In this document: piece after piece, positions 1 through 64,000 of the stretch | Position numbering within the stretch: position 1 is the first letter of the stretch | Layout: every line of letters begins with the position of its first letter | Assembly: GCA_030596395.1 (NCBI GenBank) | Contig: JAUVKF010000006.1 | Span: forward strand, 1 to 64,000 | Direction of reading: 5' to 3' | Length of the DNA stretch: 64,000 nucleotides | Source of the DNA: Chlorobiota bacterium | GTDB lineage: Bacteria; Bacteroidota; Bacteroidia; Bacteroidales; F082 | The notes under the pieces: model-generated | What the model was told of the DNA's origin: nothing | The model's input: the letters and a program-made list of their open reading frames with translations, nothing else | The model's database searches: none | Program-made: the position numbers and the translations under genes

Positions 1-594
1 TTCACTTAATTCTAAGTAACCCTGAAAAGATTCAATTGTGTCTTTTTCAATAGTCTTAGTTGCAATTTTTTGCATGGATGAAGGGATTTGCAATGAATTA
101 ATGATTCTATCAACTAATGAATCATTAATTGAATTTAAACCATTATTGCTAATAGTAATCATGTAAACTTTCTCAAGATCTTTAAGAAAAATTCTTGATT
201 TACCAGTAATACCTGATGGATAGATTGACGTGAATTCTTTACCTGGGATACCATCTAAAAAAACATCTTTAATATCGATTAAGGTAGAATTAGTATTATT
301 AATTGCGCCACCTACCATATTATCCAGCACTAATGACGCTTCATTCTCAATACCTAATATCTCATTTGACATTTTGTAAAATGACACGGAAACTGTGTAT
401 TTGTTATATTCATAAGAATAACTAGTAATATCAATACTTGATTTACTTAATTGTCTGCTGATTTTTGGTGATGTTATTGAAAGAAATGAAAAATCTCCAA
501 TGTTAGCATTGTATATTATCAATTCATTGTTTGATTGCTTACAACCTAATAATATAACCAACATGAGAAAATAAGAAATTTGCTTTTTTTTCAT
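1..594 (-). CDS. Hypothetical lipoprotein, C-terminus beyond the left edge
   Basis: An open frame of 198 codons runs leftward from an ATG at 594 to the edge of the window with no stop, so the C-terminus is missing. The N-terminus has a short Lys-rich start, a hydrophobic stretch and a lipobox (LLGC) with Cys at residue 18, so the product is predicted to be a lipoprotein exported by Sec and anchored by lipidation. The rest is polar and Ser/Asn/Ile-rich, without a family I recognise. It is more AT-rich than its neighbours and is separated from the next gene by about 200 bp in which I see nothing, so it probably lies outside the biosynthetic cluster. Confidence 0.6.
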   Translation of the reverse strand, partial: MKKKQISYFLMLVILLGCKQSNNELIIYNANIGDFSFLSITSPKISRQLSKSSIDITSYSYEYNKYTVSVSFYKMSNEILGIENEASLVLDNMVGGAINNTNSTLIDIKDVFLDGIPGKEFTSIYPSGITGKSRIFLKDLEKVYMITISNNGLNSINDSLVDRIINSLQIPSSMQKIATKTIEKDTIESFQGYLELSE

Positions 595-799
595 AATTAT
601 AAAGTTACACTTTTACATAAACTTCTCTCTAACAGTATTTAAGTTCTCTTTTAGAAATATCTCCGTTAACAGTTACCAAATCTATTTTATAATAATGTAA
701 GCTTCCCCATTTTTCGGGCCATTCAAAATTAGGGTTTTTAAGTATATTCAGCTATCTTTTCGATAGGTATTGTAGAAAAGATTATTACAAATTTGCTGT

Positions 800-1246
800 T
801 TACTCCTGTTTTTTCTTTTTATTATAGATCAGTTTGATGGAAATCGTAGTGTCACTTTTTAATTTGAAATCGGCCAGTACAAAATCGGGTGGTTTTATCC
901 GGCTATTGAATTTGCCCGAAAACCCGATCCCTTCTATCGGAATACCGAGCTTTTTTGTGTTTAAGGTGTCATCACCATTTTCATCATGGTAGGTGGCAAT
1001 GGCGTACCGGCCAAGCGGTACATCATCAAAAACAAATTTGGCAACACTATCTGTCACGGCTTGGCTGGCTCTTAAAAACGGATTTGATTTTGTTCGGTAA
1101 TTGTGAACCTTATCAAAAACACCAAGTTTTATTGAACCTTCCATGCTTCGAATATTTTCAACTTCAACTTGTATTTTGGCGGTTTGGGCCTGTGTAGTTA
1201 AAATGAAGAACAATATTATTAATAGAGTTGAGACGGATATTTTCAT
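800..1246 (-). CDS. DUF2141 family secreted protein
   Basis: A 148-residue protein with a cleavable signal peptide (residues 1-20, ending TQA/Q). It matches the DUF2141 pattern from memory: an N-terminal beta strand with a G-x-I-x-L-GVF segment, then LGRYAIATYHDENGDDTLNT, then LGIPIEGIGFS. DUF2141 proteins are small, probably beta-sandwich, exported proteins of unknown function that often sit near carotenoid or polyene genes in Bacteroidota. It lies at the 3' end of the minus-strand run that carries the two desaturase-like flavoproteins, 17 bp after the upstream gene, so it is probably co-transcribed with them. Family assignment is firm; function is unknown. Confidence 0.8.
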   Translation of the reverse strand: MKISVSTLLIILFFILTTQAQTAKIQVEVENIRSMEGSIKLGVFDKVHNYRTKSNPFLRASQAVTDSVAKFVFDDVPLGRYAIATYHDENGDDTLNTKKLGIPIEGIGFSGKFNSRIKPPDFVLADFKLKSDTTISIKLIYNKKKKQE

Positions 1247-1263
1247 TAAATTTAAGCTTGTGA

Positions 1264-1863
1264 CTAATATATCTTCCCAACTTCCAAAAGAACCTTGTAG
1301 AACGAGTTGGCCCAGTAATTTCTTAGTCCGAAGCCTTTGGCCTTACCCAGCATGCGTTCGGTAACAAACACTTTTTTGGTTTCAATATCAAAGAAAGTAA
1401 CATAATAAGCTCCCTGCTCGTTGGGTTTGCTGTAACTTTCAGCAATTAGTACCAAACCAGTTCCACTTAAACCACCTTTAATATTATAGCTGTTTATAAT
1501 TGCCTGTATCTGATCGCTTTGCAGATGACTTGATTTGAAGCCATCTTCAGTTATTTTGCTTTTTATTTCAACGGCGTTGTTCCTCTCTTCAACGGCATCA
1601 GTTTCATATTCAACATGTTTTCCCTGAAGTGTCTTTTCAATGAATTTTTCCTGTTCATAAACAACCAGATCATTCCATGATTTGAGTTTGTTTTTCAAGT
1701 CAACCCTGCTTGGAAAATCGATAGGATTCAGAAAATAGCAGTGGGTGTAATCAATACCAAACCAGGTGATTTTATCTGTATTAAATTCGCTGCCTGAAGA
1801 TTGGGAAAAACCTGCTGAACTTAAGAGTAAACCTCCAATTATTGATAAGAGTATTATTTTCAT
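1264..1863 (-). CDS. Secreted protein of unknown function
   Basis: A 199-residue protein with a signal peptide (MKIILLSIIGG... ending GFSQ). The open frame extends 39 codons further upstream, but that extension overlaps the preceding ligase gene and has no export signal, so I chose the ATG at 1863, 10 bp after the ligase stop. The mature part begins with a W-x-GIDYTH-x-YF-x-NP motif and ends in a mixed alpha/beta region. I do not recognise a named family with confidence. Tight spacing to both neighbours makes it a member of the minus-strand operon, possibly a periplasmic or outer-membrane helper in product export. Confidence 0.65.
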   Translation of the reverse strand: MKIILLSIIGGLLLSSAGFSQSSGSEFNTDKITWFGIDYTHCYFLNPIDFPSRVDLKNKLKSWNDLVVYEQEKFIEKTLQGKHVEYETDAVEERNNAVEIKSKITEDGFKSSHLQSDQIQAIINSYNIKGGLSGTGLVLIAESYSKPNEQGAYYVTFFDIETKKVFVTERMLGKAKGFGLRNYWANSFYKVLLEVGKIY

Positions 1864-1873
1864 ATTTGTAAAA

Positions 1874-3169
1874 TTATTTGTTTCTGTTGTCGATAAAAGT
1901 AATAGGTTTTCGTGTATTTGGTGGCATTTGTAACTTAATAATTTCTTTTGGTTTTTTAAATTCAATTTCAGGTGCAACACGTAATCTGGCCCTAAAATGG
2001 TCTTTGATTATTTTTTCCAGTTTTTGGCTTGCATTTTTATACCCGGCTTTTACCAATATTTCGTCAGTGCCCAGATTGTTAGTATAAACTTCAATGATGT
2101 AATTTTCAATCCATTCAATTTCGTTCAATACATCATAAATTGCCGGAGGGTACAAAGTAGTTCCTTTAAATTTGATCATCTGCTGTTTTCTTCCGATTAC
2201 CGGGCCAAGTCTCATCGTATTCCTGCCACAGGTGCAGAGTTCGGTAAAATGATAACAGATATCCCCGGTTTTAAACCTGAGCAAAGGCATGCCTTCTACG
2301 CCAAGTGTTGTAATGGTTACTTCACCGGGCTCGCCCTCTTTTACAGGTTCGTTATTTTCGTCCAGAAATTCTACAATGATCATTTCCGGGTGGTGATGTC
2401 CGCCAATGCCCTCGCTGCACTCGGTAAATGCCGTACCCATTTCGGTAGAGGCATAAGTAGAATAGAGTTTGATATCCCATTTTTCGGTTATTTTTTTGCC
2501 CAGGGTGTTGAGGCTAAAATCAGTATTCCGAATGGGCTCGCCAATGCAAACTGCTTTTTTTATGGATGAGTTTTTATAATCGTAATCATGTTTTTCTGCA
2601 TATTCGATCAGCTTAGGTATAAACGAAGGAACAGTGATTAAACCGGTAGGAGAGAAGCGGTAAATCGACTCAAACTGCAATTCCTGTAAACCCGGTCCTA
2701 TACGAATAACACCGGCCCCCAGCTTACGCAACCCCAGAAAATAGGCTAGTCCGGCCATGAATCGTTTGTCCATGGTTACCATTAACTGATAAATATCAGC
2801 GTCGGTTGTGTCAGCACAGGAAAAGGAAATAAACTCATTGTAGGCCAGCCTTTCCAGGTCATGGTCAGTCATGGCGAAAGTAACGGGTTCGCCCATTGTT
2901 CCTGAGGTGGTAATAAAGTCTGTTATTTCACTTTTGTCCACACATAAAAAATCATCGTTTCGTTTTTGAAGGTCATCTTTAGTTGTAACAGGTATTCTGG
3001 TAAGTTCCTCCAGATTTTTTATTTCACTGATATTGATATTGTTTATTGAAAATAGCTCAGCATAAAAAACTGATTTTTCTTTCAGGTACGCAAGCAATTC
3101 AGGTAACCGTGATTCCTGGTAGCTTTTAATCTCCCGTATTGACTTCTTTTCTATTTCAGGAACATACAT
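1874..3169 (-). CDS. Phenylacetate-CoA ligase-like (PaaK family) acyl-activating enzyme
   Basis: A 431-residue adenylate-forming enzyme of the PaaK branch, of normal length. The ATP-binding P-loop reads TSGTMGEP at residues 88-95, and the later A5-type motif reads YSTYASTEMG. A GxPGEVTITTL segment and an RFKTGD motif also fit the family. Such enzymes activate an aryl or fatty carboxylic acid as an acyl-AMP and pass it to CoA or to an ACP phosphopantetheine. Next to ketosynthase and ACP genes it probably loads the starter or recycles a released acid; no aromatic-acid-producing lyase is visible, so the substrate is open. It ends 7 bp from the upstream flavoprotein gene, consistent with one operon. 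Confidence 0.85.
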   Translation of the reverse strand: MYVPEIEKKSIREIKSYQESRLPELLAYLKEKSVFYAELFSINNINISEIKNLEELTRIPVTTKDDLQKRNDDFLCVDKSEITDFITTSGTMGEPVTFAMTDHDLERLAYNEFISFSCADTTDADIYQLMVTMDKRFMAGLAYFLGLRKLGAGVIRIGPGLQELQFESIYRFSPTGLITVPSFIPKLIEYAEKHDYDYKNSSIKKAVCIGEPIRNTDFSLNTLGKKITEKWDIKLYSTYASTEMGTAFTECSEGIGGHHHPEMIIVEFLDENNEPVKEGEPGEVTITTLGVEGMPLLRFKTGDICYHFTELCTCGRNTMRLGPVIGRKQQMIKFKGTTLYPPAIYDVLNEIEWIENYIIEVYTNNLGTDEILVKAGYKNASQKLEKIIKDHFRARLRVAPEIEFKKPKEIIKLQMPPNTRKPITFIDNRNK

Positions 3170-3176
3170 AATCTGG

Positions 3177-4694
3177 TTATTTGGTTTTTGCTTTGTCGGT
3201 AAATTTAATTCCTTCTTTTTTACAAATAATCTGAACCAGGTGATTTCCCATCATCACAACATTGATTAATCCTCCTGAAGTTCCGGCCCATTGCCCGGTC
3301 ATGTAAAAATCATCCAGCCCTTTAATCTGCCAGGTTGTGGGCTTACCGAAAGTTTTTTTTGTGGCTTTCCAGCTGATCTGGCCGCCTGTCCAGTTGTTGG
3401 TATAACGGATGTATGTTGCTGGTGTGACCACATCAATCATTTCGATATGATCTTTAATATTACCAAACTTCCACTCCAAAGCATCAATCACATCATTTGC
3501 AACGCGTTTCTTCTCTTCGCGGTACTTCTTTTTGTCGTTCTGTCGCAGGTTGTACCAATATTCCCAGTCTTTTGCCTCGGGCATTAAAGCCAGTAACGAT
3601 TTACCTTCGGGTGCTGACGATGGATCATCGCAATAATGCGTGACTTCGAGATGTTCCATCGTGGTCAATTTATCAATGTAAACCGGTTTATCCAGTTCAA
3701 AGTAAATCTTTCGTGGCACATCCGAAAAGTCTCTGTTCAACCCGATTGTAACATAAAGGGTTTTGTCGATGGTTTCAAAAGTATCCGATTCATACCGCTC
3801 AATAATGTTCTTGTCTTTGTATTTCCCATCGAGTAAATCGTAAACTGCAGTACGCCCATCGGCAGCATTAACCACCATATCACAATAATGAGTATCCCCG
3901 TTTTCCAATTGGATACCCCTGGCAGCATTGGTTTTGGTGATAATTTTTTTAACTTTTGATTTGAAATGAATTTGTCCGCCCAGGTCAGTATAACTCTTTT
4001 CCATCATTCTACTGATCAGGCTGGCTCCACCTTTTGGATAACCTGTGTCTTTTTTGTTTCGCCAAACCAAAGGCATAATAGAATAGAAAAGTGGCATATG
4101 GCCAACAAAAGCAGTTTCGATAGCATATTTTAGTGTTGGGTTCTTCAGGCGACTTGCAAATTCATGATTGGTGATATTGAGGTATTTACGCATAATGATC
4201 AGGTAAGGAAGCATTGTACGGGCTACCTTGAGTTTATCGGTGATGGTCATTACCTCAAAAGGTTTTTCAATCGGCAACCTCAGCTTGTTAAACTTTCTGA
4301 CAAGTTTAATAAACTTCCTGATCTGAACTTTGTCTTCGGGAGCTTTGGTTAAAAACTCTTCTTCAAGTTTATCAATATCGCTGTAAAAGTGAATCCGGTT
4401 TCCATCTCTGTCATCAACCACTGAATGACTATCAAAAAAAACAAAATCAATCGATTTCATGTCGATTAAATTGTTCCAGAACGGGTAGTACACTTCAGTG
4501 GGAGCTGTGCCTTCCATAAAATGAATACAGCCATCAATATTGAAATCTTTTCGTTTCCAGGACGCACACAAGCCGCCCGGCATGGAATAGGACTCAAATA
4601 TTTCGGTATCGAACCCGTTCATCTGCAGGTAACAACCGGCTGACATTCCTGCTAAACCGGCACCAATAATGATCACTTTCTTCTTCTTTTCCAT
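3177..4694 (-). CDS. Phytoene desaturase-like FAD oxidoreductase (CrtI family), copy 1
   Basis: A 505-residue flavoprotein. The dinucleotide-binding motif IIIGAGLAGMSAG lies at residues 8-20, followed by the acidic end of strand 2 (FDTEIFES), PGGLC, and a C-terminal FYMTGQWAGTSGGL segment that closes the FAD site, as in CrtI/CrtN-type desaturases and isomerases. An ATG lies five codons further upstream; I prefer the ATG at 4694 because GGAAGGAAG lies just before it and the dinucleotide fold then starts at once. Family members desaturate, isomerise or saturate polyene chains. It shares the run with a second, divergent copy and with the acyl-activating enzyme, so action on an acyl or polyene intermediate is likely; no crtB-like gene is present. 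Confidence 0.85.
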   Translation of the reverse strand: MEKKKKVIIIGAGLAGMSAGCYLQMNGFDTEIFESYSMPGGLCASWKRKDFNIDGCIHFMEGTAPTEVYYPFWNNLIDMKSIDFVFFDSHSVVDDRDGNRIHFYSDIDKLEEEFLTKAPEDKVQIRKFIKLVRKFNKLRLPIEKPFEVMTITDKLKVARTMLPYLIIMRKYLNITNHEFASRLKNPTLKYAIETAFVGHMPLFYSIMPLVWRNKKDTGYPKGGASLISRMMEKSYTDLGGQIHFKSKVKKIITKTNAARGIQLENGDTHYCDMVVNAADGRTAVYDLLDGKYKDKNIIERYESDTFETIDKTLYVTIGLNRDFSDVPRKIYFELDKPVYIDKLTTMEHLEVTHYCDDPSSAPEGKSLLALMPEAKDWEYWYNLRQNDKKKYREEKKRVANDVIDALEWKFGNIKDHIEMIDVVTPATYIRYTNNWTGGQISWKATKKTFGKPTTWQIKGLDDFYMTGQWAGTSGGLINVVMMGNHLVQIICKKEGIKFTDKAKTK

Positions 4695-4790
4695 GCGCTT
4701 CCTTCCCAATCAAAAATATAAAAAATCAGTCTTCAGCCTTAGTAAAGTAATTTTCAAAATCAATAGATTTACTAAAGGCAATAATGTGGT

Positions 4791-6476
4791 TTAAGGTATG
4801 TTTAACTGTTCGATCTTTTCTTCAACTTCTTTTCGCTGTGAGCTTTTTTCAAATTCCTTTTTAAGGGAAAAATTGTAGAATTGGAGTGCTTTTTCATTGT
4901 CGTTTAAACTCATGAAATAATCTCCTGCCAAAACGTACCCCTGAAAATAATCAGGGTTTAGTGCAATAAAGTTTTTGATGGTTTCAATATTAAGTTTCGC
5001 TTTGATTTCGGTGGCTTTTTTAATTTTATTCCGCTCCTCCTTAAATTGCATAAAATCTTCAAACCGACTGGAAAAAAGAAAATTATCAGCCGGAATTGTA
5101 ATTGCGGTATCATAAATTTTTTCTCCAGGCTTCAGGTAGGAAGAATCAAATATTTGGATAAGGTGATAGCCCAGATACTCACCCAGTTGGTAAGCGATAG
5201 TTGATACCCACATGTCTTTTTTTGCTGGCTGGAAGATCACACTATGGTGTGAAATCATTTGCGCCATTGCTTTCTCGTTGCCTACACCAATTGAATTTCC
5301 GTTTAGGCCTTGTCGGTCGCGTAAGATTGCTGCAGCTTCCAGGTAATTGATCGTATCCTTTTCAAGGATTAATTCTTTTGCACGATTATGCCTGTACGAG
5401 GATGCGGATTCAAGAATTTGTTTTTTGTTCGCTTTGTCAGTTGAAAAGGCATTGCTTTGGAAATGATTGGCACAAACCAGGAAATCATCATTTGCAGTAT
5501 ATACATCAAGTTTTGATGGCGACTTTTCTATGATTACAGCTTTATTATCAACTGCTGATCCAATCAGCAACGATTCTGATACAAAAGTTTTTCTTTTTTC
5601 TGCGATATCAATTGCCTCATCAATGTTTTTGGCGTATTGCAGTATTTCTCTTGCCAGCAGCGAAATAGGTGTGGCAGATTTAAATGGAATACTGGATTTG
5701 CCTGCATTTATGGTTACGGTCAACCCGTGGTTATTCATACCCGAAACAACACCGATCATACTGGCCCAGGTAACATAAGCGAATTGGTATCCTCTTTCCG
5801 GGTTTACGAAGCACACAATCTTTTCTTCCGCGAAAGCGTCATTAATATAAAAGTCAAAATTTCGCCCGATGATCAGGCTGCTGTCGGAAAAACCCATATT
5901 TGCGGCAAACGATGTACATCCAACCAACATTAAATCCTGCAAAGCATGACCAATATCATGGGAAGCATGGTAGTTGAGCATTCGCTCGTATTTTGTTCCA
6001 ATAAAATTAAAATCATCAGAAGCAGAAAATGAAATTCCATAGATTTCTTCACGATACTCGCGGAGGATATATTCATCAATATCGCGATTGAAAAACTTGA
6101 TAAAATATTTTAAAAAATCCAGATATGATTCAGAAGGCACTATTTCCCTTATCTGCTCAACAAAGGCCTCTTCCTGTTTGTATATTAGTTCTTTGGTCAG
6201 CTTTCCATTTACCACACCCATTTCAAAGGGAGTGCCTTCGAGATACATTTCCCAAAGGCCATATTTGTTTTTCTTCAACCAGTTTTTTCCAATGCGATAA
6301 TGATCTTTGTCAACTGTTTCTCTAATGTTATTATTAATAACAGCCTGCGATGCGGAAGGCGTTGAAATTTGCGTATCAAAATAATACCAGACGATTAATA
6401 CACCTATCACCAGGAGAAAGAATAATATGAGGTATAGTAGAAACCTGAGGAATCTGTATTTATTTCTATGCTTCAT
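4791..6476 (-). CDS. Membrane-anchored C45-family amidohydrolase/acyltransferase
   Basis: A 561-residue protein with one N-terminal transmembrane helix (about residues 10-31), so the catalytic part is probably periplasmic. The YLEGTPFEMGVVNG segment (about 79-91) and VGCTSFAANMG with Cys187, followed by IIGRNFDF, are typical of the C45/acyl-CoA:6-aminopenicillanate acyltransferase group of NTN hydrolases. In that group the enzyme cleaves itself before the Cys to expose the nucleophile, then hydrolyses or transfers an amide-linked acyl group. The last 60 residues look like a TPR pair (PDYFQGYVLAGDYFMSLND). Its start overlaps the 3' end of the upstream flavoprotein gene by 11 bp, implying translational coupling. 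It may release or transfer the finished acyl chain. Confidence 0.8.
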   Translation of the reverse strand: MKHRNKYRFLRFLLYLILFFLLVIGVLIVWYYFDTQISTPSASQAVINNNIRETVDKDHYRIGKNWLKKNKYGLWEMYLEGTPFEMGVVNGKLTKELIYKQEEAFVEQIREIVPSESYLDFLKYFIKFFNRDIDEYILREYREEIYGISFSASDDFNFIGTKYERMLNYHASHDIGHALQDLMLVGCTSFAANMGFSDSSLIIGRNFDFYINDAFAEEKIVCFVNPERGYQFAYVTWASMIGVVSGMNNHGLTVTINAGKSSIPFKSATPISLLAREILQYAKNIDEAIDIAEKRKTFVSESLLIGSAVDNKAVIIEKSPSKLDVYTANDDFLVCANHFQSNAFSTDKANKKQILESASSYRHNRAKELILEKDTINYLEAAAILRDRQGLNGNSIGVGNEKAMAQMISHHSVIFQPAKKDMWVSTIAYQLGEYLGYHLIQIFDSSYLKPGEKIYDTAITIPADNFLFSSRFEDFMQFKEERNKIKKATEIKAKLNIETIKNFIALNPDYFQGYVLAGDYFMSLNDNEKALQFYNFSLKKEFEKSSQRKEVEEKIEQLNIP

Positions 6477-8085
6477 TTACTTCGTTAATAAGATCGTGCA
6501 AACCTACAAATTCACCACAAGTTAACAACGAACTTATACTAACACCCAGCATCCCGTGAAGATTTATATTTTGTCCGGTAAAAAACAAATTGGGAATTTT
6601 TGTTTTTGGAAAAATATAAGATTCCATCGGGTTATGATAATCACGAAGTGTGCCATACATAGCTCCTTTTGGTGTACCGATATAATCCTGATAAGTTAAA
6701 GGGGTAGCTGCCATCCAATCGATAATATTGTGTTTTAACATTGGAAAACTTTTGGTTGCCAGTGCAATTAGTTTTTCAGCTTTTAAAGCCTTCCATTGTT
6801 CGTATTCATCGCCCCGATTATGAATTGGCAGGTGCGCCCATTTTTTCACCTCGTCATAATTCATATATGCATATATGCTAACGCATTCTGTATACCCTTT
6901 GTCTTCTGGCTTAGAAGGAGTGTACAGGTAATAAAAGTTGGGCCAGTTTTTAGTGTTATAGTCCGAAACAGCCCATACATCATCATTCGTATAATGGTAA
7001 TAATTGTAGTTTAACAAAGGAAAAGTACCGGGTTTTAAACGAATGTGCAACCCAAATACAGAAATGGTGTTGGGTATTCCTGTCAAGCGGTTACGAAACG
7101 ATTTGCGTACTTTACCTTCCTCAATCATACTAAGCGTTGCAGCCGGATGGACATTGGAGATCAATCTGTTGGCCATAAACACTTCATTTTCGGCAGTTTT
7201 AACTCCAACCAGCTTTTCATCATTAAATATGAATTTGTCAACCGTTTTTTGTGTGAAAATCTCACCACCCTGATCAATTATATTCTGAGCAAGTAAATTG
7301 GCTATTTGTCCGCTTCCTCCTACCAGCCTGTATGCGCTCCGGATGTAATAATTATTAATCAAAGCGTGTATATACAAAGGCGAGGTGTTTTTGTCACCTG
7401 CATAAACAAAATTCAGTGCGCAAAGTGCATTTTGTAAATCCTTGTTTTTAGTAATACTTTGGATGGCAGGGTAAATGCCGGTTTTTAAATATTTATTGGT
7501 ACGGATGTCACTGTTACCGGGCACCCTGAGGTTATAAATATCCTGGCTGCCGGCCACTTCTTTCATTAGTTTAACATAGCTTTTGATGGCCTCAGATTCC
7601 CCCGGATAATAAAGTGTCATCTTTTCCTGGAATAGTTCCCATCCCATTGGGTAAGCATACTCCTGGTTTCCAATCCTGAAACGGTCGAAACCATACGGGT
7701 CCATTCGCTTGATATGAAGGCGGCCGAGAATGTTGAAATACCGAAACAGTTTATTAAGCACCTGGCCATCATCCAGGCTGCCGAGGTAATGCATGCCAGA
7801 ACTAAATGTGCAGTTTCCTAAATGGAGGTTTTGCAAAGTCCCGCCAATATTTATATTTTTTTCGAGAACACATACTTTATATCCTTTTTTACTAAGGATG
7901 TAAGCACATTGTAAACCACCAAGGCCGCTGCCAACAACAATAAAATCGTACGAGCTTTTCAAATTCAGGTGATTTTGGTGTAAAAATGTCAAAGATATGA
8001 AGTTCAGTGTGAGAACAAATACTACTATGAATATTTCGCAATTTGGATACCTGAGTAATGAACGTTTGATAATATACTGTAACAA
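6466..8085 (-). CDS. Phytoene desaturase-like FAD oxidoreductase (CrtI family), copy 2
   Basis: A 539-residue flavoprotein with the FAD motif YDFIVVGSGLGGLQCAY at residues 46-62, an acidic strand end (KVCVLEKN), and a C-terminal LFFTGQNINLHGMLGVSIS segment typical of CrtI-like desaturases and retinol-saturase relatives. The 40 residues before the Rossmann fold contain a hydrophobic stretch (about 17-35) that may be a membrane anchor. There is no ATG between 8085 and the fold, but a TTG at 7962 would start five codons before it and give a usual CrtI N-terminus. It is only distantly similar to the other copy, which suggests two different redox steps. It is the first gene of the minus-strand run; the divergent lipoprotein gene starts 111 bp away. 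Confidence 0.82.
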   Translation of the reverse strand: MLQYIIKRSLLRYPNCEIFIVVFVLTLNFISLTFLHQNHLNLKSSYDFIVVGSGLGGLQCAYILSKKGYKVCVLEKNINIGGTLQNLHLGNCTFSSGMHYLGSLDDGQVLNKLFRYFNILGRLHIKRMDPYGFDRFRIGNQEYAYPMGWELFQEKMTLYYPGESEAIKSYVKLMKEVAGSQDIYNLRVPGNSDIRTNKYLKTGIYPAIQSITKNKDLQNALCALNFVYAGDKNTSPLYIHALINNYYIRSAYRLVGGSGQIANLLAQNIIDQGGEIFTQKTVDKFIFNDEKLVGVKTAENEVFMANRLISNVHPAATLSMIEEGKVRKSFRNRLTGIPNTISVFGLHIRLKPGTFPLLNYNYYHYTNDDVWAVSDYNTKNWPNFYYLYTPSKPEDKGYTECVSIYAYMNYDEVKKWAHLPIHNRGDEYEQWKALKAEKLIALATKSFPMLKHNIIDWMAATPLTYQDYIGTPKGAMYGTLRDYHNPMESYIFPKTKIPNLFFTGQNINLHGMLGVSISSLLTCGEFVGLHDLINEVNEA

Positions 8086-8196
8086 TTGTGTAGGAATATG
8101 CTAATCGTAACTTTCATGCTGAAATCATGTATAATTCAGTGCTTACCAATTACTCTCAAATAAATTAGGTTTAAGCAAACATTAAATTAAGTAGTC

Positions 8197-8733
8197 ATGG
8201 TTAAAATAAATTTGAAAATATTGTTATCTGTTATCGTTGTTCTGGCCCTAAGCATTGCAGGCTGTAACAAAGTCAAAGAATTGCTGGACATAAAATTTGA
8301 TGTTGATTTCAAGGTAGATATGTCAGTTGAAGCTGGTGATTTAGGATTGGAAGGTGGGGCTTTCAGTGTGGAGAAAACAATTGATCCATTGGCTGATGAA
8401 GATGTAAAAAAATACAGTGACAATATTAAAGGTTGGGAGGTTACCCAGCTCAATTTATTGTTCAAACAGGTTACTCCTGATTTTTATTTGAGTGAAGGGC
8501 AGGTTAAGTTGAGTCATCAGGAAACAGAGGTAGTATGGGATTTAGTTGATCAACAAATTAAAGAAAACACTGAGATTTTCCTTGCTAACGATAACGGACA
8601 ATGGCAGAAGGTGAATGAAATAATGAATAAAAAAGAAGTATTCAAGGTATTTTTTTCAGGAAAAGCTGATCCGGGTAGTAATTTTATTTTGCAGTTGGTA
8701 ATTAATTCAAAAATAACTGCAAATCCATTATAA
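8197..8733 (+). CDS. Hypothetical lipoprotein
   Basis: A 178-residue protein with an N-terminal signal and lipobox (LSIAGC), so it is predicted to be lipidated. The mature part is rich in alternating hydrophobic and charged residues (FDVDFKVDMSVEAGD), suggesting a beta-sheet fold. I recognise no family. It is transcribed away from the desaturase run and is followed directly by a strong intrinsic terminator, so it is probably a single-gene unit. Confidence 0.65.
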   Translation: MVKINLKILLSVIVVLALSIAGCNKVKELLDIKFDVDFKVDMSVEAGDLGLEGGAFSVEKTIDPLADEDVKKYSDNIKGWEVTQLNLLFKQVTPDFYLSEGQVKLSHQETEVVWDLVDQQIKENTEIFLANDNGQWQKVNEIMNKKEVFKVFFSGKADPGSNFILQLVINSKITANPL

Positions 8734-8754
8734 AACCCCAAACCAAATTAGTGA

Positions 8755-8783
8755 GCCGGCCTTGATTCAGGGCCGGTTTTTTT
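8755..8783 (+). terminator. Rho-independent terminator after the lipoprotein gene
   Basis: CCGGCC (8756-8761) pairs perfectly with GGCCGG (8771-8776) around a 9-base loop, followed by seven T. It lies 22 bp after the stop of the lipoprotein gene. Confidence 0.85.
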
Positions 8784-8958
8784 ATGTTCAGTTTCATCCT
8801 TTCAAACTGCACTTTATAATTATGTTTCTGTCTTTTTGGGTCTTACAATAAATTGATGTGTGCAGGAGGAATCAGACCTCAATTTTCTAAAAAATCATTC
8901 CTGAGAATTAGTATCTTTAGCCGATTTTTTCCGTATACCATCCACGGTGATTAAGCGA

Positions 8959-11346
8959 ATGAAAAAGGGTATTTTTTTCCTGTTTCTGTTATTTTTTGTT
9001 ATGACTGAATTAGTGGCACAGCAGTGTTCACTAAAAGGAAGGGTTATTGACAAAGATACAGGTCAGCCTATCTCTTATGCCAACATCATTTTGACAAATG
9101 AATCTGACAGCAGCTTTTTGTCAGGGGCCATTACCAACGAAAAGGGAGTATTTAAAATTGTGGATATTGAGCCAGGCACTTATTCCCTCAAGATAAGTTT
9201 TATTGGCTATCAACATTCGATTATTGATGATTTATTACTGGAATCAGGAAAAAAGGATGTTGGGCTAATAGTGCTTACAATGCTGACAGAAAATTTAGAA
9301 GAGGTTGATGTAAAAACTGCCAAACCATCTGTCAGTTATAAAGTTGACCGAAAAGTAATTGATGCTGATAGTTTTCCCGGAGCAGATTTTGCCATTGATT
9401 TATTGGAAAATGTGCCCTCCCTGGAAGTGGATTTTGAAGGCAGGCTTACATACAGGGGTGATGGTACTTTTAAGGTGTATATCAATGGTCGTCCAACTAC
9501 AAATGGGGAGAATAAGCTCAGGCAGTTGCCTGCAAGCCAGGTTGATAAAATCGAAGTTGTAACTAACCCGTCAGCCAGGTTTGATTCGGAGGGGACTGCC
9601 GGTATCATTCATGTCATCCTTAAAAAGAACAGGCTGGAAGGCTACTCCATTGGAGCAAGCGCAAAAGTTGGAACAAGGCAAAGTGGGGAATTGATTTTCT
9701 CGGTTGATAAGAAAGGAAAAAAGGGAGGTTGGTATGTGAATGGAAACTTGGGAAGCTATGTGTGGGGAGAAAATAGCATTGAACAACATCAGCAAATAAT
9801 AAGTGGTGATGATAAATATGAGAATAATATTTACAGGCATTTGAAGTATGGAGGTATAAGCGAGTACCTCGAGGTGGGATTTAATATCGATCTTTCTGAT
9901 AAAGATTACCTTGATTTTTCAGGCCATATTAACCCTTTTAAACAAACAGAATTCCAATACAGCGATGGAAACTACAGCGAACTTGCTTTTGATTCGGCCA
10001 ATAAACTTATTCAAAGTAAGTACTACACAAACGACAGCCGTAACGATATATTTTATCAATATGCAGGTGCATCGTTGAGTTATGAGCATGCTTTCAATAA
10101 AAAACGAAGCCATTTACTGTCCACGTACATTACCTTTTCTACCTACCTGCGAAACCTTGAAGAGAAGCTAATCGAAACAAAAGATTACAAATCTTATGTA
10201 GAAAGGTCAGGATATCTGGCAGGCGAATCAAACGAAACTACATTTGACGGAGAAATTAGTTATTTGGTGCCATTTTCTGAAATCGTAGGACTGGAAGCCG
10301 GTGGCAAATTCAGCACCGACCACATTCCTGAAATTACTTCTGTTAGCGGTACATTTGATGAGAACGGTAACATTACTCCATTTCCAAATGAGCCCTTAAA
10401 CCAACGCGTTGTGTTTGCACAGGATGTTTATGCGGGATTTATAACACTAAAAAGTGAATGGGAAAAATTTGCATTTCAGTTAGGCGGCAGGGTTGAATAT
10501 ACCGACCGGGTTTCGGATTACATATTTGAAGACACAACTGGTAGTGATATTATTGTGCCTGGTAAAACCAATTTTTATGACTTTTTCCCTTCAGCTCACT
10601 TTACATTTAATTTTTCTGATGATCATCAAATGACGATCAGTTATTCGCGCCGAATCGACAGGCCGCGGTACTGGAAACTGGTTCCGCTTAAACAATACTA
10701 CTCTCCATTTGCATATTCAACCGGAAACAGCGACCTGCTCCCGTCATACTCTGATGCCTATGAATTAGGATATAAAAAATCATGGGAAAAAGATTTTATA
10801 GGGTTTGAGGTTTTTACACGAACAACCTCACAGGTGATGCAAACATATACCCGGACCGATACACTTAACATCCTTTATTATACGCCTGAAAATGTTGGAA
10901 ATTCGATTAGTATCGGGGCTGAACTGATGACCGGTATAGATTTGTTTACGTGGTGGAACCTGAATTTTTCCACCAGTTTATATTACTACCAGTTGGATGT
11001 GGATGTGGACTACAACATAAGTACAAGAGATCAGTTCAGGATGAACACCAGGCTGAACAATACCTTTACTTTCCCGCTTGCCTTTACCCTGAAATGGGAT
11101 TTACGCTACAACAGTCCGCGGGTAACTGCCCAGACAAAACATGATGGTTATTTTTATTCAAACATTGCAATGAAAAAAGGTTTTAAGGATAACAAATGGA
11201 CAATGACATTAGCTTTTTCCAATCTGTTTACAGGAATCACATATTATTCCGAATCGGAAGGTGATGGATTCAAAGTTCAGACAACCAATGTAAACGAACC
11301 TTTCGCAACCATAAAAGTAGCTTATTTACTTAATAATCAGGAGTAA
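8959..11346 (+). CDS. TonB-dependent receptor-like outer-membrane protein (OMP_b-brl_3 type)
   Basis: A 795-residue outer-membrane protein. A signal peptide ends near residue 22 (ELVA/QQ). It is followed by a CarboxypepD_reg-like beta-sandwich (SLKGRVIDKDTGQPISYANI), a plug-like region with VYINGRPTT and IEVVTNPSARFDSEGTAGIIHV, and a large beta-barrel domain. This is the layout of the Bacteroidota outer_membrane beta-barrel (PF14905-type) receptors. A GTG lies four codons upstream; the ATG at 8959 is the better start because it gives a compact Lys-rich signal peptide. A TATCTTTA at 8912 could be a -7 element, but no good -33 box accompanies it. Substrate unknown; it may be incidental to the cluster or involved in surface traffic of its product. 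Confidence 0.85.
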   Translation: MKKGIFFLFLLFFVMTELVAQQCSLKGRVIDKDTGQPISYANIILTNESDSSFLSGAITNEKGVFKIVDIEPGTYSLKISFIGYQHSIIDDLLLESGKKDVGLIVLTMLTENLEEVDVKTAKPSVSYKVDRKVIDADSFPGADFAIDLLENVPSLEVDFEGRLTYRGDGTFKVYINGRPTTNGENKLRQLPASQVDKIEVVTNPSARFDSEGTAGIIHVILKKNRLEGYSIGASAKVGTRQSGELIFSVDKKGKKGGWYVNGNLGSYVWGENSIEQHQQIISGDDKYENNIYRHLKYGGISEYLEVGFNIDLSDKDYLDFSGHINPFKQTEFQYSDGNYSELAFDSANKLIQSKYYTNDSRNDIFYQYAGASLSYEHAFNKKRSHLLSTYITFSTYLRNLEEKLIETKDYKSYVERSGYLAGESNETTFDGEISYLVPFSEIVGLEAGGKFSTDHIPEITSVSGTFDENGNITPFPNEPLNQRVVFAQDVYAGFITLKSEWEKFAFQLGGRVEYTDRVSDYIFEDTTGSDIIVPGKTNFYDFFPSAHFTFNFSDDHQMTISYSRRIDRPRYWKLVPLKQYYSPFAYSTGNSDLLPSYSDAYELGYKKSWEKDFIGFEVFTRTTSQVMQTYTRTDTLNILYYTPENVGNSISIGAELMTGIDLFTWWNLNFSTSLYYYQLDVDVDYNISTRDQFRMNTRLNNTFTFPLAFTLKWDLRYNSPRVTAQTKHDGYFYSNIAMKKGFKDNKWTMTLAFSNLFTGITYYSESEGDGFKVQTTNVNEPFATIKVAYLLNNQE

Positions 11347-11418
11347 AAAGATTATCAAAAATAAAAGGTTTTAAAAAAATTATGTAAAGGATAAACTAAT
11401 TTCTCTCTCAATAATTTT

Positions 11419-12324
11419 TTAAAACAATCCCAAAATTTTATTCATCGGATAGACAGTAAAATCACCCGGTATAAATCGCCCGATTTTTTGAAGGCTTTTA
11501 CCTGCACCACATTCGATAAACTGCCCAACACCCATGCTAATGGCTTTATTGAATGTTTCCATCCAATTAATTCTTTTATAGAGGTTGTTTGTTAGTTCTT
11601 TACCTATCTCCTCCTCTGAGATAATAACACGCTGGTTAATGGCTGAAATAATCGGGTATTTTGATTGTTGCAGTTGGGTATTTTCAGAAATAAACTGTTG
11701 AAATTCATCTTGCGTATTATTCAAAAGCTTAGAATGATAAGGAGTTGATACATTCAGCAATGATATATTTAATGCGCCTATCGCCCTTGCCTTACTTAGT
11801 AAATGATTCACTGTACTTTTTGGTCCGGTAACCAGATGGGAATGAATACTATTGGTGTTGGCGATCTCTGCTTTAATATTATTTTTTTCGATCAATTCAG
11901 AAATTTCAGATTTAGTTAAACCGATGATAGATCCCATTCCTGAATTAACTCCTTTGATCACAGATTTGGAAATAAGGAATGCTTGTATGATCAGTCTGAT
12001 GCCTTCATTAAAATCAATAGCACCACCAGTATACAATGCAGCATAAAGTCCCATGCTGTAACCGGCCATAAAATCAGGTTCCAAACCTTTTTTAATCAGG
12101 ACATCGGATAAACTACAACTAAAAATATAACTGATCATCTGGCTGCGGAGTTCGTCTTCGGTGTAATGGACATTGTCAAGAGAAAAGCCAGTATAATCAT
12201 CCCCGGTTATCGCTGATGCTTTTTGAAGAAAATGATGAAAGTTGCTCGAAAATGATTCCAGTATCTGGATCTCATTTCCTAAATATTCAGAAATAAATGC
12301 AGGAAAAATAAAGGCCGTCTTCAT
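11419..12324 (-). CDS. FabD-like acyltransferase with altered active site
   Basis: A 301-residue protein aligning along its length with malonyl-CoA:ACP transacylase (FabD). The nucleophile elbow is GYSMG (Ser90) and the catalytic His is in PYHSKLL (His197). Two conserved features are missing. The N-terminal GQGSQ loop, whose Gln forms the oxyanion hole, reads FPAFISEY. The Arg that binds the malonyl carboxylate (MRGKFMQ in E. coli FabD) aligns with Ala115 in IQAFLIS. I infer that it handles a non-carboxylated acyl chain, as an acyltransferase or editing hydrolase, rather than malonyl groups. It is followed upstream, after 19 bp, by an ACP gene on the same strand, its probable partner. Confidence 0.8.
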   Translation of the reverse strand: MKTAFIFPAFISEYLGNEIQILESFSSNFHHFLQKASAITGDDYTGFSLDNVHYTEDELRSQMISYIFSCSLSDVLIKKGLEPDFMAGYSMGLYAALYTGGAIDFNEGIRLIIQAFLISKSVIKGVNSGMGSIIGLTKSEISELIEKNNIKAEIANTNSIHSHLVTGPKSTVNHLLSKARAIGALNISLLNVSTPYHSKLLNNTQDEFQQFISENTQLQQSKYPIISAINQRVIISEEEIGKELTNNLYKRINWMETFNKAISMGVGQFIECGAGKSLQKIGRFIPGDFTVYPMNKILGLF

Positions 12325-12343
12325 CCAGGATGCAAGCTGTTAG

Positions 12344-12649
12344 TTAGTCGAGTTCAATTATTTTGTTGCCGTGTTCAATAATACGCAATTGCATATCAAT
12401 CAGCTCCCCAATTGTTTCAACCGGATGTTTTATGCTGTATTTTCCAATGGTTTTCAGGTCGATTTCCTGGCCGTATTTCTTAGTAAATATTTCAATCAGC
12501 GCCAAAAACATCAACGAATCACCATCCAGATCCGTAATTATATTTGAGTCATCAGTAATCTCAGAAACATCAATTTCACATTCTTCAGCAAAGAAATCAA
12601 GAACGATCTCCCGGACCTCTTCTTTAATTTTATCATTCACACGTGCCAT
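12344..12649 (-). CDS. Acyl carrier protein (first of three)
   Basis: A 101-residue ACP, longer than the usual 75-80. The phosphopantetheine site is the Ser45 of DLDGDSLMFLALIE, within a helical PP-binding fold. It starts a two-gene minus-strand unit with the FabD-like acyltransferase. The three ACPs in this window differ clearly at the Ser motif (GDSL, LDSV, ESL), suggesting each serves a separate step such as starter loading, chain extension or tailoring. Confidence 0.87.
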   Translation of the reverse strand: MARVNDKIKEEVREIVLDFFAEECEIDVSEITDDSNIITDLDGDSLMFLALIEIFTKKYGQEIDLKTIGKYSIKHPVETIGELIDMQLRIIEHGNKIIELD

Positions 12650-12700
12650 CTGCTAATTTTTTGTTCTCGTATCAAATAGAAAATTGTGTTATTTTGGACT

Positions 12701-12721
12701 GACAAATATATGTATTTGTGT
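12701..12721. promoter_or_regulatory. Dyad and minus-strand -7-like element between divergent cluster genes
   Basis: The 111-bp gap between the ACP gene (minus) and the first B12/radical-SAM gene (plus) contains ACAAATA-TATG-TATTTGT, a 7-bp inverted repeat with a 4-base spacer. The same bases read TATATTTG on the minus strand (12703-12710), matching the Bacteroidota -7 consensus TAnnTTTG. No clear -33 box is visible. The overlap of dyad and promoter suggests an operator, but this is inference from position only. Confidence 0.35.
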
Positions 12722-12760
12722 CGCAATATTGTACATATTTACATAATTTGCGTTTGAAAT

Positions 12761-14167
12761 ATGCGGATAAAATTGATATTGGCTGCGGATAAAAATGATA
12801 CATTGAGGAAAAAGAATCCCTTCAAGCCGCTATCACTATCTCTTCTGGCCGGTGCAGCCCCCGAGCATAAGTACGACCTTGTTGATATGCTTGACAAGCC
12901 TGACGTGGGTTTTGATGAGGCTGTTGATTTGGTTGGCATTAGTATTCGCAGGTCTTCGGAGGAGGCTGCATTTGAAGTAGCAGATCAATTTAAAAACAAG
13001 GGTGTTAAAGTGATCCTGGGCGGCCCACAGGTTTCAGCCAATCCATTTGAATCATTTAAACATGCCAATGCAGTTGTTATAGGAGAAGGTGAAGAACTCT
13101 GGGTTAAGCTGCTTGATGATATTTCAAATGATGATTTAAAGGATTTTTATGTTTCTGCACCTAAAAAGTTTGAGGCAAGCGGCCATTCACTTTATCAGCT
13201 AAAAAACCTGCCTTCGCTTGAAAATATCCCAAAACCAAACCGCAATTTATTAAGAAAAAAATATGATTTTGAGCTGGTGTTCGCTTCACGCGGATGTGCC
13301 ATCAACTGCGATTTTTGCTCGGTTACCCGATTGTTTGGAAGCAAATACCGCTTAAGGCCAGTTGATGATGTTGTGGGTGAAATTGCAGACTTTACGGGAT
13401 ATTACTATTTGATAGATGATACCGTTTTCGGAAGGCCAAACACCTACGATTATTATCTTGAGCTTTATGATAAAATCTCGAAACTAAAAAAAATCAATTA
13501 CTGGACGGGCCAGGCCAACCTGGATGCAGCATCTAATGAAAAAGGTCGTGAGGTGATCATGAAAACGGTTAAAGCAGGGTTTCTGTACGCTGCCATTGGC
13601 ATGGAGTCGATCAATAAGGAAGTTCTTCAGAAAAGCGGCAGTTATTCAAAGATGGGCATTGGAAAAGCGACTGATATAGTTGAAAAAATGAAAGAGAACA
13701 TCCGGTTTATCCAGCAACAGGGAATTCTTATTTCAGCCTGGTTTGCCATTGGTTATGAAGATGATAACTTGGATACTTATTATACGACACTTCAGTTTTG
13801 CCTCGACATGAATATTCTTCCTGTTTTTACACCGGTTTATGCTTTGCAGGGAACAGATCTTTATGACCGATTGAAGAAGGAAGAAAAACTGCAGGATATT
13901 TCAGTAAATGTGACCAATGTGCCTCATCACAATATCACCAACCGGCAGGTAATTGATGCGCTGGAATTTGTAAACAGAAAAGGGTTCAGCCTGGTCACAA
14001 ACCTGAAAAGAACCTGGTTTTATTTCAATATATTCGCAAAGCAAAAAGGCAATACAATCGGTGATGTCATTCATAAAACAATTTTTACTTTTATTACACA
14101 ACACCGGTTTGGAAAGATCACAAAGCTGGAAACAGAAAAATTAAAAAAGAAAGTACTTGGAAAATGA
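12761..14167 (+). CDS. B12-binding radical SAM enzyme 1
   Basis: A 468-residue protein. Residues 1-125 form a cobalamin-binding Rossmann domain (VKVILGGPQVSANPFE at 82-97 and IGEGEELW at 107-114). The radical SAM domain follows, with the [4Fe-4S] ligands in CAINCDFC (Cys179, Cys183, Cys186). Class B family members methylate unreactive carbons or make C-C bonds and ring contractions by using AdoMet and cobalamin. It is the first gene of a plus-strand run; its stop overlaps the thioesterase start by 4 bp, so the two are translationally coupled. Together with two further paralogues it is the most distinctive part of this cluster. Substrate unknown. Confidence 0.87.
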   Translation: MRIKLILAADKNDTLRKKNPFKPLSLSLLAGAAPEHKYDLVDMLDKPDVGFDEAVDLVGISIRRSSEEAAFEVADQFKNKGVKVILGGPQVSANPFESFKHANAVVIGEGEELWVKLLDDISNDDLKDFYVSAPKKFEASGHSLYQLKNLPSLENIPKPNRNLLRKKYDFELVFASRGCAINCDFCSVTRLFGSKYRLRPVDDVVGEIADFTGYYYLIDDTVFGRPNTYDYYLELYDKISKLKKINYWTGQANLDAASNEKGREVIMKTVKAGFLYAAIGMESINKEVLQKSGSYSKMGIGKATDIVEKMKENIRFIQQQGILISAWFAIGYEDDNLDTYYTTLQFCLDMNILPVFTPVYALQGTDLYDRLKKEEKLQDISVNVTNVPHHNITNRQVIDALEFVNRKGFSLVTNLKRTWFYFNIFAKQKGNTIGDVIHKTIFTFITQHRFGKITKLETEKLKKKVLGK

Positions 14168-14574
14168 GCAGTAATAAATCGGCGAAGTATTATTTTGAGT
14201 TGCAAGCACGCGGAAATGAACTGGACTCGTATGGTCATGTTAATAACGCTGTTTACCTTAATTACAATGAACAGGCTCGTTGGGATTTATTCAATAAACT
14301 CGGACTGCTGGATCAATTTAAGGCCGATGGAAAAAAGATTGTGATTGTTGAGAATCAGATCAAATACATTCGTCAGGTAAAGCTGTTTGATGAAATAATA
14401 GTTGAAACGCAGATGGAAAAATCGGCGCATTTTCTTTTATTCAAACATATCCTTACAAACAAAACGACAGCTAAACTGATAGCAAAAGCAATGGTAAAAA
14501 CATTATTTCTCGACCAAGATGATAAACCCTGTGATATCCCTAAATCGCTTTTAAACACCTTTACCGAAGAATAA
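14164..14574 (+). CDS. Hotdog-fold acyl thioesterase (4HBT/YbgC-like)
   Basis: A 136-residue single hotdog protein. The motif DSYGHVNNAVYLNYNEQAR (residues 21-39) contains the Asp and the GHVNN of the 4-hydroxybenzoyl-CoA thioesterase/YbgC/FadM family. These enzymes hydrolyse acyl-CoA or acyl-ACP thioesters in the cytoplasm. ATGA overlap with the radical SAM gene and TAATG overlap with the crotonase gene show tight coupling. It could release the finished chain or remove stalled intermediates from an ACP. Confidence 0.85.
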   Translation: MSSNKSAKYYFELQARGNELDSYGHVNNAVYLNYNEQARWDLFNKLGLLDQFKADGKKIVIVENQIKYIRQVKLFDEIIVETQMEKSAHFLLFKHILTNKTTAKLIAKAMVKTLFLDQDDKPCDIPKSLLNTFTEE

Positions 14575-15311
14575 TGGATAAGCTGAAAATTATACTGAAA
14601 AGGGAAGGTGATGTAGGATTGCTTGAGATTAATAATCCTCCGGAAAATTACCTTGAAAAGCCTGATTTTATTGAGATTGACAGACTAAAAAACTATCTGG
14701 ATACGGGAATCAAAGCATTAGTCATCAGCGGAACCGGACGAAATTTCAGTGCTGGGGCCAACCTGGAATCTGTCAAAGACCAGATTAAAGAGGTGAATAG
14801 CTTTCAGGATCAGATAGAAAATGGGAACCGCATATTGAATTATTTAGACCAACTTAATATTCCCGTAATCGCTTCAATTTCAGGAGTGTGTTTTGGTGCG
14901 GGTTTAGAGATAGCCCTTGCTTGCGATATCAGGATTTGTGAAAAGAATGCACTGTTTGCTTTTCCGGAAGTGAACCATAATCTTTTTCCCGGACTTGGTG
15001 GTGTGAGAAGGCTTACAGAACTGACCGGTAAACCAACAGCTCTCCAATTGGTTTTGAATGGAGATTTGATAAACGCAGATAAGGCGTTTGAACTAAACAT
15101 AATTGATCAAATAGCTGAAAAGAAACAGGCACTGGAGAACGCTATTACGCTGGCAAAAAAAATAACGAACAACAGACCGTTAAAAGTTATCAATGCAGTG
15201 ATGAAGTCTATCCATAACAGTAAAATATTGGATATTGACGAGATGATCAAGGAAGATGCAAAGTTATTTAGTGATTTGGCCGTTGATACCTTGAGAAGTG
15301 ATGAAAATTAA
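14574..15311 (+). CDS. Enoyl-CoA hydratase/isomerase family protein (crotonase) 1
   Basis: A 245-residue crotonase-fold protein. The oxyanion-hole loop FSAGANLESV and the second loop CFGAGLEIALACD are present. Both Glu residues needed for hydration in crotonase are conserved (GLEIA and FPEVNHNLFPG). It could therefore hydrate or dehydrate an enoyl/3-hydroxyacyl thioester. No FabZ-type dehydratase is present in the cluster, so this pair of crotonases may supply the dehydration step. It is separated from the second crotonase by 6 bp and is roughly a third identical to it by eye, so an old duplication or a heterodimer is possible. Confidence 0.85.
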   Translation: MDKLKIILKREGDVGLLEINNPPENYLEKPDFIEIDRLKNYLDTGIKALVISGTGRNFSAGANLESVKDQIKEVNSFQDQIENGNRILNYLDQLNIPVIASISGVCFGAGLEIALACDIRICEKNALFAFPEVNHNLFPGLGGVRRLTELTGKPTALQLVLNGDLINADKAFELNIIDQIAEKKQALENAITLAKKITNNRPLKVINAVMKSIHNSKILDIDEMIKEDAKLFSDLAVDTLRSDEN

Positions 15312-15317
15312 GATTTG

Positions 15318-15989
15318 ATGGAGGTGCTTGCGAAAAATAAAATTTCATGGGATATCAGTGATAAGATTGGTTACTTAAGTTTTATTGACTCTCCTGAAAA
15401 TCGCATGGATTCGGCATTCTTCGATGAATTGCACGATCTAACCTCCAAAGTGATACCTGGTAGCAAACCATCTGCCATCATTATATCAGGCAGTGGACGT
15501 CATTTTTCGGCAGGAGCCGACCTGGATGACCTTATGCGGATGATCAAAGATGAGCAAAAAGAAGAAGGTTCAGATACCCTACTATCTAATTATCAGGCGT
15601 TTAAATTTTTTCAAGAATTAAATACTCCGGTTATTGCTGCAATTAATGGCGTATGTATTGGGTCGGCCTTGGAATTAGCCATGCATTGTCATTTCAGGTT
15701 ATGCTCGGAGGGTGCTATTTTGGGTTTACCTGAATCAACTTTTGGCTTGATCCCAGGCGTGGGGGGGATACCCCGCTTGATGGAGTTGGCCGGAAAAGCA
15801 AAAACCATTGAATTGGTTTTGAGAGGCAATACTGTTAATACAAATGATGCACTGAAATGGAACATCGTGGATGCAATATATCCAAAGAGAGCATTGATTA
15901 GTAAGGCAGAACAACTGGCGAAACTGGCTTCAATTAACTATAGGAAATACATGAAAACAGATTATTTAAAAATTCTAAAAACCATTTAA
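15318..15989 (+). CDS. Enoyl-CoA hydratase/isomerase family protein (crotonase) 2
   Basis: A 223-residue crotonase-fold protein, slightly short for the family because the C-terminal helices are reduced. It has HFSAGADLDDL, CIGSALELAMHC and LPESTFGLIPGVGG, so both catalytic Glu positions are retained. A TTG directly upstream is also in frame; the ATG at 15318 is preferred. It belongs to the same run as crotonase 1 and the thioesterase. The short C-terminus may mean that it functions only in a complex with its neighbour. Confidence 0.83.
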   Translation: MEVLAKNKISWDISDKIGYLSFIDSPENRMDSAFFDELHDLTSKVIPGSKPSAIIISGSGRHFSAGADLDDLMRMIKDEQKEEGSDTLLSNYQAFKFFQELNTPVIAAINGVCIGSALELAMHCHFRLCSEGAILGLPESTFGLIPGVGGIPRLMELAGKAKTIELVLRGNTVNTNDALKWNIVDAIYPKRALISKAEQLAKLASINYRKYMKTDYLKILKTI

Positions 15990-15993
15990 ACCC

Positions 15994-16074
15994 CGGACTG
16001 AAGTCCGAGGCAACTGAAAACAGGGTGTTTTTGAAAAACTCTTTATCAGTTACCCTGTCCTTTAGGTCAGGGTA
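15994..16074. repeat. Two small intergenic hairpins
   Basis: CGGACT-ga-AGTCCG (15994-16007) and TACCCTG...CAGGGTA (16051-16074) lie between crotonase 2 and the KAS III gene. They look like the short palindromes found in several gaps of this window. They could be transcript-processing or attenuation signals inside the operon, but nothing shows this directly. Confidence 0.5.
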
Positions 16075-16085
16075 AAGAACTATGT

Positions 16086-17198
16086 ATGAAAATCCAAAAA
16101 ATAAAAATAACGGGTAGCGGCACTTATTTGCCTGGAGAGAGGCGAAGTCTTGGTGAAGTTGATCAGATCTTGGGTGAACTTACTGAAACTCCATCCAAAA
16201 TCCAGAAATGGCTGAAAATGACAAAAGGCCTTATGAGCAAGCTGTTGGATGTAGAATATTATCATTTTGCCATCGATCCGATCACTCGTGAATTTACCGA
16301 TGACAACATCAGCATGTCAGTAAAAGCGGCTGAAAAAGCGATAAAAGCTGCTGGGATAAATGCAGAGGATATTGATTTTATTGCCTATGGAAGCCCGCAT
16401 CAGGATCAAATGCCAACAGCTTCGGTGAGGATACAGGAAAAATTGGGAATTGAGCAATGCGGAGAAGTTTCTATTCATGCCAATTGCACCTCAGCGTATA
16501 AAGCGCTGCTGATTGCGCACGATATGCTCAAAAGTGGCAGATACAAAACAGCACTGGTTGTTGCATCTAATATGTCTTCATCCGAACTAAGGGCTGAATA
16601 TTACAACCAGGCACTCTTAAAAAAAGAAGAAGTTTTATTGCGGTATTTTCTCAGCGATGGGGCAGGAGCTCTTATTTTACAGTCAACCGAAGATAAAAAT
16701 GGTTTATTTGTAGAGGAAACCTATATGGAATCCATCGGCGGAAAAAAACCTGCCGCCATGTTCAACCGGCGCCCTGCATATTGGATGAATCCGAAAGAAG
16801 AATTTGAAAAAGGATTTCACCATCTTGCACAATTATTTAATGATCAACTTCGGATTCATTTCAATGAAGAAGACGGTTCTGTTTTTTACAAAGGATTAAA
16901 ACGGATGATGGAAAAGTATCCATTTGATGTGGATGCGGTGCGTTATTTCCAGGTGAATTTTCCTTCCAAACACATTTCAGAGCTTGTTATGGAAGAATGT
17001 GAGGCATTGGGAATTCCAAAAGAAAAACTGTATGCCAAAATGAGCACCATGGGATACATTGGCCCGCCTATGGCTATCGTCAGTATCGACCGAATGATCA
17101 AGGAAGAACAATTCAAAAGTGGTGATTTGGTTCTTAGTTTTGTAACGGAGGTCAGCAAGTTTATGCAAGCCGGGTTTTTATTAAGATATGAATCATAA
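16086..17198 (+). CDS. KAS III-like (FabH/thiolase superfamily) ketoacyl synthase
   Basis: A 370-residue thiolase-fold protein with a 3-oxoacyl-ACP synthase III layout. The nucleophile Cys134 is in IHANCTSAYKA. By eye, the His of the FabH motif (VPHQAN) aligns with Asn in YFQVNFPSKHI, and the Asn of the GNTSAAS motif falls on Thr/Met in KMSTMGYIGPP. The normal Cys-His-Asn decarboxylation triad therefore seems incomplete. This would fit an acyl transfer or non-decarboxylating condensation rather than standard initiation of fatty-acid synthesis. It sits mid-run between crotonases and the 3-hydroxyacyl-CoA dehydrogenase. Confidence 0.8.
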   Translation: MKIQKIKITGSGTYLPGERRSLGEVDQILGELTETPSKIQKWLKMTKGLMSKLLDVEYYHFAIDPITREFTDDNISMSVKAAEKAIKAAGINAEDIDFIAYGSPHQDQMPTASVRIQEKLGIEQCGEVSIHANCTSAYKALLIAHDMLKSGRYKTALVVASNMSSSELRAEYYNQALLKKEEVLLRYFLSDGAGALILQSTEDKNGLFVEETYMESIGGKKPAAMFNRRPAYWMNPKEEFEKGFHHLAQLFNDQLRIHFNEEDGSVFYKGLKRMMEKYPFDVDAVRYFQVNFPSKHISELVMEECEALGIPKEKLYAKMSTMGYIGPPMAIVSIDRMIKEEQFKSGDLVLSFVTEVSKFMQAGFLLRYES

Positions 17199-17309
17199 CA
17201 AATCCGCGCCTATCAGCGTCTAAAAAAAGGTTGACGCAGATTTACGCGGAAAAGCGCAGATTAGGGCATATTAACAAATCAGCAACAATCAGCGTCTAAA
17301 AAGAAATTA
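17199..17309. repeat. Intergenic repeat with duplicated ATCAGCGTCTAAAAA
   Basis: The gap before the dehydrogenase gene holds two direct copies of ATCAGCGTCTAAAAA (about 17212 and 17287), separated by a GACGCAGATTTACGCGGAAAA-like segment that is partly self-complementary to them. No coding potential is visible. It is probably a degenerate intergenic repeat of the type common in Bacteroidota genomes. Confidence 0.5.
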
Positions 17310-18383
17310 ATGACTAAAAAAACACCACCGGAATACAACATAGGCATCATCGGCTGCGGAAAAATGGGCCAAGATCTCTTTGAATTTATGACAGGGTTTC
17401 CTTTTCGGGTGATTTTGATTTGTAAAACAGAAACATCAATTGAACAAATTGAAAAGGCTTTCATCAAAAAGCAAAAACGTGCTTTAAAATATAATTTGAT
17501 CGATAAGGAAACTTTTGATTTTCGACAAGAAAATACAGTTATTACCACCGATCTACAATATCTGAAAACTTGCGATCTGGTTATTGAATCGATTACAGAA
17601 GACATCCAAAAGAAAATGAAATTGTTTAAACAACTTGAACAAATTCTGACACCGCAATGCGTGCTTGCCAGCAATACTTCATCGATTACTCCCGATCATT
17701 TATTTTCAGACCTTCAATTTAAGGGAAGATGCGTTGGCCTTCATTTCTTTTACCCTGTTGCCATGAAAGATATTGTTGAGGTAAACATGGCTAAAAACAC
17801 GAGTGAAGAGATGGTTTCTTTGGTTAAAGAGTTCCTCAGGAAGATTGGAAAGTTTCATATCGTTCTCTCTGAAAGAGATCACTTTATCGTCAATCGAATT
17901 TTTCTGAAAATACAGGCCGGATGTTGCCAATTAATACATAATGAAACTTTGAGTGCAAATGAAATTGATGCTCTGGTCAAAGCACATTTATTCCCGGTTG
18001 GTGTATTTGAATTTTTTGATCATGTGGGAAATGATGTGATGTTGCAATCGGTGAAGAATTATGTTCATTTTGAAGCTGACCCCGAATTTTACCAAGCTTT
18101 GATCGAAGCCCTTCAACAAAAAGTTAATCAAGGCAAATTGGGAATAAAATCCAATTCAGGTTTTTATGATTATCCAGCGGTCATAGAACAAAAACCTCAG
18201 GAAATTTTGGATTCGACAGAACTGGTAAAAAAAATCACTACCTGGTACCTGGATGGCGTTTATGAAGTATTAAACATGGGGATTTGCTCAAAAGAAGAAT
18301 TGGAACATATCGTAAAAGAGTATATAATAGTTGAAAAAAGCCCGTTTGATCTGGCAAAAGAGATAGGATACTCTCCAAAATAA
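17310..18383 (+). CDS. 3-hydroxyacyl-CoA dehydrogenase-like protein
   Basis: A 357-residue protein of the HAD family. The NAD-binding motif GIIGCGKMG is at residues 12-20. SNTSSI at 121-126, the catalytic His145 in GLHFFYP and Glu157 in DIVEV are present; the usual Asn of HFFNP is Tyr here. The C-terminal helical dimerisation domain is complete, with two 3HCDH-type segments. In place of a FabG-type ketoreductase, this enzyme could reduce 3-ketoacyl or oxidise 3-hydroxyacyl thioesters in the pathway. It precedes the FabF-like gene by 34 bp in the same plus-strand run. Confidence 0.85.
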   Translation: MTKKTPPEYNIGIIGCGKMGQDLFEFMTGFPFRVILICKTETSIEQIEKAFIKKQKRALKYNLIDKETFDFRQENTVITTDLQYLKTCDLVIESITEDIQKKMKLFKQLEQILTPQCVLASNTSSITPDHLFSDLQFKGRCVGLHFFYPVAMKDIVEVNMAKNTSEEMVSLVKEFLRKIGKFHIVLSERDHFIVNRIFLKIQAGCCQLIHNETLSANEIDALVKAHLFPVGVFEFFDHVGNDVMLQSVKNYVHFEADPEFYQALIEALQQKVNQGKLGIKSNSGFYDYPAVIEQKPQEILDSTELVKKITTWYLDGVYEVLNMGICSKEELEHIVKEYIIVEKSPFDLAKEIGYSPK

Positions 18384-18417
18384 TTCCTTTCTTTGTCGTT
18401 GAAATTCATATGTAAGA

Positions 18418-19638
18418 ATGACGAAGGACAGCAAAGTATTAATAACCGGAATGAATATCATTTCCTCCCTTGGAATGAGTCTAAAAGAGAATTGGGAGAA
18501 TATGGTAAACGGAAAAAGTGGTGTCAAACGTATTACATTATTCGATCCATCAGGATTAGAAACACAAATTGCTGCACAGGTACCTGATTCATTTGAAGAA
18601 TATGCAGCCGGAAAAGTGAAGAAAAGACAATCAGGTCAAATGACCCGGGTAACCCGTATGTGTTTTGTTTGTGCAAAGGATACTATCGAGTACGAGGCGA
18701 TTGATCTTGAAGGCTTCGATAAAAATCGGGTTGCAGTCATTCTTGGTGTGGTTAATACAGGAAATTCAAGCGTTGAGGATACGCCGGTATCAAGGAATTC
18801 CATTTTGAAGGGGATGAATAACGCCATGTCAGCATGGATTTCGATGCAATATGGTTTAACCGGACCAAGTTACACGGTTGCCACAGCCTGTTCTTCATCG
18901 GCTTATGCGATAGGATTGGGTTACGACCTGATCAAAAGTGGCAGGGCTGATATGGTGATTACTGGTGGGGCTGATTCGATAATAAATCCGGAGGAAATAG
19001 CAGGCTTCAACCAGTTGTTTGCTTTATCAACCGTAAATGATGAACCCGGAAAAGCCAGCAAACCTTTTTCTGAAGACCGGGATGGCTTTGTGATTGGCGA
19101 AGGTGCCGGAATAATGTTACTCGAATCGGAGGAATCGGCGAAAAAAAGAAAAGCGACCATTTATGGTGAAGTTGCCGGATATGCATTAACCACTGAAGGT
19201 TACAATATTATGGCACCAAAAAAAGATGGCGTAGGCATGGCTGAGACCATGGAAAAAGCGATTGAAGATTCAGGGATAAAAAAATCGGAAGTGGATTACA
19301 TCAGCGCGCACGGAACCAGTACAATGCTGAATGATCTCTACGAAACCATGGCCATCAAAAAGGTTTTCGGTGAGCGGGCTTCCTCCATTGCAGTCTCCTC
19401 ACAAAAATCAATGATTGGCCATACGGTTGGAGCAGCCGGTGTGATTGAAGGGATTGTTTCGGCTCTTAGTATAAAAAACAACACTCTCACACCAACTATT
19501 AACCTTGAGAAACCAGATCCTGACCTTGGTTTGGATTATGTGCCAAACGTCAGTAGAAAAGCAGAAATTAAAATCGCATTATCTAATTCCTTTGCCTTTG
19601 GCGGGCATAATGCTACGTTGGTTTTTAGACAGTATTAG
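18418..19638 (+). CDS. FabF-type beta-ketoacyl-ACP synthase
   Basis: A 406-residue KAS II with the full Cys-His-His triad: Cys158 in TACSSSAYA, His in AHGTST, and His in GHTVGAAG. Length and N-terminus (VLITGMNIISSLG) are normal. It should perform decarboxylative chain extension on ACP-bound substrates. It is the last gene of the plus-strand core run. A second intact ketosynthase and a degenerate partner are encoded about 5 kb further on the opposite strand, so this one may work with a different ACP or at a different stage. Confidence 0.9.
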   Translation: MTKDSKVLITGMNIISSLGMSLKENWENMVNGKSGVKRITLFDPSGLETQIAAQVPDSFEEYAAGKVKKRQSGQMTRVTRMCFVCAKDTIEYEAIDLEGFDKNRVAVILGVVNTGNSSVEDTPVSRNSILKGMNNAMSAWISMQYGLTGPSYTVATACSSSAYAIGLGYDLIKSGRADMVITGGADSIINPEEIAGFNQLFALSTVNDEPGKASKPFSEDRDGFVIGEGAGIMLLESEESAKKRKATIYGEVAGYALTTEGYNIMAPKKDGVGMAETMEKAIEDSGIKKSEVDYISAHGTSTMLNDLYETMAIKKVFGERASSIAVSSQKSMIGHTVGAAGVIEGIVSALSIKNNTLTPTINLEKPDPDLGLDYVPNVSRKAEIKIALSNSFAFGGHNATLVFRQY

Positions 19639-19640
19639 GA

Positions 19641-19775
19641 CTATTCAAACCGTTTCATAGCAATAATAATAGAACCCCCAAAAAACCAAGCAGCAAGAGT
19701 AGGTTTTGCCAGATGTAAACTAGGCCAGCTCCTCTTAAAAAAATGTAAAGGTAGTTGTTGATGCCCCTACACTGC
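19641..19775 (-). pseudogene. Decayed 3' fragment of an ABC-2 permease gene
   Basis: Read on the minus strand, this stretch encodes GINNYLYIFLRGAGLVYIWQ followed by NLLLLLGFLG. The C-terminus of the intact permease 1.3 kb away reads GIDTYLDIFVRGAGLVYIWK followed by NLLLLLGFFG. After LGFLG a one-base shift is needed to read on as SIIIAMKRFE-stop, matching the SLVIAAKRFG end of the permease. No start or upstream domain remains. It is therefore the frameshifted remnant of a second permease copy, separated from the intact gene by the ATPase gene. Confidence 0.75.
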
Positions 19776-19807
19776 AGCAACTTTTTTTAATTACTTCCCA
19801 AACAACA

Positions 19808-20938
19808 TTAAATATCATTAACCGAACCAATAAAATGAATATGCATCCCACTTTTCTCAGCTTTATAGGAATCAGTAATATAAGGGCTAAAACAATAATT
19901 GTTTCCGTTTGGATAGATTTCCCGAAACTTTTTCAAATGTGCAGTAGATAGTTTATCAGGGTTTATTTTACATTCAATGATCTCAATTGATTCCCCCAAA
20001 CCTTTGATCACAAAGTCAATCTCACGACCCGATTTATCCTGCCAATAAAAAATTTGATGTTCCATAAAATGGCTTCGAAGCAAATCCAATACCAAATGTT
20101 CCCACAGTAAACCCCTGTCGTTTTCCCTGATATCATTCCAACCATTAATAAAACTTACTAAACCGGTATCAAAACAATAGCATTTTGGGCGTTTAGTAAT
20201 TTCCCGGCGCCCTCCTCCATGGAAAGGGGGAAGTAAATACAACATATTTGAAATACGCATTGCCTCAAGATACGACATCACTGTTGGCCGTGTTAAACTA
20301 CTCAGTTTCGACAAGCCCGTAATCTCAATTAAACTCCCACTTGAGCGAAACAATAAGTGCATTAGTTTTATAAACCCACTTCGATTTCTAACATTAAATA
20401 GCTCCTGGATATCCCTGGCATAAAAACTATCAATCCATTCCGAATAGAATGATTCATCTTTAATCAGGGAAAGTAAGGGCTCGGGTAGTCCGCCATGGAG
20501 AAGCCGGAAATCCAAATCAGTAATATTAAACAGTTCTTTCGATTCATCCCATAGCACAGGAGGAAGGTATATCACACTTTTTCTTCCAGTCAGTGAATCC
20601 TTAAATTTTTGTGTTGCCTCTAATGTAGAAGATCCAGTGGCCAAAATTTTTAAATCTGCAAATTCATCAGCGGATATTTTAAGAATTCTGCTGGGATCTT
20701 CCAAACGGTGAATTTCATCAAATATCAGGACGCTGCCTTTTGGAACACTTTTTAGAAATGATTCCGGATCTTCTAATTTCCTAACTATTGAAGGCAAATC
20801 ACAATTGAGGTAAACCGCATCAACGAACATCTTTGAAATGCTTGTCTTCCCAACCCTCCGTACGCCAGATAACCAGACAATAGGCCTCGTTTTCCATGCT
20901 CTGAGAATCTTCTCTGTCCAAAATGGTCTTCTGATCAT
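19808..20938 (-). CDS. AAA-family ATPase with DUF4143 domain
   Basis: A 376-residue protein. The Walker A motif GVRRVGKTS is at residues 25-33, Walker B reads VLIFDEIH, and a LATGSSTLEA sensor segment follows. The C-terminal half matches DUF4143, including a nuclease-like GREIDFVI...ECK pattern. Such ATPases are widespread, often horizontally transferred and of unclear function, possibly linked to mobile elements or defence. It lies between a decayed permease fragment and the intact permease gene, and no pathway link is evident, so I regard it as an insertion into the biosynthetic cluster. Confidence 0.88.
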   Translation of the reverse strand: MIRRPFWTEKILRAWKTRPIVWLSGVRRVGKTSISKMFVDAVYLNCDLPSIVRKLEDPESFLKSVPKGSVLIFDEIHRLEDPSRILKISADEFADLKILATGSSTLEATQKFKDSLTGRKSVIYLPPVLWDESKELFNITDLDFRLLHGGLPEPLLSLIKDESFYSEWIDSFYARDIQELFNVRNRSGFIKLMHLLFRSSGSLIEITGLSKLSSLTRPTVMSYLEAMRISNMLYLLPPFHGGGRREITKRPKCYCFDTGLVSFINGWNDIRENDRGLLWEHLVLDLLRSHFMEHQIFYWQDKSGREIDFVIKGLGESIEIIECKINPDKLSTAHLKKFREIYPNGNNYCFSPYITDSYKAEKSGMHIHFIGSVNDI

Positions 20939-21044
20939 TGAAAACGTATTTTACATTTAGCCGACCAAATGTAATATATATTTTTGTAATTGCAAGGAAA
21001 TTGGCAATAATTTTTCTTCAATTTGACATTTTAGACTGACTGAT

Positions 21045-22343
21045 TTACCCAAATCTTTTTGCGGCAATCACAAGCGAAACCCCAAAAAATCCAAGAAGTA
21101 GCAGAAGGTTTTTCCAGATATAAACCAGTCCTGCACCGCGCACAAAAATATCCAGATAAGTATCAATTCCCCAGCGTAATGGCGAAAGGTTGGAAACAAT
21201 TTTCAGATTTTCAGGCATCATGTAAACGGGCATAAAAATTCCGCCCAATGCCGCCATTATCACTACCAGAATAGCCCCGAACATCGCTGCCTGGTTGTGG
21301 GTGGATGAATAGGTGCCAACCAGTAATCCAAATCCAATAGCTGATAAAGCCGAGAAAATTGTGGCTATGAATATTGCTAAATACTGGTCACCCATTTCAA
21401 GTGCGGGTAATCCCAACAAAGCAGGAAATACAAAAATACCCACCAAAACCATCAACATAAATTGCATAAAGCAAACCAACAAGTAAGCCAGTGTTTTACC
21501 CATCAGGATATTCAGGTACGAAACAGGTAAGGTACGGATGCGGTCGTAGGTGCCTTCGTTTTTTTCGGCGATCAGGCTGCCGGCCAAAGGAATGACAATA
21601 AAAAACATGGCAAAAAGTGAGAAAGCAGGAACATTGTTCTGCGTGATGCTGGGTTTGATTGTTTTGGAACTATCGCCCGAGTAACGGTCATTAACTTCCA
21701 CGATCTGTTGCGGTATATCACTGATCTCAATCTGTTGTAATGTTTCAAGAATAATCAAAGAAACTGAATCATCTGTTACGATCACTTCCGAAAGTTGGTT
21801 GAAAAGAACCTTTGTCATCAGTCCTGATTCGGCACCTTTAGTTGCCATTTTCACTGCATTGAGGATTGAGATTTTTACAACACCATTTATGACAGGATCG
21901 AATAATAATTGAACACCCTCAATATTTACAACTTCCTCGATACCTTCTTCACCTTCAACAAGTTTACGTAAACCCGAAATAATTTTTAGTTCTGCTTCAT
22001 TGGTTGTGTTTTCAGAGATAATTACACCTGCTTTGAATTTACCTTCGGCGACCAAAACACTGATAAGACTATCAGTAAGTGATTTGTTATTGTATTGATC
22101 AATGAGATTAATCTCTTCGCTAGCTACCAAACTTTCTTTGATCAATGCACCCATGTTGCTTTTATCATGATCAACAAAAAGAATGTTAATATTGGCTCCT
22201 GAAACTGATTGAAAGGCATTGTTTTGCGTTAGAGTCACAACAATGATCAACAGCAAAGGCATGAAAAACAGGATAGCAAGACCGGGTAGGTCCCTCACCA
22301 GGATCAGCAGTTCCTTGCTTATGTTATACCATAGTTTTCTCAT
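21045..22343 (-). CDS. ABC-2 type transporter permease
   Basis: A 432-residue permease. One transmembrane helix near the N-terminus (about residues 20-40) is followed by a large extracytoplasmic domain to about residue 240, and then five or six C-terminal helices, including PVSYLNILMGKTLAYLLVCFMQF. This is the YhgE/NatB-like ABC-2 exporter layout. It lies 1 bp after the ATPase gene, so the two form one exporter. In the cluster it probably moves the product or a precursor across the inner membrane. Confidence 0.87.
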   Translation of the reverse strand: MRKLWYNISKELLILVRDLPGLAILFFMPLLLIIVVTLTQNNAFQSVSGANINILFVDHDKSNMGALIKESLVASEEINLIDQYNNKSLTDSLISVLVAEGKFKAGVIISENTTNEAELKIISGLRKLVEGEEGIEEVVNIEGVQLLFDPVINGVVKISILNAVKMATKGAESGLMTKVLFNQLSEVIVTDDSVSLIILETLQQIEISDIPQQIVEVNDRYSGDSSKTIKPSITQNNVPAFSLFAMFFIVIPLAGSLIAEKNEGTYDRIRTLPVSYLNILMGKTLAYLLVCFMQFMLMVLVGIFVFPALLGLPALEMGDQYLAIFIATIFSALSAIGFGLLVGTYSSTHNQAAMFGAILVVIMAALGGIFMPVYMMPENLKIVSNLSPLRWGIDTYLDIFVRGAGLVYIWKNLLLLLGFFGVSLVIAAKRFG

Positions 22344-22344
22344 A

Positions 22345-23100
22345 TTATTCCCTGAGTGCTTTGCCCGTTATTTTTAAAAAAACATCGCCTAAATCATTGC
22401 ATCCTTTATGCTTGCCGATAAGCGATTTAGGTGTGCCGTTTTCAACAATAATTCCATCATCAATAATGCTGATCAGTGAACACAATTCTTCGGCTTCACT
22501 AAGATAATGGGTTGTATATAATATGGTTGTTCCTTCCTGATTCAGTTCAGTCAGGTATTCAAAAATCAAATTACGCGATTGTGCATCTACTCCAACAGTT
22601 GGCTCATCAAGGATTAAAATTTGTGGTTGATGGATCATGCCGGCTGCCAAATTCGTCCGTCTTTTTATTCCTCCGGAACATTGGTTAATTCTTTTATCCG
22701 CATGTTGATTTAATTGCAGCTGATATAAAAGCTGTTCTATCCTTTCAGTAAGTCGCTTGCCATAAATAGCATGCATTTGCCCGAAATACTCCATGTTTTC
22801 GCGGACGGTCAGACTGGGATAAAGGGCGATTTCTTGTGGCACCAGGCCGATTACAGCCTGGATATTTCTTTTTGTTTCCTGAGTTTCTTGCCTGCCGATC
22901 AAAACTTGCCCATTGTTGATTTTTAACAAACCACAAATAATGGAGATCAATGTTGTTTTTCCTGCAGCATTTGGCCCTAAAATACCATAAAACTCTCCCT
23001 GATTAATAACCAGATCAATACCTTTCAGTGTATCGGTATCATTACCGTTATACTTTTTCCGAAGATTCGAGATCACTATGGCAGGTTTGTTGTTTTGCAT
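22345..23100 (-). CDS. ABC transporter ATP-binding protein
   Basis: A 251-residue nucleotide-binding domain. Walker A is GPNAAGKTT (residues 42-50), the signature is CSGGIKRR in place of LSGG, and Walker B is ILILDEPTVGVD, followed by an H-loop (LYTTHYLSEAEEL). It partners the permease encoded 1 bp downstream and follows the methyltransferase by 2 bp. Confidence 0.92.
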   Translation of the reverse strand: MQNNKPAIVISNLRKKYNGNDTDTLKGIDLVINQGEFYGILGPNAAGKTTLISIICGLLKINNGQVLIGRQETQETKRNIQAVIGLVPQEIALYPSLTVRENMEYFGQMHAIYGKRLTERIEQLLYQLQLNQHADKRINQCSGGIKRRTNLAAGMIHQPQILILDEPTVGVDAQSRNLIFEYLTELNQEGTTILYTTHYLSEAEELCSLISIIDDGIIVENGTPKSLIGKHKGCNDLGDVFLKITGKALRE

Positions 23101-23102
23101 TT

Positions 23103-24203
23103 TCAGATTTTAACTCCTTCAATAATATTAAAAGGCGAAACCGTTTTTACGACTCTGGTTAATTTGAAGCCTGCAAATTCAAAAATGTTCCTGAACTCCC
23201 TGGCCGTTCTTTCTTTGCCATTCTCCGTTACAATAAGCATTTGTAGGTCAAACAATTTGCCAAAACCAGCTTTATTGTCTTCACTGATAACGGTTTCAAT
23301 AACCAGAATTTTTCCTTTTCCTTTCATTTCATTGCTGATTGATTGGAGCAGGCCAATGCAGGCCTCATCATCAAAAGCATGCAAAATATTTTTCAACAAG
23401 TAAGCATTTGCCTTGGGGAGTGTGGTTTCGAAAAAATCACCAGGAACAATTTTAACACGGTCCTCAACACCAAAACGCTGCACCATATTGCCGGCTGTTT
23501 TTACCACATGTGAAAGATCGAATAAAAGGCCTTTTACTGATTGGTTTTTTTGTAGAATGGTACAGAGCAACATGCCCTCACCACCACCAATATCAGCCAG
23601 TGTCCCAATTCCATTGAATGAGTATGCCGAAACAATTGCTGCACTTGAGAGACGCGATGTTTCGCTCATGGCTTTATTGTATAGCTCGTTTTTTTCAGGT
23701 GTATTTTGTAAATGTGTAAAAATATCGGTACCTAACAGTTTTTGAGCAGCATTGGTTCCTGATGTTACACTGTACTTCAATTGGTTGACAACATCCCAAT
23801 TGGTTTCGTTCAACTGGTGGATGATCATGTTTTTCAGGTTGCCCGGTTGTTCCCTGAGTGCATTTGAAAATTTATTGTTTTTAAATACTTTCGGACGGAT
23901 TTCCTCAAAAATACCCTCACTTGCCAATGCACGCATCAGTCGGTATAAGGCAGAAGTATCTGTTTTCGATGCGCCTGCGATTTCTTCAACTGACTTTTCA
24001 TTCTTAGCAACAATTTCTGAAAGGTTTAATTCGCAGGCAACACTAATGGCTTTTGCAATCCAGAAACCCTGAGCTTTCTCAAACACTGCCATACTTGGTG
24101 GCACAAAACGATAATATGTTTTTTTAAGGAAGTTTCGAAAACTACTGATGATCGAAAAAACCCAGACCGGTGGCATATTGTTTACTTTCTGAATATCATT
24201 CAT
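23103..24203 (-). CDS. SAM-dependent O-methyltransferase (Methyltransf_2-like)
   Basis: A 366-residue methyltransferase. An N-terminal winged-helix dimerisation domain (about 35-110) precedes the Rossmann domain. AdoMet motif I reads ADIGGGEGM; later segments read LLFDLSHVV, VPGDFFE and LLKNILHAFDDE, the last matching the region of the catalytic His in plant-type and bacterial O-methyltransferases. It may methylate a hydroxyl or phenol on the product. It is part of the five-gene minus-strand run with the ABC exporter and the KS/CLF pair, 52 bp from the CLF-like gene. Confidence 0.85.
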   Translation of the reverse strand: MNDIQKVNNMPPVWVFSIISSFRNFLKKTYYRFVPPSMAVFEKAQGFWIAKAISVACELNLSEIVAKNEKSVEEIAGASKTDTSALYRLMRALASEGIFEEIRPKVFKNNKFSNALREQPGNLKNMIIHQLNETNWDVVNQLKYSVTSGTNAAQKLLGTDIFTHLQNTPEKNELYNKAMSETSRLSSAAIVSAYSFNGIGTLADIGGGEGMLLCTILQKNQSVKGLLFDLSHVVKTAGNMVQRFGVEDRVKIVPGDFFETTLPKANAYLLKNILHAFDDEACIGLLQSISNEMKGKGKILVIETVISEDNKAGFGKLFDLQMLIVTENGKERTAREFRNIFEFAGFKLTRVVKTVSPFNIIEGVKI

Positions 24204-24255
24204 GCATTGTAAATGAGTACTACAAAAATAACTTTTGATTTGGATAATTTTCTCT

Positions 24256-25323
24256 TTATTCCTTTGGATCAGTTAAAAGTATCAAACTATGATTCATATC
24301 CCTGTAATGATTGTAAATCAGGATATTTCTTACTGGTTTAGTTACATTGTTTTTTAATTGTATAATTTCAGGAACCTCTTGAAGATGTAAAATTTTAGTT
24401 GCCAGCCAAAGGGCAAAAGCACTTGAGGTATGATATTCACCACAAAGGTGTTTGTAATAAGCATGGTTGTTCTCTGAGAAAATTGATTTCATCAGATCAT
24501 AATAAATCCAATCAAAATCTGAATCTCCATTTATCCCAAGAATAACAAGGTCAAGATCTTTGAGTGTAAGGTTCTCGTGATTCAGAAAATTTTCAATCTG
24601 TTTCTCAATTTCAATCCGTCCTTTCGGATTTGAAAAAGTATGAACTGACCTTATTCCTGCATAAGTTTTTTCTGTAGGATGGTTCTCAAGGAAAAAGAAT
24701 GCACTTCCTTCTCCCGCAATCGTACCTTTTGATTTTTCAGTAAACAATGACAAATTATTAGTCTCAGGATTTTTGAAATGGCCAATACGGTCAAAAGTCC
24801 TGAATTGAATTTCTTCAATTTCATCAACCCCACCCACCAAAACGTTTTTGTATTTCCCTTCACTCAAAAGCATCATAGCATCTATTAGTGCACTTTCAAA
24901 CGAAAATGCCCGATGCGAATAGGTCATGTTGTAATTTTTGCAACCCGTTTGAATGGCTATTTGAGAGGCAATTGAACCGTGAGCAGATTGAATAAATGGC
25001 GACGGGGGTACAAACTTCTCATCGTTTTCAATAACAGAATTTAGAAAGACATGGGTGTTTTTAAAACAGCCTTTTCCTGTGCCAACGCATATAGTATCAG
25101 GTGTTTGAATGCCGGCATCATCAAGACAGGATTTTGCCCCGGCCCAACCCAGCTTTAAAACACGGCCTATCCTTCTCAATGCATTTGGATGAAAAAAGTG
25201 AGAGTAATCAGGCTCAATGCACTGGAGCATATTGGTTTTGTATTGCCTTATATCAGTAAGGAATTCCTTATTGTTAAAAGCAGGTTGAGGCGATATGTTG
25301 GCTAAACCATTGATGTAAATCAT
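24256..25323 (-). CDS. Chain-length-factor-like degenerate ketosynthase
   Basis: A 355-residue protein with a ketosynthase fold but no active site. TACSS of the neighbouring KS aligns with RAFSF (Phe140 for Cys), AHGTGS aligns with INGDSD, and GHTLGSSG aligns with GEYHTSSA, so Cys and both His are gone. The VLVGGVDEI and GEGSAFFFLE segments confirm the fold. Its ATG overlaps the stop of the upstream KS gene by 4 bp. A catalytic KS followed by such a partner is the arrangement of type II polyketide and aryl-polyene KS-CLF heterodimers, in which the CLF shapes the tunnel and sets chain length. Confidence 0.82.
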   Translation of the reverse strand: MIYINGLANISPQPAFNNKEFLTDIRQYKTNMLQCIEPDYSHFFHPNALRRIGRVLKLGWAGAKSCLDDAGIQTPDTICVGTGKGCFKNTHVFLNSVIENDEKFVPPSPFIQSAHGSIASQIAIQTGCKNYNMTYSHRAFSFESALIDAMMLLSEGKYKNVLVGGVDEIEEIQFRTFDRIGHFKNPETNNLSLFTEKSKGTIAGEGSAFFFLENHPTEKTYAGIRSVHTFSNPKGRIEIEKQIENFLNHENLTLKDLDLVILGINGDSDFDWIYYDLMKSIFSENNHAYYKHLCGEYHTSSAFALWLATKILHLQEVPEIIQLKNNVTKPVRNILIYNHYRDMNHSLILLTDPKE

Positions 25324-26525
25324 GACTCAGTTTTTAAAAATAGGAGAGAGGTATTGTTGCCTCCAAACCCAAATGAATTTGACAACACATTGTTAATTTT
25401 CATCGATCTGACCAGATCTTTCTCAGGTGTTACATCAACTTCATCCATACTGTTTTTGAAGTTTAAATTTGGAAATACCAGGTTTTTCTGTAAAGATAGG
25501 ATTGAAAAAACAGCCTCAAGTGCTCCCGAACTTCCAAGTGTATGCCCTGTAAATGGTTTTGTTGAACTGAATTTTGGAATATTTTTGCCAAATACCTTTT
25601 CAATTCCTAATGCTTCCGACAGATCATTATTTTCTGATCCAGTTCCATGGGCGTTGATATAATCGATTTTTTTTGGATTCAGACCACTTCCTTCAATGGC
25701 ATTCATCATAGCCATTGCAGCACCCTTGCCATCTGGTGAAAGTGCGGTGAGGTGGTAGGCGTCATTTGAATTACCATACCCACTTAATTCGCAAATGATA
25801 TTTTTTTCCTCAGCCACTTTGTCCGATTCGATCATCAGAAATGCAGCGCCTTCACCAAGGTTAAGCCCTCTCCTGTTTTTGTCGAATGGCTTACTGATCT
25901 GTGGATCAACAATCATCAAAGCATGAAATCCGTTTAGCATCACCTTGGATAAGGCATCAGTTCCGCCAACCAGAACACGGTCGAGCATATTGTGTTTGAC
26001 CATCCGGGCACCGGTCATGATGGCATTAGCTGCTGATGAACAGGCCGTATTAATTGTAGTTTGATAACCGAATATTCCTAATTCTTTTGCGATAACTTCA
26101 GTACTATATCCCCAGTCCTGAGATTCGATGTATTCGTTCCTGCTATCGTTGTTCAAAAAGTCTTGGAGGTAAAGCTCAATATTCGTCATGGATTCGGCAG
26201 TAGTACCTGAGATAATTCCTGTTCTCACATTCGAGTCATTGAAATCTGTATTTTTCGTTGCTTCTCTCGCTGCAATAATCCCAAGCAAAGCTGCTCTGCT
26301 GATTCCTTTTGCATCATTAATTCCTGACAAAGGGATGAGTTCCTTGTTTGAGAGCGGTACTTCTCCGGCAATCAGTTCGTTGCTCAACCTGGTCTTCAAA
26401 TGTCTGATGGCCCCAATTCTTGATCTCCCTTCAATTAGCCGCTCAAGGTTTTGATGAATACCAATTCCCAGTGAGGAAATGATACCCATTCCAGTTACAA
26501 AAACCTTATTTTTTTTAGTATTCAT
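25320..26525 (-). CDS. FabF-type ketosynthase (KS alpha partner)
   Basis: A 401-residue KAS II-like enzyme. The triad is intact: Cys162 in NTACSSAANAI, His in NAHGTGSENND, and His in GHTLGSSGALEA. It is translationally coupled to the CLF-like gene and should form the iterative condensing heterodimer. It differs clearly from the other FabF-like protein of the cluster. The radical SAM gene immediately upstream ends 4 bp from its start, so it is in the same operon. Confidence 0.9.
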   Translation of the reverse strand: MNTKKNKVFVTGMGIISSLGIGIHQNLERLIEGRSRIGAIRHLKTRLSNELIAGEVPLSNKELIPLSGINDAKGISRAALLGIIAAREATKNTDFNDSNVRTGIISGTTAESMTNIELYLQDFLNNDSRNEYIESQDWGYSTEVIAKELGIFGYQTTINTACSSAANAIMTGARMVKHNMLDRVLVGGTDALSKVMLNGFHALMIVDPQISKPFDKNRRGLNLGEGAAFLMIESDKVAEEKNIICELSGYGNSNDAYHLTALSPDGKGAAMAMMNAIEGSGLNPKKIDYINAHGTGSENNDLSEALGIEKVFGKNIPKFSSTKPFTGHTLGSSGALEAVFSILSLQKNLVFPNLNFKNSMDEVDVTPEKDLVRSMKINNVLSNSFGFGGNNTSLLFLKTES

Positions 26526-26529
26526 TTAA

Positions 26530-27867
26530 TTAAATAACATCCGTTCCTTTTTTGATCAACCACAATTTGCCCATGTTTTCATAGAATTGTTCAAGTGGTA
26601 GTTTGGTTTCCATAACACTGTTAAAAAAATTATACCTGGAATAATCGTGGTCAATGATCCTGTCTTTTACTTCGTTATAATATACGGTGCCTGGCATCGG
26701 TGTTAATATGGTATACCCGGCATAGGTTACTTTGTGGGAATTTGCATATTCTGAAAGCGCATTAAAATCGTCTTCATCATAATCAGGAGGAACCACATAA
26801 TTTCCTCTCAGCAAAATATCATTGTCATGAAAGACATCAATGGCCTGCTTGATCATTCTGGCTTCCGATTTTTTATTGTAATGCTTCAACTCTTTATCGC
26901 GGAAGGACTCAAAACCTGTGATCACAACCTTCAGCCCTGCTTTAGCCAGTTTTTTAATCAACTCAGGATGCTCAACCGCTGTATCAGCCCTGATGTCCAT
27001 GATGTACATTTTATGGATACCTTCTTCTACGATCCGGTCAAAAAGCCGGTTGATGAACTTGATATTCACAATAGTATTGGCATCCGCAAAGCGGACGATT
27101 TTATAATCAATCAGTTTTAATTCTTCGATAATACTTTCAACATTGCGCTGTAAATATTTCCTGTCGTATTCTTTCCATATGGAACAAAACGTACAACTAT
27201 ACGGGCAACCCAATGAAGTAAACAAGTAGGTGGCTGGTTCGGGGTTATTCCCAACAGCATAAGTGGATCGCCATCGTTCCAGGTGGCTCCTGTCGGGCAT
27301 CAGGAAATGCTTATCGGCAGAATCAAAATAAATTGGAGAAGCCCCGGTTGGTACTAGCTGTTTACCTTTTTTGACAAGAATGCCTTTCACATTTTCCAAC
27401 GGTTTTTTTAATTCCAGGGCATTGATCACATCACGGAAGGTAAACGAGGCCTGTCCGGGACATACGACATCAACAGCTGAATCATTAAAATCCTGAGGGC
27501 AAAGTGTTGTATGCAATCCGCCTGCAACGGTGGTGATGTTCGGATTAAATTTTTTAACAGTTCGTAAAATGTCGAGTGAAAAATACAATTCTGATGTGAT
27601 GGCAGTTACACCAACAACATCCGGCTTTGTTTTTTCCAATAAGTCCATCACCATTTCGCCAGGTTCGGGCGCATCATGAACAAGGTCATATTCACCCTTC
27701 ATGTCAAATACCGTAACATCATGGTTTTTAACGGCTTCGGCTATAGTTAACAATCCCAGGGGTGGTCCGATCAGCTTTTTATGGATAAAGTACTTTGCTT
27801 CTGCCGGGGCAGATTCAAGGATCATGTTCTCAGGCGAACGTGGCGGATTGATTAAAAGTATCTTCAT
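26530..27867 (-). CDS. B12-binding radical SAM enzyme 2
   Basis: A 445-residue protein starting at the ATG at 27867 (MKILLINPPRS); twelve further in-frame codons upstream add no domain. The cobalamin-binding domain spans about residues 1-155 (VVGVTAITS, VAGGLHTTLCPQDF), and the radical SAM Cys triad lies in CPYSCTFC (Cys221, Cys225, Cys228). The C-terminal region has a YTILTPMPGTVYY segment typical of BchE/HpnJ-like class B enzymes. It heads the minus-strand operon with KS, CLF, methyltransferase and ABC exporter, so its reaction is likely to be close to chain assembly. Confidence 0.87.
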   Translation of the reverse strand: MKILLINPPRSPENMILESAPAEAKYFIHKKLIGPPLGLLTIAEAVKNHDVTVFDMKGEYDLVHDAPEPGEMVMDLLEKTKPDVVGVTAITSELYFSLDILRTVKKFNPNITTVAGGLHTTLCPQDFNDSAVDVVCPGQASFTFRDVINALELKKPLENVKGILVKKGKQLVPTGASPIYFDSADKHFLMPDRSHLERWRSTYAVGNNPEPATYLFTSLGCPYSCTFCSIWKEYDRKYLQRNVESIIEELKLIDYKIVRFADANTIVNIKFINRLFDRIVEEGIHKMYIMDIRADTAVEHPELIKKLAKAGLKVVITGFESFRDKELKHYNKKSEARMIKQAIDVFHDNDILLRGNYVVPPDYDEDDFNALSEYANSHKVTYAGYTILTPMPGTVYYNEVKDRIIDHDYSRYNFFNSVMETKLPLEQFYENMGKLWLIKKGTDVI

Positions 27868-27943
27868 CGTTATAGCTGCAAACAAAAATGAGGAAAATAA
27901 CAACGCAATCGAATTTGAAATGCAACTGTTCGCTAAAAGTTAA

Positions 27944-27951
27944 TAATTTTG
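27944..27951 (+). promoter_or_regulatory. Possible -7 promoter element for the HTH gene
   Basis: TAATTTTG matches the Bacteroidota -7 consensus TAnnTTTG, 21 bp before the ATG at 27973. A TTTG at 27914 lies 26 bp upstream, longer than the usual 19-21, so the -33 match is weak. Confidence 0.4.
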
Positions 27952-27972
27952 GAAGCAATAATTTAATTGATC

Positions 27973-28443
27973 ATGAAAGAAAAGGAAGCCCATATTGATT
28001 TTGATCTTCATCCGTTGGTTTTGTATGTTGAGAAAGAGGATGGATCATACGGACGCATCGAATCAGCTTCTTTTTTATCAAGTAATTATCTTGACGATTA
28101 TCTTGAGAAAATAAAAAAATGGGACAGGGAATTAAAGGATAAGCTTGAAAAAGGGGATATCAGTCCTGTTTATTATTATATGATCATGCTGGAATTTGGT
28201 GAAAGTGATCTTGCTTCCCGCGTTGGCATTTCAAAACGCAAACTAAGGAAACATTGTAAAATGGCGGCATTTGAAAAAATTAGCCTGAAATTGTTGAAAC
28301 GCTATGCAGATGTTTTTGACGTTCCGGTGAGTAATATGTTAAACTTCATTGCCATCAACGAAAAAGACCAGAAAAGGCTTAAGATCAGTACAAGGAAATC
28401 AAATAATCCATACATCACAATTTCCAAAATTGAAATACAATAA
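27973..28443 (+). CDS. Helix-turn-helix protein, possible cluster regulator
   Basis: A 156-residue protein. After a charged N-terminal half, residues about 78-125 form an XRE-like helix-turn-helix (LASRVGISKRKLRKHCK followed by ISLKLLKRYADVFDVPVSNML). The TTG two codons upstream is also in frame, but the ATG at 27973 is the normal choice. It is transcribed divergently from the radical SAM/KS operon with only 105 bp between starts and precedes the BtrH-like gene by 37 bp. I infer that it regulates the cluster, but a structural role cannot be excluded. Confidence 0.65.
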   Translation: MKEKEAHIDFDLHPLVLYVEKEDGSYGRIESASFLSSNYLDDYLEKIKKWDRELKDKLEKGDISPVYYYMIMLEFGESDLASRVGISKRKLRKHCKMAAFEKISLKLLKRYADVFDVPVSNMLNFIAINEKDQKRLKISTRKSNNPYITISKIEIQ

Positions 28444-28480
28444 GATTTGTTGAAAGAAATTTGAAGAGACAATTGAAGGA

Positions 28481-29485
28481 ATGAAAGAAATAAAATTTGA
28501 ACATAAAATGGCTGCCCATTGTGAGTCGGGTACAGTTACTGCTTTATTAAACCATGGCGGCCTGGAGATAACAGAACCAATGGTGTTTGGGATAGCCAGC
28601 GGTATTTTTTTCGGTTATTTCGAATCATCCAATTTCTCCTTCCCGATGTTTATTGTCAGGAACAAACCCGGGTCGATGCGCAGAAACATTGCGAAACGGA
28701 TGGGGGTAAAATTTTATAACAAGAGCTTTAAAAAACCGCAACAGGGTATAGACGAACTCGACCGATTATTGGCTGATGGCCATCCGGTAGCCACACAGGT
28801 CGATTTTTATTATATGGAATTCCTGCCCGAATATATACGTGCCCACATCAATGTGCATTTTGTAAACATCGTTGGTAAGAATGAAAAAAATTACCTGGTA
28901 AGCGATGCCTACCACCGTGATAAAGCCGAACTTAGTGTTGAGGTGTTGAACAAAGCCCGTTTTGTAGGCGGTTATATGGCACCAAAGGGGTTTCTATTTT
29001 ATCCATTTCATATTCCTGAAAACATTGATTTCAATAAAGCCATCATCAAGGGCATTAAAAAAGCAGCATTCGACATGACTAAACTCCCTGTACCTTTTGT
29101 CGGGATAAAAGGCATGCGTAAATTTGCTAAAAAGGTAACAGGATGGCCAGAACTGGCACGGGATATCGACCATCTTTCGCATGAGATTATGAAAATAAAT
29201 GTATTGCTCGAAGACCAGGGAACCGGAGGTGCAGGGTTCAGGTTTTTGTATGCAACATTTTTGCAGGAAGCAGCCCAAAAACTAAACGACAGTCAGTTAG
29301 AAGGCATGTCGAAAAGGATGATGGCCATTGGCGACGATTGGCGAAATATTTCTTACTTTGCAGCCAAAATTGGTAAGAACCGCGACCTTGGCAAAGAACG
29401 ACTGAACGAGCTAAGCCAGATGATTTATAACATGGCAGATCAGGAACAGGCGTTCTTCTCGGAACTTTACAAAATGGTTAAATAA
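28481..29485 (+). CDS. BtrH-like acyltransferase (BtrH_N/DUF4872)
   Basis: A 334-residue protein. The N-terminal Cys14 in AHCESGT, HINVHFVNIVG and LVSDAY match the papain-like BtrH N-terminal domain, followed by a helical DUF4872-like C-terminal half. BtrH in butirosin biosynthesis moves an acyl chain from its ACP to an amine. By analogy this enzyme could transfer the completed chain from an ACP to an acceptor such as an amine, sugar or lipid head group. It is followed after 16 bp by an ACP gene, a likely donor. Confidence 0.8.
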   Translation: MKEIKFEHKMAAHCESGTVTALLNHGGLEITEPMVFGIASGIFFGYFESSNFSFPMFIVRNKPGSMRRNIAKRMGVKFYNKSFKKPQQGIDELDRLLADGHPVATQVDFYYMEFLPEYIRAHINVHFVNIVGKNEKNYLVSDAYHRDKAELSVEVLNKARFVGGYMAPKGFLFYPFHIPENIDFNKAIIKGIKKAAFDMTKLPVPFVGIKGMRKFAKKVTGWPELARDIDHLSHEIMKINVLLEDQGTGGAGFRFLYATFLQEAAQKLNDSQLEGMSKRMMAIGDDWRNISYFAAKIGKNRDLGKERLNELSQMIYNMADQEQAFFSELYKMVK

Positions 29486-29501
29486 GAGACAGAACACGAC
29501 T

Positions 29502-29780
29502 GTGGCAGAGAACAACTTAGAACGACTAAAAACAGAAGTCAAAGAGGTAATCATCAAAACCCTCAATATTAATAAAATAAATCCTGAAGATGTTAATGAC
29601 AGTGCACCGCTATTTGCACCCGATAATCCATTTGGTTTGGATTCGGTGGATGCCATCGACATCATAATGACGGTTCAAAAACACTTCAACGTGAGGATAG
29701 CTGACCAGAACCTTGCCAGGGATGTGCTTGAATCGATAGATACACTGGCCGAATTTATTCACAGGGAAAGAAATAATTAA
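29502..29780 (+). CDS. Acyl carrier protein (second of three)
   Basis: A 92-residue ACP starting at a GTG. The phosphopantetheine attachment Ser48 is in FGLDSVDAIDI. It has the long-loop form (SAPLFAPDNPFGLDS) found in aryl-polyene and flexirubin-type ACPs. It follows the BtrH-like gene by 16 bp, so the two are probably co-translated. Confidence 0.88.
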   Translation: MAENNLERLKTEVKEVIIKTLNINKINPEDVNDSAPLFAPDNPFGLDSVDAIDIIMTVQKHFNVRIADQNLARDVLESIDTLAEFIHRERNN

Positions 29781-29847
29781 AACTCTTGGATAGTGTCTGT
29801 CAATAAGCTCAAAAAAATAATTATAAAAATTTCTCCAAGAACATTGT

Positions 29848-29952
29848 TGTCATTTCGAAGTAAGCTTTCCCGCCATATGCGGGATTGCGATGAGAAATCT
29901 CCAGCGAAAGTAGCCTGTTCTCAGGGGATTTCTCCCTCCGGTCGAAATGACA
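29848..29952. repeat. Inverted-repeat intergenic element (TGTCATTTCGA type)
   Basis: The ends TGTCATTTCGA and TCGAAATGACA are perfect inverted repeats. Inside are a second nested pair, AGAAATCTCC and GGGATTTCT, and a CCCGCCATATGCGGG hairpin. It is non-coding and of the REP/MITE type, related in layout to copies at 32973-33240 and 47417-47506. Confidence 0.7.
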
Positions 29953-30004
29953 GTTTTGTTTTTGAGTTCCTCAATTTTCTAAACAGACATTAATCAATTA
30001 CCAG

Positions 30005-31084
30005 ATGAATCACTCATATTTATTAGCGGGTATCTCATCGGGAAAATTATTCAGACTTTTATTCAAAAATGGCTTTTCAATTTATCCTAAATACCTTTTC
30101 CGAATTCTTTTTTTATTGCAGGGATCAATATTTGCATCAATCTTTAACCGGATTGAAAAAATCAGGATGGCAAAAAAGTTGAAAAACTATTCCATTCCTG
30201 ATGACCCAATCTTTATTATAGGGCACTGGAGGACCGGAACAACCTTGCTTCACCAATTGATGGCACTGGATGAAAACCTGGTGACACCCAGCGTGTTTCA
30301 TGTTTCAACACCTGAAAGTTTTTTAATATCAGAAAAGTTTTACCGTCCGGCAATGACGAAAGCAATGAAATCAAAAAGGCCTATGGACAATGTAAAACTC
30401 GGATTTGATGAACCCCAGGAGGAAGAATATGCCTTAATTAAAATGACTGCCGATTCGCCACTTGAAAAACTCATTTTTCCAAAAGGCAAAAAGTATTTTT
30501 TATCGGAATACGCTGATTTTAATCCTGATAATGAAATAAAATGGAAAAGAGCACTTCAGGATTTTTGCTTCAGATTAAGTTTTTCCAAAGGCAAAAGGGT
30601 ATTGCTTAAAAATCCATTTCATTCAATGCGAATACCATTGTTGCTTGAACTTTTCCACAATGCGAAATTCATCCATATTCACCGGCATCCTTATGAAGTT
30701 GTACCTTCAACCATTCATATGTGGAGTGTAGTTGGCAAGGAAAATAAGTTGAAGAGAAAATTTGAAAAGCCAAAAACAGAGGAAGTTGCCATTGTATTCG
30801 ACAGGATGCTGACAAACATCAATGAAAACCTGGCATGTTTGACTGAAAATGCAAAAGTGGAGATGAGTTTTAAAGAACTGGAAAGTGATCCGGTTTCCGC
30901 TTTGCAACATATTTATAACAAGCTGGAATTGAATTATTCGCAGGATTTTGAGGCCAGTGTGAAAGAATGGCTCTCAGAGATGAAATCATACCAGAAAAAC
31001 AAATATGCGCTTTCAGAAACCGAAAAAGAAACGATTAAAAGAATACTCGGAAAGCATTTTATTTACTATAATTACAAGCAATAA
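30005..31084 (+). CDS. Sulfotransferase family protein
   Basis: A 359-residue PAPS-dependent sulfotransferase. The 5'-phosphosulfate loop reads GHWRTGTTLLHQL (residues 73-85) and the 3'-phosphate region reads FIHIHRHPYEVVPS. The hydrophobic N-terminus (about 20-48) may attach it to the membrane. Such enzymes transfer sulfate from PAPS to hydroxyl or amine groups. It is in line with the BtrH/ACP genes and the third radical SAM gene, 15 bp before the latter, so the product may carry a sulfate group. PAPS-supplying genes are not in the window. Confidence 0.87.
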   Translation: MNHSYLLAGISSGKLFRLLFKNGFSIYPKYLFRILFLLQGSIFASIFNRIEKIRMAKKLKNYSIPDDPIFIIGHWRTGTTLLHQLMALDENLVTPSVFHVSTPESFLISEKFYRPAMTKAMKSKRPMDNVKLGFDEPQEEEYALIKMTADSPLEKLIFPKGKKYFLSEYADFNPDNEIKWKRALQDFCFRLSFSKGKRVLLKNPFHSMRIPLLLELFHNAKFIHIHRHPYEVVPSTIHMWSVVGKENKLKRKFEKPKTEEVAIVFDRMLTNINENLACLTENAKVEMSFKELESDPVSALQHIYNKLELNYSQDFEASVKEWLSEMKSYQKNKYALSETEKETIKRILGKHFIYYNYKQ

Positions 31085-31099
31085 AAAGGAAGGATTTTT

Positions 31100-32365
31100 G
31101 TGAAGATTAAATTGATATATCCCAAATGGTCAAAACTGGATGGACAGACAGAATTCAACCTGCCACCACACGGACCACTTGTTTTTGCAGCAGCATTGCC
31201 CGATTATGTGGATGTTGACTTTTGTGATGAAAATGTTCAATCATTCAGTTATGACGATCCTGCAGATTTAGTTTGTATTTCTATGATGCTTACCTCTCAG
31301 ATCAAGCGGGGTTGGGAAATCGCCGGGACATACCGTGAACAAGGGAAACAGGTATTGTTCGGAGGTATTTCCACCATGCTTCATGCTGAAGAAACCATGC
31401 AGCATGCTGATAGCGTTTTTATGGGCGAAGCCGAAGGACATATGGAAGAAGTATTAGACGATTTCTCAAAAGGAAAACTCAAAAAACTCTACAATTTTAT
31501 GAATCAGCAACCGGATACTGAATTGGTTGGCACGGCAAGGCGCGACTTGCTTGAGCGAGAATTGTACTACCACAAAGGCGTTCAAATGGTTGACCTGTTT
31601 CATGCTTCACGTGGGTGTAAATACAATTGTTATCCTTGTGCTGTTTCTTTTCTTGGTGGAAGGCGATTCAGGCCGAGGCCGTTCGACCGCATCGCCGAAG
31701 AGTTGGATACCATCGACAACAACAGGTTGTTTGTAGTCGACAATACACTGGCACAGGACAATGAGTGGACAAAGGAGTTGTTCAGGACGATGATCCCGTT
31801 CAAGAAAAATTGGTGTAGCCATACCATTGCAGATGATCCTGAAGTACTTGATTTGGCAGCACAGGCCGGATCATGGTATGTTTACCAGGCGGTATTTGAT
31901 ACTTCCGATTACATTAAGGAAAGGGTTAAAAAATACCATGATCACGGAATTAGTGTGGAAGGAACCATCCTTTTGGGGATGGACAATCAGACCGAAGATG
32001 ACATCAAACGGCTGCTAGATTTTATAGGAGAGATTAACCTCGATCTTGCAGAGTTTACTGTATTGACGCCTTTCCCAGAAACAAAAGCATATGACGATAT
32101 GTTAAAAGAAGGCCGGATTTTCGATCACGACTGGAACCACTACACAGCCGACACTGTAGTATTCAAACCTAGGCATATGTCGCCCGACCGATTACAGGAA
32201 TTGTATCTCCAGGCATGGGATAGTTTTTATGCTAGCGAAAGTCAGGAGCAGAAAATGTTCAGGATGATGATGAAAGTGGTTGAACGGGAAATGGAAGACG
32301 GTACCTACCGTAAACCCCGAAAAGACCTGATAGAATCCAGTTTTGGAAAGATTGTAGACCGTTAA
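31100..32365 (+). CDS. B12-binding radical SAM enzyme 3
   Basis: A 421-residue protein starting at a GTG with AAGGAAGGA ahead of it. The cobalamin domain is at about residues 1-125 (VLFGGISTMLHAEE and FMGEAEGH), and the radical SAM Cys triad is CKYNCYPC (Cys173, Cys177, Cys180). The C-terminal ...HMSPDRLQELYLQAW...FY pattern is common to class B lipid and hopanoid-modifying members. It is distinct in length and motifs from the other two, which argues for three separate reactions. It ends the plus-strand run. Confidence 0.87.
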   Translation: MKIKLIYPKWSKLDGQTEFNLPPHGPLVFAAALPDYVDVDFCDENVQSFSYDDPADLVCISMMLTSQIKRGWEIAGTYREQGKQVLFGGISTMLHAEETMQHADSVFMGEAEGHMEEVLDDFSKGKLKKLYNFMNQQPDTELVGTARRDLLERELYYHKGVQMVDLFHASRGCKYNCYPCAVSFLGGRRFRPRPFDRIAEELDTIDNNRLFVVDNTLAQDNEWTKELFRTMIPFKKNWCSHTIADDPEVLDLAAQAGSWYVYQAVFDTSDYIKERVKKYHDHGISVEGTILLGMDNQTEDDIKRLLDFIGEINLDLAEFTVLTPFPETKAYDDMLKEGRIFDHDWNHYTADTVVFKPRHMSPDRLQELYLQAWDSFYASESQEQKMFRMMMKVVEREMEDGTYRKPRKDLIESSFGKIVDR

Positions 32366-32379
32366 TTGGTGCCATTAAA

Positions 32380-32541
32380 AAAGTCCCAAAGGGACGAGAT
32401 ATTATTAGCCCCGAATGAAATTCGGGGACATGAATGAATGAAAAATAAAAGCCCTGTAGGGACGAAATATTACAACCCGGAATGAAATTCCGGGTTGTAA
32501 AATGAAAAAAGATTAAGCGAAGCCCTGTAAGGGCGACATAA
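32380..32541. repeat. Array of short palindromic intergenic repeats
   Basis: Between two genes lie GTCCCAAAGGGAC, CCCCGAATGAAATTCGGGG, GCCCTGTAGGGAC, CCCGGAATGAAATTCCGGG and GCCCTGTAAGGGC in a row. Each is a small hairpin. Spacing is irregular, so this is not a CRISPR array. Confidence 0.7.
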
Positions 32542-32561
32542 TGGAATCTTTGAATTAGGTC

Positions 32562-32933
32562 ATGGAATCACCAGACAAATACATCGAACAACAGTATCAT
32601 TTCAAAGGTAAATGGGATGTGCCAAGTGTTTGTGGCTTGAAAATAATCGAAAATCAGGACAATACCATTGTCATTGCAACAAACCTGTACAAGATTAATC
32701 CGGGAACATCAATCTCACGTTGGTCGGCACAATTGGCTACAACAATTTGTCATAATTTTGATATAGAATTTGATCATTTGATATTTATCGAAAGAAACCC
32801 TGACAGCAAATCCAAACTGGATTTTTATAAAGAGACTTTTGATATTGTTAAGTTCAGTCTGGATACTGATCAGCTTACCAATCCTGTTTGGAAACGTGTG
32901 AGTAAGGAAGCGGTAGATGAGATGATGCGTTAA
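32562..32933 (+). CDS. Hypothetical protein
   Basis: A 123-residue soluble protein without signal peptide or recognisable motif. It has alternating beta and alpha segments (TIVIATNLYKINPGTSI). It stands alone between two repeat-rich gaps and is probably not part of the biosynthetic pathway. Confidence 0.55.
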   Translation: MESPDKYIEQQYHFKGKWDVPSVCGLKIIENQDNTIVIATNLYKINPGTSISRWSAQLATTICHNFDIEFDHLIFIERNPDSKSKLDFYKETFDIVKFSLDTDQLTNPVWKRVSKEAVDEMMR

Positions 32934-32972
32934 AGGGCAATTGCTAACTTTGCTATTAAATAACCTACAATT

Positions 32973-33240
32973 TGTCATTCTGAACGACAGTGAAGAATCC
33001 TTTTAAATCACAGATTAAGTTTTATAAAGATCCTTCGTTATCACTCAGGATGACAGATTCTATGTTCCATCTAGATCACTGCCAGTCCGGCAGGCAGGCT
33101 TTGCATACACTCAGTGTGACAAGCAAAAGAAAAGCTGTCATTCTGAATGCCCGCCTGCCGGACGAGCAGGAAGTGAAGCGAAATGAAGAATCTTTGATAG
33201 GTTTTCAAAAAGATCCTTCACTGTCGTTCAGGATGACAAG
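32973..33240. repeat. Two tandem inverted-repeat elements (TGTCATTCTGA type)
   Basis: Unit 1 (32973-33055) begins TGTCATTCTGA and ends TCAGGATGACA; unit 2 (33136-33239) begins TGTCATTCTGAATGC and ends TTCAGGATGACA. Both contain GAAGAATC and the matching GATCCTTC. A GCCTGCCGGA-type palindrome lies between them. A third copy is at 47417-47506. The units happen to be open in frame with the receptor gene that follows but have no protein-like content. Confidence 0.75.
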
Positions 33241-33244
33241 TCCC

Positions 33245-35608
33245 ATGATTTATAAATTTCTTTTATCATTATTTCTGTCATTAGTTTTATTCACTAGCCT
33301 TACTGCCCAGCAAGAATTCACCCAGATCGTCCGCGGGAAAGTAATCGATATGGATTCACGTTTTGGTTTACCCAATGCCAATATTGTCCTAATGAAATCC
33401 AATCCACAAATAGGTACTTCGGCTGATGTAAATGGTCTGTTTATTCTAAAAAATGTACCTGTTGGCAGGCAAAACTTCCAGGTAAGTTATACCGGATACC
33501 AAACAGTAGTTTTAAGCGATCTTTATGTGAGTACCGGAAAAGAGCTCGTTCTGGAAATTGAATTGAAGGAACTTGTCGAAACCATGGGCGAAGTTGAGAT
33601 TGTTGCCGATTTCCGCAAGGATAAACCCATTAATCCCATGGCTGTCGTCAGTGCCCGCTCCTTCTCAATTGAGGAAACCAACAAATATGCAGGCAGTTAC
33701 GGTGATCCGGCAAGGATGGCTGCAAATTATGCCGGAGTTGTTTCATCTCGTGATAACCGGAATGATATTGTGATAAGGGGTAATTCACCCATTGGCCTGC
33801 AATATCGAATCAATGGCGTGGAAGTGACCAACCCCAATCATTTTGGCGCACAGGGAACTACAGGTGGGGCCATTACGATTCTCAATACGAACTTGTTGAC
33901 CAACTCAGATTTCTTTACCGGAGCCTTCCCGGCTGAATATGGCAACGCCCTGTCAGGTGTTTTCGACCTGAATATGCGAACAGGGAATACAGAGGTATAT
34001 GAATTTTGGGGGCAGCTTGGCTGGAACGGCCTGGAGTTCGGGCTGGAAGGCCCGTTTTCAAAAAAATCATCGGCTACTTACCTGGCATCTTACCGCTACT
34101 CAATTACTGATATCTTAGAAAAAATGGGCGTGAAACTGAACGAAAGAGCACGATATCAAGACCTCTCATTCAACCTGAATTTTCCGACACAAAAAGCCGG
34201 CGTTTTCTCAATATTTGGAATTGGAGGAACCAGTGGAATTACTAAAACGGAATCCGATAAAAGCCAGGATGATTGGACTTTTGCTACGCATGGCGAAGAC
34301 CTACGCTCGAAAAGTGCAATGGGTACATTAGGCCTTTCTCACAATTACTTTTTCAATGCTAGCACAAGTATCCAGACAAGACTTTCTGTGGTTGGAAGCA
34401 TGGTTGAAACCCGGATTGATACATTTAGTGTCATCAACCAAACACCATTTACAAGAAATGGTGAACGCTCATCAGAAGTAAAATATGGAGTCTCTACACA
34501 ATTGACCAAAAAATTCAATGCTGCTAATGTAATTGATGTGGGTGCAAGTTGGGAAATGTACGATGTTGATTATGCTGACAGTATCTATTTTCATCATGAT
34601 TACAAGCATCAAACCGGTATCCGAACTCAATTTTCTTTGGTACAAGCCTTTGCCCAGTGGCAGTACCAGATCAGCAATAGTTTTTCGAGTTACCTTGGAT
34701 TGCATTACCAGTATTTTACACTCAATGACAGCCAACTTCTTGAACCCCGTGCCGGACTTAAATGGCAAGTCAATCCACGAAACACTTTGAGTTTTGGTGT
34801 TGGATTGCATAGCCAGACACAGGCAAGGGTGATGTATTTTGTGCAAACACCATTAACGGATGATGACTATGCGTTGACCAACGAACAAATGGGTTTCTCT
34901 AAGAGCCTGCAATTTGTTTTGGGTTACGATCACCTGTTTGCGGAAGTATTCAGGATAAAGGCAGAAACCTATTATCAGTATTTGTATGATATACCGGTAA
35001 AAGAAAGCATTCCTCAATACTCCATTTTAAATGAAGGAACTGAATTTTTTCTCGACCGCATGGACAGCCTGGTAAACCTGGGTTCAGGACTCAATTATGG
35101 TATTGAATTAACACTGGAAAAGTTCATGAGCCGGAACTACTTTTTCCTGGTCACCGCATCCTTATTTGAATCAAAATACAAAGGATATGATGGCATCGAC
35201 CGAAACACATCATTCAACAGCAATTACATCATCAATGCAGTTGGAGGTTATGAATTGCCTTTCGGTAAAAAGAAAAACCGGGCTTTGATTCTCGGATTAC
35301 GTGTAAGCTGGGCCGGTGGACGGCCTTATTTGCCGTTCGATCAGCAAGCCACTGTTGATGCCGGGAATGTGATATTTGACTGGGAAAATGCTTATGTGCC
35401 GAGGCACGATGATTATTTCCGAACCAGTTTTCGTGTAGGCTTACGCAGAAATGAAAGGAAATTCAATGTTGCTTTCCTCTTTGATATACAATACCGCGCC
35501 AATTACACTTACATTTATATGTACCGCATTGATGTAACAAATGGTGAAATTGTAAAAGATTTTAGAATGGGTTGGTTTCCCAACTCAACGGTGAGGTTTC
35601 AGTTTTAA
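33245..35608 (+). CDS. TonB-dependent receptor with CarboxypepD_reg-like domain
   Basis: A 787-residue outer-membrane receptor. The open frame extends to 32990, but that part is translated repeat; the true start is the ATG at 33245, which gives a signal peptide ending LTA/QQ. The beta-sandwich domain (VRGKVIDMDSRFGLPNANIV) is followed by a plug (IVIRGNSPIGLQYRINGVEV) and a 22-strand-type barrel ending in ...VRFQF. It should transport or bind an unknown ligand at the surface. It lies inside the cluster region but with its own repeats around it. Confidence 0.85.
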   Translation: MIYKFLLSLFLSLVLFTSLTAQQEFTQIVRGKVIDMDSRFGLPNANIVLMKSNPQIGTSADVNGLFILKNVPVGRQNFQVSYTGYQTVVLSDLYVSTGKELVLEIELKELVETMGEVEIVADFRKDKPINPMAVVSARSFSIEETNKYAGSYGDPARMAANYAGVVSSRDNRNDIVIRGNSPIGLQYRINGVEVTNPNHFGAQGTTGGAITILNTNLLTNSDFFTGAFPAEYGNALSGVFDLNMRTGNTEVYEFWGQLGWNGLEFGLEGPFSKKSSATYLASYRYSITDILEKMGVKLNERARYQDLSFNLNFPTQKAGVFSIFGIGGTSGITKTESDKSQDDWTFATHGEDLRSKSAMGTLGLSHNYFFNASTSIQTRLSVVGSMVETRIDTFSVINQTPFTRNGERSSEVKYGVSTQLTKKFNAANVIDVGASWEMYDVDYADSIYFHHDYKHQTGIRTQFSLVQAFAQWQYQISNSFSSYLGLHYQYFTLNDSQLLEPRAGLKWQVNPRNTLSFGVGLHSQTQARVMYFVQTPLTDDDYALTNEQMGFSKSLQFVLGYDHLFAEVFRIKAETYYQYLYDIPVKESIPQYSILNEGTEFFLDRMDSLVNLGSGLNYGIELTLEKFMSRNYFFLVTASLFESKYKGYDGIDRNTSFNSNYIINAVGGYELPFGKKKNRALILGLRVSWAGGRPYLPFDQQATVDAGNVIFDWENAYVPRHDDYFRTSFRVGLRRNERKFNVAFLFDIQYRANYTYIYMYRIDVTNGEIVKDFRMGWFPNSTVRFQF

Positions 35609-35624
35609 CTCGCGCTTATTGCAC

Positions 35625-35787
35625 TGCTTTAAGTTTTAAACTTAAAGCAGGAACCTTCGCTCATCCGGATTTGCTCCGAAGGAGTGCCTTTGGTACAATC
35701 CGGATGTTAGATTGACATGATTTTTAATCATTTATCCCGGATTGTAAATCCATGGCTCTATGGGTCGGAATTGCAAATTCTGACCAG
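35625..35787. repeat. Left direct repeat flanking the ORF6N gene
   Basis: CTTTAAGTTTTAAACTTAAAG forms a palindrome at 35627-35647. A stretch at about 35699-35787 (ATGTTAGATTGACATG ... GATTGTAAATCCATGGCT ... TCTGACCAG) recurs almost unchanged after the ORF6N gene. Confidence 0.75.
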
Positions 35788-35850
35788 ATGGTTTGTCTTT
35801 ACAAAATGATTTTAGACTACTTTTATAATTGAAAAATCAAAACTAATCAG

Positions 35851-36444
35851 ATGCCTGGAAAAAACAAGGAAATCAGTCTGCCTGACGAAAGAATCTTCAA
35901 TAAAATTTATCTGATCCGAGGACAAAAAGTAATGTTAGATGCTGATCTTGCCGAATTATATGATGTTGAAACGAAAATGTTGAAAAGAGCTGTCCGCAGA
36001 AATATAACCAGATTTCCAGATGATTTCATGTTTGAATTAACAAAAGAAGAATGGACGAACTTGAGGTACCAATTCGGCACCTCAAATGAAAATGAGAACT
36101 TGAAGCGTCAATCTGACTCCTCAAGTTCAGAAGCAAATGCAGGCTGGGGAGGTTCTCGGTATTTACCTTTTGCTTTCACCGAACAGGGTGTAGCTATGCT
36201 TTCGGGTGTATTGAACAGCCCTCGTGCTGTGGCAGTGAATATCAAGATCATGCGCATTTTTGTGAAAATGAGGCAAATGATCTCAGGGTACAAAGATTTG
36301 TTGGACAAAATAGAAAAACTGGAAGCAATACAAGAAAGCAGCAATAAGCACATCGGTAATATCTACAAAATAATCAAGGAATTATTAGAACCGGAATATA
36401 AAAACCGAAAACCGCTTGGTTTTAAAATAAAGGGGAGAAAATAA
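35851..36444 (+). CDS. ORF6N domain-containing protein
   Basis: A 197-residue protein. The ORF6N DNA-binding domain covers about residues 12-95 (IYLIRGQKVMLDADLAELY, then TKMLKRAVRRNITRFPDDFM). A FAFTEQGVAMLSGVL segment follows, and the C-terminal third is a coiled coil. ORF6N/KilA-N-type proteins are usually of phage or mobile-element origin and have regulatory roles. It stands alone between two direct repeats of about 85-110 bp and so looks like a mobile cassette. Confidence 0.85.
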   Translation: MPGKNKEISLPDERIFNKIYLIRGQKVMLDADLAELYDVETKMLKRAVRRNITRFPDDFMFELTKEEWTNLRYQFGTSNENENLKRQSDSSSSEANAGWGGSRYLPFAFTEQGVAMLSGVLNSPRAVAVNIKIMRIFVKMRQMISGYKDLLDKIEKLEAIQESSNKHIGNIYKIIKELLEPEYKNRKPLGFKIKGRK

Positions 36445-36461
36445 CCAGATATTTTATTTTC

Positions 36462-36576
36462 TCTGGTTTAAGTTTTAAACTTAAACCAGTTAATATCCGA
36501 ATGTTAGGTTGACATGATTTTTAATCATTTATCCCGGATTGTAAATCCATGGCTCGGAATTACAAATTCCGACCAG
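36462..36576. repeat. Right direct repeat flanking the ORF6N gene
   Basis: CTGGTTTAAGTTTTAAACTTAAACCAG (palindrome) is followed at 36494-36576 by the same unit seen on the left (ATGTTAGGTTGACATG ... GATTGTAAATCCATGGCT ... TTCCGACCAG). It matches the left copy except for a few substitutions and a 7-base deletion. Confidence 0.75.
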
Positions 36577-36604
36577 CAGGAGGTATCTATTTATCGCAAA
36601 AACA

Positions 36605-38866
36605 TTATTCCTTCACTAAAATCCCTTTTACAGCCCGGATATTTTTATCCGACACTTTATAGATATAAATGCCGGGTTGTAAGGAAACAGTAGAAATGGA
36701 GACCTGTTGGCCATAATTATGTTTTCTGTTAATGACCATTCTGCCATGCATGTCGTAAAGGCTTATTTGGGCATCGATAAATACTTGCCGCGATGAGGTG
36801 AAAATCACAACATTTTTGGCAGGATTGGGATAAACGGTAATATTGCTTGTATTGTCATGTAAGTTTCTCGGTACTACCCTTACGAGGGTAGTGTCGAAAG
36901 CCTCGATTATCATAGTACCTACATGAAAATCGGTGAGGTAGATTTTACCATCCGGGCCCACATCTATTCCCCGGGAACCAAAAGTATTGTCCCATCCCCC
37001 ACTTCCGGAACTTTGCGCCGCCAAAACAGGACTGTCGGGAACAGATATATCATAAACATACATACCCTCTTTCTGATCAGCAATGTAGAGATAGTCGTTC
37101 TTTATTTTTACATCCATTACATTATGCACGAATGCCGGAATACTCCCTTCCTGTATAAAATCTGTTCCGTTGAAATGATACCATGCAGCGCCACCAAGTT
37201 TGCAACCAACTGCAATACGGTTGCCATCTTTCGACACAATGTACACTTTACCCGGAGCCGGGGCATGAGCCACCAACCGGAAACTGTCGGCCTCGATTTT
37301 ATATACAGCTACCGACCAAACCGAATTTATCTGTGCACCTACCCAAACCGAATCGCTTTCAACAGTATATACATAAGGAGCACCTTCAACTTTTTTTGTG
37401 CTTAATAATGGATAATTTGGGGCATCGTAAGGGTCGTACAACCGCAGTTCGCCAGCAATGTCAAGACCCCAAAGCGTATTATATGTGCTTGACACTACCC
37501 GTTTTCCCTGATCTGTTTCTGCCATCCGGGTGCCGATACCTGCTCCTGCTGCTTTTCCCACAAGGGTAGATTCTCCTCCTTCGAGCCAGGGTTTCAGGTT
37601 ATAAACTTCGTGGTTGCTGAGCCACACAAGGGTATCGTCAATAAAGACGAAGCTTGCAACAAATTGAGTGAAAATATTCAGTAATTCCTGATCTTGGATA
37701 TATCCCGATGAATAATAAAGGTCGTTGAGTAAATAAGCTGCAAGGCCGTAACCCTCCATGGCAACCCAGAGCGTATCGCCTCGCAAACGCGAAAAGTTTC
37801 CCCAGCCCCCGGTCATGTAAACTTCAGTTGTATCCCAGGGAATAGGGTTGTTGAGGTTGCGCCATACGAAGCCAATCCACTCCGATGAAATAGCAAGATA
37901 ATCGGTGCCATCAGCCAGCGATACATCAAAATGCCAGAGCCCAGGACGAATGTGGTCAATTACATCCAGGTTTCCGTCAGGCAGACCGGTGGCGTCCAGA
38001 ACAGGAACTGTGGTTTTAAGGTTGTACAGGCCGGCCAGGGTAGCCAGATATAGCGTATCGTTACGCGAATCCATGTTAATGATATTGGCTGATGCAATAC
38101 CGGGAATAAAACCATCGATGGTAAAGCGTGCCACTGAATCGAGTGAAGTACCGCTAAATTGAAGCGCCCAAAACTCACCCCTCAGCGCCAGGTTACTGTG
38201 GCCACCGCAAAGGTAAATGATGCTGTCGTTGAGGTCGGCAAACTGCAAATCTTCTAAGTGCGACACCAGGTTATCTGACCAGCTTGCCAGTGGAGTGGAC
38301 ACATCTGCAACATCATACACAGCCACTTGTCCTGCTAAAAATATCCGGCTTCCCACGGCAATCATATCGTTCCTCCGCTCTACACACATTACATTTCCGG
38401 TACCGAATTCCCTGATTTTCTGAAAACCTGTTTCCGCTGTAAAAGTCAGCTCAATGGCTTTATGATGGTTGGCAAAATAGAGTGTATCGTTGTATATATC
38501 GATGTCGAAAGCAGCCGAGTCTCCACCCGTTGGGTAGTGCCCGAGGATGGGCATTTCGGGCTGGGTAATATCGAGGGCCCAAAAACCATCATGGTTGGCT
38601 GCTACGTAAAGTGTATTGCCATCAATGTATGTTTCGTTGACCAGGCTGAAAAAAGCCCTGTGACCGATCAACACTAAACTATCTTCCTGGGTGGCATCGT
38701 ACATGCGCACGCTGCCGCCACAACCCACAAACAGCCGTTGGGTATTGCTATCGTAATTAACATGAAAACCCGACCCGCCGGGTGTTTGCCCAATCTTGTC
38801 GAGTGTTATCTGTCCGGTGGCTACAAAGAATGTTAAAAGCAGCGAAATAGTAGTGATCATTTTCAT
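36605..38866 (-). CDS. Secreted LVIVD/beta-propeller protein with type IX sorting domain
   Basis: A 753-residue protein starting at the ATG at 38866; 19 codons of upstream open frame do not encode an export signal. A signal peptide ends FFVATGQ. The body has repeated short beta units of LVIVD type (for example LYIADQKEGMYVYDISVPDSP). The last 75 residues form a type IX secretion sorting domain (NITVYPNPAKN ... LQPGIYIYKVSDKN ... ILVKE). It should be exported to the cell surface or medium. Function is not evident, and it is probably unrelated to the biosynthetic cluster. Confidence 0.85.
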   Translation of the reverse strand: MKMITTISLLLTFFVATGQITLDKIGQTPGGSGFHVNYDSNTQRLFVGCGGSVRMYDATQEDSLVLIGHRAFFSLVNETYIDGNTLYVAANHDGFWALDITQPEMPILGHYPTGGDSAAFDIDIYNDTLYFANHHKAIELTFTAETGFQKIREFGTGNVMCVERRNDMIAVGSRIFLAGQVAVYDVADVSTPLASWSDNLVSHLEDLQFADLNDSIIYLCGGHSNLALRGEFWALQFSGTSLDSVARFTIDGFIPGIASANIINMDSRNDTLYLATLAGLYNLKTTVPVLDATGLPDGNLDVIDHIRPGLWHFDVSLADGTDYLAISSEWIGFVWRNLNNPIPWDTTEVYMTGGWGNFSRLRGDTLWVAMEGYGLAAYLLNDLYYSSGYIQDQELLNIFTQFVASFVFIDDTLVWLSNHEVYNLKPWLEGGESTLVGKAAGAGIGTRMAETDQGKRVVSSTYNTLWGLDIAGELRLYDPYDAPNYPLLSTKKVEGAPYVYTVESDSVWVGAQINSVWSVAVYKIEADSFRLVAHAPAPGKVYIVSKDGNRIAVGCKLGGAAWYHFNGTDFIQEGSIPAFVHNVMDVKIKNDYLYIADQKEGMYVYDISVPDSPVLAAQSSGSGGWDNTFGSRGIDVGPDGKIYLTDFHVGTMIIEAFDTTLVRVVPRNLHDNTSNITVYPNPAKNVVIFTSSRQVFIDAQISLYDMHGRMVINRKHNYGQQVSISTVSLQPGIYIYKVSDKNIRAVKGILVKE

Positions 38867-38915
38867 TGTATAAAGGTATGGATTATTGGACCTTAGGCAA
38901 GAAAAAGTAAAATAA

Positions 38916-38947
38916 CTTGACAAACGAGGATTGTTGTATTAATTTTG
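38916..38947 (+). promoter_or_regulatory. Bacteroidota-type promoter for the downstream lipoprotein gene
   Basis: CTTG (38916-38919), 20 bp, then TAATTTTG (38940-38947), matching the -33 TTTG and -7 TAnnTTTG pattern with normal spacing. The gene start at 39045 implies a leader of about 90 nt. Confidence 0.5.
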
Positions 38948-39044
38948 ATAGGCTATTAATTCAATTTATGAAAATGTACTACTCATTTTCATCATTGTAA
39001 TATACACAGCTTTATTTAAATATTATTAATTAAACACTCAAGCC

Positions 39045-39740
39045 ATGAAAACAAATGCACCACAAAACTTTTTAGATTGTCATAACATATTGTTATTTCT
39101 TGGAATTATGTTGGCAACAGTTATTTTATCAGCAGGATGCCAAACAAGTCCATTAAGTATTTATGATTTTGATGATGGAACAACACAAGGGTGGAAACTT
39201 ACCGCTGTAGCCGATGATCAACAAAATTTCTACACACCTTTTTTTGATTTATTACATAGTGGAAAGAAAACAAATAGTAAAAAGGGACATTTATTAATTA
39301 GTGGCGGCCAATTTGGCCCTTGGGCTAAATTGTCAGGCTTCCCGGAGAAGACATCAAAATATTGGGAGCTTACCGCATATTATACTGGATTATATGCATA
39401 CAAATCTAACCTATGGCAGGGCATTAAGGGAGTTGAAGTTGATGTAATGGATGAATATGGAATGGGAGTCAATCCTGTTCTGGTAAATATTGGAGTAAGG
39501 GTTGAAATTGCGGGAAAAGACAAGAACATAATGGAAGTAGGCACGCAAGGTAAGCCTTTATTTCATCCAATAAATCATGCGTCTACTGGTAAATGGAGTC
39601 ACCTAAAAGCAAATTTAAATATCCCCTCAAATGCAACCGTTAATCAGGTTTGGATTAAATTCAGAGGGAGTTTAAATCCCGGACTTTATGAGGGTTTTTT
39701 ATACATTGACAATGTGAAACCGATAAAATCAAACCCCTAA
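39045..39740 (+). CDS. Hypothetical lipoprotein with beta-sandwich-like domain
   Basis: A 231-residue protein with a lipobox (LSAGC, Cys32). The mature part starts SIYDFDDGTTQGWKL and ends GLYEGFLYIDNVKPI, typical of carbohydrate-binding-module-like jelly-roll domains, though I cannot name the family. The gene is AT-richer than its neighbours and has its own promoter, so it may be a late insertion next to the cluster's export operon. Confidence 0.65.
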   Translation: MKTNAPQNFLDCHNILLFLGIMLATVILSAGCQTSPLSIYDFDDGTTQGWKLTAVADDQQNFYTPFFDLLHSGKKTNSKKGHLLISGGQFGPWAKLSGFPEKTSKYWELTAYYTGLYAYKSNLWQGIKGVEVDVMDEYGMGVNPVLVNIGVRVEIAGKDKNIMEVGTQGKPLFHPINHASTGKWSHLKANLNIPSNATVNQVWIKFRGSLNPGLYEGFLYIDNVKPIKSNP

Positions 39741-39845
39741 TTGGCGCACGGATGTTTCGCTTGCCATTATTATATTTTCTCCCCCTTTGAGGGAGTTTAA
39801 GAGGAGGGGTGGTATCCCAATTCAACGTATGGGAAGGCTACAAAG

Positions 39846-42800
39846 TCACTTTCCTACTTTACTTTTTAAAATATAGAAAAGGTTTGATGTCAACCTCGTA
39901 TCATCCACTACTTCCAGTGCAACCTTATGCAGCAAGGCAATCTCTTCAATCATCTGTCTTGAAACAAACTCCAGTTTGTGTTCAGTCTTGTTAAATCCAA
40001 AATTGGTGGAAATGAACTCAGTAAACTGCGTTACAAGATGCCGTTTCCTGAGGCCTTTGTCCGAATCGCGAATGATGATCATACCACCGGGATTTGTTTT
40101 TTGAATGCACTTTTCAATGGTCTGTATTTGCAGGTTTTGGGGTAGGTAGTGTAAAACATCATTCAGGATATACACATCAGAGGGTTCTAAATCCAGTTGA
40201 GTGATATCGGCAGTTTCAAATGTGATCCGGTTGTTTTTTATGGCGCAATTATTTGCTACTGCAATTTTGTCTTCATCGTAATCGTATGCTTTGATGGTAC
40301 GCCCTTCAGAAACCATATTGAGCATAAAATCGAGGTAGCCGTAACCGCATCCAAGATCGGTGATAGTGCAACTGCGTGGAATGAGGTTGTTGAAGAAATG
40401 GTAATTGTTCTCTAACCGCAGTTTGATGTGGGTGTACCATTCAAGGGTAGGCCCCTTGTAAATAAAATTCTTGATGATGTAATCGCTCCAGTAATCGGGC
40501 GTTTCAAACTCATTCCTTACAGCAGCAAATTCTTTCCTGAACCATTCATTGACGCCTTTGGTCTGTTCGCGGACAGTTTCACCAAATTCCTTTTTCGCAA
40601 GATCAATTCTTGGTAAGAATTTCGTGGTGACAAGACCACGCTTCAGAAAGAACTCACTTTTCTTCAGCTTTTGGTTCTGGCCATGTATGATAATTGGCAG
40701 GATATCAATCTTCAGTTTAGTCGCAAGGTAAAAGGCCCCTTTGTGGAATCGCTTGATGGTGCCGTCATCGTTGCGGTGGCCTTCAGGAAAGATCATGAAT
40801 GAATAACCATCTGCAATCAGCGCTTTCAGGTCTTCAGCAATGTCTTCGTAACCAATGTCGGATGGCAGGAAATCGGCATATTGTAAAGCTTTACCGTAGA
40901 TCGGATGGGTATAATTTCTTCTGTTTGTCAGAACCAGCACTTTGGGATTCAGCAACATCATCAGCATCAGGTCAACGTGACTCTGGTGGTTGGCAATGAT
41001 GATGGCCGGTTTGCTGTAATCTTCACCCAGTGGGTTGATGATCCTTTTAGGTGAGAGAAAATTCATATAGATCAAAAACCAGGTCATTTTGCTAAAGACC
41101 ACATGGAAAAAATATTTTTTCTGTTTCTTAAATCCCGGAATGATACGCAGGATGAATGATAATATCGTCATCATCAGGGCGCCAATTACAAACACCAAAA
41201 GCGATGCCAGCGAAAAGAAAAGGTCGAGCAGCGTAACCGGCCTGTTGCGCGGGCCTTTCTTGTAGGTGACCATCCATCTGAAAATGGCTGGCAACAGCGT
41301 GAAAGTGATGAAAATTACGGATAGGATGCCGATAATCGACATGGTAGCGATGGACTTCAAAGCCGGATGTTTGGCAAATATTAACACACCAATCCCCAAA
41401 AGGGTTGTGATGCCCGAAATGATCACCGACACTTTGTAAGATGAAATATCCTTCACTCCGTATTTGTATTCCTGCAACAAACCGCGCATGATAAAAATGC
41501 TGTAATCAATTCCCAGTCCGAAAATAAAGGTGAGGATGATGATATTGAAAATGTTGAACGAAATACCCAGCACTGCCATAATACCTACCGTCCACAACCA
41601 ACTGATAAAAATGGGAATCATGGTAACGATGGTCAGTTCAATACGGCCATAGGCGATCAGCAAAATACTGAAAACGATCAATAAGGATATAAGGATTAAT
41701 TTGTCGAAGTTATCTTTGAGTATGCCCACAAATTCACTGGTGATCACCCGCTTATCGATAACCCAGGTGTCGGGTTGCGTCTCAAAAAAATCCAGAACTG
41801 CATTTATATCGTCAGAATCAGTGTTCACCTTTACCACATTAATGATTGCTGAAAGTGTATCGGTATTGATGGTGTAATTGTTAAAATACAGTTTGCTCAA
41901 AATGGGAAACCGGTCAGGTTCAACCGCTTTGAAATCAGCTTTCAACCAGTCGTTGAATTTGTTGAACGCATTGGCTTTAAACTTATGTTGAGATCCAATG
42001 TTTTTCAGGTCATCAATTAATTTTTCCTTTCGGTTTGACCAGAATTCGTTCCATCGTTCAATGGCTTCTCTCTGTCCCAATTCAGAATGAAAAAAATCAC
42101 TAACAACCATTGCATCCTGGATTGCGCCTGCTAGTTTCAGGCTGTCGATTAGTAAAGCCGTTTTTTCATTTATTTGCAAGGCATCTTCCAGGTTTGCACC
42201 CGGCGTGACCAGGTAGATCGTTTTCTTACTCAGGCTGGTAACCTCGTTTAAATCTTTTTCTGCCTTCGACAATTCCTTGCTCATGTAGTTGTTCTTCATC
42301 ATATCCGACTCGAACTCCACATGCTTCCAAAGGAAAAGGAATACAATCGTTAGAAAAAGAATAGCAACCTGTAAATATTTATTATTAGAAAATGGATAAG
42401 CAGCGATACGGTCGATGATACCGGTTTTATTTGTTGTGGATGTGGTTTTCTTTCCCGGCAGGAGATGTGGTAAAACCACCAAAGAAAATAATGCTGCTGC
42501 CAGTACGGCGATGGCAGCAAACATGCCCAGGTCGTTCAGCGCCTGCGAGTTGACGAAGCGAAGGCTAAAGAAAGCACCTGCAGTTGTCATGCTACTCATT
42601 ACCACAGGTGTGGAGAGATCTTTGAGGAGGAGTTTGATATCGTTGTGTTTACGGTAATGCGCGAAAATATGAAGGGCATAATCGAGTGAAATACCCAACA
42701 GAACGGAACCAATTCCCAGTGAAATGGCCGATACTTCGCTTTTGAGCAGGTATAGTGCTGCAATTGAAACAATAGCTCCAAATACAACCGGAAGAAAGAT

Positions 42801-43697
42801 GATCAGAAATGTTCGCTTGCGGCGGAAAAACAGACTGATAAACAGAACAAGCAAAACAATCGCGATAGAGACAGTGATAATGATGTCTTTTTTAATGCGT
42901 TGCGCATTGCCGAGGGCTACCACCGGACTTCCGAAATAATTGACCGTTACATCAGTAAACTCTTCATTTGTAAGATTATCAATGATGAGATCAATCCCCT
43001 CAAATAAGTATTGATTGACAGCAGTATTGTTGGTTGAACGGGGAGTGATCATTAACAGCAAATTCCGCTTGTCTTTGGTCAGGAAATGCCCGTTGTAAAG
43101 GATCATGTTATCGCTTAACTGGAACGACCTGAACTTCTCCATTACAATGGGAGTAAAGTGAAGCGGGTCGCGTGCAATCATCTTTTTGGTTCCCATCCCC
43201 ATTGGGGATACAAGGCTCCTGTAATTTGCTTCCAACGTTGAAGCAATGTTTTCTTCAGTAATCAATGAATCAATCTTCTGATAATCATTTTCGTCAAGAA
43301 AGAGTGGAAGATGTTCGTAAACCACATTGTATATTTCCAGCATTTCCACATCCTCAGGTGGTTTATCGATGGAGCGCAGGTGATCCGGAATAAATTGTTG
43401 TTGAAGCGAATCTTTTAAACGATCGGCAAACCGGGTGAGCAGTTTCGGGTTAGCTTCTGCAGTTGAATCACTTAACCTGATGTTGAAAATAACCTTGTCC
43501 ATGAACTTTGCATTGGAAAGCACAAAGTTGAGGTTGCTGATCTTTTCACTTTCAGGGAGGATTTTCGTAATGTCCTCACTGAACTTAAGTTTTGAAGCCA
43601 GGTATACGGAATAGCCGAATACTAACAATATCAAAAAGATAAATATCCATTTGTATTGTTTTGCGATCCGGTATATGAATAGGAAGAATGTGCTCAT
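39846..43697 (-). CDS. RND/MMPL exporter fused to PlsC-type acyltransferase and methyltransferase
   Basis: A 1283-residue three-part protein. Residues 1 to about 850 form an MMPL/RND permease: a first helix at about 12-35, a large periplasmic loop, a helix bundle, a second loop and a second bundle. Residues about 885-1060 are a 1-acyl-glycerol-3-phosphate acyltransferase domain (NHQSHVD at 903-909, FPEGHRND near 969-976). Residues about 1095-1283 are a SAM methyltransferase (DLGCGYG at 1114-1120, LNDVLHYLP). In aryl-polyene clusters exporters, acyltransferases and methyltransferases are usually separate genes. The fusion suggests that acylation, methylation and export are coupled at the membrane. 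Confidence 0.87.
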   Translation of the reverse strand: MSTFFLFIYRIAKQYKWIFIFLILLVFGYSVYLASKLKFSEDITKILPESEKISNLNFVLSNAKFMDKVIFNIRLSDSTAEANPKLLTRFADRLKDSLQQQFIPDHLRSIDKPPEDVEMLEIYNVVYEHLPLFLDENDYQKIDSLITEENIASTLEANYRSLVSPMGMGTKKMIARDPLHFTPIVMEKFRSFQLSDNMILYNGHFLTKDKRNLLLMITPRSTNNTAVNQYLFEGIDLIIDNLTNEEFTDVTVNYFGSPVVALGNAQRIKKDIIITVSIAIVLLVLFISLFFRRKRTFLIIFLPVVFGAIVSIAALYLLKSEVSAISLGIGSVLLGISLDYALHIFAHYRKHNDIKLLLKDLSTPVVMSSMTTAGAFFSLRFVNSQALNDLGMFAAIAVLAAALFSLVVLPHLLPGKKTTSTTNKTGIIDRIAAYPFSNNKYLQVAILFLTIVFLFLWKHVEFESDMMKNNYMSKELSKAEKDLNEVTSLSKKTIYLVTPGANLEDALQINEKTALLIDSLKLAGAIQDAMVVSDFFHSELGQREAIERWNEFWSNRKEKLIDDLKNIGSQHKFKANAFNKFNDWLKADFKAVEPDRFPILSKLYFNNYTINTDTLSAIINVVKVNTDSDDINAVLDFFETQPDTWVIDKRVITSEFVGILKDNFDKLILISLLIVFSILLIAYGRIELTIVTMIPIFISWLWTVGIMAVLGISFNIFNIIILTFIFGLGIDYSIFIMRGLLQEYKYGVKDISSYKVSVIISGITTLLGIGVLIFAKHPALKSIATMSIIGILSVIFITFTLLPAIFRWMVTYKKGPRNRPVTLLDLFFSLASLLVFVIGALMMTILSFILRIIPGFKKQKKYFFHVVFSKMTWFLIYMNFLSPKRIINPLGEDYSKPAIIIANHQSHVDLMLMMLLNPKVLVLTNRRNYTHPIYGKALQYADFLPSDIGYEDIAEDLKALIADGYSFMIFPEGHRNDDGTIKRFHKGAFYLATKLKIDILPIIIHGQNQKLKKSEFFLKRGLVTTKFLPRIDLAKKEFGETVREQTKGVNEWFRKEFAAVRNEFETPDYWSDYIIKNFIYKGPTLEWYTHIKLRLENNYHFFNNLIPRSCTITDLGCGYGYLDFMLNMVSEGRTIKAYDYDEDKIAVANNCAIKNNRITFETADITQLDLEPSDVYILNDVLHYLPQNLQIQTIEKCIQKTNPGGMIIIRDSDKGLRKRHLVTQFTEFISTNFGFNKTEHKLEFVSRQMIEEIALLHKVALEVVDDTRLTSNLFYILKSKVGK

Positions 43698-43747
43698 CCG
43701 GCGGTTTTATAAATAGCAAAATTAAAAAGTTATTAGTCCAATCCCCC

Positions 43748-43891
43748 CTCGTTGGTGTCGACACTAACGAGCGATCTTTTAAACCCTGGTAATTGTCATC
43801 ACCGACCGGAAGCTTATGAGGTAATATATATTCTTCGAAATTAACTCTCGTTGGTGAGGACACCGACGAGGGAAACGGTCGACACCAACGA
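43748..43891. repeat. Palindromic CTCGTTGGTGTCGAC-type repeats
   Basis: CTCGTTGGTG-TCGA-CACTAACGAG (43748-43771) is a near-perfect palindrome. A variant CTCGTTGGTGAGGACACCGACGAG is at 43847-43870, and a half copy CGGTCGACACCAACGA at 43876-43891. They occupy the gap between the exporter and glycosyltransferase genes. Confidence 0.65.
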
Positions 43892-43900
43892 TGGTTAAGT

Positions 43901-45124
43901 TTAGGTGGTTTTATGTTTGATAACGATAGATATCTTCATGATCAAATAGGTGATTATTCCAATAACCAAACCCAATCCCAGTCCAAAAACCATACTACCC
44001 ACTACATATTGATATATACTGTATCCAAGGTCCTGAAATGTGACATAAAAGTGGCCATCCATTATTTGTTGTTTGAGTTGGATAAGGGTTTCTTTCGTGA
44101 GGTTTTCGGGGTTGCTTACCACAAAACCACCAGTTTTATAGCTGAAATAGATTAGAAATGGAATCAGTGGCGGGATTGAAATATTGGAGGCCGCCAGCAC
44201 CAGTATCTTATTCAGCCGGAAAAAATGGGCAAGAAAAGCAGCAGTCAGCATCTGGAAGCCCCATATAGGCACAATGCCCATGAAGATACCAAAACCAATA
44301 GCGCTTGAAACTTTCGCAGGATTTTCATTGTGCAGTTGTAATTGGTCACGCACGATGTCGGTAAATTTATTTCGGGTCAGGTAACGGAAAGCATTCCGGA
44401 GAACAATATAGAGGAAGGTAATGAGCACCAAAACTGTGTTTAAAACACTGATCCGGGCAAAGTCGGGCAGGGGCCGAAAGTGGGAAACCCTTTCTTCGGG
44501 GTAATCTACCCTAATGGGAACGGGAATTACCTTAATACCACTCCATGCAGAGCGCACCAACACCTCAATCTCAAATTCATATTTATTGGTGAAGAATTTC
44601 GAATTTTTATAAAATTTGATTGGATACAGTCGAAATCCGGATTGTGTATCTGGTAGTTTCTGACCGGTTTCGGCCCAGAACCAGAAATTGGAAAATTTAT
44701 TGGCAAAGGTGTTTTTTGAAGGCATCCCTTCAACTTCAATATTCCGCGAACCGATGATCAGGGCATCGGAATCTTCTTTTAATTTTTCTGCGAAAACCCG
44801 GAGGTCTTCAGCAAAATGCTGGCCATCAGCATCTATGGTTATGGCATAATCAAATCCTTTTTCCAGTGCAAGCTTAAATCCCTGGCGGATGGCGTACCCT
44901 TTGCCTTTGTTTTGGTCGTAGCTGATCAAATCAATGCCATGGATTTCAGTAAGCAAATCTTTTGTTTGATCCGTTGACCCATCATTAACAACAATGATTT
45001 CGGTTGTGTATTGCCGAACATCTTCAATCACTTTTAATAAAGTCTTATGGTTGTTGTAAGTCGGAATAATCACACAGACTTTTTGGCCTTTGAAAATATC
45101 TTTGAAGTGTGGTTGTTGGCTCAT
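43901..45124 (-). CDS. GT2 glycosyltransferase with C-terminal DUF2062 membrane domain
   Basis: A 407-residue protein. The GT2 domain is at about residues 12-235 (CVIIPTYNN, VVNDGSTDQT, TIDADGQH as DxD region, then QSGFRLYP). A DUF2062 membrane domain follows (about 260-400, with SAIGFGIFMGIVPIWGFQ). The same two-domain protein occurs in aryl-polyene gene clusters, where it is thought to add a sugar or head group at the inner membrane. The gene order here (exporter, GT2, LolB, LolA) also fits such clusters. Confidence 0.87.
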   Translation of the reverse strand: MSQQPHFKDIFKGQKVCVIIPTYNNHKTLLKVIEDVRQYTTEIIVVNDGSTDQTKDLLTEIHGIDLISYDQNKGKGYAIRQGFKLALEKGFDYAITIDADGQHFAEDLRVFAEKLKEDSDALIIGSRNIEVEGMPSKNTFANKFSNFWFWAETGQKLPDTQSGFRLYPIKFYKNSKFFTNKYEFEIEVLVRSAWSGIKVIPVPIRVDYPEERVSHFRPLPDFARISVLNTVLVLITFLYIVLRNAFRYLTRNKFTDIVRDQLQLHNENPAKVSSAIGFGIFMGIVPIWGFQMLTAAFLAHFFRLNKILVLAASNISIPPLIPFLIYFSYKTGGFVVSNPENLTKETLIQLKQQIMDGHFYVTFQDLGYSIYQYVVGSMVFGLGLGLVIGIITYLIMKISIVIKHKTT

Positions 45125-45178
45125 TTAAGAAATATGCAGTTCAGCAAAAATACTTTTTTTGGGATTCAAGTAGTAATT

Positions 45179-45326
45179 CTTCAAGCGTGGACGCTTGAAG
45201 CAGCGATGGAATAAAATATACGTTTAATTCCGAAGGAGGAACGACCGACGGAATCTCCTGAGTTGGAACAAGAAAAATACAAGGGGATTGCCGCGCTCCA
45301 TTTCATTCCGCTCGCAATTAAACGTA
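45179..45326. repeat. Hairpin and inverted-repeat element
   Basis: CTTCAAGCGT-GG-ACGCTTGAAG (45179-45200) is a perfect hairpin. It is followed by a 108-bp element with perfect 11-bp ends TACGTTTAATT (45219-45229) and AATTAAACGTA (45316-45326). No coding content. Confidence 0.65.
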
Positions 45327-45331
45327 CTTAA

Positions 45332-46015
45332 TTATTCCCTCTCAACTTTGGTTAAGGAATAATGTATTTTTCCCTTATTATAAATGATACTTCCTGGCGA
45401 AAGATAATCATAACCTGTCAGGGTAATTGTGGTTTTTTTCTTCAGGAAACCTGATTGAATAATTTCGCTGACTGCGCCGGAATTGCTGTTGTAATAATAC
45501 CGGTGGTTGTTACCATCTTTTTTTATAACCCTGACCATATTTTGTGGCTGGCATTCGAATGTGTAGTCTTGTTTTGCTTCATGCGCATCAAGCATAACAA
45601 GATTCAGGAAGTTTTGCAATGAACCTGTGAATTTTTCATGATCCAGAAAATCAATCATTTGATGTACAACAAATGGGTTTTGCTCATCCGCGGAATACTC
45701 AACATCAAAATATTTCAAACCCACTTCCGAAAGCATGACTATACGCATGGTAGTGTTCTTTATTTTGAAAAATATCAGTCCACTCAGATTACGACCATGA
45801 ATTTGCATGTCAGCCTTGTAAAGTCCGCTTTTATATGTTGGGCTGAATACCCTTGGTTGGGAAATTTTTACAGACCCCCCGGTTTCTCCAGGGGAGTCTT
45901 TCTGGACAACAGCTGATTTTTTTGAAGCGCAACCACCCGCAAACAAAACAGAAATCAGTAAAGCGACCAGGTATAACTTGTGTGTTTTATTATTCAGAAA
46001 TCTTGAATTGGTCAT
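45332..46015 (-). CDS. LolB-like outer-membrane lipoprotein
   Basis: A 227-residue lipoprotein (lipobox FAGGC, followed by ASKK). The body is a half-barrel-like string of beta strands (MQIHGRNLSGLIFFKIKN, TMRIVMLSEVGLKYFDVEYS), the fold shared by LolA and LolB. It overlaps the LolA-like gene by 26 bp. In aryl-polyene clusters a dedicated LolA/LolB pair is thought to carry the lipid-like product to the outer membrane, and the same role is inferred here. Confidence 0.75.
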   Translation of the reverse strand: MTNSRFLNNKTHKLYLVALLISVLFAGGCASKKSAVVQKDSPGETGGSVKISQPRVFSPTYKSGLYKADMQIHGRNLSGLIFFKIKNTTMRIVMLSEVGLKYFDVEYSADEQNPFVVHQMIDFLDHEKFTGSLQNFLNLVMLDAHEAKQDYTFECQPQNMVRVIKKDGNNHRYYYNSNSGAVSEIIQSGFLKKKTTITLTGYDYLSPGSIIYNKGKIHYSLTKVERE

Positions 46016-46637
46016 CTTCGAGTTTTGTGTTTTTCTTTCTGTTTGTAAATGTGATCAGGGTAAAATCCTCCTCCGGTTCGATAAACTTAACTTTAGCAAC
46101 AGCCATGCTTTCTTTTTCGAAATATATTTCAATGGTTTCGAGTATGTTTTTCAAGATTTCATCCTGTGGTTTTAAAATGGTAAGGTAGCACGATTTGTCT
46201 TTAAAAAAAGAAGCCTGAAATCCAGGGTCATTTACAAAATTGCCCTGTATCGCCATCAAAATCATGTTATTGATCTCTTTGAAAAGTTTATTCGATTCAG
46301 TATCGAATGTGCTGATTTTACCATCATTATTAATCATAAATTGATTATTATTTATGACGATTGCATAATTGATCGGAGAATGATATTCCCAGCGTACATC
46401 ATTTTCTTGCCGGAATAAGAACTGTCCGCGACTGATCAAAACTTCCTCCATCATGGTCAGGTATTTCTCCTGGATGAAATCGCTGCTCAAACTATTTGTT
46501 TCATCAGCATTTTCACTGATCATTTCTTTAACTGTGTTAATATCCTGAACTTCAGTAAAGCCGTTAGGTGCCTGCGAAAAAGCCGGTATTACCAGAGTCA
46601 ATGAAAGAAGGATTATTACAAGTTTATTCAGTTTCAT
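45990..46637 (-). CDS. LolA-like periplasmic carrier protein
   Basis: A 215-residue protein with a signal peptide ending PAFSQ and a LolA-type beta pattern (SLSSDFIQEKYLTMMEEVLISRG reads as the first strands, then QFLFRQENDVRWEY). Family members carry hydrophobic molecules through the periplasm. It overlaps the LolB-like gene by 26 bp and the deacetylase gene by 14 bp, so the three are tightly coupled. Confidence 0.8.
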   Translation of the reverse strand: MKLNKLVIILLSLTLVIPAFSQAPNGFTEVQDINTVKEMISENADETNSLSSDFIQEKYLTMMEEVLISRGQFLFRQENDVRWEYHSPINYAIVINNNQFMINNDGKISTFDTESNKLFKEINNMILMAIQGNFVNDPGFQASFFKDKSCYLTILKPQDEILKNILETIEIYFEKESMAVAKVKFIEPEEDFTLITFTNRKKNTKLEDDQFKISE

Positions 46638-47400
46638 AGGCCTCGATTTCGAACAATTTAGTCAAACTTACAATTTTAAAGCCGTTTTCTTTCAGCCATG
46701 AGAGGTATTCCTCAATTATCTCAAGAATTTTTTCATCTGTATCGTGAAACAAAACCACATCGCCCCCTTTGGTTTTTCGTTTCAGTTTCTGAAGCACTTT
46801 ATCTTTTGATTTAAAAGTATCGAAGGAGCGCAAACTCCAGCCAATCGATATCATATCCGTTTCCTGAAGCGCCTTTTTTAATGCCGGGTTGGTTACACCA
46901 TAAGGTGGCCTGAACAATAATGGGTTTTTACCAATTTCCTTCTTTATTACGTCATTCGTTTTTTTTATATCATTGATCATCTTCTTTGAAGAAAACAGGT
47001 CGAACCAGCGGTGATGTGAATAGGAATGGTTCCCGATCAGGTGTCCGTTTTTTTCAATTTCCTTAATAATTTCGGGATGTTCATTGATCTGTTTGCCAAT
47101 GCAAAAGAAGGTGGCCGGTACATTCTCATTTTTAAGAATTTCAAGCAATCCGGGTGTAATCTCCGGATTGGGACCATCATCAAAAGTGATTACGATTTCT
47201 TTTTTCTGTGTTTTTGCTTTGCATAATGATGGAAAATAAAAATTCAAGCTGATTTTTATCGAACCTATAGCGAGTAAGGCCAAATAAATAATGATTGGTA
47301 TAAGTATGATCCAACTCGGGTTTCCTTCATATTGCACCTGCATAATCAAAGCGAACAGGATGATGAAAAATGAGATGCTTATTGTGGAGTAGCGGAACAT
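46624..47400 (-). CDS. Polysaccharide deacetylase (NodB-type, CE4)
   Basis: A 258-residue protein with two N-terminal membrane segments (about 5-20 and 30-50), then a NodB domain. Motif 1 is TFDDGPN (residues 72-78), motif 2 is NHSYSHH (His125 and His129 as metal ligands), and RPPYG is also present. CE4 enzymes remove N- or O-acetyl groups. With the GT2 enzyme next door it may deacetylate a sugar head group on the product. Confidence 0.87.
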   Translation of the reverse strand: MFRYSTISISFFIILFALIMQVQYEGNPSWIILIPIIIYLALLAIGSIKISLNFYFPSLCKAKTQKKEIVITFDDGPNPEITPGLLEILKNENVPATFFCIGKQINEHPEIIKEIEKNGHLIGNHSYSHHRWFDLFSSKKMINDIKKTNDVIKKEIGKNPLLFRPPYGVTNPALKKALQETDMISIGWSLRSFDTFKSKDKVLQKLKRKTKGGDVVLFHDTDEKILEIIEEYLSWLKENGFKIVSLTKLFEIEAYETE

Positions 47401-47416
47401 GATTGATTAACTTTTT

Positions 47417-47506
47417 TGTCATTCTGATCCGTCAACCGACGGAGAAGAATCTTTTTGAAACCTAATCAAGATCATTCATTCCACTGCGTTTCATTCAGGA
47501 TGACAG
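47417..47506. repeat. Inverted-repeat intergenic element (TGTCATTCTGA type)
   Basis: Starts TGTCATTCTGAT and ends TTCAGGATGACAG, with AGAAGAATCTTTTT inside. It is a third copy of the element found twice at 32973-33240. Confidence 0.7.
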
Positions 47507-47517
47507 TTCTTTGTTAT

Positions 47518-48591
47518 TTATTTTTTCCTTTTGCACTTAAATAGCGTGTGGCTCATGCCGATATTTTCAGAAACTTCATCAATATACAATCCTGATTTTT
47601 CAACCAGCCTTTCCATATCACGCGAATGATACATCTGGCTGTTACCATTGGCGATGGCAGTAAAATACAAGGAGGTTGCATGAAGGCTATAAGTTGATGC
47701 TTCAAATTTTTGTTTATCCCAGTAAGTTTCAAGAATAAAAAGAGCGCCATTTTCATCCAGCGCATCATATGATCGTTTAAGCAAACTCAAGACTTCTTCT
47801 TGCGAAAAACAATCAAGAAACTGGCTCATCCAGATAGCTTCATACCCTTTCGGGAAAGGTGCAGTTTTATCCAGCAGGTTGACGGCAACGGCATCAATCC
47901 TGTCTTTCAATCCTTTTTCAGATATATTCTCCATCGCATCTTTTACCTGTCCCGGCAGGTCAAGTATGGTCAGCTTTACATCCTTGTCGTAATTTGCGCA
48001 AAAGATGGAAAATTTCCCGGTGTTTCCACCCACGTCCATAATTTTGGCCGGATTGTCTTTGAACAAGTAAGGCATAACTTCCGGAAAAGCATAATCAGAA
48101 TAATAATGATCGAAAGCAAACCAGCTCTTACGCACATGTTCAGGTAATTCGGCCAGACCTTCATATATTGTATCCCAATTGCCAAAAACTTTTAGGCCTT
48201 CCGGTTTTCCTTTTTTGATGGCATCCTGCAAACGAAAGAACCCCAAATAATTAATATCGTTGGTGAAGTCCATGTTCACCTTTGTCAGGTCGTCACGAAG
48301 AATGAAATAGCCAGTTTTGGTCAATGCCCATTTTTCTTCTTCAACCAACACCATCTCAAGGCTTAAGCCGGCTTCCAATAAAACTTTTACTCCATAAACA
48401 GATAGTTTCAGGTTGCCGGCAATAGATTCAATATCTGTTTCTTTATTTTTCTTCTTCATCAGGTAATCCAGTATGCCCAGGTCGCGCAATGCTTTTGCAG
48501 CCTGGAACATAATAGGCGCAAAGGCAATTTTTTGTGCATTATACCTGGCCTGTACGGCTGATTTTTTATCTGATCCGTATGTAAAATTCAT
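47518..48591 (-). CDS. SAM-dependent methyltransferase
   Basis: A 357-residue protein starting at the ATG at 48591 (MNFTYGSDKKS); 16 further open codons upstream overlap the acyltransferase gene and seem non-coding. A winged-helix dimerisation domain is followed by a Rossmann domain with motif I IMDVGGNTGKF and then LTILDLPGQVKDA and AIWMSQFLDCF. It belongs with the O-methyltransferase-like enzymes seen in Bacteroidota pigment clusters, but it differs from the methyltransferase in the ABC operon. It lies 8 bp from the LpxL-like gene. Confidence 0.85.
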   Translation of the reverse strand: MNFTYGSDKKSAVQARYNAQKIAFAPIMFQAAKALRDLGILDYLMKKKNKETDIESIAGNLKLSVYGVKVLLEAGLSLEMVLVEEEKWALTKTGYFILRDDLTKVNMDFTNDINYLGFFRLQDAIKKGKPEGLKVFGNWDTIYEGLAELPEHVRKSWFAFDHYYSDYAFPEVMPYLFKDNPAKIMDVGGNTGKFSIFCANYDKDVKLTILDLPGQVKDAMENISEKGLKDRIDAVAVNLLDKTAPFPKGYEAIWMSQFLDCFSQEEVLSLLKRSYDALDENGALFILETYWDKQKFEASTYSLHATSLYFTAIANGNSQMYHSRDMERLVEKSGLYIDEVSENIGMSHTLFKCKRKK

Positions 48592-48599
48592 TTTCTCTG

Positions 48600-49496
48600 T
48601 TATTTCTGAAGCGACCAAAAATAGTAATAATTGAACCACTGTTCAGGATACTTTTTCAGGATATGCTCCATTTCTATGGTATAAATATTAAGGAGTTGTG
48701 TTATTTGCTTTTTAAAAATTTCTTTGTCCCTTGTAATATCAAATTTTACCGGATCGGTAGCATAAAAATGATAGTGCGTATTTGTTTCTTTTGCTGCCGA
48801 AACAAAAGTGACCGGCCTGTTGTACTTCAAAGCCATATAAAAGGGGCCGTACGGAAATTCAGCATCATGTCCTAATAATTTGCCTGTAATGGTTTTGTTT
48901 CCTTCAATAAAACGATCGCCATGAATTGCAATCAATTCTTTTTTCTTGAGCGCCTCGTTAATTTTGATCAGGTGAGACATATCGTCCTTCATTGGAATGA
49001 TATTCATGCTTTTCCTGGTCATGACGTCATCAAGCAGTGCTTTAATTTTTTCATGTTCGGCTTCCAGCATGACGACATGTACTTTGGTATCGATCCTTTC
49101 AAGCAGCTGGCCTGCTATTTCCCAGTTCCCGATATGGGCGCCAATCAAGAAACCACCCTCATCCGTAGCCATCTGGTGCAAATATTCTTCACCTTCAAAG
49201 TCAAATGTGAATTTATCGGAAAAACCGGCAAGCAGTGCGACCTTATCCAGCAGAACCTGTCCGAGTTTGTAGAAATTTTTAAAAAGATATTTAACGGATT
49301 TGGTTTTACTATAGCCCAGAATAAAGTTGAAGTAGTGGAAAATAGGTTTACGTGCCTTAGGTGCAAAAAACACATAATACAAAACCACAAAACGCAGGAA
49401 AAAATAGGAAAAACGGAGTCCGGGATATTTAAGAAGAAAAATAAAGAAGCGGTAGCCGGCTATGCCACCTCTGGTTTTGCCTTTCCATGAGGCCAT
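48600..49496 (-). CDS. LpxL/HtrB-like lysophospholipid acyltransferase
   Basis: A 298-residue member of the LABLAT family. The HX4E motif is HIGNWE (His121 and Glu126), and an N-terminal hydrophobic helix (about 27-45) anchors it to the inner membrane. These enzymes add an acyl chain from acyl-ACP to a lipid. Its ATG overlaps the ACP stop by one base, so an ACP-bound chain is the likely donor. It may attach the product to a glycerolipid, as proposed for aryl polyenes. Confidence 0.87.
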   Translation of the reverse strand: MASWKGKTRGGIAGYRFFIFLLKYPGLRFSYFFLRFVVLYYVFFAPKARKPIFHYFNFILGYSKTKSVKYLFKNFYKLGQVLLDKVALLAGFSDKFTFDFEGEEYLHQMATDEGGFLIGAHIGNWEIAGQLLERIDTKVHVVMLEAEHEKIKALLDDVMTRKSMNIIPMKDDMSHLIKINEALKKKELIAIHGDRFIEGNKTITGKLLGHDAEFPYGPFYMALKYNRPVTFVSAAKETNTHYHFYATDPVKFDITRDKEIFKKQITQLLNIYTIEMEHILKKYPEQWFNYYYFWSLQK

Positions 49497-49741
49497 TAGT
49501 TCTTCGATCGTTCGAGTATGAAGTTATACAGGTCTTCCAGTTTTTTGATTTTCACCATCTGTTCACTGGTAACTTTTAAACCGAATTGTTTTTCAATTAT
49601 AACAGCAATATCAACAAAATCAAGGCTTTCGATATCAAGGTCCTCTTTCATCTTGGCATTTGGAACAAGCTGATCTTCCTCCAGTTCAAATTCGTCAATC
49701 AAAAAATCATTGACCTTAACAACAACTTCGTCTTTACTCAT
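49496..49741 (-). CDS. Acyl carrier protein (third of three)
   Basis: An 81-residue ACP of normal length. The attachment Ser39 lies in DLDIESLDFVDIAV, with Glu in place of the usual Asp before Ser. It is the first gene of the right-hand minus-strand operon and is translationally coupled to the LpxL-like acyltransferase. Confidence 0.9.
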   Translation of the reverse strand: MSKDEVVVKVNDFLIDEFELEEDQLVPNAKMKEDLDIESLDFVDIAVIIEKQFGLKVTSEQMVKIKKLEDLYNFILERSKN

Positions 49742-49898
49742 TTTAGTACTTATCTTCAGGATGCAAAAGTAATATTTATTTGAATAAATTATATTGCATT
49801 AGGTTCATCTTTTCTGTTTTACATTCTGATAATATAAAAGTTACCAATATACAATCAGTCAGCAGTCAGCAATCGGCAATTCTCAGTCAGTTTCTCTT

Positions 49899-49954
49899 CA
49901 AACCCCAGACTCCAAACTCCAAACTCAAAACTCCAAACTCAAAACTCCAAACCC
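49899..49954. repeat. Low-complexity ACTCCAAACTC-type tandem repeat
   Basis: Imperfect repeats of ACTCCAA and ACTCAAA cover about 55 bp. They run into the 3' end of mazG and supply its TGA stop (49939-49941) and final residues. Confidence 0.7.
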
Positions 49955-50745
49955 TTTGCTTTGTTCCAGTATACATCCATTTCCTCCAGGGTCATGTTTT
50001 CGATGTTTTTGCCATCGCTGGCTGATTCTGTTTCGATAAACTGGAAGCGGCGAATAAATTTCTTATTGGTTTTTTCAAGGGCATCTTCAGGGTTTACGCC
50101 AATATAACGGGCATAATTCACCAGGGCAAACAATAAATCGCCCAGCTCTGCTTCCATTCTGTCTTTGTCTCCGCCCGATTCTACTTCATGTTTTAATTCC
50201 GACATTTCCTCCTGAACTTTGTCCCATACCTGCTGGCTGTATTCCCATTCAAATCCTACACCTTTCACCTTTTCCTGTATGCGGTAAGCTTTCACAAGCG
50301 GGGGCATTGATTGCGGTACACCTTCAAGCACTGACTTTTTACCCTCTTTCAGTTTTAATTTTTCCCAGTTATGTTTTACTTCCTCTGCATTCACAACATC
50401 AACATCACCATAAATATGCGGATGGCGATGAATCAGTTTTTCGGCAATACTATCCAAAACATCTTTTATATCGAATTCATTTTTTTCAGAGCCTATTTTG
50501 GCATAAAAAACAAGATGAAGCATCAAGTCGCCCAATTCTGTCTTAATTCCGTCCATATCTTTTTCAAGAATGGCATCCGAAAGCTCATAAACTTCTTCAA
50601 TGGTCAGATGCCGGAGGCTTTCCAGTGTTTGTTCTCTATCCCAGGGACAACCCGCGCGAAGGTCATCCATTATATTTAACAATCGCTCAAATGCACTGGT
50701 TTTTAATTTTGTAGCTGAATCAGACGTCTTCTTTTTTTCCTTCAT
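49939..50745 (-). CDS. mazG: Nucleoside triphosphate pyrophosphohydrolase MazG
   Basis: A 268-residue MazG of normal two-domain form. GCPWDREQTLESL and EEVYELSDAI followed by ELGDLMLHLVFYA form the first EExxE...ExxD metal site; EEMSELKHEV and ELGDLLFALVNYARYIG form the second. It hydrolyses NTPs to NMP and pyrophosphate and so clears damaged or non-canonical nucleotides. The last residues (KGLEF) are encoded by the tandem repeat described at 49899-49954. It marks the return to ordinary chromosomal genes beyond the cluster. Confidence 0.95.
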   Translation of the reverse strand: MKEKKKTSDSATKLKTSAFERLLNIMDDLRAGCPWDREQTLESLRHLTIEEVYELSDAILEKDMDGIKTELGDLMLHLVFYAKIGSEKNEFDIKDVLDSIAEKLIHRHPHIYGDVDVVNAEEVKHNWEKLKLKEGKKSVLEGVPQSMPPLVKAYRIQEKVKGVGFEWEYSQQVWDKVQEEMSELKHEVESGGDKDRMEAELGDLLFALVNYARYIGVNPEDALEKTNKKFIRRFQFIETESASDGKNIENMTLEEMDVYWNKAKGLEF

Positions 50746-50760
50746 CTTTTTAAATGTAAT

Positions 50761-50904
50761 TAAGAGACTGTTTAGAATTTATCCTTCAGTTTTCTTATGT
50801 GTCTTTTTAGCCATCTCATCGTTATCCCGAGGCCTCGGGATGCCTCGATCTGACAAAAAATACATCATAATAAATTCTAAAAACAAAATCTAAACAGTCT
50901 CTTA
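50761..50904. mobile_element. 144-bp MITE-like element with 16-bp terminal inverted repeats
   Basis: TAAGAGACTGTTTAGA (50761-50776) and TCTAAACAGTCTCTTA (50889-50904) are perfect inverted repeats. A second nested pair TAGAATTTA/TAAATTCTA lies inside, and the centre holds the perfect 18-bp palindrome ATCCCGAGGCCTCGGGAT. There is no ORF, and target-site duplication is not clear. Confidence 0.7.
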
Positions 50905-50952
50905 GCTTTTGTGGCTGTTTCTCCTAATTTTGTGCGAAGATAAAAAGAAGCC

Positions 50953-52107
50953 TTGAGACGCCTCCTCCAAATACAATTATTAGTCGTATTTCTAATACTG
51001 CACATTCAGGTGTCAGGCCAGGCTCATACACCATATAGCAAAAACAACCTGATGACTGAATTCAAGATGCATTATGGTTTTTTTGCAAGCCATCACCTTG
51101 AACTTAATATTTTCAGGTCACATTTTCCGGCTTTTGAATTCAGTATCGAGAAGGCAACATGGGGGAAGAACCGTTGGGAAATTGTTTATGCTTACCCGAT
51201 AATAGGGCTAAGTATCTGGTATTCGCCGCTGGGTGGTTTTGAGGAAGTTGGGTCGGCAATAGCCATATACCCGTTTATTAATTTCCCTCTTGTGAAAGAC
51301 GAAAAACAGAGCCTCAATTTCAGGTTGGGTGTTGGCTTAAGTTATCTCACCAATCACTTTCATCAGACAAAAAACTATAAAAATTTCGCCATTGGTTCAC
51401 ACTTGAATGTTGCCGGGAGCCTGTACCTTGAATATCGAAGAAAAGTTTCGAAAATGATTACCCTATCTGCCGGAGCGGGCTTAACTCATTTCTCAAACGG
51501 AGCGATGAAAACACCTAACTTTGGGATGAACCTGATTACTGCTAATATCGGTATGACAGCATATTTGAAAACCCCAAACCCACAACTTAGTAACAAAATC
51601 TTACCGAAACTGTATCCCTTCGAGTTTGATGGCAAAAAATCACTCGATTTTGATGTTAGTATTTCCTTGGGGATGAAAGATATGACCCAACAAGTGGGTG
51701 AGCGTTTTCTGGTTTATGCACTGACTGCAAATATTTTTAAGCAAGTTTCATGGAAAAGTAAAATTGGAATTGGTATTGACCTGACATATGATGCATCTGA
51801 CAAATATTTGCTGGAATGGAATGGAAATCCTGCTGAAAACAACTGGCAGATACTTAAACCGGGCATAAACGCTGCCTACCAGTTGATTATTTCACGCATT
51901 TCGTTTGTATTTAATTTTGGTTATTACCTGGCAGGGAAAGAAAAAAGTGAAGGTAGTGTTTATCAGAGGCTGACACTCAGGTATTTATTCACAGATCAAT
52001 TTTTTGCGAAAATTGCCATAAACTCAAATTGGGGAAAGGCAGAATATGTGGGATTTGGAATTGGATATCAATTAAACTTTATTTATAGAAGAACCATTAA
52101 ACATTGA
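50953..52107 (+). CDS. PagL-like acyloxyacyl hydrolase / lipid A deacylase family protein
   Basis: A 384-residue outer-membrane protein. The best start is a TTG at 50953, because it gives a complete signal peptide (RRLLQIQLLVVFLIL...VSGQ) while the first in-frame ATG lies inside the mature part. The barrel contains LTHFSNGAMKTPNFGMN (His179, Ser181), matching the H-x-S-N motif of PagL-type lipid A 3-O-deacylases. It is about twice the length of PagL, with an extra barrel-like half after residue 210. It may trim lipid A or another outer-membrane lipid. Confidence 0.75.
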   Translation: MRRLLQIQLLVVFLILHIQVSGQAHTPYSKNNLMTEFKMHYGFFASHHLELNIFRSHFPAFEFSIEKATWGKNRWEIVYAYPIIGLSIWYSPLGGFEEVGSAIAIYPFINFPLVKDEKQSLNFRLGVGLSYLTNHFHQTKNYKNFAIGSHLNVAGSLYLEYRRKVSKMITLSAGAGLTHFSNGAMKTPNFGMNLITANIGMTAYLKTPNPQLSNKILPKLYPFEFDGKKSLDFDVSISLGMKDMTQQVGERFLVYALTANIFKQVSWKSKIGIGIDLTYDASDKYLLEWNGNPAENNWQILKPGINAAYQLIISRISFVFNFGYYLAGKEKSEGSVYQRLTLRYLFTDQFFAKIAINSNWGKAEYVGFGIGYQLNFIYRRTIKH

Positions 52108-52880
52108 TGATCAGGAAATCAACATACAAAGGATTGAACAACATCCTGTTATTAATGATATTGTTTTTACTAATCTCAGGCTTATCCTGTAAAAAGAGTC
52201 CGGTTCTGGATTGCTTTAACAGTACAGGAAAGATAAAGAAGGTGGAACGTGAAATAGATAAATTTACTTCGATAATATTAAAAGATAATGTGAACCTTCA
52301 TCTGCGCCAGGCCCATAAAAACAAATTGATACTTGAGGCAGGAAGTAACCTGATGTCAAAAATTATAACAGAGGTAAATGCCGAAGGCGTATTGGAAATT
52401 AAAAATGACAACCGGTGTAACTGGGTGAGATCATATGATAAACCCATCAACGTTTATCTTGATTTTGTTCAATTGGACACACTGGAATACAGGTCAATAG
52501 GAAATGTAACCAATGAAGATACCATACGAATGGATACATTGGTCATTGATGTTAAAGAGGGTGCAGGTAAAATCGAGCTAACCGTTGATACATATAAAAT
52601 TAATACCAACTTGCATTACGGAACAGCTAATATCATTACCTCCGGAAGAACGAATATCAGCTTTGTTTATCTGGCCGGAGCAGGTAAAGTTGATAACAGA
52701 TCATTAATTGGTAATTTGGTTTACCTGAGTAATAAAAGCAGTAACGATATTTATGTTAATTCAACTTCAACACTTGGGGTTACAATTGAAAACATTGGAA
52801 ACGTTTATTATTTGGGCAATCCTCATAACATAAATTTAACAGGGAATGGTAGTGGTGAATTAATAAAACTTGAAGATTAA
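52107..52880 (+). CDS. DUF2807 (GIN domain) lipoprotein
   Basis: A 257-residue lipoprotein (ISGLSC). The body is a right-handed beta-helix-like GIN/DUF2807 domain (DKFTSIILKDNVNLHLRQ ... LEIKNDN ... YLDFVQLDTLEYRSIGN). Function is unknown; the family is common in Bacteroidota as surface or periplasmic head domains. Its ATG overlaps the TGA of the PagL-like gene, so the two are coupled. Confidence 0.8.
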   Translation: MIRKSTYKGLNNILLLMILFLLISGLSCKKSPVLDCFNSTGKIKKVEREIDKFTSIILKDNVNLHLRQAHKNKLILEAGSNLMSKIITEVNAEGVLEIKNDNRCNWVRSYDKPINVYLDFVQLDTLEYRSIGNVTNEDTIRMDTLVIDVKEGAGKIELTVDTYKINTNLHYGTANIITSGRTNISFVYLAGAGKVDNRSLIGNLVYLSNKSSNDIYVNSTSTLGVTIENIGNVYYLGNPHNINLTGNGSGELIKLED

Positions 52881-54209
52881 ATGACAAGATTCATCAACCG
52901 ATATCTTATTCAAATTACTATTGTTGTATCGGCAATTATACTTGTTTGGACGAGTGCAAACCTGAGATGGGGAGATGAACGGTGGTATAAAAACCTAGCG
53001 CATGATGCAAAGGGTTATTATGCATATTTGCCCGCGATTTTTATTTACCATGACTTATCATTTGACTATTTAACAAGTTATAATGATGATGATCCAACTA
53101 AAAACAGGGGGTTTGTTCACCGGGTGGATCCACACAAAGAGCATGTCATCAATAAATATTTTGCCGGAACGTCATTGGCACAAATGCCTTTCTTTTTCCT
53201 CGGGCATATAACCAGCTGGGCTCTAAACAAACCCTTAGATGGCTATTCATCCTATTACCTGATCTTTATTCAGGTTGCAACAATTTTTTATGCGCTATTG
53301 GGACAATTTTTACTTTTCAGGATTTTATATCAATTTAAAATTTCGAATAAAATAAATGCACTTGTGATCTTTAGTGCCATTTTTGGGACAAATATATTTT
53401 ATTACATCACAATTGAACCCGGAATGTCGCATGTTTATTCCTTTGCTTTCATAACGTTGTTTGCGTACGGTTTTATCAGGTTCTTTAAAAGGCCTTCATC
53501 AACTTACTTTCTGACCGGTATGTTTGCACTTGGAATGATAATTTTAATACGCCCTGTAGACATACTGGTTGTGTTGAGTTTACCATTCTTGGCCGGGAGC
53601 CTGAAGAAACTTAAAAACGGTTTTAATTATTTGTATCAAAATGTCGGGATAGCCACAGTTGGCTTGTTCATTGCTTTTTCAATTGTATTCATTCAATTAA
53701 TTATTTATAAAATTCAGACAGGCGATTTTATCGTGTACTCATATTCAGGCGAAGGATTTGATTTTAAAGACCCAAACATTGTTAACTTTATTATATCATA
53801 CCGAAAAGGGTTTTTAGTTTATACACCAATATTTTTTCTGTCAATATTAGGGAGTTATACCTTATTCAGGCGTAGTCCATTCCGGTTTTTTAGCCTTGTA
53901 ATATTTCTTCTGATTGTGATATATATTTTATCCTCCTGGTGGCAGTGGTATTATGGTGGTAGTTTTGGCTCAAGGGCATTTATCGACTACTATGTATTTA
54001 TGTTTATCCCAGTAGCCCTGTGGTTAGAATTTGGCAAATTAAAAAAGCTATTTATACCAATAACCTTTTTATTTATCCTTGTTTGTCAGATACAAACATT
54101 TCAATATCAATATGGTTATATACATTGGTCGGATATGACAAAAGAGTGGTACTGGGATAATTTTCTCAGAATAGATAAGGTTATAAATGATGCAGAGAAA
54201 CAATGGTGA
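52881..54209 (+). CDS. Multi-pass membrane protein, GT-C glycosyltransferase-like
   Basis: A 442-residue protein with about ten membrane helices. The first loop contains GDERWYKNLAHDAKGYYAYLPA, with acidic residues where GT-C mannosyltransferases have their catalytic Asp. A WWQWYYGGSFGSRAFIDYY segment follows late. I infer a polyprenyl-sugar-using glycosyltransferase, but there is no diagnostic motif. It follows the DUF2807 gene directly and ends at a bidirectional hairpin. Confidence 0.65.
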   Translation: MTRFINRYLIQITIVVSAIILVWTSANLRWGDERWYKNLAHDAKGYYAYLPAIFIYHDLSFDYLTSYNDDDPTKNRGFVHRVDPHKEHVINKYFAGTSLAQMPFFFLGHITSWALNKPLDGYSSYYLIFIQVATIFYALLGQFLLFRILYQFKISNKINALVIFSAIFGTNIFYYITIEPGMSHVYSFAFITLFAYGFIRFFKRPSSTYFLTGMFALGMIILIRPVDILVVLSLPFLAGSLKKLKNGFNYLYQNVGIATVGLFIAFSIVFIQLIIYKIQTGDFIVYSYSGEGFDFKDPNIVNFIISYRKGFLVYTPIFFLSILGSYTLFRRSPFRFFSLVIFLLIVIYILSSWWQWYYGGSFGSRAFIDYYVFMFIPVALWLEFGKLKKLFIPITFLFILVCQIQTFQYQYGYIHWSDMTKEWYWDNFLRIDKVINDAEKQW

Positions 54210-54224
54210 TTAGTATGAGCAAGA

Positions 54225-54252
54225 TGTTATTTATGCCCCGGCATGAATAACA
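54225..54252. terminator. Bidirectional terminator-like hairpin between convergent genes
   Basis: TGTTATTTATGCC pairs with GGCATGAATAACA over 13 bp (one G-T pair) with a 2-base loop, centred between the membrane-protein gene and proS. There is no long T-run on either side, so Rho-independent function is only likely. Confidence 0.55.
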
Positions 54253-54263
54253 TTAGCCATAAA

Positions 54264-55733
54264 TTAGTACGCTCTGGCAAATACTACTCTTCTTTCAGAA
54301 GGTTTACCTGTAAATACACATTTCCCTGCTTCTCCTTTACCATCGAAAGGAATAACGCGAATGGTAGCTTTTGTTTCGTCCTTTATTTTTTGCTCGGTTT
54401 CTGGTGTTCCATCCCAATGGGCCCACATAAACCCACCTTTTTCAACCTGTATTTTAAACTCATCCCAGGTGTCAACATAAAACGTACTGTTATCTCTGAA
54501 CGAAAAAGCTTTTTGGAAGATGTTGTCCTGTATTTTTTCGAGTAAGTGTTCAATTTTCTCTGCAATATCTTCCATTTGCAGCACTTCTTTTTCAAGTGTA
54601 TCCCGTCTGGCAACTTCAACAGTTTCGTTCTCAAGGTCACGCGGGCCAATAGCGAGGCGGACAGGTACGCCCTTCAGTTCCCATTCTGCAAATTTGTATC
54701 CGGGCTTGAAAGTATCACGGTCATCAAATTTTACAGAAATATTCCTGGCTTTCAGATTGCTGGTGATAACATCCACTTTATTACGAATAGCTTCCATCTG
54801 CTCAGGTTTTCTGTATATTGGAACTATAACTACTTGTATAGGAGCAAGTTTAGGAGGAAGCACCAGGCCATTATCATCGGAATGTGCCATAACCAGGGCG
54901 CCCATTAAACGGGTTGAAACACCCCATGAAGTAGCCCAGACATACTCCAGCTTATTCTCTTTGGTAACGTATTTTACATCAAATGCTTTCGCGAAGTTTT
55001 GTCCTAAAAAGTGGGAAGTGCCTGACTGTAGGGCTTTGCCGTCCTGCATCAGCGCTTCAATACAATAAGTTTCAACAGCCCCGGCAAACCGCTCGTTGGG
55101 TGATTTTAGTCCCTTTAAAACAGGAACTCCAATCCATTTTTCTGCAAAATCAGCATAAATGTCAAGGATAAGTTCTGCCTCTTCTATTGCTTCTTCCCTG
55201 GTGGAGTGTGCTGTATGACCTTCCTGCCAGAGAAATTCAGTGGTTCTGAGGAAAAGCCTTGTCCGCATTTCCCACCTAACCACGTTCGCCCATTGGTTGA
55301 TAAGCAGTGGTAGGTCGCGATACGATTGAATCCAATTTTTGTAGGTATCCCAAATAATGGCTTCAGATGTTGGCCGTATAATCAATTCTTCTTCAAGTTT
55401 AGCATCCTCATCAACAACAACTTTTCCGTTCTCATCAGTTTTTAACCGGTAATGAGTAACAACAGCACACTCTTTGGCAAATCCCTCAACATGGGAGGCC
55501 TCCTTGCTAAAAAAAGATTTTGGAATAAGTAGCGGGAAATATGCATTTTGATGCCCGGTTTCTTTGAACATTTTATCAAGCGCTGCCTGCATCTTTTCCC
55601 AGATAGCAAAACCATAAGGTTTAATTACCATTGATCCCCTGACAGAAGAATTTTCAGCAAGATCTGACTTAATAACTAAATCGTTGTACCACTGCGAATA
55701 GTTTTCCGCTCTTGAAGTTAATTCTTTGGCCAT
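54264..55733 (-). CDS. proS: Prolyl-tRNA synthetase
   Basis: A 489-residue class II aminoacyl-tRNA synthetase of the shorter archaeal/eukaryote-like ProRS type, without the bacterial editing insertion. Motif 2 region reads [43 protein letters not shown]; the anticodon-binding domain and C-terminal zinc-type extension follow. It charges tRNA-Pro. It is a housekeeping gene with its own promoter region. Confidence 0.96.
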
Positions 55734-55818
55734 TATTGAATTTTGGTATAGTATTTGTAATTTTTAAGGAAAGCAGCAAAAATAAACAATGTTATACAAA
55801 CATCAACATATCGAAAAA

Positions 55819-57222
55819 ATGAATACTCCTGGTAAATATACTGCGTGGATTGGTGTAATCCTGGCGGTAATATTCCTTGCCTCATGTTCAACGGTAAGTG
55901 AACTCCCGAAAGATGATATTTATTATTCAAAGAATGTTAAAAACACCGGCGAATATGATTGGGATGATTTTCAAAAAAATGCACAAAGCTATAATACCGG
56001 AACAGCTTCAAAAGGAACCACAGATGGTTCGTATAATAGTGGTGCCGGAGGAGGAGATATTGCTACAACAGTTTCTGGTATAGATGCTGATAACGATGAC
56101 CAATACATTGATGAGTATTACGAATCAGGTTATGAAGAACGCATTAACAGATTTGGAAATAACTCAAGCAGTAGTGGTTTTGGATATTATGATGGTTACA
56201 ACAACTCAGGATGCAACTGTGGTCAGTCAAACTGGTCGTTAGGATTTGGTTACAGCAGTGGCGGATGGTCGATGGGTTATGGTTATGGCTGGCCACATAG
56301 TTATTATGGAAGCAGTTATTGGGCTGGTTACAACGCCGGTTATAATAGTGGTTACTACAATGGATATTGGGGATACCCTTATTACGGATATGGCGGATAT
56401 TATGGTGGTGGTTACGGCGGGTATTATGGTGGTGGCGGTTACTATGGTGGCGGTGGTTACAATGGCGGATATTATCCGGAATATGGCTATGGCCCGCCAG
56501 CAGTTGTATATGGTCCCAGGAATTCGGGAGGTGGCGGAACAACCATTCCTCGTTCAGGTGGGCGCTCAGGCTATCAGGATGATAATGAAAAAAGCGGAAC
56601 AATTGTAGTGGCTAACAGAAGCGGATCAACAAACGGAGGTTCTGGTCGGTTAGTAGCTGAAGGTGCTAGTACAAGGACGGGTGGTCAATTGGAAAAACCA
56701 TCGGGTGAAAATACAATCTCAAACAGAACAACAGGTGCCGCCCTGGCTCAGGAAAAAGTAAAAAAAACCGGCAACAAGGTTCAAAACCGAACTGTAGCTG
56801 AAAACAGGTATGATAAACCAACACACTCACAAGAGGTTGTTCCTGAACGCAAATATCAGAAACCCAAATCGTACCAGAGTTTACCTTCGCAAAAACCCAG
56901 GTCAGGACAAGACTATGTAAGGCCAACAACAAAGTCACCTGCAACCAGGTCTTCAAACGCTAATCCTTATGTAAGAACAAAAAAACCATCAACAAATACA
57001 CGCTCAGTAACTAACTCAAGGTCTAATTCAAATTCACCTTCACGTAGTTATTCATCACCTTCGCGATCAACTACAACACGAAGCAGCAGTTACAGCTCTC
57101 CATCCCGAAGCTCAGGATCTTCTTCAATTAGCAGGAGTTCAAGTGGAAGTTCTTCCCGGAGTAGCGGAGGCAGCAGTTCAAGGAGCTCGGGTTCGAGAAG
57201 TAGCAGCGGAGGTAAAAGATAG
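55819..57222 (+). CDS. Gly/Tyr-rich and Ser/Arg-rich lipoprotein
   Basis: A 467-residue lipoprotein (lipobox FLASC). I chose the ATG at 55819; an ATG ten codons earlier would put a charged stretch before the signal. Residues about 125-235 are a Gly/Tyr repeat region (GYGGYYGGGYGGYYGGGGYY type), 235-370 are polar, and the final 90 residues are Ser/Arg repeats ending SSSGGKR. Such composition suggests a disordered, possibly adhesive or amyloid-like surface region. It precedes an OmpP1/FadL gene by 36 bp, an arrangement I have seen in other Bacteroidota. No enzyme function is visible. Confidence 0.7.
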   Translation: MNTPGKYTAWIGVILAVIFLASCSTVSELPKDDIYYSKNVKNTGEYDWDDFQKNAQSYNTGTASKGTTDGSYNSGAGGGDIATTVSGIDADNDDQYIDEYYESGYEERINRFGNNSSSSGFGYYDGYNNSGCNCGQSNWSLGFGYSSGGWSMGYGYGWPHSYYGSSYWAGYNAGYNSGYYNGYWGYPYYGYGGYYGGGYGGYYGGGGYYGGGGYNGGYYPEYGYGPPAVVYGPRNSGGGGTTIPRSGGRSGYQDDNEKSGTIVVANRSGSTNGGSGRLVAEGASTRTGGQLEKPSGENTISNRTTGAALAQEKVKKTGNKVQNRTVAENRYDKPTHSQEVVPERKYQKPKSYQSLPSQKPRSGQDYVRPTTKSPATRSSNANPYVRTKKPSTNTRSVTNSRSNSNSPSRSYSSPSRSTTTRSSSYSSPSRSSGSSSISRSSSGSSSRSSGGSSSRSSGSRSSSGGKR

Positions 57223-57258
57223 GAATTTCATCATCTTTACACATTAAATCAGTGACTT

Positions 57259-58809
57259 ATGAAAAGAATACTTTTTATAGCAGCCCTTATTGTACTCCAG
57301 ATAAGCCTGTTTGGTCAATTTGCTGAGGATGCACTTCGCTATTCCCAGTTGTATTATCAGGGTACTGCAAGAAGCATGGCTGTTGGAGGAGCTTTAAGTG
57401 CACTGGGTGGTGATTTCTCAGTATTAAGTACAAACCCGGGAGGCTTAGCCGTTTTCAGGTCAAATGATTTTAGTGCAAGTATCGAGGCTTATTCAAGCAA
57501 GGCAGAATCATCTTATAATAGAACAGCCACTGATGTATCAAAAACCATGTTTGATATTAGCAATATCGGATATGTTATTTCCAAACAAATAGGAAGGGGA
57601 GGCCGTGGATGGAAGTACTGGCAATTTGGAGTAGGGATGAACCGGCTGAATAATTATAACGGAAGTGTATTTATTAAAGGTTTGAACCGGAACCCTGATG
57701 ATGTCAATGATATAGCGTCCTCAAGAATAGATGTTTACTACGAACAGATTCTCGATATGCAGGATGCAGGTTATGGAATAGATCAAATTAACGAATATGA
57801 CCCGTTTTATCTTGGGCCGGCCTGGAATACTTATTTGTTTGATACCATCAGAAATGCGGATAACGATCTGATACTTGTATCACCCGTACCTTATCAAACT
57901 GATATGGAACAACGTCAAACCATTAACACTAAAGGGTCGAACAACGAATTTCTGGTTGCAGCTTCTGCTAATTTTGACGATATATTATACATCGGTGCTA
58001 CGGTGGGCGTGCCCTATCTAAGGTATATCAGGGAGACAACCTATGAAGAATATAACCTGGATGATACAGTTACCACTTTTGACCATTGGAGCGTTTATGA
58101 TGAGTTGAAAACGATAGGATGGGGTATAAACCTGAAACTGGGAGCCGTTGTGCGACCGGTTGATTTTATGCGTATAGGCCTGGCATTTCATACGCCTACT
58201 TATTACTTCTCGATGAAAGATACCTGGAGAACTTACACTTACAGCAATGTGTTCGCATATAGTGATAATACCTGGCACAGCGGTGGATCTGATTCACCGG
58301 TTGGTGAGTATAAATACAAACTAACCACTCCAATGCGGTTTATCGGCAGCCTTGCTTTCGTGATTAAAGAGATTGGATTTATTTCGGGTGAGTACGAATA
58401 TGCAGGCTATAGCAAGACGAAATTTAGCGCAAAAGGTTATGGTTTTGAATCAGAAAATGATATTATTAAAAACTCATTTAAAGGCGTTAGTAACATAAGG
58501 GTTGGTACCGAATGGCGTATATCAAAAATTAGTCTTCGTGCGGGCTATGCCATATATGGAAGTCCTTACAAAGACAATTTGAATGATGGAAAAAGACAAT
58601 CCTTTTCGGGCGGAATTGGTTACCGTGGTGAAAATTTTGCCATCGACTTTGCCTATGTAAGGTCGACTATGGATGAAGATTATTATTTGTACAGTTACTC
58701 CAATACAAATCTCGATCCACCTGTTGAAATACAATCGAACGCAGTAAAGAATACTTTTACTGATCAGAATTTCGTTTTATCTGTGCGATACTTCTTCAAG
58801 AAAAAATAA
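57259..58809 (+). CDS. OmpP1/FadL family outer-membrane transporter
   Basis: A 516-residue porin-like protein with a signal peptide ending SLFGQ. The N-terminus ARSMAVGGALSALGGDFSVLSTNPGGLAVF matches the OmpP1/FadL start in Bacteroidota. The C-terminus ends in aromatic FVLSVRYFFKKK. Family members take hydrophobic compounds across the outer membrane. It ends one base before the convergent TPR gene. Confidence 0.82.
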   Translation: MKRILFIAALIVLQISLFGQFAEDALRYSQLYYQGTARSMAVGGALSALGGDFSVLSTNPGGLAVFRSNDFSASIEAYSSKAESSYNRTATDVSKTMFDISNIGYVISKQIGRGGRGWKYWQFGVGMNRLNNYNGSVFIKGLNRNPDDVNDIASSRIDVYYEQILDMQDAGYGIDQINEYDPFYLGPAWNTYLFDTIRNADNDLILVSPVPYQTDMEQRQTINTKGSNNEFLVAASANFDDILYIGATVGVPYLRYIRETTYEEYNLDDTVTTFDHWSVYDELKTIGWGINLKLGAVVRPVDFMRIGLAFHTPTYYFSMKDTWRTYTYSNVFAYSDNTWHSGGSDSPVGEYKYKLTTPMRFIGSLAFVIKEIGFISGEYEYAGYSKTKFSAKGYGFESENDIIKNSFKGVSNIRVGTEWRISKISLRAGYAIYGSPYKDNLNDGKRQSFSGGIGYRGENFAIDFAYVRSTMDEDYYLYSYSNTNLDPPVEIQSNAVKNTFTDQNFVLSVRYFFKKK

Positions 58810-60294
58810 CTATTCTGAAACCCTCTTCAACCCGGCCCTGGCTTTGCTGTGGATACCGGATTCATATTCATCAAAATCAAGGTCGAGGCAAACCTGGTAA
58901 TAATATAAAGCATCCTGATAGTTTGAATCGGCTTCGTAGATTTCTCCCAGTTTAAGTGCAGCATTTCCCGCAAAATATCTTGGATTATCTTTGCCTATAG
59001 TAATGGTTTTCAGATAATTTGACATAGCAAGTTGGATATTTTGAGTTTGATGTGCTATCCTGGCTTTTCTGTAAACCCGTTCAATAGTTTGTACTTCTGA
59101 AAGATGCGTTGTATCCATCGAGTGCAATATGCTGTCAGCCTGCTTGTAGTATCCGCCATCAAATAATAGCCTGGCCTTTATCAAATCTACATTGGGTAGA
59201 CCCTCAGAGTTTGCTTCCCTTTCCGCATCTTTATCCTGCCCAATATACATATGCCCATTTTCGATTACCCTTGTCATTAATTCCTGATACCGAAGTGTAT
59301 CGCTATTCAAAAGTGATGACCAGGCCTTTTTTCGGTAAGCATCTTTAATATAATTCTGTCCGTTGTAGTTTTCAAGAAAAAAGTCGTATTGAATTTTCGC
59401 CTGCTCAGTTTCAAGTTTTCGAAGCTGGCATTCAGCCTCGAGATACCTTAGATAGTAAAATGGAAAATAAGCGCTTAATTCAGGTAATTGCTCAAATTTT
59501 GAAAGCACCTCTTCGTTGTTTCCTGTTCTCATCAGGATATTAATTGTAAGGTAGGAGAGGAGAAGGTTATCCTGTTCTTCATTTTCAAGGTGAGATAAAA
59601 GAAATTCGAGTTCTTTTTCATCGGGATAAATATTCAGCTCAACAAATCCGAGATAAAACAAAACTTCATTTTTAAGGTAATGATAGGCTTTATCTTCCAT
59701 GCTGTTTTGCAATACCAGCCTTAATTCACTTTTACCCTGATCAACATTGCCTTCCATATCAATAATATCCAGCAACCATTGGTACTTACTGGGAACAAGG
59801 CCGATCATGATATGCAATACACCAAGCGAGATGTTATTTGGGATAAAATCAGGAAAGGTTTTACGATTTGATTCGAGTAAACGATAGGCCTTGTTGATTT
59901 CGAAAGCCGCAATAAAATATTCCTGGAATTTCAAGCGTGCAACCGCCCATTGCAGGTTTATGTTACCGAGTAAAAAATCCCGGTAGGGGGAGGTATTGCT
60001 CAGTTTTTTTATTTGATCAATGCGTTCCGATTTGTTTTCTTCCAAACGATCAAACATCGTTTCATCTTCACTGATAAAAACTGATAAAAAGTCGATATAA
60101 TTTTCGAGGTAAGGAACGTAAATATTGTTTGGGTTTGCTGCTTTTTCTGTTTCCAGTATCTGCTCTGCTTCTTCAAACCTTAATGATAGAATCTCCTGGT
60201 AAGCTTTTTTACAATTGTCATTAATTATCACCTGTGGCTGGCTGCTGGACGACAGGCTTAGAAAAACAAACGTAATGAACAGCAGCAGTTTCAT
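58810..60294 (-). CDS. Secreted TPR-repeat protein
   Basis: A 494-residue protein with a signal peptide (ending SSSSQ) and helical TPR-like repeats throughout, clearest at about 355-490 (YYKQADSILHSM, AMSNYLKTITIGKDNPRYFAGNAALKLGEIYEADSNYQDALYYYQ). It is probably a periplasmic protein-interaction scaffold. Its partner is unknown. Confidence 0.8.
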   Translation of the reverse strand: MKLLLFITFVFLSLSSSSQPQVIINDNCKKAYQEILSLRFEEAEQILETEKAANPNNIYVPYLENYIDFLSVFISEDETMFDRLEENKSERIDQIKKLSNTSPYRDFLLGNINLQWAVARLKFQEYFIAAFEINKAYRLLESNRKTFPDFIPNNISLGVLHIMIGLVPSKYQWLLDIIDMEGNVDQGKSELRLVLQNSMEDKAYHYLKNEVLFYLGFVELNIYPDEKELEFLLSHLENEEQDNLLLSYLTINILMRTGNNEEVLSKFEQLPELSAYFPFYYLRYLEAECQLRKLETEQAKIQYDFFLENYNGQNYIKDAYRKKAWSSLLNSDTLRYQELMTRVIENGHMYIGQDKDAEREANSEGLPNVDLIKARLLFDGGYYKQADSILHSMDTTHLSEVQTIERVYRKARIAHQTQNIQLAMSNYLKTITIGKDNPRYFAGNAALKLGEIYEADSNYQDALYYYQVCLDLDFDEYESGIHSKARAGLKRVSE

Positions 60295-60367
60295 AATAGA
60301 ATTAATATGCCTGATAAAAATAATTAAAAATGTACTGATTGGATGAGAAGAAAAAATTAGTCATCAA

Positions 60368-60658
60368 TTAATTTTCTTCCCTGATGATCACAAATACCTC
60401 TTCATTATCTTTTTTCATGAAGTATTTTTCCCTGGCAAATTTTTCCAGCCAGGCAGTATCAGTCTCAAGCTTTTCGATAATGTTTCGGTTATTTTCGGTC
60501 TCTGCCTGGTAAAATTCCTTCTTGTTTTGAAGGTCGTTAAGTGTCTGGTTCAGTTGATATTGTGTGATAAAATCCTCCTGGTCGAAAAATAACATCCAGA
60601 TCAGGAAAATAGAGCCTGTATAGAAATATTTATTGTGCAGATATTTTCGCCAGAACAT
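60368..60658 (-). CDS. Septum formation initiator (FtsB/DivIC family)
   Basis: A 96-residue bitopic protein with one membrane helix (about 12-25) and a coiled coil (about 35-75), followed by a LEKFAREKYFMKKDNEEVFVI tail typical of FtsB/DivIC. It takes part in divisome assembly. It lies 73 bp upstream of the TPR gene on the same strand. Confidence 0.85.
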   Translation of the reverse strand: MFWRKYLHNKYFYTGSIFLIWMLFFDQEDFITQYQLNQTLNDLQNKKEFYQAETENNRNIIEKLETDTAWLEKFAREKYFMKKDNEEVFVIIREEN

Positions 60659-60878
60659 AGAAATTGAATATGAAGCAAAGCTAATGAATGGCCATGCAGT
60701 GTGTTGTTTACAACGCAGGAATTTTAAACTTTATTTTGTTAGTAGTACACTTAATTTATTCATGGTAATTAAAAAATGGACTTATTATTTGAACAAAAAT
60801 TAATGTCACATATTTTTCATATTTCAATTTTTCAGATATTTATACTCAAGTTTATTGTGCCACTCAAATTTTCGAAAC

Positions 60879-61265
60879 ATGGAAACTGATAAATTAGAAT
60901 TTGAAGAGAATCTGGTAAAAGAGATTAGCTACCCATTATTTAGCAGCAAAGGATGGATAAAATTTCTGGGAATCCTTATGCTTATCTACGGAATTTTTGT
61001 TGCGATTTCAATTGTGGGTATTGTTATTGCCTGGTTGCCGATCTGGCTTGGCGTTTTATTAATTCAAACCAGTTCGCGAATTGAACAGGCTCAGGCCCAG
61101 GGAAACAAAGCCGCACTGATCAAAGCACAAAACAGTTTAAGTACCTACTTTACTGTTTATGGTGTTTTGGCATTGATCGGAATCATTATTACGGTTGTTG
61201 TTACGATTGTGTTTTTTGCAACCGGTATGTTTGCCCATTTCCAGGAATTAGTGCCTGATTATTAA
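60879..61265 (+). CDS. Small membrane protein (DUF5362-like)
   Basis: A 128-residue protein with two or three membrane segments (about 25-65 and 90-120) and a central amphipathic IEQAQAQGNKAALIKAQNSL segment. It resembles DUF5362 proteins. The ATG at 60879 is preferred over a TTG eight codons upstream. Function unknown. Confidence 0.65.
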   Translation: METDKLEFEENLVKEISYPLFSSKGWIKFLGILMLIYGIFVAISIVGIVIAWLPIWLGVLLIQTSSRIEQAQAQGNKAALIKAQNSLSTYFTVYGVLALIGIIITVVVTIVFFATGMFAHFQELVPDY

Positions 61266-61276
61266 GATTACAATTG

Positions 61277-61363
61277 ACCTTCCAGAGTTCGCAGAACCTG
61301 GAAGAGTCAATAATCATTGATCCTTTTGGTTAACTCTTCCAGGTCGTTCCGACTCTGGAAGGT
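61277..61363. repeat. 87-bp palindromic intergenic element
   Basis: ACCTTCCAGAGTTCGCAGAA and the following CCTGGAAGAGT form one arm; ACTCTTCCAGGTCGTTCCGA and the following CTCTGGAAGGT form the other, giving 31-bp near-perfect inverted repeats around a 25-bp loop. It lies between convergent genes, so it may also stop transcription. Confidence 0.75.
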
Positions 61364-61382
61364 TTTCAAATAACAATTGGTA

Positions 61383-63395
61383 TTAATTGCAATATCGTTT
61401 AATTATATTGTACGCTTCGGTGATGCCTAATTCACCGGCTTTACTCAAGTCTTTACAGGCCAGTTTTTCTTCTTTCAGATACAACAAAGTAAGCGCCCTG
61501 TTATAATAGGCTTCGGCCATATCAGGCTCAATTTTAATGGCCATCGAGTAATCATCAATCGCTCTGTGAAACTTCTTTAACCTCAGTTTTACATTGGCCC
61601 TGTTATAATAAACAAAAGGGAGGCGTGGATTTAATCCAATTACTTTATCATAATCTGCAAGTGTTTCCTTATGGTCAGGTGGGTCGTTCTTTTCTTTTTG
61701 GTTTTTATTGAACGTACTGCGGCTGATGGTTACAGCGTTAGTATATTCCTGCTCAGAAAAAATAAACTCATCCAGTTCAAACCTTGTTGTGCCTCTGTTT
61801 AAATAGGCATACGAAAACTTATTGTCGTGTTCAATTGCCTGATCATATGCGCTGATTGCAATGTTGTAATTTTGAAGCATTCCATTAACAACCCCCCTCA
61901 TAAAGAAGGCCGTTGATGGATCTCCGGCAATGCGGATAGCGCTATCCAACCGGTGCAATTCATCAAGCGCTTTCTCGCGACTGACAGGCCATTCGCGTGT
62001 TGTAAATACTACCCTGATTCCCATTTTGTTGTTCGCATTAAATACAGATATGATCTCATCAAAGTATTCTGTTTTCTGGTAATCCTTATAAATGGAATCG
62101 GGAAGGTTAAAAGCATAAACGAGCTGAAAGTTTGGTTTGGGCTGGATGGGTACACGTTGAAATTGTATCCTTCCTTTTTTCATATTTCCACTCAAAAAAT
62201 CAGCTTCCAGTTCAATGATCTTTTTAAAGTAGGCGGAGTCTGCGTATTTGCGATAAAGCAATTCAGGGTTTACCTCATCACTGTTAGCCAACTCAATTAA
62301 GTACATGGCATAATCATGATCTTTCGCTGCTCCTCTGCGGTTTTTCATTTTTTCGCGGACAGCAGACCGGTTAACATAAGCGCCAACAAAATCGGGGAAG
62401 ATTTCAATTGCAGTCGAAAAATCTTCTTCTGCTTTCCGGAATTTCTTTAGTTCGAAATATAAAACACCCCTGTTGAAGTAGGTATAAACGTTATACGGAT
62501 TGATACCAATCACCTTGTTGTAATCCAGTAAAGCCGAATCGTATTGTCTTTTTAGTGACCTGATTAATGCGCGGTTATAATAGGTGAGCGCATTATCAGG
62601 GTCAAGCTCAAGTACCTTATTATAGTCATTTAAGGTTGCTGTTGTATCCTCAAGTTTAAGATAAGTCAGAGCCCGCTGAAAATAAACAAATGGCCTGTCC
62701 TCTTCCAGCGAAATGGCATGATTATAATCTTCAAGAGCTTCCTGAATACTATCGAGTTCATACTTGATCATTCCTCTTTTAATCCAGGCTTCCACATTGA
62801 AATAATCAAGATAAATGGCTTTGTTAACATCATTGAGAGCCTGTTCGTTTTGACCAACAAAATGATTTGCGATACCACGGTTCAGCCAGGCAGCGGCAAT
62901 ATCATCGTCAAAATTAATTGCAGCCGAATAATCCTCAATGGCGCCATGATTATCGTTAAGGTGCATTTTGGTGTCACCTCTGGCCATATATACTTCGGGG
63001 TTGAAAGGGTCTATTTCCAGCGCCTTGTCGAAATCGCTTATGGCATGTGCATAATCGTAAACCCTGTCGCGTGAAATACCCCGGTAATGATAAGCCCTGA
63101 CATACAAAGGGTGTATGGAAATAGTTTTGCTGAAATCATTAATTGCACCCTGGAAATCGCCCAGGCTGAATTTGGCTATACCTCTTAAAAAGTAGGCTTC
63201 AAACCCATCTTGTTTTGACGAAATGGCAATATTAAATTTGTTGATGGCATCAAGATATTCGTTCTTGTGCAGGTCGTTCTGGCCGGCGAATAAAAAATGC
63301 TTGTAGTTGATTTGTGAAATTGCCGGAATTGCCGAGAACAGAAAAACGAATAAAGCGATCTGTTGAATTCTTGATTTATAATTTACTATTGACAT
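61383..63395 (-). CDS. Secreted protein with many TPR repeats
   Basis: A 670-residue protein. After a signal peptide (ending IPAISQ), about nine consecutive canonical TPRs run from residue 35 to 370 (for example YFLRGIAKFSLGDFQGAIND, YNRALIRSLKRQYDSALLDY). A non-TPR segment follows at about 380-480, then three or four more TPRs to the end. It is a periplasmic scaffold of unknown partner. Confidence 0.87.
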   Translation of the reverse strand: MSIVNYKSRIQQIALFVFLFSAIPAISQINYKHFLFAGQNDLHKNEYLDAINKFNIAISSKQDGFEAYFLRGIAKFSLGDFQGAINDFSKTISIHPLYVRAYHYRGISRDRVYDYAHAISDFDKALEIDPFNPEVYMARGDTKMHLNDNHGAIEDYSAAINFDDDIAAAWLNRGIANHFVGQNEQALNDVNKAIYLDYFNVEAWIKRGMIKYELDSIQEALEDYNHAISLEEDRPFVYFQRALTYLKLEDTTATLNDYNKVLELDPDNALTYYNRALIRSLKRQYDSALLDYNKVIGINPYNVYTYFNRGVLYFELKKFRKAEEDFSTAIEIFPDFVGAYVNRSAVREKMKNRRGAAKDHDYAMYLIELANSDEVNPELLYRKYADSAYFKKIIELEADFLSGNMKKGRIQFQRVPIQPKPNFQLVYAFNLPDSIYKDYQKTEYFDEIISVFNANNKMGIRVVFTTREWPVSREKALDELHRLDSAIRIAGDPSTAFFMRGVVNGMLQNYNIAISAYDQAIEHDNKFSYAYLNRGTTRFELDEFIFSEQEYTNAVTISRSTFNKNQKEKNDPPDHKETLADYDKVIGLNPRLPFVYYNRANVKLRLKKFHRAIDDYSMAIKIEPDMAEAYYNRALTLLYLKEEKLACKDLSKAGELGITEAYNIIKRYCN

Positions 63396-63440
63396 TACGC
63401 GGCAAAAATAGAAGAAAAATAACCTGCCAGGCTTTGTACC

Positions 63441-63737
63441 GGCGACTTTAGTCGCCGAACGTAATGGCGACTTTAGTCGCCATAACCCATATTGTCATAA
63501 GGCGACTAAAGTCGCCGGTACATCAGGCGCTCTGAAAATCCTTGTGTTGGATGCATGGCGACTAAAGTCGCCAGTACATTTGACGCGGAAAATTATGGTA
63601 AAATAAATTAAAACCCGCCGGGTCGACCTGGTCCCGGCGGGTTGAAAGATTTATTTTTTTCAACCTTGCAGGTTGCCGCATGTAATGGCGACTTCAGTCG
63701 CCATAATCAATATGGCATAACGGCGACTAAAGTCGCC
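63441..63737. repeat. Cluster of six GGCGACTWWAGTCGCC palindromes
   Basis: Six copies of a 16-bp palindrome at 63441-63456, 63466-63481, 63501-63516, 63557-63572, 63687-63702 and 63722-63737. Two read GGCGACTTTAGTCGCC, three read GGCGACTAAAGTCGCC (its reverse complement), and one has a C substitution (GGCGACTTCAGTCGCC). They fill most of the 348-bp gap before the peptidase gene. Spacers are 9, 19, 40, 114 and 19 bp, so it is not a CRISPR array. Confidence 0.85.
63612..63643. terminator. Strong GC hairpin within the palindrome cluster
   Basis: AACCCGCCGGG (63612-63622) pairs perfectly with CCCGGCGGGTT (63633-63643) around a 10-base loop. On the plus strand an A/T-rich tract TTATTTTTTT follows after 7 bases. 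No plus-strand gene ends nearby, so its role is unclear. Confidence 0.5.
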
Positions 63738-63743
63738 GCTACA

Positions 63744-64000
63744 TTACATCCCCAACTTCTTCCTGATATCCTTTGGAATGGCATCTTTATGAACTGCGAT
63801 GCCAATAGTTTGTAATTTTACAAAGGCAATCGAAGCATAAAAATATCCATCGTAAATATGGCCATCGGTTCCCCATGAGTTTTTCACCTTGTAAAATTTA
63901 TTGCCATCCTGATCTTCGGCAATACCAACCAGCAGCATACCATGGTCATCAGTAACCTGGTAATTGTCGTAATGTTCCTGGCGCATTTCAGGAGTGATTT
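63744..64000 (-). CDS. C1-family aminopeptidase (PepC/bleomycin hydrolase-like), N-terminus beyond the right edge
   Basis: The C-terminal 85 residues of a cysteine peptidase are present; the frame stays open to the window edge (ITPEMRQEHYDNY). The catalytic His is in TDDHGMLLVGIA and the catalytic Asn in VKNSWGTDG, both typical of papain-fold PepC/bleomycin-hydrolase peptidases. The C-terminus (KDIRKKLGM) is complete. The nucleophile Cys would lie upstream, outside this window. Confidence 0.87.
   Translation of the reverse strand, partial: ITPEMRQEHYDNYQVTDDHGMLLVGIAEDQDGNKFYKVKNSWGTDGHIYDGYFYASIAFVKLQTIGIAVHKDAIPKDIRKKLGM

Follow-up and report, generated by a model that had tools for sequence, protein, structure and literature searches.

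Genes at the locus

The window, that is the whole stretch of 64,000 nt analysed, corresponds to positions 1-64,000 of contig JAUVKF010000006.1 from an uncultured Bacteroidota bacterium (Chlorobiota bacterium, GCA_030596395.1). Within a gene cluster at about 800-49741, three radical SAM (rSAM) genes, here called A, B and C, are found (Table 1). Their coordinates, strands and lengths agree with those of the initial annotation, as does the presence in each of an intact CxxxCxxC motif: CAINCDFC in A, CPYSCTFC in B and CKYNCYPC in C. The usual motif of radical SAM enzymes is CxxxCx(aromatic)C. The reading frame of B extends upstream to a TTG at 27903 (457 aa), and the alignment with its orthologues begins at the ATG at 27867.

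Table 1. Features of the cluster, with strand and length or basis of assignment (scores in bits).
Position	Strand	Feature	Length or basis
1874..3169	-	FlxY, flexirubin acyl-CoA ligase	NF053551 703.4, over cut-off 520
3177..4709	-	CrtI-like FAD oxidase 1	PF01593; crtI_fam 112, under cut-off 238
4791..6476	-	C45 (AAT) family acyltransferase	PF03417; NF040521 over cut-off
6466..8085	-	CrtI-like FAD oxidase 2	PF01593
11419..12324	-	FabD-like acyltransferase	TIGR00128 144, under cut-off 261
12344..12649	-	acyl carrier protein, transcribed divergently from A	ACP models under cut-offs; 81-87% in relatives
12761..14167	+	rSAM A, lineage-specific; N-terminal cobalamin-type domain scoring under Pfam cut-off	468 aa
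14164..14574	+	4HBT thioesterase, A module	PF13279, synteny
14574..15311	+	crotonase (ECH) a, A module	PF00378
15315..15989	+	crotonase (ECH) b, A module	PF00378
16086..17198	+	KAS-III-like ketosynthase, A module	StlD/DarB the best-scoring family, 116, under cut-off 450
17310..18383	+	3-hydroxyacyl-CoA dehydrogenase family, A module	PF02737, PF00725
18418..19638	+	FabF-type ketosynthase, A module	PF00109, PF02801
21045..23100	-	ABC-2 permease and ATPase	PF12698, PF00005
23103..24203	-	SAM methyltransferase (Methyltransf_2)	PF00891
24256..25323	-	chain-length-factor-like ketosynthase	PF00109; usual-site Cys missing, judged by eye
25320..26525	-	ketosynthase	PF00109, PF02801
26530..27867	-	rSAM B, HpnR/BchE-side cobalamin (likely) radical SAM enzyme	445 aa
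27967..28443	+	HTH regulator-like gene, conserved	PF13443 19.3, under cut-off 22
28481..29485	+	DarH, BtrH-related acyltransferase	NF053550 322.5, over cut-off 300
30005..31084	+	sulfotransferase	PF13469 102
31100..32365	+	rSAM C, widespread in Bacteroidales, with invariant C-x3-CYPC	421 aa
32562..32933	+	123-aa protein, usual downstream neighbour of C	no Pfam match
32990..35608	+	TonB-receptor-like gene after C, conserved	PF13715 over cut-off; PF07715 20.6, under 23.9
39846..43697	-	MMPL exporter with fused acyltransferase and methyltransferase domains	PF03176, PF01553, PF13847
43901..45124	-	glycosyltransferase 2 with DUF2062	
45990..46637	-	LolA	PF03548
46624..47400	-	polysaccharide deacetylase family	PF01522
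47518..48639	-	FlxJ-family-like methyltransferase	NF053543 517, under cut-off 560
48600..49496	-	lipid A acyltransferase family	PF03279
49496..49741	-	acyl carrier protein 2	PF00550

Type of pathway

Because FlxY and DarH both pass their NCBIfam cut-offs, and because of synteny, the assignment of all three rSAM genes to one pathway, as initially annotated, is supported, and this pathway appears to be of flexirubin/aryl-polyene type. The FlxJ-family model remained below its cut-off for the methyltransferase gene at 47518-48639 (517.4 bits against 560), as did the DarB-type resorcinol synthase model for the KS-III gene at 16086-17198 (91.5 against 550). Of the HAL, KR and dehydratase genes usual for flexirubin clusters, none was found within the 64,000 nt, which counts against this assignment; three aromatic ammonia-lyase (PF00221) matches are present in the same genome, all outside the window, and on another of its contigs (C96) one HAL adjoins a KR-like and a KS gene. 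As predicted from the genes alone, the product would be an aryl-polyene ester. No paper combining the terms "flexirubin" and "radical SAM" was found within the library searched.

Domains and predicted folds of the radical SAM enzymes

The radical SAM domain model PF04055 (cut-off 29.5 bits) scores 44.0 on the whole of A, 62.1 on B and 32.9 on the whole of C, the single stretches of the latter each being below cut-off. An N-terminal cobalamin fold had been annotated in all three; with PF02310 (cut-off 32.1) this holds for B (57.0), whereas A (26.2) and C (28.7) stay under the cut-off. Nine PF02310 matches are found in the genome, three of them in the window; if scattered randomly, three of the nine would fall anywhere within 19.6 kb with a chance of about 0.008. 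A search of the window with Rfam gave nothing over threshold, hence no cobalamin riboswitch match.

Membership in the following families was rejected for all three enzymes, all scores being far under cut-off. For A, B and C, respectively, these were 44.2, 160.4 and 35.4 bits with HpnR (TIGR04367, cut-off 650), 40.6, 142.8 and 40.9 with BchE (TIGR02026, 481.35), 45.1, 71.2 and 56.7 with HpnJ (TIGR03471, 577.6), 55.6, 24.0 and 45.2 with TIGR04072 (360), and 56, 50 and 42 with the MgmA family TIGR04014 (360). The AprD4 family model NF033070 (500) gave 20.7 for B and 34.2 for C, A being absent from its match list. HpnR, the best family model for B, aligns over most of its length.

Fold models of A and C both comprise an N-terminal Rossmann-like domain and a barrel, less surely in A (mean pLDDT 59.5, poor) than in C (mean pLDDT 75.6, with residues 137-190 poorly modelled). 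The best solved fold for C is AprD4 (6fd2; Z 21.2 over 335 residues, 3.5 A, 19% identity), also matched in a profile search (E 1.5e-5) and by phmmer; MgmA (9ccb) is second, with Z 17.7. For A, TsrM (17.7) and AprD4 (17.2) tie. The VIA-align match lists for both models held nothing deciding cobalamin use. Cobalamin use by B is likely; A and C, whose modelled folds agree with a B12-binding domain, may use it as well.

Phylogenetic relationships

Local identity among A, B and C is only 22-25%. An initial quick tree with 73 rows, obtained after dropping 16 of 89 rows as near-copies, agreed on three clades, but joined long branches, and a careful tree of 42 rows was therefore used, in which each rSAM family forms a 100/100 clade. 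The latter left out further rows, including all those of rSAM D (the TIGR04072 enzyme of sister clusters), ArsL and a 681-aa Streptantibioticus row; HpnR enters the comparison as a profile only, without a sequence in the tree. One unannotated S. cattleyicolor record (L218) is presumably ThnL.

The phylogenetic placement proposed in the initial annotation, where a single recent clade was named as the outcome speaking for duplicates, was evaluated by AU tests. A clade of A, B and C was rejected (p=7.6e-5), as were B with C (p=2.2e-5) and A with B (p=3.5e-5), so that every grouping holding B falls; A with C is retained as compatible (p=0.36). If these two do form a clade, their split would be an old one.

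Distribution of the three enzymes

Among 60 other genomes, many of the compared ones being incomplete, C was found in 7, B (75-80% identity) in 6 of those 7, and A (75% and 71%) in 2. Among 15 further genomes, chosen for having C, B was found in 9 and A in 2 (71% and 47%). C is widespread: the best 80 of 401 relatives show 68-93% identity, and its cultured carriers include Tannerella forsythia and an Odoribacter. In 52 of 73 loci, C is followed within 800 nt by the gene for the 123-aa protein. In a search of 395 genomes drawn from the phylum, beyond the window itself and a paralogue of A in the same genome (36%), the best among the matches listed for A reached 35%; a scan of viral contigs gave 5 pattern matches to A and zero relatives.

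Since related genomes G395, G398 and G456 have the 4HBT-ECH-ECH-KSIII genes without A directly upstream, A is, on gene order, an add-on to the thioesterase/crotonase module; in G410, G423 and G455 it is present at that position.

The initial annotation had coupled each enzyme to a different operon. This arrangement holds: A and the thioesterase gene share 4 nt, a KS gene comes 4 nt after B, and C starts 15 nt after the sulfotransferase gene. The sulfotransferase, though adjoining C, follows B in its distribution. B is present in 11 of the 12 C loci with full flanks and a sulfotransferase, and in none of the other 22 with full flanks; in the twelfth, B sits elsewhere in the genome. Fisher's p for this association (4e-8) overstates the link, the loci being related by descent, and locus L209, with a sulfotransferase-like gene (42%) in a genome without B, is an exception against it. 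B, as judged from these loci, tracks the sulfotransferase/DarH module, and a functional pair of sulfotransferase and C was rejected, C being without the former in 22 of 34 full-flank loci. Some genes of loci L085 and L080 (KR-like, DH148, FabZ125, EamA, lipase) were labelled by eye, not by profile.

Interpretation

By sequence comparison, the three enzymes are shown to be separate old lineages, gained and lost separately. The AU rejections and the separate presence and absence across genomes support the view that they are not recent duplicates. Duplication for dosage or for overlapping substrates, all three catalysing the same methylation, is accordingly very improbable, as initially annotated: the two-domain layout common to all three, and an old ancestor possible for A and C, would suit it, whereas the low local identity, the rejection of every grouping containing B, the separate gain and loss and the different neighbours all speak against it. 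Since related bacteria keep or lose the enzymes separately, three different jobs are probable. The initial interpretation is partly supported. Its claim of three distinct radical reactions stands as the best inference: the unlike lineages and their separate gain and loss agree with it, while the reactions themselves are predicted, and A and C are compatible with one clade.

Taken as a whole, the explanation held to be probable is that of a type II polyketide pathway of flexirubin/aryl-polyene type, in which enzymes from three separate old lineages, gained and lost separately, would each catalyse a single step, the chain being either bound to a carrier or esterified, all by 5'-deoxyadenosyl radical chemistry. 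C and its 123-aa neighbour would perform a step common to the aryl-polyene-type clusters of Bacteroidales; B, on the HpnR/BchE side, a step linked to the sulfotransferase/DarH/KS module, for which a first guess is C-methylation at an unactivated carbon; and A an additional, optional modification of the chain from the thioesterase/crotonase/KS-III module.

AprD4 is not known to require cobalamin. C, and perhaps A, could be cobalamin-free enzymes of this kind, removing a hydroxyl or eliminating a group, B being the only cobalamin enzyme. This has a real, though minor, chance of being correct: the fold, profile and phmmer matches of C, the PF02310 scores of A and C under cut-off and the lack of an Rfam match in the window favour it, whereas MgmA, TsrM and OxsB also match well, the last two being described as cobalamin-dependent or cobalamin-bound, TsrM and AprD4 tie for A, and the AprD4 family model is far from reached by C. 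Ladderane-like chemistry of the type proposed in anammox bacteria, with rings built in a polyunsaturated chain from KS/CLF and CrtI-like oxidases, is less probable still. The gene kinds resemble the anammox candidates, as far as these are set out in the available text of PMC4790861 and PMC2649909, and a sister cluster (L195) carries rSAM D, with 422.7 bits against the TIGR04072 cut-off of 360. Against it, A, B and C are all below that cut-off, the best score in the genome of the window is 101, FlxY and DarH indicate aryl-polyene esters, and the functions of the ladderane genes are themselves unproven; on the TIGR04072 scores, a plain ladderane cluster was rejected. Since a TIGR04072 enzyme occurs in the flexirubin-type cluster L195, a TIGR04072 hit alone would be poor evidence for ladderanes.

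A further-reaching proposal, rather unlikely in its entirety, is that of a flexirubin-type branch in anaerobic Bacteroidales, where oxidative tailoring and tailoring of the carbon skeleton would fall to rSAM enzymes. C and the 123-aa partner would make a core change by AprD4-like radical elimination or ring formation; sulfotransferase and B would form a pair, the sulfate giving a leaving or head group on the chain, which B would alkylate or cyclise; the skeleton would finally be determined by an interchangeable third enzyme, A here and a ladderane-type TIGR04072 enzyme in sister clusters. Aryl-polyene lipids that are sulfated, methyl-branched or carbocyclic would then be the products, a class yet to be isolated.

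The natural pattern of presence and absence already assigns each enzyme to its module, and, C being present in cultured bacteria, product and reactions are open to testing.

Comparison with known systems

The cluster resembles that for flexirubin in Chitinophaga pinensis (FlxA-FlxY and dialkylresorcinol genes), as described in the available text of PMC3992019, in its FlxY and DarH equivalogs, FlxJ-like methyltransferase and several ketosynthases, and in a HAL, here located elsewhere in the genome. It differs by two to three rSAM enzymes, the sulfotransferase, the CrtI-like oxidases and the crotonase/3-hydroxyacyl dehydrogenase module; that text names no radical SAM gene. With the anammox ladderane clusters, for which the available text of PMC4790861 and PMC2649909 gives a candidate set of FabF, non-canonical FabF, ACP, phytoene-desaturase-like, radical SAM, SAM methylase, phenylacetyl-CoA ligase and glycosyltransferase genes, it shares FabF paralogues, ACPs and phytoene-desaturase-like, radical SAM, methylase and ligase genes, a likeness judged from published descriptions. 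As a difference, none of A, B and C belongs to TIGR04072, an enzyme of this type adjoining B and C in sister clusters.

Among single enzymes, the hopanoid C-3 methylase HpnR is closest to B, at a family score far under cut-off. The best solved fold match of C is AprD4, a radical SAM 1,2-diol dehydratase with a reductase partner (available text of PMC5461906), the substrates being different, and MgmA, a methyl-coenzyme M reductase glutamine methylase whose family none of the three reaches, is matched in sequence by A, B and C. Few cobalamin-type rSAM enzymes go beyond methylation, BchE, OxsB, HpnJ, PbsB and a proposed ladderane synthase being those given in the accessible part of a 2026 preprint (PMC13142503); the clusters described here would represent a family of pathways in which two or three dissimilar cobalamin-type members occur together.

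Separation of the radical SAM enzymes

The three radical SAM enzymes of the cluster (A, B and C; see table) belong to separate families. In a 42-row tree each forms a clade with 100/100 support; B groups toward BchE and HpnJ, as well as toward a Streptantibioticus protein that carries no annotation, and A and C lie on the opposite side, among other families. The AU test rejected a clade of all three (p=7.6e-5), as well as B+C (2.2e-5) and A+B (3.5e-5). Since the three do not form one recent clade, their initial annotation as something other than duplicates holds. A+C survived the test (p=0.36), so these two may share a single old ancestor. Local identities are 25% (A-C), 23% (A-B) and 22% (B-C).

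Re-reading of the sequence confirmed the positions, the lengths and the intact CxxxCxxC assigned to each enzyme, and PF04055 scored above cut-off in all of them in a Pfam profile search. An N-terminal cobalamin fold had also been proposed for all three: PF02310 exceeded its cut-off in B, but not in A and C. The residue preceding the third Cys is aromatic in A (CDFC) and B (CTFC), and Pro in C, because C-x3-C-Y-P-C holds throughout the alignment of its family (38/38 sequences).

Extent of the cluster

The span initially given to the pathway, 12761-32365, lies inside the cluster but is too short, the cluster reaching from about 800 to 49741. Its pieces are connected through gene order in relatives. 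In G395, FlxY, C45 acyltransferase, CrtI-like oxidase, AT, ACP and the thioesterase module form one contiguous run (L108, L120); in G398 the thioesterase module adjoins ABC, FlxJ-like, acyltransferase and ACP2 genes (L133), and in G396 and G398 C is adjoined by MMPL and GT2 genes (L074, L078). Ammonia-lyase, KR-like and KS genes are found together on contig C96 of the window's genome (L109).

The AAA_14/DUF4143-type gene is missing at the same site in G410, G423, G395 and G398, and looks like an insert. Contig 5 of G410 (L113/L121) carries, near FlxY, a second gene set of more classical type, made up of a DarH-like gene (37%) with ABC, 4HBT-like and KS/CLF genes; the ester/export module thus seems to be present in G410 in two diverged versions.

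Features of the cluster and of related loci
Feature	Location	Remarks
FlxY equivalog, ligase	1874-3169	703.4 bits, cut-off 520
Radical SAM A	12761-14167 (+)	468 aa
AAA_14/DUF4143-type gene	19808-20938	within cluster
Radical SAM B	26530-27867 (-)	445 aa
DarH equivalog	28481-29485	322.5 bits, cut-off 300
Radical SAM C	31100-32365 (+)	421 aa
123-aa protein	32562-32933	no Pfam match
MMPL exporter, LolA, glycosyltransferase 2, polysaccharide deacetylase, lipid A acyltransferase, second ACP	39846-49741
FlxJ-like methyltransferase	47518-48639	517 bits, below cut-off 560
Radical SAM D	L195, 571-1929	TIGR04072, 422.7, cut-off 360
Radical SAM D, Odoribacter	L212, 3447-4805	two frames, 321 and 122 aa
Five radical SAM genes	L219, 5241-14159	Citrobacter portucalensis IncF-type plasmid NZ_CP134684
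Tandem arrays, 2-4 radical SAM genes	L122, 10501-14829; L124, 7072-11264; L127, 6491-10642; L123, 153-5890; L083, 6032-11802; L125, 6458-10945; L126, 3615-6354	kin to A and C, about 25-34%

Distribution

Each of the three enzymes has its own pattern of gain and loss. Across 60 further genomes from the same family and order, C is found in 7 (67-93% identity), B in 6 of those 7 (75-80%) and A in 2 (71-75%). G412 has C and neither A nor B; its cluster includes an ammonia-lyase (PF00221), a FlxY-like ligase (57%) and an MMPL-type gene. A search of named genomes yielded 496 candidate stretches; a C relative is encoded in 401 of them, and the best 80 (68-93% identity) were retained. Seven of these 80 carry titles that name Chlorobiota (1) or a group now placed outside Bacteroidota (Neomarinimicrobiota 2, Treponema 2, Spirochaetaceae 1, Oscillospiraceae 1), and may be binning errors. 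The gene for the 123-aa protein, a possible partner of C, usually follows C (52/73 loci).

Thirty-four C loci have at least 8 kb on each side. They contain the 123-aa gene (27), FlxY (15), DarH (15), the sulfotransferase (12), B (11) and a further radical SAM enzyme, D (8); one, L197, has none of these. B is present in 11 of the 12 loci bearing the sulfotransferase vs none of the 22 others (Fisher 4e-8, computed without regard to relatedness of loci). A and B were also sought genome-wide in 15 genomes, hand-chosen for their loci. B occurs in 9, corresponding to 9/9 with a sulfotransferase in such a fully flanked locus and 0/5 without; the fifteenth (L209) has a sulfotransferase-like gene (42%) and lacks B.

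A is present in 2 of the 15, at 71% (split across two contigs) and 47%. It is an add-on to the thioesterase module, in a pattern that fits gain or loss alike. A stands at the module in G410, G423 and G455; in G395 and G398, of the same genus as the window, and in G456, no radical SAM gene precedes the module's 4HBT gene, and genome searches found no A orthologue (best matches 31%, 33% and 28%, respectively).

Two A-like genes (47% and 32% identity to A) are adjacent in L238 (G468 contig 15). The tandem arrays of L122, L124 and L127 adjoin ACP-like, KAS-III-like, KR-like, GT2-like and acetyltransferase-like genes, as labelled by eye.

Sister clusters

C, B, sulfotransferase, DarH, ammonia-lyase-like, KS or KR-like genes are accompanied by D in L147, L148, L158, L186, L195, L200 and L206. 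The D of L195, a Bacteroidetes MAG locus with a cluster of aryl-polyene type, is a member of the 'ladderane' lipid family TIGR04072 (rSAM_ladder_B12), and the remaining D genes were called by similarity to it; a profile search of the window's genome gave no TIGR04072 match above cut-off. Three radical SAM enzymes per cluster are therefore a recurring pattern, with a varying third member.

The Odoribacter D is either a broken gene or a sequence error. In the plasmid array, GH3-family, N-acetyltransferase, PAP2 phosphatase and fatty acid desaturase genes accompany the radical SAM genes; two of the five radical SAM proteins were scanned, and matched no NCBIfam family above cut-off.

Predicted folds and roles

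Structures were predicted for C and A. The C model (38 sequences, pLDDT 75.6) best matches AprD4 (Z 21.2, 335 residues, 3.5 A), followed by MgmA (17.7), MiaB and TsrM (about 16) and others; the A model (16 mixed sequences, pLDDT 59.5) gives near ties with TsrM (17.7), AprD4 (17.2), OxsB (16.4) and MgmA (15.7). By these matches, a two-domain layout is supported for C and plausible for A.

A would alter the chain made by the crotonase/KS-III module, B would act alongside the sulfotransferase/DarH/KS module, and C would act on the portion common to these clusters. B is probably an alkylating enzyme, as its best model is HpnR (160 bits, far below cut-off). In the literature searched, which mostly excludes subscription journals, 'flexirubin' was not found together with 'radical SAM'; 'aryl polyene' does co-occur with it, in eight papers. 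For flexirubin, feeding revealed a methyl group derived from methionine (PMC3992019).
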